Source: Calothrix sp. HK-06
GTDB lineage: Bacteria > Cyanobacteriota > Cyanobacteriia > Cyanobacteriales > Nostocaceae
Direction of reading: 5' to 3'
Assembly: GCF_001904745.1 (NCBI RefSeq)
Contig: NZ_MRCD01000102.1
Coordinates: 1-32,308 of the forward strand
DNA length: 32,308 bases
A model generated the notes under the pieces. That model saw only the letters and a program-made list of their open reading frames with translations, made no database searches and was not told the DNA's origin. The translations under genes and the position numbers were made by a program. Below, in pieces: positions 1 through 32,308 of the stretch (within the stretch, counting starts at the first letter, position 1; each line of letters starts with the position of its first letter).

Positions 1-2
1 CG

Positions 3-1067
3 ATTGAAACATTATTAAAAGATGATTTAAGTAAATATAATGTAGTGTTACCAGAGACTATTGTCACCGAAGAAGCATTACAAATGGTTTTTGCTTCGGA
101 AGCAACATCTTTACAAGGAGTATCTCATTCTACTCCCTTTGCTTACACTACTGTTTTAGAAGATGTTTTTTACTGTCCTTTGTATTCAGTTATTCTCACC
201 AAAGATAGAAAAATTATCCGCGAATCGTTTAATATTACCAAACCAGTAGAAGATTTCAAGCTTGATTGTTTATTTACTTCCAAGGTTGAAGATATTTCTG
301 GGTATTCTGTTATTTGGCATCAAACCACGAATAATTACTATCATACGCTTATCGATAATCTAACCCGTTTTTATCTCACTTCCTTACACGACATCATTCA
401 AGATAATGATAATCACGTCAAGTTAATACATTCACGTAAAATTTTTGACATGGAATATTTTTACTTGTCGAAATTTCTCTCACCCAATATTCAAATTTGC
501 CAAGTACCAGGTTCTACATATACAGACCAACCTTTGCTGTTTCGTCTCGAAAAGCTGATTTTATCAAAATTTTTAAATCATAATTTTAGCGGTTTTATTC
601 CAAGTTCATACCGCAATCAGATTTTTACTCGGTTTTTACCTCAACGACCCCGCATCAAAAACAAGCGCATCTTCATTTCTCGACGACAAGCTTATAACCA
701 GCGTCATATTATCAACGAAGCTGAGGTTATTCAAACTCTTGCTATATATGGGTTTGAAGTTTATACTCTCGAAAAAATGTCTATAAACGAACAAATTGAG
801 CTTTTCTACGATGCTGATGCTGTTGTTGCTACTCACGGCGCCGGGTTAACTAATATATTATTCTCTGAGCATGTTAAAGTGCTAGAGCTTTTCCCTTACC
901 CTTTCGTTATTCCTTACTTTTACTATCTTGCTAAATCTATGGGTCATACGTACCAATATTGGTGTGGAAATGGTGAGTATAATGCGACGCAAGGTTGGAA
1001 TAGTAATTTTGTCGTTGATATTCTACAGTTACGGGAAGTTTTAGAGAAACCAGGCTTCTTTATATAG
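3..1067 (+). CDS. Family-61-type (DUF563) glycosyltransferase, 5' partial
   Basis: The frame is already open at the window edge (it reads IETLLKDDLSKYNVVLPETI), so the true start lies outside and the visible GTG at 45 is probably internal. The C-terminal half carries the DUF563/GT61 signature: an FISRRQAYNQRH segment, a conserved INEAEVI helix, then VVATHGAGLTNILFSEH and VLELFP. The family transfers sugars, often xylose or N-acetylglucosamine, and in cyanobacteria such genes usually sit in exopolysaccharide or glycoprotein clusters. The acceptor cannot be told from sequence. The gene converges on the CCA-adding enzyme, and the last codons overlap the left arm of an inverted repeat (1044-1108) that may end transcription of both. 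Family assignment is confident; substrate is unknown. Confidence 0.85.
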   Translation: METLLKDDLSKYNVVLPETIVTEEALQMVFASEATSLQGVSHSTPFAYTTVLEDVFYCPLYSVILTKDRKIIRESFNITKPVEDFKLDCLFTSKVEDISGYSVIWHQTTNNYYHTLIDNLTRFYLTSLHDIIQDNDNHVKLIHSRKIFDMEYFYLSKFLSPNIQICQVPGSTYTDQPLLFRLEKLILSKFLNHNFSGFIPSSYRNQIFTRFLPQRPRIKNKRIFISRRQAYNQRHIINEAEVIQTLAIYGFEVYTLEKMSINEQIELFYDADAVVATHGAGLTNILFSEHVKVLELFPYPFVIPYFYYLAKSMGHTYQYWCGNGEYNATQGWNSNFVVDILQLREVLEKPGFFI

Positions 1068-1108
1068 ATTAGCGTTTTTTGTTTAGGTTATCTTAGAAGC
1101 CTGGTTTC
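1044..1108. repeat. Inverted repeat (AGAAACCAGGCTTCT family) between convergent genes
   Basis: AGAAACCAGGCTTCT at 1044-1058 is the exact reverse complement of AGAAGCCTGGTTTCT at 1094-1108. The two are separated by 35 bases that include a short T-run. The left arm lies inside the last codons of the glycosyltransferase and the right arm ends at the stop of the convergent CCA-adding gene, so it may act as a shared transcription end. Related arms recur at 2362-2425 and 32223-32290. Confidence 0.75.
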
Positions 1109-2352
1109 TATGGCGCCAAAAATTGGCGAGCATATTCTATAGCTTCATCATAGGTAGAAACCTTACCTTCAATTTGCGCGATGGCAATTTCAGTCAGCAT
1201 TTTTCCTACCAGTGGCGAAGCTGGTATGTTTAGTGCTATAATCAGTTTCTTCCCATTTAATAAGGAAATGGGATGAGCCACCGGATCATCAGGGTTAAGG
1301 TAGCGGGCGATAATTGGTGCAATGCCCTCTACCAAATTATCACATGCCATTGCCATAATGCATGTTGCGGGCAATACGTTTTCCGCTTCCTTATACAACT
1401 CGTATTGTTCGCGCAATGGCATGTATGGTGTGTTTAACTTTGGGTACAGTCTTAATACAGTTATTACAGCTTTAATTTCAGCACGACTATAGCTAAGTCC
1501 GGTCAATTCACGTTCGGCTTGTTCTAAATTTGGACTCACTAGACATGCGAGTTTGGCAATACCTAGCCATGTTGTTTTTATAGTATCACGGATACATGTA
1601 TTTAGCTCAACTTCTAGCTGGCGCCATTTTTGTGATAGTTCTAAGTAAGCTGCATCGACTTTTTGTAACCGTGAATATGCTTCTGAGGTTATATTTTGAA
1701 AGAATGGTGCCAATAATTTGTCTTGTATAGCTTTTATTATCCAGGGAGTTCCTTGAGAATTTAGAAGCATGTAGCTCAGTTCGGTACGCACTCTCTCTGT
1801 GGCAACTTGAGTTAGTAGTGGCGCCAAAGTCCGAATGGTATTTTGAGTGTGGGTTTCTATATTAAAACCAAGTTGTGCAGCTTGACGATATCCACGCATT
1901 AACCGTAAAGGGTCATCTTCGAGGTTATGTTGCGAAACCATTCGTAAAATCCCCGCTTGTATATCAGCATAACCGCATAGGGGGTCGATTATTTCTTGGG
2001 TGTGAGGATTGAACGCGATAGCATTTATCGTAAAATCACGTCTATACAAATCTTTTTCTAAGCTGTCTCCTTCCTGCTGGGCAATATCTACCGTCGCATT
2101 GGCAAATACTACCCGTGCTATTTGTCTTTGGGGGTCGAGCAAAACAAACCCTGCTTTGTAATGTGCTGCAAGTTTCTGGGCAACACCAACCGCATTCTCC
2201 GGTAATACAAAATCTAAATCTAAATACTCGCGCTTTCTACCTAATATCGCATCCCGAACGGCGCCTCCCACTAAATAAATAGGTTGTGGTAATAAATCTA
2301 AATCAAAAGGATAATTTTCTGGAGATAAAGAAGGTAAAACTAAATTATACAT
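1108..2352 (-). CDS. cca: CCA tRNA nucleotidyltransferase / poly(A) polymerase family protein
   Basis: This is a class II nucleotidyltransferase that adds or repairs the 3' CCA end of tRNAs. In 414-aa numbering the active-site block reads YLVGGAVRD (26-34), followed by metal-binding Asp45 and Asp47 in LDLDFVL, the RRDFTINA motif (104-111) and EDDPLRLMRGYR (145-156), which follows the nucleotide-recognition region. No HD phosphohydrolase domain is seen, and the length fits the shorter bacterial enzymes. The frame continues three codons upstream to a TTG at 2361, but the ATG at 2352 is preferred because the upstream bases run into a dispersed repeat. No clear Shine-Dalgarno is visible. Some cyanobacteria split CCA addition between separate A- and CC-adding enzymes, so the exact nucleotide specificity is not settled. 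Family identity is very secure. Confidence 0.92.
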   Translation of the reverse strand: MYNLVLPSLSPENYPFDLDLLPQPIYLVGGAVRDAILGRKREYLDLDFVLPENAVGVAQKLAAHYKAGFVLLDPQRQIARVVFANATVDIAQQEGDSLEKDLYRRDFTINAIAFNPHTQEIIDPLCGYADIQAGILRMVSQHNLEDDPLRLMRGYRQAAQLGFNIETHTQNTIRTLAPLLTQVATERVRTELSYMLLNSQGTPWIIKAIQDKLLAPFFQNITSEAYSRLQKVDAAYLELSQKWRQLEVELNTCIRDTIKTTWLGIAKLACLVSPNLEQAERELTGLSYSRAEIKAVITVLRLYPKLNTPYMPLREQYELYKEAENVLPATCIMAMACDNLVEGIAPIIARYLNPDDPVAHPISLLNGKKLIIALNIPASPLVGKMLTEIAIAQIEGKVSTYDEAIEYARQFLAP

Positions 2353-2361
2353 TTTTGTCAA

Positions 2362-2425
2362 AGAAACCGGGTTTCTACCAAAGTTATCATGTTTATTACA
2401 ATCTCGATAAAAGAACCCGGTTTCT
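2362..2425. repeat. AGAAACCGGGTTTCT dispersed repeat pair
   Basis: AGAAACCGGGTTTCT (2362-2376) is nearly self-complementary and is followed by AGAACCCGGTTTCT (2412-2425), close to its reverse complement. It occupies the space between the divergent cca and ycf34 genes, so it sits in their 5' region. It shares its core with the repeats at 1044-1108 and 32223-32290. Confidence 0.75.
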
Positions 2426-2474
2426 CAAATTTTAAGCTAGATTAGCAATACAAGGTTATGGAGTTGATTCTATT

Positions 2475-2723
2475 ATGTGTGTTTGTATCAACTGCCACTA
2501 TGTAGACCGCTGTTTTACCTACCACGCAGTAGAAGGACAGCACGAACAACCTCATTTGACCGAAACACCTGATTTCGAGCCAAATGAACCATCAATAAAT
2601 GTTAACATCCGCCCGCGCGGAGATATTATTGAGATGGAATGGGACGTAGTTGGCTGTCTCAGCTTCAAAGAAGAAAAAGGTAAATGGTCGAAACTGCGTC
2701 CAGGTGAGTTAGTCCCAACTTGA
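2475..2723 (+). CDS. ycf34: Ycf34 family protein
   Basis: This 82-aa protein begins MCVCINCHYVDRCFTYHAVE, with cysteines at 2, 4, 7 and 13. That is the diagnostic N-terminus of Ycf34, a small protein conserved in cyanobacteria and in some algal plastid genomes. From established knowledge, the Synechocystis homologue binds an iron-sulfur cluster and affects photosynthetic electron transport. Further conserved parts are EGQHEQPHLTETPDF and the C-terminal WDVVGCLSFKEEKGKWSKLRPGELVP. A GGAG at 2460-2463 lies about 11 bases ahead of the ATG. The gene stands alone, divergent from cca, and is itself good evidence for a photosynthetic host. Confidence 0.93.
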   Translation: MCVCINCHYVDRCFTYHAVEGQHEQPHLTETPDFEPNEPSINVNIRPRGDIIEMEWDVVGCLSFKEEKGKWSKLRPGELVPT

Positions 2724-2767
2724 CGCAACAGGGTATGGTGCGTTATGCCTTTGCGCGTCGCACCATT

Positions 2768-3508
2768 TTATCCATTTTTATCGTCACTCTCTATTATTTC
2801 CCTCTCAATAATTTCCTTTACTAATTGAGAAATATCTATATTAAGTATATTTGCTTGTTGCTTTAATCTTTCATAAGTATCTATTTCATCACCTTGCCAT
2901 AATAAGTCAATTCTTCTGACCTGTCGCATTGCAATGTGAGTATAATTTTCAGGATATGCCCAATAGCAAGACAAACAGATAGATTTATCTTTCAAATTTT
3001 GCCAATTCTCACAATGCTCACATGACCAAGATTTTGCTCTATTTGCAGAACCACACAACAACATAAAATTTTCTGGCAGTAATTCTGGTTCTCCATCAAC
3101 TTCAAATGGAACACGATGGTCTATTTGCAGTTCTCGCTCCAGAACTTCTTCTAGATATATAAAACATTTACAGCCATATCTCTTAACTAATTCATCTTTT
3201 ATTTGTTTAGATAAACCTGTTCTACCAGCTATTTTAGAAAATCTAGCTGTGCGAATATCTCCAAATTTATAAGCAGCTATCTTTCGTCCATCTGTTCCTG
3301 TAACACGAAATGTTTCTAAAGGTATTCCAAGTTCTCGTACATCTCTAGCTGCCCTTGGGGGATGATTATAACCATATCTTTCTTTCAATTCTTCAGTAGT
3401 AACAAAGCCGTGTTGCAATATATGAGTTATAACGGCTTTAGGTCTTTTTGCTGTTACTGCTTGGCATATTTCTATAAAGTCATCAGGTAAATGTTGATAG
3501 CTATCCAT
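2768..3508 (-). CDS. HNH endonuclease, likely restriction enzyme of an R-M pair
   Basis: A 246-aa protein. Residues 25-85 look like a winged-helix unit (ITHILQHGFVTTEELKERYG). An HNH/beta-beta-alpha-metal nuclease core follows: Cys113/Cys115, ELQIDHRVPFEVDGE with Asp130-His131, LPENFMLLC with Asn147, and NRAK at 156-159. Cys163/Cys166 and Cys178/Cys181 form CxxC pairs that probably bind zinc. It starts one base after the stop of the adenine methylase on the same strand, so the two are almost certainly co-transcribed and translationally coupled, methylase first, as in type II restriction-modification operons. Expected role: cleavage of unmethylated target DNA. The target sequence cannot be deduced. 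No GGCGCC lies in this gene. Confidence 0.8.
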   Translation of the reverse strand: MDSYQHLPDDFIEICQAVTAKRPKAVITHILQHGFVTTEELKERYGYNHPPRAARDVRELGIPLETFRVTGTDGRKIAAYKFGDIRTARFSKIAGRTGLSKQIKDELVKRYGCKCFIYLEEVLERELQIDHRVPFEVDGEPELLPENFMLLCGSANRAKSWSCEHCENWQNLKDKSICLSCYWAYPENYTHIAMRQVRRIDLLWQGDEIDTYERLKQQANILNIDISQLVKEIIEREIIESDDKNG

Positions 3509-3509
3509 C

Positions 3510-4415
3510 TTAATTTATTATAGCTAGTTGTTTATGTAGAGGGTAAAAATCTATTTTTTTATCTTGCAAGTGATGAATTAATGGGTTAGATAGATACAAT
3601 GATTCTATAGTTATTTCTTGTTTGCCTAAAAGTGTTGCTTGAGAAGAACGTCCTACTTGAATTTCTACTCTTTTAAGATTTAAATTTTTAGGTAAGTTTT
3701 GACCAAAGGTTTTATTCCCTCGTTTCCCATCGTAACTAACTGCAAATAATATATCTTTTCGATTCAATTCTTCAAGTGATGAAACAAAGCCATCAAAATT
3801 TATTCCCGAATAATATCTGGAGTCTTTATTCCCACAAACTCCTTGATAAGGAGGATCCATATAAACAAAATCAGTACTCTTAACCTGTGATAAAACTTCT
3901 TTATAATCAAAAGATGTAAATACACATTTGCCTTTGAGTAACTTTGAAACTCCTTCGATATTCTTGAACATTTTTTCTGGCTGGGTTCCCTTTCGTCTTT
4001 TATCGGGACTTTGATTAAATAAACCTTCGTTATTATATCTGACTGCCCCTTTGACACATCGAGCTAAAAGGTATAAAAAAAGTATTGGGTCGTTACTAGT
4101 ATTAAATTTATCTCGTATTTGATAATAATGTTTAATAGAATCACCAATTTGCTCGTTCCATACTTGTGAATATCCGTCTACTACATCATAAGGATGCTCA
4201 ATAATTAGCTCCAAGAGTTGAATTAATGGTTTGTTTAGGTCATTTATCCAATATTGCTGAGAAACTCTTTGTGCAGATGCAGCAACGCTCATGGCAGCAG
4301 TCCCCGCAAATGGTTCTACCAATCTTTCTATCTTCTTGGGTAAAAAATTGAGAATGGTTGAGGCAATACCTCTTTTACTTCCTTGATACTGAATTGGATG
4401 CGGCTGATTAGCCAT
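3510..4415 (-). CDS. D12-class (Dam-like) DNA adenine-N6 methyltransferase
   Basis: With the ATG at 4415 the product is 301 aa and starts MANQPHPIQYQGSKRG, the short N-terminal lead typical of D12/Dam-family enzymes. Motif X is YQGSKR (10-15), motif I is VEPFAGTAAMS (33-43) for S-adenosylmethionine binding, and motif IV is DPPY (187-190), the catalytic motif of adenine-N6 methylases. A GRSSQATLLGKQEITIES segment lies near the C-terminus. The frame is open upstream to 4565, but that extension lacks family features and overlaps the next gene. The stop is one base before the HNH gene, so this is the modification half of an R-M system. As an adenine methylase it cannot modify GGCGCC, which contains no A on either strand. 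Confidence 0.88.
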   Translation of the reverse strand: MANQPHPIQYQGSKRGIASTILNFLPKKIERLVEPFAGTAAMSVAASAQRVSQQYWINDLNKPLIQLLELIIEHPYDVVDGYSQVWNEQIGDSIKHYYQIRDKFNTSNDPILFLYLLARCVKGAVRYNNEGLFNQSPDKRRKGTQPEKMFKNIEGVSKLLKGKCVFTSFDYKEVLSQVKSTDFVYMDPPYQGVCGNKDSRYYSGINFDGFVSSLEELNRKDILFAVSYDGKRGNKTFGQNLPKNLNLKRVEIQVGRSSQATLLGKQEITIESLYLSNPLIHHLQDKKIDFYPLHKQLAIIN

Positions 4416-4546
4416 GTTACTTTCGCGCGTATTCATCAATGATAATTTTATCTCAACAATATAATATATTGAGGCGCCGTAGAGAAACAGCGCACTCAAA
4501 TTCACTTTTATATAATAAGTTCCTGTATTTGTAGCGAATGAGTCAG

Positions 4547-4735
4547 CTAAGAATGTTCTACCCATTTTCGTCCAGCATGTTCTGCTGCTTGGGCAGAATT
4601 ATATACTTTGAGTTTTCCGTAAACGCTTCCTTCTGGACTAATCACACGGAACTGCCACAAATGCGTACCTGTATAGAAAACCATTAACACAAACTGGTTG
4701 ATGCTTGTAACCTGTTGAATTATTGTTCTAGTCAT
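4547..4735 (-). CDS. Small hypothetical protein (62 aa)
   Basis: A 62-aa ORF that I do not recognise: MTRTIIQQVTSINQFVLMVF, then a beta-rich middle with aromatic residues (THLWQFRVISPEGSVYGKLK) and a short basic helix (SAQAAEHAGRKWVEH). It has no signal peptide and no cysteine motif. It lies 131 bases upstream of the methylase start on the same strand, so it could be the first gene of the R-M transcript. A regulatory role (as with C proteins of R-M systems) is only speculation, because there is no clear helix-turn-helix. The balanced composition and clean ATG make it a likely real gene. Confidence 0.55.
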   Translation of the reverse strand: MTRTIIQQVTSINQFVLMVFYTGTHLWQFRVISPEGSVYGKLKVYNSAQAAEHAGRKWVEHS

Positions 4736-4843
4736 GCTGTGTATTTATTAGCACATTTTCTACACTCTTATAACTTTGAATATACCTATTTTGTCAACAG
4801 TATTACAACAAGTTTTATTACAAACGGCGCCTGCTGTTACTCT

Positions 4844-4863
4844 ATATAAGTATGTACTTATAT
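4844..4863. repeat. 20-bp AT-rich palindrome
   Basis: ATATAAGTA at 4844-4852 and TACTTATAT at 4855-4863 form a perfect inverted repeat around TG. It lies between the end of the DUF4058 gene and the start of the 62-aa gene, both on the minus strand. It could be an operator upstream of the 62-aa/R-M genes or a simple AT-rich hairpin; nothing in the sequence decides. Confidence 0.45.
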
Positions 4864-4876
4864 TACGGTGGGCAGT

Positions 4877-5662
4877 TTACCTCAACTGATTTTGCCTTAA
4901 AATCCCATCTAACCAGGTAGCTTGTTCTAATGAAACTGGTGGTACTGGCTCAATTCTATAATCTATTACTAAATCATAATTGCCTTTATCATATAGTTGA
5001 GCGACAAGTGTTTGTATATCGAGTAGTGGTTCTGTGTCGTTTTCACGTAAAGGTAAGGGGAAAGAAGGAATTGGGTGTTGTAGGTTGAATGCGTATAAAT
5101 CAGCTTTAGGGCACCTCGACGCGCGGCTGACTAAAATTCTATAATCGCTTTGAAGATTATTGTGTGCTTGCTGTACAGGTTTACCATCTCTAAGCAAATC
5201 AACTTCGACTAAATTGGTATAACTACCCAACACCTCTAAACGTTTCTTCGTGTAAGCATTGCGTCCTTCTACCGAACGTTTGTTTTTGGGAGAAAGAATT
5301 TCAATCACGGTTACAACTTCTTGCGTAATAATATCTCGTACTTCCAGATAAGTTTCTTTGACTGTTTCTGGCATAGTAACATCTACTGTTACAGCTTCGA
5401 TTAATGGTAACGCAACCGCAACGCTAGTTTTTTCTTGTAAAGATGTTTTTTTGCCACTTTGTACTGCAACATCTGCGACACCAATTAATAACGAGTCTTC
5501 ATCGGTTGTTTGATATACTCGTTTTTCGATGGCAACTTTGTATTTAGGACGCAACTGAGGATTGAGTTCATTAAAAATTGCTGCAATCAGCATATTATGA
5601 ACCTCTGTCCAAAATACTGGGTTTTCCAAATATGGGTTAATTCCCGGAAATGGTGAAGTCAT
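4877..5662 (-). CDS. DUF4058 family protein
   Basis: A 261-aa protein from the ATG at 5662; a GTG one codon earlier is also possible. It opens MTSPFPGINPYLENPVFWTE, the hallmark N-terminus of DUF4058, and contains the other family blocks: a WTEVHNMLIAAIFNELNPQL helix, YLEVRD, VVTVIEILSPKNKR and the C-terminal LVIDYRIEP. These proteins are abundant and often multi-copy in filamentous cyanobacteria. Their function is not established; the VIEILSPxNK strand recalls the core of PD-(D/E)XK nuclease-fold families, but that link is my inference. No obvious operon partner: it lies 213 bases after a 48-aa ORF and 141 bases before the 62-aa gene. Confidence 0.88.
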   Translation of the reverse strand: MTSPFPGINPYLENPVFWTEVHNMLIAAIFNELNPQLRPKYKVAIEKRVYQTTDEDSLLIGVADVAVQSGKKTSLQEKTSVAVALPLIEAVTVDVTMPETVKETYLEVRDIITQEVVTVIEILSPKNKRSVEGRNAYTKKRLEVLGSYTNLVEVDLLRDGKPVQQAHNNLQSDYRILVSRASRCPKADLYAFNLQHPIPSFPLPLRENDTEPLLDIQTLVAQLYDKGNYDLVIDYRIEPVPPVSLEQATWLDGILRQNQLR

Positions 5663-5734
5663 CACAGCACCTTTATATAATAGATAAGTACTAAATTTAT
5701 GTTTAGTATATCCCGATTAAATTATTATAGGCGC

Positions 5735-5881
5735 TTACAAAGAATCCCTCTCACGTTCGTCAAAATCTTCAATCCAGTTTTCGTCTTGTTTCTCTGTTTC
5801 TGATTTTTTCTTTCGCTGGAGTTTTAAACCTATATATTCTGGTAGTTTTTTGGTAATAAAATATACAATGTCTTTTAGCAT
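5735..5881 (-). CDS. Small charged hypothetical protein (48 aa)
   Basis: A 48-codon frame on the minus strand that starts MLKDIVYFITKKLPEYIGLK and ends in a very charged tail (QDENWIEDFDERERDSL). The N-terminal third could form an amphipathic or membrane-contacting helix, and the rest is first basic and then acidic. It lies 110 bases downstream of tsaE on the same strand, in a 330-base stretch that otherwise holds no gene. Codon use is smooth and the composition looks like protein rather than random AT-rich DNA, but no strong ribosome-binding site is visible. I do not recognise the family; it may be a lineage-specific small protein. The overlapping plus-strand frame at 5850-6041 looks random. 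Confidence 0.5.
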   Translation of the reverse strand: MLKDIVYFITKKLPEYIGLKLQRKKKSETEKQDENWIEDFDERERDSL

Positions 5882-5991
5882 TAACTTAAATACCCTTGAG
5901 TGTAAGTGGAAGAAAATATTACGTCATTATACTGATAATGACTTATATTTGAGTATTTTAGTTTGCTCATTGGATGTATGTATGCTTGACG

Positions 5992-6468
5992 TTACTTCTG
6001 TTGTAACTCATTCAAGCCATTTTGACTGTAGTCTAAGATAGTGTTAAATGGGGTAATTGTGATTTCGCGAGTTGCCTGTTGGGTGTGTGTTAAATGGATG
6101 TTTATATAACTATGTGGTTTGTAAGGCATTCTTTGTGCCCATTCGATTGCTACAATTCCTGGTGTAACTTCTATACCTTCCCAGTAAGTTTCTAGGTTTA
6201 ATGCTGAGACTTCGTTTGGTTCTAAACGGTATAAGTCTAAATGGTAAAGTGGTATACGCGCTTCGGTATATTCGTTGATTAATGTAAAGGTTGGACTAAC
6301 GATGGGGTCGGTAATACCTAAACCTTCTCCTATTCCTTTTACCAAGGTGGTTTTACCTGCTCCTAGGTCTCCGAATAGTAAGATGACGGTTGAAGCTGGT
6401 AAGGTGCTACCTAGTTTTACTCCTATTTGGTGTGTGAGTTCTGCGTCTTTAAGGGTAAGCTTTATCAT
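5992..6468 (-). CDS. tsaE: TsaE, tRNA threonylcarbamoyladenosine biosynthesis ATPase
   Basis: A 158-aa P-loop ATPase. The Walker A motif is GDLGAGKTT (33-41), followed by the family-specific SPTFTLINEY (58-67) and YHLDLYRL, and later VAIEWAQRMP. TsaE works with TsaB and TsaD to form the t6A37 modification on tRNAs that read ANN codons; its ATPase activity drives turnover of the complex. The length matches bacterial TsaE. It is on the same strand as yvcK, 122 bases downstream of it, but the gap is filled by purine-rich and heptamer repeats, so co-transcription is uncertain. The ATG at 6468 gives the canonical N-terminus. Confidence 0.93.
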   Translation of the reverse strand: MIKLTLKDAELTHQIGVKLGSTLPASTVILLFGDLGAGKTTLVKGIGEGLGITDPIVSPTFTLINEYTEARIPLYHLDLYRLEPNEVSALNLETYWEGIEVTPGIVAIEWAQRMPYKPHSYINIHLTHTQQATREITITPFNTILDYSQNGLNELQQK

Positions 6469-6469
6469 T

Positions 6470-6501
6470 GGGGAAAGGGAAAGGGGAAAAGGGAAAAGGA
6501 A
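6470..6501. repeat. Purine-only GGGAAA-type low-complexity tract
   Basis: Irregular repeats of GGGAAA and GGGGAAAA fill the bases just upstream of the tsaE start. On the tsaE (minus) strand the tract is pure pyrimidine. Such tracts are common between genes in filamentous cyanobacteria. It lies where the tsaE leader would be. Confidence 0.6.
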
Positions 6502-6558
6502 TTAATTATCATTATTTAACTTGTTTTGTTAGTTTCGTTATTTTAACTTTAAAATTCA

Positions 6559-6589
6559 ACTCCTAACTCCTAACTCCTAACTCCTAACT
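6559..6589. repeat. Short tandem heptamer repeat (CTCCTAA)x4
   Basis: The heptamer CTCCTAA is repeated four times without interruption (about 6560-6587) directly after the yvcK stop codon. This is the STRR class of short tandemly repeated sequences known from heterocystous cyanobacteria. The unit number is likely to differ between strains. Confidence 0.85.
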
Positions 6590-6590
6590 T

Positions 6591-7952
6591 TTAAATTCTG
6601 GCGCCACTGTACCATTTGATAAGTACTTTCGCAAGTTTTTGCGAGTCGTGACGAACGCACCCTTTTTCGTCTTCGTGCATTATATTCGCTAAGACGATAC
6701 GGCGCCCAAGTTTGGCTACGTCTTCTCGGTCTAAGAAAACGGGGTGTGAGTTTCCTTGAGCGTAACGTACTAATGCTCGTGGTGATGGTGATTTTTTATG
6801 GACGAGTACTGCGTTGAATAATGGTCTTCCACATGCTTTGTCTATTGCTTTGATGTGTTCGGAGACTGAGTAACCTTGAGTTTCACCCGGTTGTGTCATA
6901 ATGTTACACACGTAAATACGTGGTACGTCTGCTGCTGCGATTGCATCTGCTATTTGTGGTACTAGTAAATTAGGAATAACACTGGTGTAAAGGCTACCTG
7001 GACCCATGATTATATAATCGGCTTCTTTTATGGCTTTTATAGCTGCTGGTAAAGCTTTGGGGTCTATGGGTGTGCAACCAAAGTCTGTAATTGTACCTTT
7101 AGCATCGGTAATTTTTGATTCACCTACAATTCGGCGCCCGTCAGATAGTTCTGCCCAAAGACGAATATCACTGAGCGTTGCGGGTAAAACTTGTCCGCGA
7201 ATAGCTAAGACTTTAGAACTCGCAGCAACTGCACGCTCTAAGTCTCCTGTAATATCACTCAAAGCAGTTAAGAATAAGTTACCAAAACTATGACCGCTTA
7301 AACCGTCACCACTACTAAAACGATATTCAAATAATTCTGTTAACAGTTTTTCTTCATCTGCTAACGCGGTTAAACATTTACGGATATCTCCTGGTGGTAA
7401 CATGCCAAATTCTTCTCGTAGTCTACCAGAAGAGCCACCATCATCACCAACTGTCACAATTGCGGTGATATTAGCACTGTAGGTTTTGAGACCACGTAAT
7501 AAAGTTGACAGTCCTGTACCGCCACCAATAACTACTATTTTGGGACCTCGATATAATCGACGATGCGCTAGTAAAACATCTACTAGTTCCTCTTCGGCGC
7601 CAGGTCGAAGAACTTGAGTAATAGAGCTAACAGTGCGCGTTTGACCCCAAAGCAATAGTAACAGTCCCAGCAATAAAACAATGGGACCACTAATATAGTA
7701 GGGTACAATATCTGTGATTTTTCCTAAGAAATTTCTAAGTAATTCGATGGCCCAGAAAATTGGTGTGAGTCGAATCGAAATAGCCAACCCTAAAACTCCA
7801 AGCACCACACCACTGATGCTGATAAGTAGCCAACGCTTAACCGAAAGTCCTGGAGATAGCCACTTGAACCACTGGTTAACCCGGTAGGAAGTACGGCGCC
7901 TTGACTGAGGAAGCAGAGTGTTGAGGGCTTGTTTTATAAAACCAATTGACAT
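6591..7952 (-). CDS. yvcK: YvcK/GlmR-like (gluconeogenesis factor) family protein with N-terminal membrane spans
   Basis: From the ATG at 7952 (453 aa) the protein starts [20 protein letters not shown]. Two hydrophobic segments follow (about 41-62 and 89-103), a feature I associate with cyanobacterial members. The CofD-like core then begins with the nucleotide-binding [11 protein letters not shown] (142-152), followed by [31 protein letters not shown] and [12 protein letters not shown]. In Bacillus the relatives bind UDP-GlcNAc and influence carbon flux into cell-wall precursors; the reaction or ligand here is not proven. The frame extends 26 codons further upstream (to 8030), but that extension is Cys/His-rich and unlike the family. 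Divergent from ruvC with 176 bases between starts, enough for two promoters. Confidence 0.9.
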
Positions 7953-8128
7953 ACAAGCATGAAGAACGCGGTGATCTAAAATAATGATTAACAGAAAATG
8001 TACACTACATGCATTCAAAACTGAGTGCAAGATTATTACATTTATAATTCTATTTATCTAAAAAACAAGTAATTAAAGTTGCTAGCATTACTATCTCACG
8101 TTGTTTATGGTATCCGTAATAAAAGTAC

Positions 8129-8620
8129 ATGGAAAAGCGCATTTTAGGATTAGACCCTGGTCTTGCCATTTTAGGTTTTGGCGCCATTACTTATACAGCA
8201 AGCAATAATATAGTTCAGGATACATCAGTAAAAATGCTTGACTTTGGCGTAATTCGCACAGAAGCAGGAACAGAAATGGGAACGCGCTTGTGTACTCTGT
8301 TTGATGATTTGCATACCCTAATTGAAGAAATTAAACCAGATTTAGTTGCGATAGAACAATTGTTTTTCTATCGAATGGGAAATACCATCTTAGTCGCCCA
8401 AGCACGCGGCGTCATTATGCTGGTACTAGCACAGCATAAACTACCATACGTCGAATTTGCACCAAAACAAGTCAAGCACGCTTTAACAGGGTATGGAAAT
8501 GCAGAAAAATACGAAGTTCAAGAAGCTGTAGCGCACGAATTAAATTTGGATGCTATACCAAAACCAGACGATGCCGCAGATGCATTAGCTATCGCATTAA
8601 CCGCATTGTATCAAATTTAA
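8129..8620 (+). CDS. ruvC: Holliday junction resolvase RuvC
   Basis: A 163-aa RuvC endonuclease with all four catalytic acidic residues: Asp9 in LGLDPG, Glu76 in AIEQLFF, and Asp148 and Asp151 in [12 protein letters not shown]. It cuts four-way junctions symmetrically after RuvAB branch migration in recombinational repair. The [16 protein letters not shown] helix and [18 protein letters not shown] loop are also canonical. The length is normal. No strong ribosome-binding site precedes the ATG. It is followed after 26 bases by the allantoinase-like gene on the same strand, which may be read through from the ruvC promoter although the pathways are unrelated. Confidence 0.95.
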
Positions 8621-8646
8621 ATCTTTAATTTTCCTTAAATTTCATT

Positions 8647-9495
8647 ATGTTGTATCCACCATCTTACGACCCCCTTGACAGGCGCCCACTTTTAAAGCTA
8701 CCCAATAATGAGCGGGTAGCAGTTTGGGTAGTAATGAATGTAGAACATTTTACTTTTGGTAAACTTGGCACAGCAATTCAGCCACATTTAAATAGTCAGC
8801 CAGAAATTGCTAACTACGGTTGGCGAGATTATGGTAATAGAGTAGGAATATGGCGCCTGTTTGAGTTGTTCGCTGAATTATCCATACCAGTAACAGCAGC
8901 AGTCAACGGTGAAATTTGCACGCTGTACCCAGAAATTATGACGGCAATAAATACATATGGCTGGGAAGTCATGGCTCATGGTATTAATAATTCCACAGGT
9001 CATAGCGGTATGGATAAACAAACAGAGACACAAACTATTGAGAAAACCTTAAGTTTGTTAAAGCAGGCAACAGGAAAATTACCCAAGGGATGGTTAACAC
9101 CAGGGTTTTCCATCACAGAATCAACGTTTGAATTATTGCGCGGCGCCGGAATAGTATATACTGCTGACTGGGTTAACGACGACCAACCATATTGGTACCC
9201 GCTTCAAGATGGCCGAATGTTAGCGATACCGTATACGATTGAAGCTAATGATATCACGCTATGTTTGAGTAATAGATTTTCGGGCGCCGAATTTGCACAA
9301 GCGATACAAGACCAGTTTGACCAACTTTGGCTTGATGGCGAAAAAAACCCACGCATCATGGCTATAGGTTTACATCCCTTCATAGTCGGTCAACCATTAC
9401 GGTTAAAATATCTAAAACAGTGTTTATCATATATTAAAAGCAAGCCAGATACCTGGATAACTACAGGTGAGGCAATATATGAACATTTATCATGA
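8647..9495 (+). CDS. Polysaccharide-deacetylase-fold protein, PuuE-like allantoinase candidate
   Basis: A 282-aa NodB/CE4-fold protein. The blocks NERVAVWVVMNVEHFTFG, YGWRDYGNRVGIWRLFELF, ITAINTYGWEVMAHGINN and PKGWLTPGF match the PuuE branch (cofactor-independent allantoinases and related deacetylases) better than peptidoglycan deacetylases. No signal peptide is visible, so a cytoplasmic role fits. The stop overlaps the start of a ureidoglycolate-lyase-like gene by four bases (ATGA at 9492-9495), tying it to allantoin breakdown: hydrolysis of allantoin to allantoate, a nitrogen-recycling step. The family also contains chitooligosaccharide and other amide hydrolases; the partner gene is the main reason for preferring allantoinase. 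Confidence 0.75.
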   Translation: MLYPPSYDPLDRRPLLKLPNNERVAVWVVMNVEHFTFGKLGTAIQPHLNSQPEIANYGWRDYGNRVGIWRLFELFAELSIPVTAAVNGEICTLYPEIMTAINTYGWEVMAHGINNSTGHSGMDKQTETQTIEKTLSLLKQATGKLPKGWLTPGFSITESTFELLRGAGIVYTADWVNDDQPYWYPLQDGRMLAIPYTIEANDITLCLSNRFSGAEFAQAIQDQFDQLWLDGEKNPRIMAIGLHPFIVGQPLRLKYLKQCLSYIKSKPDTWITTGEAIYEHLS

Positions 9496-10070
9496 CAATA
9501 TCACAAACTAAAACCTTAACGATTCCCGTTATCGATGCAACTCAAGAAAATATCAAACCATATGGATATTTACTTGGTGACGATGTGAGTAAACCTGGTT
9601 TAGGAATACCCTTTTACCAAGAAAGAGTTCTTGAAGGTGAAAATATCGACTTTAGCTATCGTGGTACTGCTACATTTAGAACCGCAAAAATTATGCCGGG
9701 ATATCCCAATATTATCTGGTTAGAACGTCATATGCATATGACTCAGATGTTTATTGGGTTAGGACAATCACCTTTTATTATGGTGATGGCGCCACCTAAT
9801 TATGATAATGATAATCAAAATGTGCCAAATTTAAATGAAGTTAAAGCGTTACGTTTTCCACCAGGACACGGATTATTATTACATTTGGGTACATGGCACG
9901 ATTTTCCGATAGCGTGTGAAACACCCGTAGTTATTCTGACGGCAAACTCAGACGAGGTGGTAGCAGCATTAAGCGAGATGAAGGAACCAGGAGAAATGAA
10001 TCAAGGTGATGTGTATAAAATTTCGTTGCCTAAAAGATTGGGTTATGAAATTCAACTTGATGTAGCGTAA
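9492..10070 (+). CDS. Ureidoglycolate lyase family protein (AllA-like)
   Basis: A 192-aa cupin-like protein with the AllA pattern: KPYGYLLGD near the N-terminus, WLERHMHMTQMFIGLG (the ERHxxxTQxFI core) and GTWHDFPIA near the C-terminal third. AllA splits ureidoglycolate into glyoxylate and urea, the last step of one allantoin route. The ATG overlaps the upstream stop codon, so translation is coupled to the PuuE-like gene. No allantoicase or allantoate amidohydrolase is present in the window, so the intermediate steps must be encoded elsewhere. It is about 30 residues longer than E. coli AllA, mainly at the N-terminus. A bidirectional terminator follows directly. Confidence 0.78.
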   Translation: MTISQTKTLTIPVIDATQENIKPYGYLLGDDVSKPGLGIPFYQERVLEGENIDFSYRGTATFRTAKIMPGYPNIIWLERHMHMTQMFIGLGQSPFIMVMAPPNYDNDNQNVPNLNEVKALRFPPGHGLLLHLGTWHDFPIACETPVVILTANSDEVVAALSEMKEPGEMNQGDVYKISLPKRLGYEIQLDVA

Positions 10071-10073
10071 ACA

Positions 10074-10100
10074 TTTTTGTGCGCCATTGGCGCACAAAAA
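10074..10100. terminator. Bidirectional intrinsic terminator
   Basis: TTTTTGTGCGCCA (10074-10086) and TGGCGCACAAAAA (10088-10100) are perfect reverse complements around one T. This gives a GC-rich stem flanked by A-run and T-run on both strands. It sits between the convergent allA-like gene (ends 10070) and the L,D-transpeptidase gene (ends 10108), so it can stop transcription from both sides. Confidence 0.9.
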
Positions 10101-10107
10101 TAATAGA

Positions 10108-10644
10108 TTAATTTCTGCGAACGACTACAGGGGTTCCGACTTTTGCCCAGTTGAATACTAGTTGTGCTTTTTTTGGTGGTAAGTTGACGCATCCATGACT
10201 AACGGGTGTACCAAAGTTATTATGCCAGTAGGCGCCGTGAATTGCATAGTTGCCGTCGTAGTACATTGTATAAGGTACATCAGGAATATTATAGTCGGCG
10301 CCACGCATTCTAGCTTTACGTAGTTTAGTTTGAACAGCGTAAACTCCTGTAAGAGTAGGAGTAGACTTTTTACCACTTGAAACGGTGACTTGATATACTA
10401 CCTTATTTCCTTCCCAAGCAGTTAATTTTTGCTGTTTAAGATTTATTTCTATCCAACGTTCCTGTGACTGCTTTAACTCGTTGATTTTTTGAGTTATTTT
10501 CTCTGACTTTGATACTGTCGGTGTGGGTGTGGGTGTTGGCGCCGATATAGCTTCTTGGGGTATTATATTTAGTGTGGCCAAAACAGAAATAAACGTCAGT
10601 AATATTAATTTAGATACAGAGTTACTACGGTCGTTGACTATCAT
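10108..10644 (-). CDS. L,D-transpeptidase (YkuD domain), exported
   Basis: A 178-aa protein with a basic start and a hydrophobic signal or anchor segment (about 12-34), a Thr/Pro-rich spacer (36-43) and a YkuD catalytic domain. The active site is complete: His136 in YAIHGAYW and His150-Gly-Cys152 in GTPVSHGCVNL, Cys152 being the nucleophile. These enzymes make 3-3 cross-links in peptidoglycan or attach proteins to it, in the periplasm. The short linker and single domain are typical of small cyanobacterial ErfK/YbiS/YcfS/YnhG relatives. The ATG at 10644 gives a standard exported N-terminus. Convergent with allA across a shared terminator; the upstream gene is the giant surface protein's 3' end, 234 bases away. 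Confidence 0.92.
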   Translation of the reverse strand: MIVNDRSNSVSKLILLTFISVLATLNIIPQEAISAPTPTPTPTVSKSEKITQKINELKQSQERWIEINLKQQKLTAWEGNKVVYQVTVSSGKKSTPTLTGVYAVQTKLRKARMRGADYNIPDVPYTMYYDGNYAIHGAYWHNNFGTPVSHGCVNLPPKKAQLVFNWAKVGTPVVVRRN

Positions 10645-10840
10645 ATCGTCACGCCTCTTATAATAAAGTTTTGTAATTCGATAAATTCCGTAAATTTTAT
10701 TTAAGTAGATGATTAGTGCCCTGTGCTTCTATTAACTAACTTCACGACCTTATAGTAAAATTCCGTAATTTAATAAAATCTTTTTGAGTATATTTTTAAA
10801 ATATTCTTTCTAACTGTGGGTAGATTGAACATAATGTAAT

Positions 10841-10868
10841 GTAGAGACTAAACATGTTTAGTCTCTAC
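10841..10868. repeat. 28-bp perfect palindrome (GTAGAGACTAAACA arms)
   Basis: GTAGAGACTAAACA (10841-10854) is followed directly by its exact reverse complement TGTTTAGTCTCTAC (10855-10868). It lies 10 bases beyond the stop of the giant gene on that gene's downstream side. It belongs to the GTAGAGAC-type extragenic repeats (compare 20638-20691). It could act as a 3' stem for the giant mRNA, although no T-run follows. Confidence 0.8.
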
Positions 10869-10878
10869 GCCAACAATA

Positions 10879-13800
10879 TTACACAGAAACCTCCCAGAAA
10901 TTCTCACGAAGTTTGGGTAATTTGATAATTTGGTCGCGTTCGGTACCTTTCAAACGCCAAATTTCGTTTTCTCCTGTACTAAAGTCACGATAGAGAAAGT
11001 CTAAGTTACCATCGTTGTCGAAGTCGGTAATTTGCTCTATTCTCATGTTGGCGCCATTAGTTGGTAGTATGGCTTTGGTTTTAATTTTAATTTCGTTCGC
11101 AGTGTTATCTAAGTACCAAATGGTATTTTCACCTGTAAAGTAGTTACTTGCTAAGATGTCAAGTTTACCGTCGTCGTTAAAGTCTCCTGCTCCTTGTATG
11201 TGAATATTCGCATCTGCTGAAGCTTCGAGAGTAATTTGTTTTTGTACGGTTGTGTCACCCATTACCCATACTGTACTGGCGCCTGTTCTTTCATTACGCC
11301 ATATAATATCAGCCTTACCATCACCGCTTAAATCGGCAACTAGTTCTACATTTAAATGTGTAGATGTGACTTTTGGTAATGATATACTTCTGGAAATGGT
11401 TGGCCCGTTCATTTGCCAAATCATACTTTCACTAGTTTTGGCATTATACCACATAATATCGGTTTTACGGTCGCCGTTAAAGTCTTGGACTCCTTTAATT
11501 ACCCAGTTGGTGTCAGTTAATGTTAATAATGGGAGTACTTGCAGACGTTGTGTACCGTCCATCATCCATATTTCGTTTTCACCTGTTTTATAGTTGCGGT
11601 ACAGAAAATCTAATTTTCCTTCGTTTGTAAAGTCCGCAATTCCTTCTAATACCCAGTTCTTATCCTGCTGTCGGTCGATGATTACACTTTTATCGATTGT
11701 AAAGTTGTTCATGAACCATATCAGGTTTTCACCTGTTCGGTAGTTACGCAATACTATATCGCTATAACCATCATTATTTAAATCGGTGCTATTTTTGGCA
11801 TCATCGTTGATTATTTTTGCTGTCGCTTTATTTGCTGTTGTTGATATTGTACCGTTGGTTGGGTCTTTTAGTTCTACAAAGAATGTTTCGTTTGTTTCAA
11901 ATGTATCATCATTATTTATGAGAATACTGATGGTTTTACTAATTTCTCCTGGTGCAAATACTACCGGAACACTGGCGCCTGCTGTATAGTCACCGTTTGC
12001 AACTGTTGCAGTACCATCTGTTACAATGTAATCTACGGTTACTTGTTCGTCACTGACATTTGATAAACCAACTGGAATTTCTAAAGTTGATTTACCTTCT
12101 CGACCATAAGCGTCACCAATACTAATTACAGGTTTGGTGTCATCATTTTTGATTGTACCGACTGCACTCGTCGTTGTTCCAGAATCTACGTTTTTGGGTT
12201 CCGACAAGTTGACTCGGAAGGTTTGGTCGGTTTCAAACTTGCGATCACCGTTAATTTTGACTTTAACTGTTTTACTCGTTTCTCCGGGTCTAAAGGTGAC
12301 TGTTCCTGAAGTTGCTTGATAATCTTTATCGTCAACTCTGGCAGTGTCATCTACGGTAGAATATTGGACGGTGACTGTTTCTTTACTGGCGCCTGATAAG
12401 CGAACATCAAAGTCGTAATCAGTTGTACCATTATTTCCTTCTTCGACAAATTCAGTTGCCGCAGTTATATTAACCTGAATTGGGTTAACTGTGATATCAA
12501 AGGTTTTTTCTTCAGAAGTGTCTACTCCACCCAAGTTTGTTCCACCATTATCTCGAACTTTGACTCCAATAGTTGCCGTGGTGGGAGTTTTAATACCTAT
12601 TGCAGTAGTGAAAATTAAGTTACCTTGTCTATCAATAACTGGTCTTGTAGAAAATAATCTTGTGTCACTAACACTAGTAACAGTATATTGAAGAGCTTGT
12701 TGTGCAGACTCATTATCTGGGCCAGGAGACAATGTTGCCCATGTTGGAAAGTTAAACGAAGCACCTGCTGATACTGATAAGTTTGCTCCAGGTATAACGG
12801 TGGGTGCATCATTTACAGGTGTGACGTTTACTTTTATAATGTCTACATCTTCTATTCCCTGTTTACTGCTAGCTATTCTAATTTTGGCTTCACCGTTAAA
12901 GTTCAAGTTCGGTTTAAATGTTAAACCATCCAATGCACGGTTAATATCACTTAAGGTGCCAGTTAAAGATACATTACTCGAAAAATCAGCACTATTAGCT
13001 AGTTGAATTGTACCATCTTCTGAAGACAGATTAATTTGAACCGTCGCATTTGGCTCGTTGTCTACTTCTGTAATAGTTATCGCATTTCCTGTATTAACTG
13101 AGAAAATAGCCAATGCTAAACCATCTTCGTTAATTGTTTGGACTCTAGTAGGAATATTATTAACAGGAGCATCGTTTACTGCATTAACTGTAATTTTGAA
13201 AGTAACTGGGTTTGAAGTATCTTTACCACCCTTCAATATACCCCCATTATCTTGCAATTTAACTGTAACAGTTGCTTCTCCGTTGGCATTAGCAGCAGAT
13301 TTAAAGGTTAATTTACCATCGCTCGAAATGCTTGGTTGTTCGCTAAATAATCCATTATCAGTGTTAGTGACGATAAACGTTAATCTTTGTTTAGTGTCGT
13401 CTAATAGACCAGTGGTAATTTCTGTAGCCCAAATTTCATTATACCGCTCTGCGTCTTCAGATATAGTGATATCGGCGCCTTTAGTAAAGGTTGGTACATC
13501 ATTGATTGGGTTGACGTTAACTGTAATTATATCTGTATCTGTAAGGGCAGTACCACTTCCACTATTACCTCGGTCGTTAGTTGTTACCTGAATGGATGCT
13601 ATACCATTAAAATTGGCTGTAGGTGTAAAAGTCAAACCATCCAGAGCTAGGTTAATGGCATTTACCGTTCCAACCAAAGTAATGCTACCAGGAGTACTAC
13701 TAGAACTGGTAAGTCCACTCGTGTTAGTTACGCTAAGAGTTCCATTCTCTGTAGATATTGTTGTTTCTAATGCAAGTCCTTCTAAATCTACATCTACGTC

Positions 13801-16614
13801 GCTAATGGTAATTGCATTATTAACACTACCAAGTGCAGAGAAAACAATTGTATCATCTTCATCCATTGTTTGAGGAGTTGGAACACGATTAATCGGAGCA
13901 TCGTTAACGGCGCCGATATTAATGGTAAACTCTTGTTCTGCAGAAGTATCAACACCATTATCTCGTGTACCACCAGTATCTCGCAAACTGACGAATACTT
14001 TTGCTGTTCCGTTTGCGTTTGCAGCAGTTCTAAAAATAAGCGTACCCAGCGAACCATTTACAGAAATTCTTGGTTGTTCTGCGAATAACGAATTATCGCT
14101 GTTTCTAACGTTAAATTGTAAACTCTGAGATTCATCTGCAGCACCAGTATTAATTCTAGTTGCCCAACCAGCTATTTGCTGTAAACCAGCATCTTCGTTA
14201 ACGGTGATATCACTACCTTTAGTAAAAGTAGGAACATCATTAACTGGGGTGACTATAACTCCAATATTGCTAGAAGTTTGCCATGCTTGTCCATCACCTG
14301 TACTACCTTGGTCATTGGTAATAACTTGAATAGCTGTGAAACCGTTGAAGTTGGTACTGGGTTTAAAGGTCAAACCATTTAGGTCAGCATTAATATCGGT
14401 AAGTGTTCCTGTAAGGATGACAGTCCCTGTTCCTTTTCCTTGTGCAGTGGTAAGAGTTTTACTATCATTCCAAGTCAATATCCCATTATTAGCGATGACT
14501 CTAACTTGTACTGGGTTATTAGCTGCATCAATATCGCTGATGGAAATAAGCTTATCATCGGTAAACACCAATTCCGAGTCTTCTAAAATTGTTTGCGTAT
14601 TTGGAACTCTATTTGTGGGAGCATCATTAACTGGAGTGACGGTGATGGTAAAGGTTTCTTCTCTGGATAGACTTATACCTCCATCACTGTTATCACCACC
14701 ATCTTCTAGCACTACCTTCACATTCGCTATACCATTTTGGTCTTTTGCCAATGTATAGAAGAGAATACCGTTGGCAGAAATTTGAGGTTGAACGGAAAAT
14801 AGAGAATTATTATCGTTCGTGACATTGAATCTTAAAGATTGATTAGTTTCATTTACGGCGCCGGAAGAAATACGAGTTGCCCAAGGTATACTCTGTGATG
14901 GTGTGTCTTCTTTAACGATTTGATTATCACCTTTAGTGAAGCGAGGTGCGTCGTTAACAGCGATGACATCTATATTAATATCGTTACTAATTGTATATGC
15001 GGGGCCTTTTCCGGTATTACCTTGGTCATTCGTAGTAATCTTAACTAAGGTTCTACCGTTAAAGTCTTTATTGGGTGTAAATTGTAAACCATCTAACCCA
15101 GCATTGATTTTTTCGAGAGTACCAGTTAAAGTTACCGAACCTGTTTTATTGTTGCGAATATTTAAGTCGGTAGTAGTTGCCACTTCGAGTATACCGTTAG
15201 GCGCCTCGACTTTGACCTGTATAATTCCGGTTCCTGCATCAATATCAGTTATAGTGATGGTATTATTACGGGCATTAGAGAAAGTTAGTACAGAATCTTC
15301 TAGTACTGTTTGAATTTGTGAGGGAATTAAATTAACAGGAGGGTCATTAACGGGGTTAACGGTAATAGAAAATGATTCTCGTTTTGATTCAGCATTTTCA
15401 CTGTCTGTAAGAAAGACTGTGAGATTCGCTGTTCCAGACATATTTGCTTTTGGTGTATAGCGAAGAATACCATTGGCATCGATAGTTGGTATACTTTGAA
15501 ATAGTTGACTATCTTCGGGACTGGTGATGACGGTGAAAGCGACCGTTTGATTAGATTCGTTACTGGCACCTTTAGAAATATTAGTAGCCCAAGTGACTGT
15601 TCGTATACCAAAGTCTTCATCAATAGTGTCATTAGAACCTTTTGTGAATGTGGGTGCATCATTCACAGGTAAAACATTTAGATAAATAGTATCTTCATCG
15701 CTTCGAGCAATACCACCCGTATTTCCACGGTCTGTAGTAAAAACTCGAATATTAACGGCGCCGTTATAATCTTTAATAGGTTTGTAAACCAATTTGTCGA
15801 GAGTAGCGTTGATACTGGTGAGAGTACCTGATATAGATATTGTATTTGTGGGGTTTGGAATAATAATAGAGTCTAAGAGGAATAGTGTACCACTAGTAGC
15901 GCTTACCGTGACATCAATGGCACCATTACCAGCATCGATATCCGCCACTCGAATCGCGTTATCATCTTTAAAAGCAAAGTCTGTATCTTCATTAAAGCCA
16001 ATACGTGAAGTTTGAGTAGAAACAGGAACAGTATTTACAGGAGCATCATTAACTGCCTGAACTTGTAGAGAAGCAGTATCTGTAGTGTTACTGAACGCTG
16101 TAGCTCCTCCATTAGTACTAACATCTGCTGTACCACCTGCGGTTCCATCAGTAGTATCCCAAGCACGGAAAGTTATAGCACGACTAATAAAACCGTTATA
16201 ATCAGCAGTTGGTTGAAAGTAAATACGACTATTGGAATTTGCTAATAATAAAATAGCACTGCTTTCGGAAACATCACCGAGTGGCGCCCATGCTCTGCCA
16301 CCATCGGTAGTAAAATACCAAGTACCGTTACTGCCAGTACCGACTTCAGTAATGGCAATACCAACTGGTCTGTTATCTATAACATTACTAAAGTTAATAA
16401 CAGACGAAATAGGGGTACCAACACCTCCAACAGGCGCCGCAGCATCTTCAGAAACAGGGAGTAGAGTGACTGTTGTATCACGAAGTATAGGAGCGACATT
16501 AGCACTACTGGCACTCAAACTAATAAAACTTTGTAATTCTCCCGGTAGGTCTGTATTTAAAGGAGAAGTTATAAGTTGCGTACCTGATAAACGATTTAAA
16601 TCTAAACTGTCCAT
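10879..16614 (-). CDS. Giant adhesin-like protein: cadherin-like tandem repeats, Calx-beta, FG-GAP/VCBS repeats
   Basis: This 1911-aa protein has a modular layout. Residues 1-190 are an N-terminal module without a signal peptide. Residues 191-1379 form ten tandem VNDAP-type cadherin-like repeats alternating two kinds: A (about 121-134 aa, starting APxNxVP..QT..ED) and B (about 105-112 aa, starting APTFTKG..I..ED..WAT). Two Calx-beta domains follow (about 1380-1492 and 1493-1605; EEG, GDYTA/KDYQA, FxPGExSKT, NDD). Six FG-GAP/VCBS-like repeats (1611-1911, about 50 aa apart) carry DxNxDGxxD calcium-binding loops followed by R/YN..TGE..IW. Such proteins are large calcium-stabilised surface or matrix adhesins. 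Lack of a signal peptide suggests type I or other leaderless secretion, but no exporter gene is nearby. The A/B order is regular throughout. Confidence 0.88.
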   Translation of the reverse strand: MDSLDLNRLSGTQLITSPLNTDLPGELQSFISLSASSANVAPILRDTTVTLLPVSEDAAAPVGGVGTPISSVINFSNVIDNRPVGIAITEVGTGSNGTWYFTTDGGRAWAPLGDVSESSAILLLANSNSRIYFQPTADYNGFISRAITFRAWDTTDGTAGGTADVSTNGGATAFSNTTDTASLQVQAVNDAPVNTVPVSTQTSRIGFNEDTDFAFKDDNAIRVADIDAGNGAIDVTVSATSGTLFLLDSIIIPNPTNTISISGTLTSINATLDKLVYKPIKDYNGAVNIRVFTTDRGNTGGIARSDEDTIYLNVLPVNDAPTFTKGSNDTIDEDFGIRTVTWATNISKGASNESNQTVAFTVITSPEDSQLFQSIPTIDANGILRYTPKANMSGTANLTVFLTDSENAESKRESFSITVNPVNDPPVNLIPSQIQTVLEDSVLTFSNARNNTITITDIDAGTGIIQVKVEAPNGILEVATTTDLNIRNNKTGSVTLTGTLEKINAGLDGLQFTPNKDFNGRTLVKITTNDQGNTGKGPAYTISNDINIDVIAVNDAPRFTKGDNQIVKEDTPSQSIPWATRISSGAVNETNQSLRFNVTNDNNSLFSVQPQISANGILFYTLAKDQNGIANVKVVLEDGGDNSDGGISLSREETFTITVTPVNDAPTNRVPNTQTILEDSELVFTDDKLISISDIDAANNPVQVRVIANNGILTWNDSKTLTTAQGKGTGTVILTGTLTDINADLNGLTFKPSTNFNGFTAIQVITNDQGSTGDGQAWQTSSNIGVIVTPVNDVPTFTKGSDITVNEDAGLQQIAGWATRINTGAADESQSLQFNVRNSDNSLFAEQPRISVNGSLGTLIFRTAANANGTAKVFVSLRDTGGTRDNGVDTSAEQEFTINIGAVNDAPINRVPTPQTMDEDDTIVFSALGSVNNAITISDVDVDLEGLALETTISTENGTLSVTNTSGLTSSSSTPGSITLVGTVNAINLALDGLTFTPTANFNGIASIQVTTNDRGNSGSGTALTDTDIITVNVNPINDVPTFTKGADITISEDAERYNEIWATEITTGLLDDTKQRLTFIVTNTDNGLFSEQPSISSDGKLTFKSAANANGEATVTVKLQDNGGILKGGKDTSNPVTFKITVNAVNDAPVNNIPTRVQTINEDGLALAIFSVNTGNAITITEVDNEPNATVQINLSSEDGTIQLANSADFSSNVSLTGTLSDINRALDGLTFKPNLNFNGEAKIRIASSKQGIEDVDIIKVNVTPVNDAPTVIPGANLSVSAGASFNFPTWATLSPGPDNESAQQALQYTVTSVSDTRLFSTRPVIDRQGNLIFTTAIGIKTPTTATIGVKVRDNGGTNLGGVDTSEEKTFDITVNPIQVNITAATEFVEEGNNGTTDYDFDVRLSGASKETVTVQYSTVDDTARVDDKDYQATSGTVTFRPGETSKTVKVKINGDRKFETDQTFRVNLSEPKNVDSGTTTSAVGTIKNDDTKPVISIGDAYGREGKSTLEIPVGLSNVSDEQVTVDYIVTDGTATVANGDYTAGASVPVVFAPGEISKTISILINNDDTFETNETFFVELKDPTNGTISTTANKATAKIINDDAKNSTDLNNDGYSDIVLRNYRTGENLIWFMNNFTIDKSVIIDRQQDKNWVLEGIADFTNEGKLDFLYRNYKTGENEIWMMDGTQRLQVLPLLTLTDTNWVIKGVQDFNGDRKTDIMWYNAKTSESMIWQMNGPTISRSISLPKVTSTHLNVELVADLSGDGKADIIWRNERTGASTVWVMGDTTVQKQITLEASADANIHIQGAGDFNDDGKLDILASNYFTGENTIWYLDNTANEIKIKTKAILPTNGANMRIEQITDFDNDGNLDFLYRDFSTGENEIWRLKGTERDQIIKLPKLRENFWEVSV
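12478..16044 (-). repeat. Five-fold A/B super-repeat encoding cadherin-like domains
   Basis: Within the giant gene, codons 191-1379 are five copies of a roughly 715-bp A+B unit. Approximate residue borders are A1 191-319, B1 320-424, A2 425-555, B2 556-664, A3 665-793, B3 794-905, A4 906-1039, B4 1040-1148, A5 1149-1269, B5 1270-1379. Signature parts recur: TGTLxxINxxLxGLxFxP in A, and SLFxxQPxIxxNG in B. The copies have clearly diverged, so the duplication is old. Confidence 0.85.
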
Positions 16615-16816
16615 TTATTCCTGTGAATACACATAACAATATCGCGTAGCATAGACATTAAAGCCTGTGCTATCACGGGTTTATATAGCTTTAGAAATTA
16701 ACTCTTGAACTATAACTTGTTTTAATACTTACTTAGCTCAGTGAAAATACTTGGTTTGTTTTAACTAATATTTAAATTTTAGATGAAGCTTGGCAACGGA
16801 TGTAACGGATAGGTTT

Positions 16817-17491
16817 TTATTCTAAGATGTTGAGACGATAACCAATACCATAAACGTTTTCTAACCAATCTTTGGCGCCAACAGTTTGGAGTCGTTGTCT
16901 GAGTCTACGTACCAAAGTTGTGATAGCATTGCTTTCGGGTTCGTCTCCCCATCCCCAAAGTGCTTGTTCGATTTGAGTGTAAGTTAATAGTTGACGGGGA
17001 TGACGCATTAGGTATTCCATAAGTTGGAATTCACGACCAGATAGTTGCGTTGTGGTGTTATCTTTGGTAATTGTTAAATTATTACGGTCAAGATGTAGTG
17101 AAGAGACTGTGAGTGTATCGCTTTGCCATAAGGGGGAACGTCTGCCGAGGGCGCGAACTCGTGCTAATAGTTCTATAATATCAATAGGTTTGACTAAATA
17201 ATCGTCGGCACCTGCATCGAGACCAATAACTTTGTCTTGTGTGGTGTCTTTTGCGGTCAACATGAGAACAGGGGATGTTTTACCGCTGTTGCGATATTGC
17301 CGACATAATTGGATACCGCTAACTTTTGGTAGCATCCAATCTAGAATTAATAAATCATAATGTTTTTGGGACATAAGCCATTGGGCAGTGTCACCATCTT
17401 CTACAGCGTCTACGGTGTGTCCCACTTTTGCGAGTGCTGCGCGTATCGGTTCTAATTGGTCGGTGTCGTCTTCCACTAGTAAAATTAACAT
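16817..17491 (-). CDS. OmpR/PhoB-family response regulator
   Basis: A 224-aa response regulator. Receiver domain 1-115: acidic pair Asp8-Asp9 (Glu7 adjacent) in LLVEDD, phospho-acceptor Asp51 in LLILDWMLP, Thr79 in MLTA and Lys101 in LVKP. The C-terminal winged-helix domain (about 125-224) has LSGREFQLMEYLMRHPRQLLT and NVYGIGYRL. It resembles cyanobacterial RppA-type regulators, but I cannot name the orthologue. No histidine kinase is adjacent, so it is an orphan here. Its start codon is only three bases from the start of the divergent membrane-protein gene, so its promoter must lie inside that gene's coding sequence or the transcript has almost no leader. Confidence 0.93.
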   Translation of the reverse strand: MLILLVEDDTDQLEPIRAALAKVGHTVDAVEDGDTAQWLMSQKHYDLLILDWMLPKVSGIQLCRQYRNSGKTSPVLMLTAKDTTQDKVIGLDAGADDYLVKPIDIIELLARVRALGRRSPLWQSDTLTVSSLHLDRNNLTITKDNTTTQLSGREFQLMEYLMRHPRQLLTYTQIEQALWGWGDEPESNAITTLVRRLRQRLQTVGAKDWLENVYGIGYRLNILE

Positions 17492-17494
17492 AAC

Positions 17495-17884
17495 ATGTTT
17501 AAACCTAAGTTATTGAAAAAGTTACGCGCGACTTTGTTCGAGTTATGGTTGCCCATACCTCTACTCGCATTTGGTTGTTGGGGACTAAGTGGAATTGTAA
17601 TGTATGCCGTGTTAAATCGTGACTCTGAGGCGCCAAAATATTTACAACTTGAATCGCAACCAAAACCACTTCAAATTACAGTACCTCTAAAAGTGGTGCC
17701 GCGCGCAATTTTTGTTAAAGTAGATAAAAACAGGGAAATATCACTAGTCAAGGTTCAAAGCAAAGACTCCCCGATAACCGAGATTATATTTGAGTTTTCC
17801 ACAACTGACACAAATCAACTAGAAGTAGAAATAAGCAAAGCACTAGGTATATCTAAAGAAGAAATCAGAAAGTTACGCCCATAA
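17495..17884 (+). CDS. Hypothetical single-pass membrane protein (129 aa)
   Basis: A basic N-terminus (MFKPKLLKKLRATLFE) is followed by one transmembrane helix (about 19-40, LPIPLLAFGCWGLSGIVMYAV), then a mostly beta/charged soluble domain of about 85 residues. There the segment FVKVDKNREISLVKVQSK and the C-terminal EVEISKALGISKEEIRKLR stand out. By the positive-inside rule the soluble domain is probably outside the cytoplasm. I do not recognise the family; the pattern is that of an uncharacterised cyanobacterial protein. It is divergent from the response regulator with start codons three bases apart. A stop codon lies three codons upstream, so the start is well fixed. Confidence 0.72.
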   Translation: MFKPKLLKKLRATLFELWLPIPLLAFGCWGLSGIVMYAVLNRDSEAPKYLQLESQPKPLQITVPLKVVPRAIFVKVDKNREISLVKVQSKDSPITEIIFEFSTTDTNQLEVEISKALGISKEEIRKLRP

Positions 17885-17930
17885 CCAAAAAATAATATAA
17901 TTTCGCCACGCTCATTACCAAAAATAATCT

Positions 17931-17957
17931 AGCACAGGCGCCGCCCCTACCTGTGCT
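17931..17957. terminator. Stem-loop between convergent genes
   Basis: AGCACAGG (17931-17938) pairs with CCTGTGCT (17950-17957) around an 11-base loop; the stem base overlaps a GGCGCC palindrome. It lies between the ends of the convergent membrane-protein gene (17884) and SDR gene (17972). No T-run follows, so terminator function is uncertain. Confidence 0.5.
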
Positions 17958-17971
17958 ACAAGGTTTATAAT

Positions 17972-18742
17972 TTACCAAGGTAGTTTGCTACCATCCCACG
18001 AGAAGAACTGACCGCTATCATTTTTATCTAATTTTCCAATCACTTCTAAAAGCTGACTGACGGTGCGTTCGATACTAAAAAGTTTTTCTGGTGGAACGTT
18101 TGCTTGAAAGGGACGAGATAAACGAGTGTCTGTAGTACCTGGATGCAATGTAACTACTATATTCTTAGGACAACTGCGTGCATATTCTATTGAAACATTT
18201 CGCATAAACATATTGAGTGCTGTTTTGGATGCGCGATAACCATACCATCCACCAAGATTATTATCGCCGATACTAGCGACTTTAGCGGAAATGCTCGCAA
18301 ACACACTATTGTCTTGGTGTTTAAATAGCAGTACAAGATGTTTTGCTAAGAGTACACCCCCAATACTATTAACCTGAAAATAACGAGTTAGATTTTCCAT
18401 ATTCAAGTGTCTTAAGCTTTTTTCGGGTTGAAAGTCCCCATCATGAAGTACTCCGACACAGTTTATTACTAAGTGCAGTGTTTTGACTTCGCTTTTAATT
18501 TGCTGTAATGCTTCGGTTATTTGCGCTTCATTAGCGACATCAATGACTAAGCACGTTAAGCGTGTAGGGTTTTCGGTTGCGAGTTGTAGTAATTCGGTGG
18601 CAGAGTCTGGGTTACGAAATGCTGCGTAAATTCTATTAATTTTACCATCATCGAGTAATTTTTTGACGAAACCCAAGCCAATACCTTGACTTGCTCCTAC
18701 AATTAATGCGTTTGCTGAATTGATTTGATTTAGGAATAACAT
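17972..18742 (-). CDS. SDR-family oxidoreductase (C-factor-like)
   Basis: A 256-aa short-chain dehydrogenase/reductase. The dinucleotide-binding turn is VGASQGIG (15-22), Asn95 lies in the VINCVGVL strand, and the catalytic Tyr169/Lys173 are in YGYRASK, with Ser150/Ser152 in FASISAK. The C-terminal half (VVTLHPGTTDTRLSRPF) matches the CsgA/C-factor-like branch, whose natural substrates are mostly unknown; Myxococcus CsgA has been linked to phospholipid oxidation. It is divergent from a lipase-like hydrolase with only 33 bases between start codons, so the two probably share a control region. A lipid-related role for the cluster is inference. Confidence 0.9.
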   Translation of the reverse strand: MLFLNQINSANALIVGASQGIGLGFVKKLLDDGKINRIYAAFRNPDSATELLQLATENPTRLTCLVIDVANEAQITEALQQIKSEVKTLHLVINCVGVLHDGDFQPEKSLRHLNMENLTRYFQVNSIGGVLLAKHLVLLFKHQDNSVFASISAKVASIGDNNLGGWYGYRASKTALNMFMRNVSIEYARSCPKNIVVTLHPGTTDTRLSRPFQANVPPEKLFSIERTVSQLLEVIGKLDKNDSGQFFSWDGSKLPW

Positions 18743-18775
18743 TAGTATTATTTAGTTACTGTGTAGTTGAAAAAA

Positions 18776-19618
18776 ATGATTCGCAACCACGAAGGTTTAA
18801 TCAAAAGTGCCGACGGTACACAATTATACTACCAATCCTGGCGCCCAGAGAATGAGGTGCGAGGAATAGTTGCTATAATTCACGGTTTAGGAGGGCACAG
18901 TGGAGTATACTTAAATATAGTAAAGCATTTAATACCAAATAATTATGCTGTATACGGTGTAGATTTACGAGGAAGTGGAAAATCACCCGGACAACGTGCG
19001 TATATAAATTCTTGGAACGAGTATCGTGAGGACGTGGCAAGTTTTTTAGAGTTTGTAGCGACCTCGAATGTGGGGACTCCCTTATTTTTGTTTGGTCACA
19101 GTTTGGGAGGGTTAACAGTTTTAGATTATGTATTGCGGGATAAAGGAGAAAAACCGAAATTAAATGGTGTAATAGCTTTTACTCCTGCTTTAGGGGAATC
19201 TGGTGTTTCTCCAATTAAAATTTTAATCGGTAAAATCCTCTCAAAAGTATATCCTCGTTTTTCGATGAATACGGGTATAGATATGAAGTTAGCAGCTCGT
19301 GATGAAAAAGTGATTGCATATCATCAACAAGATAAATTAAGACATACAGTGGGAACTGCGCGTTTATCAACAGAGTTTTCAAGTACACTAGCTTGGGTAC
19401 AAGCACATGCGGGTCATATTAATATACCATTTTTGATGATGCTCGCAGGCGCCGACAAGGTAACATTACCCGAAGGAAGTCGTAATTTTTTTGAAAAAAT
19501 CACTTTTGCTGATAAAGAACTGCGAGAATATCCAGAGAGCTATCACGAACTTCACGACGATTATGGTTATCAAGAGGTATTATCTGATTTAATTGATTGG
19601 TTAGAACGTCATTTATAA
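18776..19618 (+). CDS. Alpha/beta hydrolase, monoacylglycerol lipase / lysophospholipase type
   Basis: A 280-aa serine hydrolase from the ATG at 18776; the frame continues three codons to a TTG. The oxyanion segment is IIHGLGGHSGVY, the VDLRGSGKSPG block is typical of monoacylglycerol lipases, the nucleophile elbow is GHSLGG with Ser109, and the acid and base candidates lie in LAGADKVT and YHELHDD. No signal peptide, so probably cytoplasmic or membrane-associated. The family cleaves monoacylglycerols or lysophospholipids. It is followed after 11 bases by ygfZ on the same strand, so the two are likely one operon, and it is divergent from the SDR gene. Confidence 0.88.
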   Translation: MIRNHEGLIKSADGTQLYYQSWRPENEVRGIVAIIHGLGGHSGVYLNIVKHLIPNNYAVYGVDLRGSGKSPGQRAYINSWNEYREDVASFLEFVATSNVGTPLFLFGHSLGGLTVLDYVLRDKGEKPKLNGVIAFTPALGESGVSPIKILIGKILSKVYPRFSMNTGIDMKLAARDEKVIAYHQQDKLRHTVGTARLSTEFSSTLAWVQAHAGHINIPFLMMLAGADKVTLPEGSRNFFEKITFADKELREYPESYHELHDDYGYQEVLSDLIDWLERHL

Positions 19619-19629
19619 TATAAGTACAT

Positions 19630-20622
19630 ATGTCAGTATCAAACATTAATCAAAACGACGCAGCAGCAATAAAAGCTGCCCAAGAAACAGTTGCAGTTTA
19701 TGACCGTAGTCATTGGGGACGCATAAAAGTATCAGGTGATGACCGTTTACGGTTTTTGCATAACCAAAGTACAAATGACTTTCAGTCTCTTAAACCCGGT
19801 CAAGGTTGTGATACCGTTTTTGTCACATCCACAGCTAGAACAATTGATTTAGCGACAGCGTATATCAAAGAAGATACTATATTATTGATGGTATCACCTA
19901 ACCGTCGCGAGTATTTAATGCAGTGGTTAGATAAATATATATTCTTTGCTGATAAAGTTGAATTGAGTGATATTACAGAAGAAACTGCCGCTTTTAGTTT
20001 AATTGGTCCAAAAAGTCAGGCAATTATTCAAGAGTTAGGTATAACTCCTCTTGAAACTGATAATAGTAATCAAGTATATAATATATTGACAGTAGAAACT
20101 TTGATTGCAGTAGGTAGTGGTTTAGCTTTACCCGGATACACATTAATTTTTCCAGTTGTTCATAAAGACACAATATGGAATAAACTTTTAGAGATAGGCG
20201 CCGTTGCGATGAAAGAGACAGCATGGGAAACACTGCGGATTATGCAAGGTCGTCCAGTCCCAGAAAAAGAACTAACCGAAGACTATAATCCGCTTGAAGT
20301 TGGGTTATGGCAAACTATTTCTTTTACTAAGGGTTGCTATATTGGACAAGAAACAATTGCCCGTTTAAACACGTATAAAGGTGTAAAAACATACTTGTGG
20401 GGAATAAAATTAAATAATTATGCAGACCCAGGAAGTCAAATCTATATAAAAGAAGAGAAAGTAGGGACCTTAACGAGTATCACAGAAACTACTGAAGGGT
20501 ATTATGGACTAGGTTACATTCGCAAGCAAGCAGGTGGAATAGGAACAAAAGTGAGGATAGCAGAAAACGAAGCTGAAATTATAGAAATACCATTCATATC
20601 ACATCAATATCCAGAAGTATAA
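19630..20622 (+). CDS. ygfZ: Folate-binding YgfZ/GcvT-like protein
   Basis: A 330-aa protein with the YgfZ signature KGCYIGQE (234-241; Cys236) and the GcvT-like fold: LRFLHNQSTNDFQSL near the N-terminus, FSLIGPKSQ, ETLRIMQGRP. From established work YgfZ is a folate-dependent factor that supports iron-sulfur enzymes such as MiaB, and lacks aminomethyltransferase activity. The RIMQGRPVPEKELTEDYNPLE stretch and the KGCYxGQE loop separate it from true GcvT. It starts 11 bases after the hydrolase stop, so they are probably co-transcribed. Confidence 0.88.
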   Translation: MSVSNINQNDAAAIKAAQETVAVYDRSHWGRIKVSGDDRLRFLHNQSTNDFQSLKPGQGCDTVFVTSTARTIDLATAYIKEDTILLMVSPNRREYLMQWLDKYIFFADKVELSDITEETAAFSLIGPKSQAIIQELGITPLETDNSNQVYNILTVETLIAVGSGLALPGYTLIFPVVHKDTIWNKLLEIGAVAMKETAWETLRIMQGRPVPEKELTEDYNPLEVGLWQTISFTKGCYIGQETIARLNTYKGVKTYLWGIKLNNYADPGSQIYIKEEKVGTLTSITETTEGYYGLGYIRKQAGGIGTKVRIAENEAEIIEIPFISHQYPEV

Positions 20623-20637
20623 CATAAAAAATCATGT

Positions 20638-20691
20638 TGTAGAGACGCGATTAATCTCTTCGAGAAATCCTTCGGATTACGCGTCTCTACA
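20638..20691. repeat. TGTAGAGACGCG extragenic inverted repeat
   Basis: TGTAGAGACGCG at the left end pairs with CGCGTCTCTACA at the right. Inside, an AATCCTTCGGATT hairpin is nested. It lies 16 bases after ygfZ, so it may form its 3' stem. It is the same broad family as the palindrome at 10841-10868, and its inner part recurs at about 26820-26836. Confidence 0.8.
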
Positions 20692-21121
20692 TTTAATGTT
20701 AGGCATCAAAATTTTGTAGCAATGGCGCCTGTGAAATAAAATTTTTTATAATAACCATAGAGTAAACAGCTATTAAAATAGCTGTAATGGATATTGCAAT
20801 TTCAGTGATTTTTAATCAAAAATTCGCATTTTGGAAATCATTTATAAAACTTATATAGTCCGCAAGATAGATTGACTAAAATTGTTAAAAGGAATAAGAT
20901 AAGGAAGAATAAATATGTCTAAAACCACAAAGTTGAATAAAACTGGAGGTGAGGTTTAGACGGTTCGGTGTTAGCCTTAACTGCGTTTGTTTACAGACTA
21001 ACCACATAGGTTAGTGTCACTCTGGTGTCTAGTTGAAGGGTGAAAGTTAGTCTACTAACTCTAATTAGCATCTGATTGAATTATCGTTTATAGGCTTTGA
21101 AAAGCTGAACCAACAAAACTT
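20692..21121 (+). promoter_or_regulatory. Structured leader upstream of the GT4 gene
   Basis: This gap holds no long gene. A very short frame at 20915-20959 (next entry) follows an AAGGAAG element. Further down are two perfect hairpins: ACTAACC/GGTTAGT at 20997-21003/21009-21015 and AGTTAG/CTAACT at 21045-21050/21055-21060. These could belong to a long 5' leader of the glycosyltransferase mRNA. I could not match it to a known riboswitch. Confidence 0.4.
20915..20959 (+). CDS. Possible 14-aa leader peptide or frameshifted remnant
   Basis: ATG at 20915 is preceded by AAGGAAG about 8 bases upstream, one of the best ribosome-binding sites in the window, and encodes MSKTTKLNKTGGEV. Moving back one base at codon 13 continues into GLDGSVLALTAFVYRLTT, which ends at 21009 and has a protein-like hydrophobic composition. 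Two readings are possible: a true leader peptide for the downstream glycosyltransferase, or a small gene broken by a one-base deletion. Neither can be decided from this sequence. Confidence 0.3.
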   Translation: MSKTTKLNKTGGEV

Positions 21122-22222
21122 ATGAAAATCGCACAAATTGCTCCCTTATGGGAAACGGTTCCTCCTCCAACCTATGGTGGGATAGAACTTGTAGTAAGTC
21201 GCGTATCTGACGAGTTAGTACGTAGAGGTCATGAAGTAACATTATTTGCCTCTGGGGACTCACAAACGTTAGCTAAGTTAGAAGGAGTTAGCCCACGTGC
21301 ATTGCGTTTAGACCCAGATATTAAAGAACACATTATTTACGAAGTGTTGGCGCCGGGTCAAGTATATCAAAGAGCAGCAGACTTCGACATAATACACTCA
21401 CACGTCGGGGTTTGGTCATTAGCATTAGCAAGCATGGTATCAACACCAACAGTTCATACGCTGCATGGAAGCTTTACAAAAGACAGTGCGAAAGTATTTA
21501 GCGAATACGGGTCACAATCATACATCAGCATAAGTAATGCACAGCGACAAGTAGATTTGAATTATGCAGGCACAGTATATAACGGAATAGTAGTAGAAGA
21601 ATACCCGTTTGTAGAAAAGCCCCACGACCCACCATATTTAGCATTTTTGGGAAGATTCTCTCCAGAAAAGGGACCCCAACATGCAATAGCCATTGCCAAG
21701 AAAACGGGAATGAAGCTAAAAATGGCAGGCAAAGTGGACATAGTAGATAAGAAATTCTACGAAGCAGAAATAGAACCGTTTATAGACGGTAAGCAAATAG
21801 AGTTTTTGGGTGAAGTAAATCACGCGCAGAAATCAGAGTTACTAGGTAATGCAGCAGCAACATTGTTTGCAATTACTTGGAGAGAGCCATTTGGCTTAGT
21901 TATGATAGAATCAATGGCTTGTGGTACACCTGTTATAGGCATGAATATGGGTTCAGTGCCAGAAGTAGTTGCACATGGTGTTAGTGGAATGGTCTGCGAC
22001 ACATATGAGGAAATGGCTTCTGTAATGCCACAAGTGTTAGAACTTGACCGTCGTAAATGTCGCGAACACGTCCAAAACAACTTTAGTGTCACCCAAATGG
22101 TAGACGGATACGAAGCGATTTATGAAAAAATCGTCAGAGAGCGTACCGAAACCAGATGGTACATGCAAGCACTCAGAGCTTCCTTAGAATCTATCACAGC
22201 GCTAGGTTCAAGGCGCCTGTAA
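21122..22222 (+). CDS. Glycosyltransferase family 4 protein
   Basis: A 366-aa GT-B fold enzyme. N-terminal domain: MKIAQIAPLW, TYGGIELVVSRVSDELVRRGHEVTLFASG. The hinge strand is AFLGRFSPEKGPQHAI (174-189). The C-terminal donor site is EPFGLVMIE (255-263), followed by SMACGTPVIG and GSVPEVVAHGVSG. This retaining family uses nucleotide-sugar donors for exopolysaccharide, glycolipid or sucrose-type products; the acceptor is unknown. It has no recognisable ribosome-binding site directly ahead of the ATG and a long structured upstream region. A strong terminator follows at 22323. It stands alone, not in a polysaccharide cluster. Confidence 0.92.
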   Translation: MKIAQIAPLWETVPPPTYGGIELVVSRVSDELVRRGHEVTLFASGDSQTLAKLEGVSPRALRLDPDIKEHIIYEVLAPGQVYQRAADFDIIHSHVGVWSLALASMVSTPTVHTLHGSFTKDSAKVFSEYGSQSYISISNAQRQVDLNYAGTVYNGIVVEEYPFVEKPHDPPYLAFLGRFSPEKGPQHAIAIAKKTGMKLKMAGKVDIVDKKFYEAEIEPFIDGKQIEFLGEVNHAQKSELLGNAAATLFAITWREPFGLVMIESMACGTPVIGMNMGSVPEVVAHGVSGMVCDTYEEMASVMPQVLELDRRKCREHVQNNFSVTQMVDGYEAIYEKIVRERTETRWYMQALRASLESITALGSRRL

Positions 22223-22531
22223 AACAGTAGCTTTAAATCGAGTCCAAAGTTAACCTCCTAAACTTCCTCGTTATATTCTCTCTCGCACAAAGCAGTTAAC
22301 ATAAATCACACGAACAACATATAAATGCTTTTTTACATAACACAGTGTAAAAAGGCATTTTTTATTTATACTCGTATACTTTATATCCGTTGCCAGGGAA
22401 CTATTTTGGAGTACAGATGTCTTGTGAGAAAGATTGCTACGCGCATTTGTATGTAATTTCTTCCGGATGTATGAGGTTAATACAGAAAAATGGTGCTAGT
22501 AAATCCCACACACACATAAGATTGTTTCCGC
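22223..22531. other. Intergenic region with terminator and 5' region of the AMIN gene
   Basis: After the GT4 stop come about 100 bases without visible structure, then the terminator at 22323-22367, then about 165 bases that must hold the promoter of the AMIN/penicillin-recognising gene. The open frame at 22417-22593 on the plus strand is Cys/His-rich, overlaps the next gene and has no ribosome-binding site; I do not call it a gene. Confidence 0.5.
22323..22367 (+). terminator. Intrinsic terminator after GT4 gene
   Basis: AAATGCTTTTTTAC (22323-22336) pairs with GTAAAAAGGCATTT (22347-22360) with a single G-T wobble around a 10-base loop, and the stem runs into TTTTTTATTT. It ends transcription about 100 bases past the glycosyltransferase stop. 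Confidence 0.85.
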
Positions 22532-23806
22532 ATGAAGTTAAGATATTTCTTACTTGCGAGTGCGAGTGTTGTAATGCTATGCGCTCCTGTTAATGCTGCT
22601 CGTTTAGAGTCTTGGTATTTTGACCAAGCGCAAAACAAACTCAACATAACTACAGAATCTGGTGTTCGACCAAGAGCATTTTTAATCAATAATCCCACAC
22701 GCTTAGTTATTGACCTTCCTAATACAGATTTAGAAGGAAATACGCTTCGTCAAACTTATGGTGCTGCGATTAAAGAAATTCGTGTTGGCAAGTTTGATGC
22801 TAACACAACTAGATTGGTTGTGGAACTGGCGCCGGGATACACGGTACAACCAGATAAGGTATTAATTCAAGGTGATACATCATCGCACTGGATTGTCAAT
22901 TTCTCTTCAATAGAACGTATTGCAAGTGGTGATTCACAGTCGGGTGAGGTTAAAACACCAGTTCAAGTAGGTAGTATTTCACCCTTTGCTGGAGTGGTAC
23001 CTCTAGGTAATGAAATCACACAACTAAGTTCACAAGTCCGGTCTTTGATGTCACGTTACAGTTCGCTTGACCCAGGATTATTTTTTATTGATTTAGAAAC
23101 GGGGAATTATGTAGATTACAACGGTGAAAAAGCATTTTCAGCAGCGAGTACAATTAAGTTTCCGATATTAATTGCTTTATTCCAAGAAATTGATGCTGGT
23201 CGAGTTAAGTTAAACGAAACATTAACAATGCGTCGTGACTTAGTGACTGGTGGTTCTGGTACAATGCAATATCGGGCACCGGGAACTAAATTCAGCTTGC
23301 TAGAAACGGCAACTAGAATGATTACCATCAGCGATAACACCGCAACTAATATGATAATCGACCGTTTAGGTGGCAAAAATAAGTTAAATCCGCGCTTCCG
23401 CAGTTGGGGATTACAAAATACCGTAATTCGGAACTTACTTGGTGACTTTAAAGGAACTAATACAACAAGTCCCAAAGATTTGGTCAGATTATCTGCTTTA
23501 GTTGCTAATAATCAATTACTAAGTAACTCCAGTCGCACCAGAGCATTAGACATCATGCGTCGCGTTGAAAACACCAGCTTACTAGCATCTGGACTAGGAA
23601 GAGGCGCCACAATAGCGCATAAAACAGGTACACTAGGAGTCATTCTCGGAGATGCAGGAATCATCCAAATGCCCAACGGTAAACGTTACCTAGCAGGTAT
23701 CTTTGTCAGAAGACCTTTTGGTGACAGAAGAGGTACAGAATTTATCTCTCAAGTTTCCCGCACCGTATACAGTTTCCTCAGTCAACCCAGAGTTGCCCAA
23801 AAATAA
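22532..23806 (+). CDS. AMIN domain plus class A beta-lactamase-like (serine hydrolase) protein
   Basis: A 424-aa exported protein. Signal peptide MKLRYFLLASASVVMLCAPVNA (cleavage near residue 22-23). An AMIN domain (about 24-128, RLESWYFDQAQNKLNITTES) is known to bind peptidoglycan in amidases and secretins. The penicillin-recognising domain (about 165-420) has STIK with Ser206/Lys209, SDN (267-269) and KTG (364-366). The class A omega-loop glutamate (ExxLN) is not found between SDN and KTG, so fast beta-lactam hydrolysis is doubtful; a D,D-peptidase-like or regulatory wall role is as likely. The combination anchors the hydrolase to the cell wall. The ATG gives a perfect signal peptide. Confidence 0.9.
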   Translation: MKLRYFLLASASVVMLCAPVNAARLESWYFDQAQNKLNITTESGVRPRAFLINNPTRLVIDLPNTDLEGNTLRQTYGAAIKEIRVGKFDANTTRLVVELAPGYTVQPDKVLIQGDTSSHWIVNFSSIERIASGDSQSGEVKTPVQVGSISPFAGVVPLGNEITQLSSQVRSLMSRYSSLDPGLFFIDLETGNYVDYNGEKAFSAASTIKFPILIALFQEIDAGRVKLNETLTMRRDLVTGGSGTMQYRAPGTKFSLLETATRMITISDNTATNMIIDRLGGKNKLNPRFRSWGLQNTVIRNLLGDFKGTNTTSPKDLVRLSALVANNQLLSNSSRTRALDIMRRVENTSLLASGLGRGATIAHKTGTLGVILGDAGIIQMPNGKRYLAGIFVRRPFGDRRGTEFISQVSRTVYSFLSQPRVAQK

Positions 23807-23816
23807 CCTCTCCCCC

Positions 23817-23869
23817 TGTCATGCTGAACGCAGTGTAAAGCGGAGCTTTTCCCGCAGGGTAGCATCTAA
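23817..23869. repeat. TGTCATGCTGAACG...AGCATCT extragenic repeat
   Basis: TGTCATGCTGAACGCAGTG followed by a CG-rich insert (GCGGAGCTTTTCCCGCAGGG) and then AGCATCT. The outer parts resemble the widespread TGTCATxCTGAGCG...GAATCT bacterial extragenic repeats, the inner part the CCTGCGGG-type repeats of filamentous cyanobacteria. It begins about 10 bases after the AMIN gene stop. Confidence 0.55.
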
Positions 23870-23936
23870 TAAAGTTTCAATATATAAGGGATTCTTCGCT
23901 ACGTGACTAATGACAAATTTCGGCGCCAAAAATCCA

Positions 23937-24095
23937 TTAATAATCATTATCAGCAACACAAATTCCTTTACATTTAATACCATTTGTAGCAGTGCGCTTA
24001 CAATGAGGGCATAATATTTTTTCTTGTTCGGTTTCTTGCTGTGCCTTCGTATTAGTGTTAGTTTGTGACTTATTGTGTTCAGTCTGGGATTCCAT
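23937..24095 (-). CDS. Small Cys-motif protein (52 aa), putative zinc ribbon
   Basis: A 52-codon frame beginning MESQTEHNKSQTNTNTKAQQ, a polar, probably disordered N-terminal half, then ILCPHCKRTATNGIKCKGIC and ending VADNDY. The CPHC pair plus the later CKGIC pair give four spaced cysteines, the layout of a zinc ribbon. It is on the minus strand just downstream of the TPR-CHAT gene (63 bases after its stop), so it could be the last gene of that transcript. I do not recognise a named family. The cysteine pattern makes chance coding unlikely. It could bind nucleic acid or protein; that is inference. Confidence 0.7.
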   Translation of the reverse strand: MESQTEHNKSQTNTNTKAQQETEQEKILCPHCKRTATNGIKCKGICVADNDY

Positions 24096-24158
24096 AGTTA
24101 AAGTTATTGGCTAAATATATATTTTTACATATTTACGTTTGCGACTCATGACATATAT

Positions 24159-26747
24159 TTAAAGCCAGTTACCTACTAGTATGTAAGGCGCCCAGAAACC
24201 GGGTCGGGTATAATTTGGATATTTAGTTAATAATGTGATTTGGGCTTTTCTTAGTGCTTCGGCTTTTGTGACTTTGGTTTTGGCTAGTTCTCGGTAAAAT
24301 TCCCCTATTAATATAGATGTGGATTTGTCGTTGACGTGCCATAGTGATGCTAATGTACTTCTGGCGCCTGCTTTGAGTGATGCTCCTGCTAACCCTAATG
24401 TCGCGCGGTTGTCTCCAGCAGCGGTTTGACATGCACTTAGTACTAACATTTCTAATGCTTCAGGACGGGTTTCGTCGCGACGACGCAATAAGCTATCAAA
24501 CTGTGTGACATTTATTGGACCGTCGGCTGCTAGGATAAAGGTATTCTCGGCGCGCGAGCTAAATTGACCGTGGGTTGCTAGATGTAATACGTTATATCCA
24601 GAAGCATTAACTCTGGTTTCTAGGTTTTTACTGTTGAAGTTTTGGTTTAGTAATTGGGTATTGGAAACTCCTGCTTGAGATATTAAATTAAATTCGGACT
24701 GAATTTCTGGTAAAGGAGGAAATTGCTTTTTATAATTGAGTGGTGGTTGTATTAATCCACCTGCGAGTACATTGAGTTTTGTTTCTGCTAGGGGTTTCGG
24801 TTGAAATAGTTGTAATCCTAAACTTAATGCTACAGCGTATTTTTCAATCAGGTATTTTTGACCATCGTATAATGCTGCCATTGGCACGTTTCTTAAGGCG
24901 CCATCTAATACAAATACAAGTGTATTTATTTTGCTTTTTTCTAAATCAAATTCATTTGGTTTAATTAACCAGCTATAAACTTCTTGAGATAGCGCTTGTA
25001 CATCTTCTGTACGGTCTGGTTCTGTAATATACTCTCGAATTTGTTGGAGAACACTTTCTATTTCTGCTTGGGATTTTTTGATAGTGTAATGACGTAGCGG
25101 TTGTTGAGGAATTTTGACGATGATTTGAAGTTGTTCAGGAAGGATAATTGGGTAAATAATAGCAGCTGTGGAATTTGCTTCATCTACAACTTTATCAAGT
25201 AGTACTCTTTGCCCCTGTAGACAAGCTTCACGGAAAAAGTTATCTAGTTCTGCTAACTGTAGTGCTTCGATACGCGCTCTAGCTTTTTCTAATGTTTTTT
25301 CTGAGGTTTGCTGTGTGGAAAGTAATAAAGCAACTGATTCACGGTAGACTGGTTCTACGTTATCTCGAAAGTTAAATTGTATGTCTTGATTTACTGCTAC
25401 TAGGTCTGTTCGTAGTTGCTCTAAACTATCTACTGCTGCATCATATGCACTAATTGCTCCTTTAATATCACCTTCTGATTTCAAAATTCTTCCTAATTGC
25501 CATTGCCACAAATAAGCTATTTCAGCAGTATTTGTCTCTTTAGCTAAGTTTAATGCTTTTTCGGTAAGTTCGCGCGCTTGCTGCCATTGCTGTGTTTTTT
25601 CATATAAACTTCCTAACTTTCCTAGTGCATAAGCTTCCGCACGTGTATCACCAATGCTGCGAGATTGTTGTATTGCAGTTGCGAGAAGGGTGGAGGGGAG
25701 GGTGGGAGGGTGGGAGGGTGGGAGGGTGTGAGCGAAGTTTATTCGAGCGTAAATTGATGCGCGTGATGGGGGAAGTTGTTCTAATTGAGTTTGAATTGCT
25801 GGTATTAAAGTTTGAGCTTCATTTAATTTCTGTGTTTGAACTAGCAAACTATATTGATTAATTTGGGCTTGAACTTTGGTCAAGGGTGAAGGAGATGTTG
25901 TATATGTTTGTTGGTAAAATGATATAGCTTCTGGTATTTTCTGTTGCGCGCGGGCATTATTACCTAAATTTAGGAGAGTTGCGGCAGTGTAGATGGAAGA
26001 ATTTAATCGTTGGGATATTTCTAAACTTTTTTGTAAAACTCGGTCAGATTCTTCGAGTTTGCCAATTCTTTGTAGTGTGTTACCAAGCGAAAGTAACGCT
26101 ATTACTTTATCTAGTGAGTCTGGTTGAGATTGTAAGGTTTGATTTGTTTGTGCAAGCATTTCGAGCGCGCGACGGTTAAACCCCTGATTTCGTAAAGCTT
26201 GAGATTGATTGAGACGTGCGAGTGCTATACTATTCTTATCTCCTATTTTTGTGTAAATTTCCTCCATTTCCTTCCAGGTTGAAAGCGCTTGTTCTGAATG
26301 CCCTGTTTCTAACTGTAATCGTCCTTGAATATCTAAACTTTGGGCAAGAATAGGAAGGTTGATATTGTTTTGTAATGCTTTTTGATATCCTTGTAGGTTC
26401 AAGCTTTGAGTAATTGTGTTTTGAGCTTGTTTCCAGTCACCTAACTGTTGATATGTGAGTGAAAGATTACTCAGAGCTACTGCTTGTTCGAGTGTTTTAC
26501 CTTGCTTTTGATACGAGTCAACAGCTTGCTGTAATATTTGTGCAGCTTCAACATAGCGTCCGCTGTCATATAATAATTTACCAGTCTCTTGCATTTGTAA
26601 TTCTACGTTTTTTAGGTAGGGAGTATTTGCAAAAGCGGGTAATAATTGAACACATAATATAGTAGTTATAACCATAACTACTATATATCTTAAGTAGGAT
26701 TTACGTAAAGAAACTAGGCATCTAGTGAGAAATTGTGTTTTTTTCAT
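24159..26747 (-). CDS. Exported TPR-CHAT domain protein (putative cysteine protease)
   Basis: An 862-aa protein. A signal or anchor sequence (about 19-41, YIVVMVITTILCVQLLPAFA) is followed by tetratricopeptide repeats (about 50-450; for example AVALSNLSLTYQQLGDWKQAQ), a coiled linker (about 450-560) and a C-terminal CHAT domain (about 600-862). The catalytic dyad of clan CD peptidases is visible: His726 in HLATHGQF and Cys773 in LSACQTA, with GLAGASLKAGARSTLASLW after it. CHAT proteins include separase-like proteases; relatives in Craspase-type systems cleave partners after activation. Here TPRs would select the partner, outside or at the membrane. The gene contains an 8-bp tandem repeat (25693-25728). 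Downstream of the DUF1822 and sigma genes on the same strand, with a 261-base gap. Confidence 0.9.
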   Translation of the reverse strand: MKKTQFLTRCLVSLRKSYLRYIVVMVITTILCVQLLPAFANTPYLKNVELQMQETGKLLYDSGRYVEAAQILQQAVDSYQKQGKTLEQAVALSNLSLTYQQLGDWKQAQNTITQSLNLQGYQKALQNNINLPILAQSLDIQGRLQLETGHSEQALSTWKEMEEIYTKIGDKNSIALARLNQSQALRNQGFNRRALEMLAQTNQTLQSQPDSLDKVIALLSLGNTLQRIGKLEESDRVLQKSLEISQRLNSSIYTAATLLNLGNNARAQQKIPEAISFYQQTYTTSPSPLTKVQAQINQYSLLVQTQKLNEAQTLIPAIQTQLEQLPPSRASIYARINFAHTLPPSHPPTLPSTLLATAIQQSRSIGDTRAEAYALGKLGSLYEKTQQWQQARELTEKALNLAKETNTAEIAYLWQWQLGRILKSEGDIKGAISAYDAAVDSLEQLRTDLVAVNQDIQFNFRDNVEPVYRESVALLLSTQQTSEKTLEKARARIEALQLAELDNFFREACLQGQRVLLDKVVDEANSTAAIIYPIILPEQLQIIVKIPQQPLRHYTIKKSQAEIESVLQQIREYITEPDRTEDVQALSQEVYSWLIKPNEFDLEKSKINTLVFVLDGALRNVPMAALYDGQKYLIEKYAVALSLGLQLFQPKPLAETKLNVLAGGLIQPPLNYKKQFPPLPEIQSEFNLISQAGVSNTQLLNQNFNSKNLETRVNASGYNVLHLATHGQFSSRAENTFILAADGPINVTQFDSLLRRRDETRPEALEMLVLSACQTAAGDNRATLGLAGASLKAGARSTLASLWHVNDKSTSILIGEFYRELAKTKVTKAEALRKAQITLLTKYPNYTRPGFWAPYILVGNWL
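25692..25728. repeat. (GGTGGGAG)n tandem octamer with G-quadruplex potential, inside the CHAT gene
   Basis: Three full copies of GGTGGGAG (25701-25724) plus a partial fourth (25725-25728), preceded by a degenerate copy (25693-25700). Together they form a run of G-triplets separated by single bases. In the minus-strand gene the tract encodes a Pro/Ser/Thr stretch (LPPSHPPTLPSTLL). Because the unit is eight bases, gain or loss of one copy would shift the reading frame. Confidence 0.9.
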
Positions 26748-27008
26748 TTTTTTAAACAGCTTTATATGTAATACTTTTTTGTTTCCTTTTCTTTTTTTCT
26801 TTGTATTCTACCCTGCGGTAAATCCTCCGGATTATGTGCCTTTGTGGCTTTTTACATAAATATGATGTTCACAAGTAAATTTAACTTAATAAAAATACAC
26901 ATTATTTTTGTACGTTGGGTTGCACCCAACCTACGTTTTTAATATATAACGAGTATATATGCTGATATATAAAAAAATATATTAAATTTTCAAATTCGAG
27001 ATGTCTAA
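26748..27008. other. Intergenic region between TPR-CHAT and DUF1822 genes
   Basis: AT-rich with no plausible gene. It holds a CCTGCGGTAAATCCTCCGGATTA fragment of an extragenic repeat (about 26811-26833; its inner half matches the repeat at 20638-20691). It also holds a GTTGGGT/ACCCAAC hairpin (26914-26930) followed by CTACGTTTTT. Read on the minus strand, the hairpin lies about 80 bases after the DUF1822 stop and could end the sigma-DUF1822 transcript; the CHAT gene would then need its own promoter. Confidence 0.5.
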
Positions 27009-28154
27009 TTAAAACCGTAGAATTTCGCGTTCGTAGTTTTCAGGTGTTGGTTCAACTTCCCAAACGATACCTTCTCCAGATTCAAGCATGACTTCAACAT
27101 ACAGCAGTTCTAATGGTGCCGTTGCAACATCTTCATTATTTGTAAACATTTGTAAATCTTCGGTTAGCAGTCTTAACTTAAAACCTTCAGGTATTAAACC
27201 TTCTGAATTAAAACTTCGTAATTCAAACCGCCAAACTAGTTCCGAAGCATTACCTTTAGAGAAAATGCGTAACTCGTATGCATCACCAGCTATTAACAGT
27301 TGTCGAGACAACCCTATTGTAGATGTTTCTTTGCTTCGCATACCTGTTGGCGCCGTTATAAATTCGCGTGTTGACCAACCAAGCTGGGTTGCAAAATTTG
27401 AAATTCCATCAGTCAGCCACTGTAGAACAGATGTTTGCTGTGTTAAGCCTTGTCGTAATTCATACAAACGTTGGCGCCAACCACCGTGTGCTAGCAATGC
27501 TCCCCAAAGCTGAAATGGAATTTCTAAACGTGGAAATTTAACGTCTGCTCCTAAACGTTGTAATAAATTTTCAGCTTGAGCTTGGGGTAATGGTGGTAGT
27601 TCTGATATCGAAGCGCGCGTGACTTCAGGGTAATATTGAGTAGTCAACCACAAAACGTTTAAATCTTGAATTAAATCTTCTGTTTCCAAATCGTAGGTAC
27701 GGTCGCTAGTGTTATAAACACCAAAAGTTTTGATATTTTGATGGTTTGTGTAGCCATAAACTCTTGCCCAACCTTCATCTGGGTTTACCTGTACTGCTAA
27801 ATAGTAATCACCAACCCATTGAGGAATATCTATCCACTCTTGCGGTACACGTAGTTCATCACTATCCATTGCTAAAGTTGGTATTAACACTAAACGCGCG
27901 CTACCAAAACTAATAGCTGTACCGTTGACAAACTCCCAAATACTAGCCAATGCTGCATTATTAGGATAAACCGTTGGAGTCACAGAAAATTCTTCGCCCA
28001 ACATGCATAAAAATGCGTCCAAACACAGTTTGTTAATTAAAGCACGCTGACTGGCGCCTGCGGTTAAGAACTTTTGTTCTGGTGCAGTAAATGTTTGAGG
28101 AATTTCCAGAATGTGTTCATTATCAAGTAAAGAGGGGAAAGACGCGCTAAACAT
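27009..28154 (-). CDS. DUF1822 family protein
   Basis: A 381-aa protein with the DUF1822 pattern. N-terminus FPSLLDNEHILEIPQTF, then a helix with ALINKLCLDAFLCML, the strand block VPQEWIDIPQWVGDYYLAVQVNPDEGWARVYGYT, and a C-terminal beta domain (LRLLTEDLQMF, LYVEVMLESGEGIVWEVEP). The function of the family is not known. Its start lies 18 bases after the stop of the sigma-factor gene, so the two are co-transcribed. I recall this sigma/DUF1822 pairing as common in filamentous cyanobacteria, sometimes with CHAT genes nearby. A role as partner or regulator of the sigma factor is a reasonable but untested inference. No signal peptide, so probably cytoplasmic. Confidence 0.88.
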   Translation of the reverse strand: MFSASFPSLLDNEHILEIPQTFTAPEQKFLTAGASQRALINKLCLDAFLCMLGEEFSVTPTVYPNNAALASIWEFVNGTAISFGSARLVLIPTLAMDSDELRVPQEWIDIPQWVGDYYLAVQVNPDEGWARVYGYTNHQNIKTFGVYNTSDRTYDLETEDLIQDLNVLWLTTQYYPEVTRASISELPPLPQAQAENLLQRLGADVKFPRLEIPFQLWGALLAHGGWRQRLYELRQGLTQQTSVLQWLTDGISNFATQLGWSTREFITAPTGMRSKETSTIGLSRQLLIAGDAYELRIFSKGNASELVWRFELRSFNSEGLIPEGFKLRLLTEDLQMFTNNEDVATAPLELLYVEVMLESGEGIVWEVEPTPENYEREILRF

Positions 28155-28172
28155 AATTTTCTTGACTCCAAT

Positions 28173-29369
28173 TTAATTATCTGCTAGGTAATTAGTATGG
28201 CCGTAATAATTTTTGAGCCATTCCTCCAAGCTTTTGCTTACTGCATCTAGTACGTTAGATGTGGGACTAATATGCATGTTGTTTGTACTCCATTGAGTTA
28301 AAGCTAGTAACAACGTGCGTTTAATGCTCGTCAAACGGCGAGAAACAGTGTATTGCTTCATATCTAGCTTTTTGGCAATTTGCTGTTGAGTTAGCTGTTG
28401 CTCGTAATAGACTTGCAGTAGTTGCTGTGACTCTGTATCGAGTGCTGCTATGGCATCAGTCAAAACTTGGGTTAGCTCGACTTGTTGCTTTTGCCTATCT
28501 ATATATTCTTCTTGGGTAATAACTTTCATCAGTAGCGACGTATCTTCCGAAGCTGGTAACACATCAAGTAAATTACCAGTTTCTTGCCCTGTAAATGTAG
28601 CATCAGCAGAAACCATTTTTGGGAACAGATAGTTACGTGCAGCTACACAGCAAGCACTTATCCATTTTTCCAAATTTTCTGGGGTTGCTTTCGAGTTAGA
28701 TGTCAACTGACTCAACTGCTGTACATTATATAAGTCAGCTATTGACTGCCAAGTTGAAGTACCAGGTTTATTCAGAGCGCGAGTTTTCTTACCTTCAGTT
28801 GCGTATATTTCCTTAAAACATTCCCAAGCTAGAAGGTAGCTCTCAATAATTTGACTGTTATAGCCCGCATTCGTCAAGGCGCCTATCAAGCGTTTACGGC
28901 TAATTTTGTGTAGTAATGACCAATCGCTACAAATATCTGCTTCGTGATGTAAGCGTAACGAGTCTTTGATAAAACCCTCAAAAGCTAATTCGGCATAACT
29001 TTTTAAACTACTTCCAAGTTCTGAGTTGAAGTTTTTCAGTATCTTGGGAACGCGCGCGATAGCGATTTGAAAGCAGTCAGCTATGCTACATTGACTTTTA
29101 AAGTTCAGCGCCATTTTTTTCGCCGTCCAGTAGCACACCTCCTGTAAGTAAGCTGAAATATGTGCCATTGCAAGAGGATTTGATTCAGCTTGCCATATTT
29201 TATGCCAATAAACTGCCCAAAGCCTGTCTGTTTGCGTTTGTGGTGATTGTTCCAAGCAGTATTTTATACTACGTCTCAACTTAGCATCGGTTGCCCAAGT
29301 GCTAAACCTATCTGCATCGAATAGCAGAAAGGTAGAAAATATTTCGATAATGCTCTGCCTAGGTTGCAT
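28173..29369 (-). CDS. Sigma-70 family RNA polymerase sigma factor (group-3-like)
   Basis: From the ATG at 29369 the protein is 398 aa and starts MQPRQSIIEIFSTFLLFDAD, a start I associate with a divergent cyanobacterial sigma class (SigJ-like). The frame extends 16 codons upstream without family features. The N-terminal two thirds are helical (SIKYCLEQ, ISAYLQEVCYWTAKKMALNF, FEGFIKDSLRLHHEADICSD) in place of a canonical region 2. A sigma-4-type helix-turn-helix is clear at about 326-350 (LTQQQIAKKLDMKQYTVSRR), preceded by LDTESQQLLQVYYEQQ. It should direct RNA polymerase to a special promoter set. First gene of the sigma-DUF1822 operon and divergent from the calpain-like protease gene. I avoid a gene symbol because orthology cannot be proved here. 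Confidence 0.85.
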   Translation of the reverse strand: MQPRQSIIEIFSTFLLFDADRFSTWATDAKLRRSIKYCLEQSPQTQTDRLWAVYWHKIWQAESNPLAMAHISAYLQEVCYWTAKKMALNFKSQCSIADCFQIAIARVPKILKNFNSELGSSLKSYAELAFEGFIKDSLRLHHEADICSDWSLLHKISRKRLIGALTNAGYNSQIIESYLLAWECFKEIYATEGKKTRALNKPGTSTWQSIADLYNVQQLSQLTSNSKATPENLEKWISACCVAARNYLFPKMVSADATFTGQETGNLLDVLPASEDTSLLMKVITQEEYIDRQKQQVELTQVLTDAIAALDTESQQLLQVYYEQQLTQQQIAKKLDMKQYTVSRRLTSIKRTLLLALTQWSTNNMHISPTSNVLDAVSKSLEEWLKNYYGHTNYLADN

Positions 29370-29750
29370 GAAAAAAAATATATATAAAGGTTTTAAATTT
29401 AGTGGCTTGGTAATCAATTTTAACCTATTTGCATACTTCTGCTTATCTGTACAGTCGTTCGAGTTCGTCTACGTCTAGATACTTCAAAATTTTTTTGAGT
29501 ACGTGCATAAACTCAAAAAAGTCATCGTATACAGCGATAACAGTGAGGTTGATGCAAGCGATACTTTGAAGAATCTACCGCGCGCAAACCTTTCCTATAT
29601 GCTGAAGTTTTTATCTGTATTCCAAAATACATTTTTGTCTCATAACATGCTATTAGTTGATATCTGCATCCAACTAATAGTACTTCTGGTCTAATTTTTA
29701 CTTTTTTGCTGTCAGATTTCACCAATTACGCACTATTAAGGATTCCAGCT
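29370..29750. promoter_or_regulatory. Divergent control region between sigma operon and calpain-like gene
   Basis: 381 bases that must hold the promoters of both the sigma operon (minus) and the protease gene (plus). Two perfect inverted repeats are present: TTTTTTGAGT/ACTCAAAAAA (29491-29500/29511-29520, 10-base loop) and CTATTAGTTG/CAACTAATAG (29650-29659/29671-29680, 11-base loop). Either could be an operator or an RNA hairpin. The plus-strand frame from a GTG at 29503 to 29694 is not called as a gene, since it overlaps both repeats and ends in a random-looking hydrophobic tail. Confidence 0.5.
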
Positions 29751-31487
29751 ATGTTTAATCAATCACAGTCTTTCGGTCGTCAAGATACACTCAATACTAA
29801 TCTTAATACTTCTGCCGCAAACTTGTCTGCTTCTTCAAATGGTTTAGATACGAAAATATCAGCTTTAAATCTTCAAACTAGTGCTAGCTTAAATAATTTT
29901 AGCTCGAGCATTTTAGCAGCCAATGGTAGCAACGCATCGGCAGATAGTAACAATACCATGTCTACTGCGACAGCTTGGGCACCGTTAAATGGTTGGTTTG
30001 CACATGGTGAAAGTATTGGAGGCACTGATACAAACGACTATTTTAGTTTTAGCTTAAATAGCACTAGTGACTTGAGTATGGTAATGTCGGGATTGAGTGC
30101 TGATGTTGATATTCGTTTACTAGATGCTAATGGAAATGAAATTGCGCTTTCTAACAATAGCGGAACTCATAGTATAGGTGGTAACGCTTATAAAGTGGGT
30201 ACATCCGAAGCTTTTGATGTTACGCTCAATGCAGGTAGTTATTACTTTAAAGCTAGTTCTTATGATGGTGGTGTAAGTGATTATAAGATGAATTTTTTGG
30301 CAAAACCAGTTACATATGGCTCAGATTGGTATAGTCAAAACCTTAAAGATAGTGGCATTAAGAATTGGGCACGTGAATTTGGCAGCGATGGTAAATTAGG
30401 ACGTAATGAAATGATGTTAATAATGCGGAGTGCATTAGATGGAGGTACTGTTGATGCTAATGAGTTAAGCGACTTACGAAAACTGATTGGAAGCTTTCAG
30501 ATGGATGACTATGTGAAAAACTTATCTACAAAGGTTGCTTTTGGTAGTAGTGCTAACGCCAAGTATCAAGAAGAAAGTCTAGGTAACTTGGTAGCTGGTA
30601 GTTCTGCAACACATCTTGATAAATTAATAGGCAAGTGGTTTTTAGGTAATGACTTACCTTCCACTAGTATATCTTCAGGTGGAACAATTAGCTATGGTTT
30701 AGCAAACACAAGTGGGCTGTCTGGTCGTAACCAAGTATTATTTGGCCAAGATAGCACTAGTAGCCAAGTCAAGATGAGTACTTCAGATATCAAACAAGGT
30801 TCTTTAGCTGATTGTTATTTTGTGGCTTCATTAGGCGCGCTAGCTGGTAACAGCCAGCATGGTCTATCTTCGATAAATAATATGTTTATTGATAATGGCG
30901 ATGGTACATTTACAGTTCGCTTCTATGGTCAAAATGATGGGAAAGTGACTACAGGCGCCGAATATGTTACCGTCAACCAATATTTATCAGGAAGCCTAGC
31001 TGGTTATGATAACCAAAATACAGGTTTGTGGGTAGCCTTAGCAGAAAAAGCTTATGCTCAGTTTTCAGAGTTAGGTATTTCTCAGCGCTCTAGCACAGCT
31101 AATAATTACGGTAGTATTGAATATGGTTCGGGCTTCCGAGTCATGAATGCAATTACTGGTGTCACCCAAGGTGGTGTGTATGCTAACTACTCTACAGTTG
31201 GCTCGGCAACACCATTAGGAGGTTTCTTAAGTTTATCAGACATTGCTAGCCGTTTAAATCAGGGATGGGCGATGACAGCAGATACAGTTGGCTCAGATAA
31301 AGCTGTAAAAGCAGGAATTGTTGGAGGTCATGAGTATATAGTTGTAAGTGCTAATACCTCGAATGGAACGCTTACACTCTACAATCCTTGGGGTTCAACA
31401 TCCGCAGAGCGAGGTGAAACCAATGGTTATAAAACTATTTCCTACAATGATTTCAAGAATGTCTTCGATGTGATTAATGTTGGTTAG
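29751..31487 (+). CDS. Calpain-like (C2 family) cysteine protease with PPC domain
   Basis: A 578-aa protein from the ATG at 29751, preceded by AAGGA (29738-29742) at good spacing; a longer non-ATG start is unlikely. Residues 1-60 are Ser/Asn/Thr-rich without a classical signal peptide. A bacterial pre-peptidase (PPC-like) beta domain follows (about 60-185, NDYFSFSLNSTSDLSMVMSG, VDIRLLDANGNEI). The C-terminal calpain core has Cys355 in KQGSLADCYFVASLGALA, His527 in VGGHEYIVVSAN and Asn545 in LYNPWGS, a complete Cys-His-Asn triad. Bacterial calpain-like proteases are poorly studied; the PPC domain suggests export. Divergent from the sigma operon, which places it beside another cysteine protease gene (TPR-CHAT). 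Confidence 0.9.
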   Translation: MFNQSQSFGRQDTLNTNLNTSAANLSASSNGLDTKISALNLQTSASLNNFSSSILAANGSNASADSNNTMSTATAWAPLNGWFAHGESIGGTDTNDYFSFSLNSTSDLSMVMSGLSADVDIRLLDANGNEIALSNNSGTHSIGGNAYKVGTSEAFDVTLNAGSYYFKASSYDGGVSDYKMNFLAKPVTYGSDWYSQNLKDSGIKNWAREFGSDGKLGRNEMMLIMRSALDGGTVDANELSDLRKLIGSFQMDDYVKNLSTKVAFGSSANAKYQEESLGNLVAGSSATHLDKLIGKWFLGNDLPSTSISSGGTISYGLANTSGLSGRNQVLFGQDSTSSQVKMSTSDIKQGSLADCYFVASLGALAGNSQHGLSSINNMFIDNGDGTFTVRFYGQNDGKVTTGAEYVTVNQYLSGSLAGYDNQNTGLWVALAEKAYAQFSELGISQRSSTANNYGSIEYGSGFRVMNAITGVTQGGVYANYSTVGSATPLGGFLSLSDIASRLNQGWAMTADTVGSDKAVKAGIVGGHEYIVVSANTSNGTLTLYNPWGSTSAERGETNGYKTISYNDFKNVFDVINVG

Positions 31488-31521
31488 GTTGATAAGCTGT
31501 TATGCTTTTAATTTTAATAAT

Positions 31522-31541
31522 GGGACGGGCAAGGATGCCCG
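31522..31541. repeat. CGGGCAAGGATGCCCG palindromic repeat, left copy
   Basis: CGGGCAAGGATGCCCG (31526-31541) has a GGGC/GCCC stem around AAGGAT. It lies 34 bases after the calpain gene stop. A reverse-complement copy lies at 32146-32166, so the two flank the 170-aa gene in inverted orientation. Confidence 0.75.
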
Positions 31542-31584
31542 TTATACAAGACTACAAGAGTTTTATTAGGGAATTTATTTGTAT

Positions 31585-32097
31585 ATGTATAAATGGCAAA
31601 TCAGTCTTGCAATCGCTAGTTTAACTAGTTTAGCTTTAATAATTTACGCGCGTAACTATCAGGCGGTAGGCAAAGTAGTTCCATCATCAATTGAAAAAAC
31701 AATGCAAAATACACCTCCGAGTCAAGTTAAAGTCAGTCCATCACTAAACTTGCAAATTTGGCAAAATGACCCGAAGAGACCTTTAAGCGGCGCCTATAAA
31801 GTCGGTAGTCAACTTGGTTTTGCAACTATAGACTTTCTTTTAGAGAATACAACAGAAAAACCAATTACAATCCAGCTAGAGAAAATAGAAGTTCGCAGAT
31901 TGAACTCAAAGTCAAATCAGCCATTAATGTCTTTACCTGCTAAAAGTATAACACTTGGAGGTTTGGAATATGCTCCTCAGCGCTATCAATTAAGTAATCG
32001 AGATGGTTATCAAAGTGGGCAAGTTGAGGCAATTGTTGTTTATAAATTAGATGGTAAACAGTATATATTACGTTCGGCACCTGTGTCCGCGCGTTAA
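31585..32097 (+). CDS. Hypothetical membrane-anchored protein (170 aa)
   Basis: From the ATG at 31585 the protein starts MYKWQISLAIASLTSLALII, an N-terminal signal anchor; a TTG two codons upstream is the alternative. The rest is a soluble, probably beta-rich domain that lies outside the cytoplasm: LNLQIWQNDPKRPLSGAYKV, FATIDFLLENTTEKPITIQL, and a charged middle (EKIEVRRLNSKSNQPLMSL). The strand pattern recalls small immunoglobulin-like domains, but I do not recognise a family and give no function. It lies 97 bases after the calpain gene on the same strand, separated from it by a palindromic repeat, so co-transcription is uncertain. Confidence 0.7.
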   Translation: MYKWQISLAIASLTSLALIIYARNYQAVGKVVPSSIEKTMQNTPPSQVKVSPSLNLQIWQNDPKRPLSGAYKVGSQLGFATIDFLLENTTEKPITIQLEKIEVRRLNSKSNQPLMSLPAKSITLGGLEYAPQRYQLSNRDGYQSGQVEAIVVYKLDGKQYILRSAPVSAR

Positions 32098-32145
32098 AGC
32101 TAAAGGGACTTTCAAATCAAAAAATCTGCAAACTGTTCTTGTGGG

Positions 32146-32166
32146 GTGGGCATCCTTGCCCGCCCC
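32146..32166. repeat. GGGCATCCTTGCCCG palindromic repeat, right copy (inverted)
   Basis: GGGCATCCTTGCCCGCCCC (32148-32166) is the reverse complement of the copy at 31526-31540 over 15 bases, with a further GGGG/CCCC flank that extends the stem. It follows the 170-aa gene by about 50 bases and may act as its 3' stem. Confidence 0.75.
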
Positions 32167-32194
32167 ATATCTGTAACGGGCGAGGATACCTTAT

Positions 32195-32306
32195 ATCTTG
32201 CACCATTGTCAACAAGCTCAAAGAAACCGGGCTTCTTTACGAAAAACTAGGGGTACGCGCGCAAAATATTTCTCAAGAAGCCCGGTTTCTCGGACTGGTG
32301 CAAGAT
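32195..32306. repeat. 112-bp nested inverted-repeat element
   Basis: Outer arms ATCTTGCACCA (32195-32205) and TGGTGCAAGAT (32296-32306) enclose inner arms AGAAACCGGGCTTCT (32223-32237) and AGAAGCCCGGTTTCT (32276-32290); both pairs are perfect reverse complements. The centre contains a CGCGCG. The inner arms match the family at 1044-1108 and 2362-2425. The layout resembles a small non-autonomous repeat. The window ends two bases after the outer arm, so any further arms are not visible. Confidence 0.75.
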
Positions 32307-32308
32307 GT

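What the first reader, a model, noticed from the sequence alone, without database searches (positions are those of the whole stretch)
837..31794. GGCGCC is iterated about 35-fold above chance while HIP1 is absent
About 53 GGCGCC sites were counted by hand in 32.3 kb; from base composition (each of G and C about 0.19) roughly 1.5 are expected. They occur in all kinds of genes and in gaps, on average about one per 600 bp, much like HIP1 (GCGATCGC) in other cyanobacteria, which I did not find here. This suggests a lineage in which another palindrome has taken over the role or process that amplifies HIP1. Flanking bases show no fixed 8-mer.
Basis: partly seen in the sequence, partly recalled or inferred. 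Interest (0 to 1): 0.8.

Follow-up and report, generated by a model that had tools for sequence, protein, structure and literature searches.

The report
GGCGCC replaces HIP1 across one genus
One genus of filamentous cyanobacteria has swapped the short DNA word that most cyanobacteria repeat thousands of times for a different one, GGCGCC, which looks methylated and is held almost unchanged letter by letter; the swap had been reported for one strain, and here it is shown to be genus-wide and evolutionarily conserved.

Summary
The window has 53 GGCGCC sites (2.2 expected) and no HIP1; the 9.99-Mb genome has 15,449 GGCGCC and 88 HIP1. It is not new in kind: Elhai 2015 (PMC4390886) reported GGCGCC as an alternate HIP in Calothrix PCC 7103, a congener.

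New here: (1) it is genus-wide, in 7 of 7 genomes; none of 29 other genera of the family tested shows it. (2) All seven carry a BsaHI-type (GRCGYC) cytosine-5 methyltransferase gene at one spot, without the HindVP-type nuclease that accompanies it in six genomes elsewhere; in the window's own genome that copy is split. (3) Synonymous changes inside GGCGCC run at 0.19 of expectation, 1.07 in the flanks; near-misses are near neutral. (4) The escape is C>T at C3 (1.38), and the same change is about 5-fold raised in GACGCC/GGCGTC: the footprint of m5C at GRmCGYC. (5) Losses outnumber gains.

Best reading: a methylated, genome-wide site gained at or before the genus root and kept by weak purifying selection, as HIP1 is thought to be. 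What reads it is unknown; methylation was inferred, not measured.

The parts
837..842 (.). GGCGCC site
1112..1117 (.). GGCGCC site
1620..1625 (.). GGCGCC site
1820..1825 (.). GGCGCC site
2260..2265 (.). GGCGCC site
4473..4478 (.). GGCGCC site
4826..4831 (.). GGCGCC site
6600..6605 (.). GGCGCC site
6701..6706 (.). GGCGCC site
7133..7138 (.). GGCGCC site
7596..7601 (.). GGCGCC site
7895..7900 (.). GGCGCC site
8180..8185 (.). GGCGCC site
8681..8686 (.). GGCGCC site
8852..8857 (.). GGCGCC site
9142..9147 (.). GGCGCC site
9283..9288 (.). GGCGCC site
9788..9793 (.). GGCGCC site
10231..10236 (.). GGCGCC site
10297..10302 (.). GGCGCC site
10538..10543 (.). GGCGCC site
11050..11055 (.). GGCGCC site
11278..11283 (.). 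GGCGCC site
11974..11979 (.). GGCGCC site
12388..12393 (.). GGCGCC site
13474..13479 (.). GGCGCC site
13909..13914 (.). GGCGCC site
14857..14862 (.). GGCGCC site
15200..15205 (.). GGCGCC site
15757..15762 (.). GGCGCC site
16283..16288 (.). GGCGCC site
16433..16438 (.). GGCGCC site
16874..16879 (.). GGCGCC site
17629..17634 (.). GGCGCC site
17937..17942 (.). GGCGCC site
18840..18845 (.). GGCGCC site
19448..19453 (.). GGCGCC site
20197..20202 (.). GGCGCC site
20724..20729 (.). GGCGCC site
21349..21354 (.). GGCGCC site
22212..22217 (.). GGCGCC site
22828..22833 (.). GGCGCC site
23603..23608 (.). GGCGCC site
23922..23927 (.). GGCGCC site
24187..24192 (.). GGCGCC site
24363..24368 (.). GGCGCC site
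24897..24902 (.). GGCGCC site
27349..27354 (.). GGCGCC site
27473..27478 (.). GGCGCC site
28053..28058 (.). GGCGCC site
28878..28883 (.). GGCGCC site
30954..30959 (.). GGCGCC site
31789..31794 (.). GGCGCC site

Best explanation
GGCGCC is an alternate highly iterated palindrome (HIP) that stands in for HIP1 in one genus of cyanobacteria, the one holding Dulcicalothrix desertica PCC 7102 and Calothrix PCC 7103. Proposed working: (a) an ancestor carried a BsaHI/HindVP-type GRCGYC restriction-modification system [inferred from tree and neighbours]; (b) the nuclease was lost and the m5C methyltransferase stayed as an orphan at one chromosomal spot [absence of the nuclease and the shared spot are shown; the loss is inferred]; (c) at or before the root of the genus GGCGCC rose to about 1.5 per kb while HIP1 and GATC fell [present densities shown; timing inferred]; (d) the enzyme methylates the inner C, giving GGm5CGCC [inferred from the enzyme family and from a C>T excess seen in GRCGYC words and not in the other near-misses]; (e) each intact hexamer is now held by weak purifying selection, about 2Ns = 2.7 [suppression shown; selection inferred], against leakage by m5C deamination; (f) the methylated sites serve a chromosome-wide job like that proposed for HIP1, such as repair or recombination signalling or chromosome organisation [inferred, reader protein unknown].
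For: Genus-wide swap: 7 of 7 genomes high in GGCGCC and low in HIP1; 0 of 29 other genera of the family (GGCGCC 3-530, HIP1 535-7721 per genome). The MTase gene lies between a RuBisCO-like gene and an SLH-domain gene in 7 of 7 (split in G000); HindVP nuclease in 0 of 7, while six genomes outside the genus have both genes side by side and only 3-88 GGCGCC each. The orphan copies form one clade, with mostly nuclease-linked enzymes around it; dN/dS 0.05-0.17. Inside the hexamer synonymous changes other than C3>T are 27 of 144.5 expected (0.19), flanks 714 of 664.8 (1.07). Most constrained of 826 hexamers: 0.23, next 0.45, median 0.98. Same-codon control: GCC third base C>T in 9 of 1036 after GGC against 64 of 1992 elsewhere; GGC third base C>A/G in 1 of 1046 before GCC against 29 of 1738. 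Near-misses evolve near-neutrally. C3>T: GGCGCC 92 of 66.6 expected, GACGCC/GGCGTC 10 of 2.1, other near-misses 13 of 17.7, all other xxCGxx 983 of 995.1. M.BsaHI methylates the central C of GRCGYC (PMC2413257).
Against: Methylation and enzyme specificity were not measured. In the window's own genome the chromosomal MTase copy is split between two contig ends and its middle was not found; a complete copy, 83% identical, and a partial one lie on a 16.8-kb contig. An orphan MTase is not enough: 21 of 74 homologue loci outside the genus show no HindVP nuclease within the locus and still have no GGCGCC, and G027 has an orphan, 277 GGCGCC and 6611 HIP1. Low GGCGCC beside the nuclease is weak evidence: several family genomes without the pair are as low (G009 3, with an MTase fragment; G032 3; G013 8), and two of the six nuclease frames are broken (G026 two stops, G025 two pieces). 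CGCGCG also shows raised CpG transitions (28 against 13.5), so the footprint is not wholly confined to GRCGYC. Losses exceed gains 121 to 15, so this is not a steady state. Constraint in non-coding DNA rests on few events (7 of 13.4) and the model underpredicts non-coding flanks (110 of 75.1). Suppressed substitution could in principle be hexamer-specific repair.
Confidence: 0.62

Rival explanations
1. Mutational ratchet (Elhai 2015): the sites have no function. GmeC-directed mismatch repair favours mutations that create GGCGCC until there is about one per kb, then shuts off near existing sites.
For: An MTase that could mark the site is encoded in all seven genomes and the mean gap is 573-800 bp in the stretches measured. 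Gains, though few, exceed expectation: T>C 9 of 116 branch-sites (expected 0.94), others 6 of 588 (expected 1.44). Gaps under 100 bp are fewer than random in G000, G001, G003 and G006 (0.090, 0.068, 0.100, 0.110 against 0.147, 0.117, 0.138, 0.160).
Against: Losses outnumber gains 121 to 15. The T>C gains change with tree shape (7, 18 or 9 in three topologies), as repeated C>T losses would make them. Spacing is otherwise random or clumped in six of seven genomes (gap CV 1.02-1.58; G001 0.91 with 5-kb variance/mean 0.53), where local shut-off should give even spacing. Repair acting over about 1 kb would not protect exactly six bases and leave the flanks at 1.07.
Confidence: 0.15
2. A sequence-specific repair or restoration activity (Vsr-like in principle) resets mutated GGCGCC, so the constraint is biochemical and not selective.
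For: The suppression is sharply limited to the hexamer. GGTGCC/GGCACC returns to GGCGCC more often than expected (9 of 116, expected 0.94).
Against: No Vsr (PF03852) match in 60 of 60 genomes, while 5 of 14 control genomes rang. A Vsr-type activity acts on deamination T:G mismatches, yet C3>T is the one change that is not suppressed (92 of 66.6). Part of the T>C excess is probably mispolarisation.
Confidence: 0.1
3. Fossil: the array was laid down on the stem of the genus and now simply decays, with no present function.
For: Net loss since the root of the five-species group: 223, 200, 183, 228 and 227 sites now (G000, G006, G005, G002, G004) against 257, 222, 212, 251 and 235 reconstructed (topology A); 121 losses to 15 gains.
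Against: A dead array should change neutrally; instead synonymous change inside intact hexamers is 0.19 of expectation while near-misses are near neutral.
Confidence: 0.08
4. Amino-acid or codon usage: Gly-Ala pairs or favoured GGC and GCC codons, with no role for the DNA word.
For: Coding sites favour the GGC-GCC phase: 227 against 88 and 100 in the other two phases.
Against: 188 coding sites are in the other two phases and 47 are non-coding. The same codons outside GGC-GCC change more often in three of four classes (GCC C>T 3.7 times, GCC C>A/G 5 times, GGC C>A/G 17 times); only GGC C>T, the proposed deamination, does not. In 29 other genera of the family GGCGCC is 3-530 per genome.
Confidence: 0.02

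Closest known systems
GGCGCC alternate HIP of Calothrix PCC 7103 and D253 (Elhai 2015, PMC4390886)
   Same: Same word, same loss of HIP1, same depletion of GATC and of the other GRCGYC words, GRCGYC-type methyltransferases present.
   Different: Elhai reported it in one genome plus 19 kb of a second strain and wrote that exceptional HIPs occur sporadically, not in clades. Here it is in 7 of 7 genomes of the genus. Hexamer-level constraint, the C3>T footprint and the comparison with nuclease-linked relatives are additions made here.
HIP1 (GCGATCGC) of most cyanobacteria
   Same: GC-rich palindrome, about 1 per kb, in genes and gaps, with matching solitary methyltransferases (PMC4390886). Selection on HIP1 was argued by Xu, Lawrence and Durand 2018 (paper not held; known here only through a sentence and the reference list of PMC6604393, passages).
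   Different: Different word and different methyltransferase; HIP1 is near background in this genus. The same substitution test was not run on HIP1.
BsaHI / HgiDI / HindVP GRCGYC restriction-modification systems (Neely and Roberts 2008, PMC2413257, parts 1 to 3 of 4 read)
   Same: The orphan methyltransferase is 62-72% identical to enzymes sitting beside HindVP-type nucleases and shares their target-recognition stretch.
   Different: No nuclease found in the genus (0 of 7), and GGCGCC is enriched, not avoided.
Chi sites and DNA uptake sequences
   Same: Short words repeated through the genome (as described in PMC4390886).
   Different: GGCGCC is a perfect palindrome, so it cannot point along the strand as Chi does (recalled); uptake was not tested.

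Membership tests
Alternate HIP class (sensu Elhai 2015) | GC-rich palindrome far above chance, roughly 500-2500 per Mb | tested here: met
   1546 per Mb in the whole genome (15,449 in 9.99 Mb); 20-fold over a second-order Markov model in a 284-kb sample (406 against 20.6).
Alternate HIP class (sensu Elhai 2015) | HIP1 low or nearly absent in the same genome | tested here: met
   88 HIP1 against 66 for the reversed control in 9.99 Mb; 0 in the window.
Alternate HIP class (sensu Elhai 2015) | A methyltransferase able to recognise the word is encoded | tested here: met
   BsaHI-type m5C MTase homologue in 7 of 7 genomes; G000 has one complete copy (contig C60), a partial one and a split chromosomal copy. 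Specificity is by homology.
Alternate HIP class (sensu Elhai 2015) | The word is methylated in the cell | tested here: inconclusive
   Only a mutational footprint: C3>T 92 of 66.6 in GGCGCC despite constraint, 10 of 2.1 in GACGCC/GGCGTC, 13 of 17.7 in other near-misses.
HIP1 proper | The word is GCGATCGC | tested here: not met
GRCGYC-specific m5C methyltransferase (BsaHI/HgiDI type) | C5 cytosine methylase domain with TL motif and the conserved target-recognition stretch | tested here: met
   PF00145 E 6.6e-66 for the G006 copy; the stretch YYRHPRxYxRR(A/G)IFSIxEPSPT(I/V)R is nearly the same in nuclease-linked relatives; Arg and Gly/Ala lie upstream of the TL motif, the spacing described in PMC2413257 matched only approximately.
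GRCGYC-specific m5C methyltransferase (BsaHI/HgiDI type) | Demonstrated methylation of GRCGYC | not testable with these tools
   Needs bisulfite, nanopore or digestion data.
Complete GRCGYC restriction-modification system | HindVP-type nuclease (PF09519) present | tested here: not met
   0 of 7 genus genomes; 6 of the other 53 genomes searched.
GmeC-directed mismatch-repair ratchet | Strong excess of gains | tested here: inconclusive
   15 gains against 2.4 expected, but 121 losses, and polarity of T>C gains is unsure.
GmeC-directed mismatch-repair ratchet | Sites spaced more evenly than random | tested here: inconclusive
   Gap CV 1.02-1.58 in six genomes and 0.91 in G001, so not even overall; but gaps under 100 bp are somewhat too few in four of seven.
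Vsr-type very-short-patch repair | Vsr nuclease encoded | tested here: not met
   PF03852: 0 of 60 genomes.

The most novel reading that the evidence does not exclude
HIP function is independent of the word: a whole genus replaced the word (HIP1 to GGCGCC) by recruiting the leftover methyltransferase of a dead restriction-modification system, and selection now guards GGm5CGCC as a chromosome-wide methyl mark read by a protein that recognises the mark in its context and not the HIP1 sequence.
Probability: 0.3. Interest if true: 0.85.

Novelty: new member of a known kind. Interest (0 to 1): 0.55.

Why it matters
What HIP1 does has been unsettled since it was described in 1995. A sister lineage that kept the same kind of array with another word is a natural experiment: whatever is common to HIP1 and GGCGCC (density, palindromy, a methyltransferase for it, constraint) is what the function needs, and whatever differs (the sequence) is not. 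Elhai took the sporadic occurrence of alternate HIPs as a sign that they do not persist; a genus-wide, conserved array with a substitution test argues otherwise and makes reader and function testable in culture strains PCC 7102 and PCC 7103. It also suggests that the residue of a selfish restriction-modification system can become a chromosome-wide feature.

Tried and rejected
Vsr-like repair: no PF03852 match in 60 genomes. Second independent GGCGCC lineage: of 388 class genomes (G000 was the only one drawn from the genus) no other joined a density over 1000 per Mb with a forward/reversed-control ratio of 4 or more (read by eye from the table). G265 (9489 sites, ratio 3.9) is a GC-rich genome with mild excess in 30 kb (70 against 31.6). 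The 20-kb sample of G043 and the 4.8-kb sample of G276 were not enriched; the 1-kb sample of G357 (L169) was left out. One search read minus-strand loci in the wrong orientation and is superseded. Searches used less DNA, and one search had no filter against paralogues; replace them, save the conservation fractions, which are quoted. The tree assumed at first (topology A, used) is not the best rooted one; on more columns FastTree puts G005 outside the other four. Topology C is quoted where it was run; A and B give like ratios. Losses count any change from GGCGCC, gains only one-base steps; counting every kind of gain gives 17 against 132 losses in topology A, and 7 of those 17 have GGCGCC in G003, so they may be losses or recombination instead. 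T>C gains were at first read as restoration; they depend on topology and are expected from repeated C>T losses. Helical periodicity: period-3 and period-10 signals appeared, none at 10.5 or 11; period 3 follows from codon phase, period 10 was not followed up. A benchmark of the same test on HIP1 in a HIP1-rich genus was planned and dropped.


Full report
Observation. The window holds exactly 53 GGCGCC and no GCGATCGC. Shuffling gives 2.2 GGCGCC, and the word tops the 6-mer list. The genome it comes from (G000, 9.99 Mb, 243 contigs) has 15,449 copies, while the same word read backwards, CCGCGG, occurs 6 times. HIP1 occurs 88 times against 66 for its reversed control. GATC is also rare: 4 in the window against about 75 expected, and 79 against 687 in a 284-kb sample.

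Lineage. Of 60 genomes (7 of the genus, 29 of the same family in other genera, 24 of other families of the order), the seven of the genus have 7475-20,380 GGCGCC (1150-1711 per Mb) and 31-163 HIP1. The 29 family members have 3-530 GGCGCC and 535-7721 HIP1. The 24 others have 2-2493 GGCGCC and 134-10,167 HIP1. In 388 genomes of the class (G000 the only genus member drawn), no other joined more than 1000 per Mb with a ratio to the control of 4 or more (read by eye). The name of the window's own species is not known to me.

What is already in print. Elhai 2015 (PMC4390886; parts 1 to 6 of 8 of the text read) described GGCGCC as an alternate HIP in Calothrix PCC 7103 and in 19 kb of strain D253, with low HIP1, extreme GATC depletion and two GRCGYC methyltransferases. 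He proposed a GmeC-directed mismatch-repair ratchet, and wrote that exceptional HIPs occur sporadically, not in clades. Searches for HIP, HIP1, GGCGCC, GRCGYC, Calothrix and Dulcicalothrix were read as listings; the one that joins Calothrix with GGCGCC returned that paper alone. The library lacks most subscription papers, including Xu et al. 2018, so absence from print is not claimed.

Methyltransferase. PF00145 searches found many m5C methyltransferases in the seven genomes. One cluster has members in all seven. One of its genes lies between a RuBisCO-like gene and an SLH-domain gene in 7 of 7; in G000 the two halves of that locus are on contigs C29 and C207, each carrying one end of the methyltransferase gene. 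Three loci of the nearest relatives outside the genus (G027, CSU_2_0, C. elsteri) do not show these neighbours. The target-recognition stretch is shared with relatives linked to HindVP-type nucleases. M.BsaHI, of that family, methylates the central C of GRCGYC (PMC2413257, parts 1 to 3 of 4 read). The nuclease (PF09519) is in 0 of 7 genus genomes and in 6 of the 53 others, each time beside a 62-69% identical methyltransferase; two of the six nuclease frames are broken (G026, G025). GGCGCC numbers 4, 3, 6, 12, 88 and 11 in G025, G026, G029, G033, G054 and G058. Several family genomes without the pair are as low, so avoidance is only consistent with the story. Of 454 relatives found in GTDB representatives the best 80 were kept. 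The 6 loci of the genus hold 13-33 GGCGCC in 8.9 kb. Of the 74 others 69 hold none and 5 hold one; 53 of the 74 show a HindVP nuclease hit, some partial, and 21 none. In a tree of 84 rows (one row with an inner stop left out) six chromosomal orphans plus the G000 C60 copy form one clade (100/99). The branch around it, with the second copies of the genus, five nuclease-linked relatives and one without, has support 100/97; the exact sister is poorly resolved (92/12). dN/dS among copies is 0.05-0.17.

Substitution test. Six stretches of G000 (300 kb) were aligned to homologous DNA of the six congeners, 110-165 kb each after identity thresholds against paralogues. Ancestral bases were inferred by parsimony with G003 and G001 as outgroups. 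Expected changes came from trinucleotide context and class (synonymous, non-synonymous, non-coding) in DNA outside GGCGCC and its near-misses. With the best-supported rooting: 2038 branch-sites started as GGCGCC and 121 were lost. Changes inside the word other than C3>T were 27 against 144.5 expected if synonymous (0.19), 14 of 33.1 if non-synonymous, 7 of 13.4 if non-coding. In 20 bases on each side they were 714 of 664.8 (1.07), 355 of 300.9 and 110 of 75.1. Two other topologies give 0.22 and 0.23 for the synonymous class. All six stretches agree (0.09-0.48), the window itself at 3 of 16.8. Among 826 hexamers with enough data, CpG transitions and overlaps with GGCGCC left out, GGCGCC is the most constrained, 0.23 against 0.45 for the next and a median of 0.98.

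Codon control. Within GGC-GCC, the last C of GCC turned to T in 9 of 1036 branch-codons, against 64 of 1992 in other GCC codons, and to A or G in 3 of 1036 against 30 of 1992. The C of GGC turned to A or G in 1 of 1046 against 29 of 1738; but it turned to T in 48 of 1046 against 66 of 1738. So the protein and codon are the same, and only the hexamer differs. Near-miss hexamers change at near-neutral synonymous rates (GGTGCC/GGCACC 6 of 7.3; position-1 near-misses 19 of 23.3; position-2 near-misses outside GRCGYC 24 of 19.0; GACGCC/GGCGTC 8 of 5.0). GGTGCC is therefore not an accepted variant, though its numbers are small.

Methylation footprint. C3>T (and G4>A) was 92 of 66.6 in GGCGCC and 10 of 2.1 in GACGCC/GGCGTC, against 13 of 17.7 in other near-misses with a central CG and 983 of 995.1 in all other xxCGxx (with topology A gives 96 of 67.2 and 7 of 1.8, and 997 of 1016.2 for all xxCGxx outside GRCGYC, near-misses included). 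This is what m5C at the central C of GRCGYC predicts; the GACGCC count is small, and one unrelated word, CGCGCG, also shows an excess (28 of 13.5). If constraint is 0.19, the C3>T input is about seven times background.

History. GGCGCC sites in G003 and G001 are kept in the five-species group at 0.894 and 0.882 (all 6-mers: 0.500 and 0.352). Of 132 sites fixed in the group with both outgroups readable, 76 are in both, 37 in G003 only, 4 in G001 only and 15 in neither. Much of the array is thus as old as the genus. Since then losses exceed gains 121 to 15. A constraint of 0.19 corresponds to 2Ns of about 2.7, which would raise gains about 3-fold; the non-T>C gains are 6 of 588 against 1.44 expected, which fits within error. 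That calculation is mine and assumes selection.

Mechanism. Shown: genus-wide swap, orphan methyltransferase gene without nuclease, hexamer-exact constraint, C3>T escape. Inferred: methylation, ancestral restriction system, selection, HIP-like function. The ratchet and repair alternatives fit less well because the protected stretch is exactly six bases, gains are few, spacing is not even overall and no Vsr was found; against this, gains do exceed expectation and short gaps are somewhat rare in four genomes. Why an orphan enzyme led to this in one genus and not in others (G027, and the 21 loci without a nuclease) is unexplained. Loss of HIP1 alone is not enough either: G028 has only 535 HIP1 in 10.7 Mb and 326 GGCGCC.

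Verdict. A real, strong and genome-wide feature; an already described kind of thing in a congener, extended here to a clade, with a direct test that it is conserved as a DNA word.

Noticed in passing
window 2768-4565 (minus strand): A Dam-family (MethyltransfD12, TIGR00571) adenine methyltransferase with a 246-aa neighbour that reads like an HNH nuclease (by eye, no family match). In the held stretches of G005 and G002 both flanks are present without the middle; G006 keeps part of it. Looks like a mobile restriction-modification island.
   Followed up: partly
whole genus; 2.49-Mb pool of seven genomes: Of 16 other palindromic 6-mers looked at, 13 are under half of expectation, for example CCGCGG 0 of 166, TGCGCA 5 of 749, GCATGC 2 of 359, GTCGAC 1 of 193, GAGCTC 7 of 298. 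Exceptions: AGCGCT 0.78, GCGCGC 1.6 and CGCGCG 3.1 times expectation.
   Followed up: partly
whole genus; pool and alignments: CGCGCG is 3.1 times over expectation (1097 against 349), with raised CpG transitions (28 against 13.5) and no constraint (synonymous 71 of 45.2). Possibly another methylated word.
   Followed up: no
L069:1-323 and L070:1-317 (G000 contigs C29 and C207): The chromosomal orphan methyltransferase of the window's genome ends at two contig edges, with residues 88-208 not found in the assembly outside the two C60 copies; the C29 part diverges after GGPP. Insertion or assembly gap, undecided.
   Followed up: partly
L069:1743-5037: A 661-aa m5C methyltransferase with a 436-aa partner of no known family lies beside the RuBisCO-like gene next to the orphan methyltransferase; it is absent from that spot in G006 (L078).
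   Followed up: no
G028 (L171, L172): Another genus of the family with almost no GATC (2 against 98 expected in 40 kb) and few HIP1 (535 in 10.7 Mb) but no GGCGCC array.
   Followed up: no
G265 against its congeners G042, G254, G287: 9489 GGCGCC in 3.8 Mb where three congeners have 304-343; the excess over a Markov model is about 2-fold in 30 kb, and AGCGCC is the most enriched 6-mer.
   Followed up: partly
L046 and L077/L287 (second methyltransferase copies): GGCGCC density is about twice the average (3.0-3.7 per kb) around the second, diverged GRCGYC-type methyltransferase copies in G003:C3 and G006:C38; less so around those in G005:C10 (L039, 2.1) and not in G002:C2 (L066, 1.4).
   Followed up: no
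window 29706-31487: A 593-aa ORF with a stretch that reads like a calpain-type cysteine protease (by eye from the translation, not searched).
   Followed up: no
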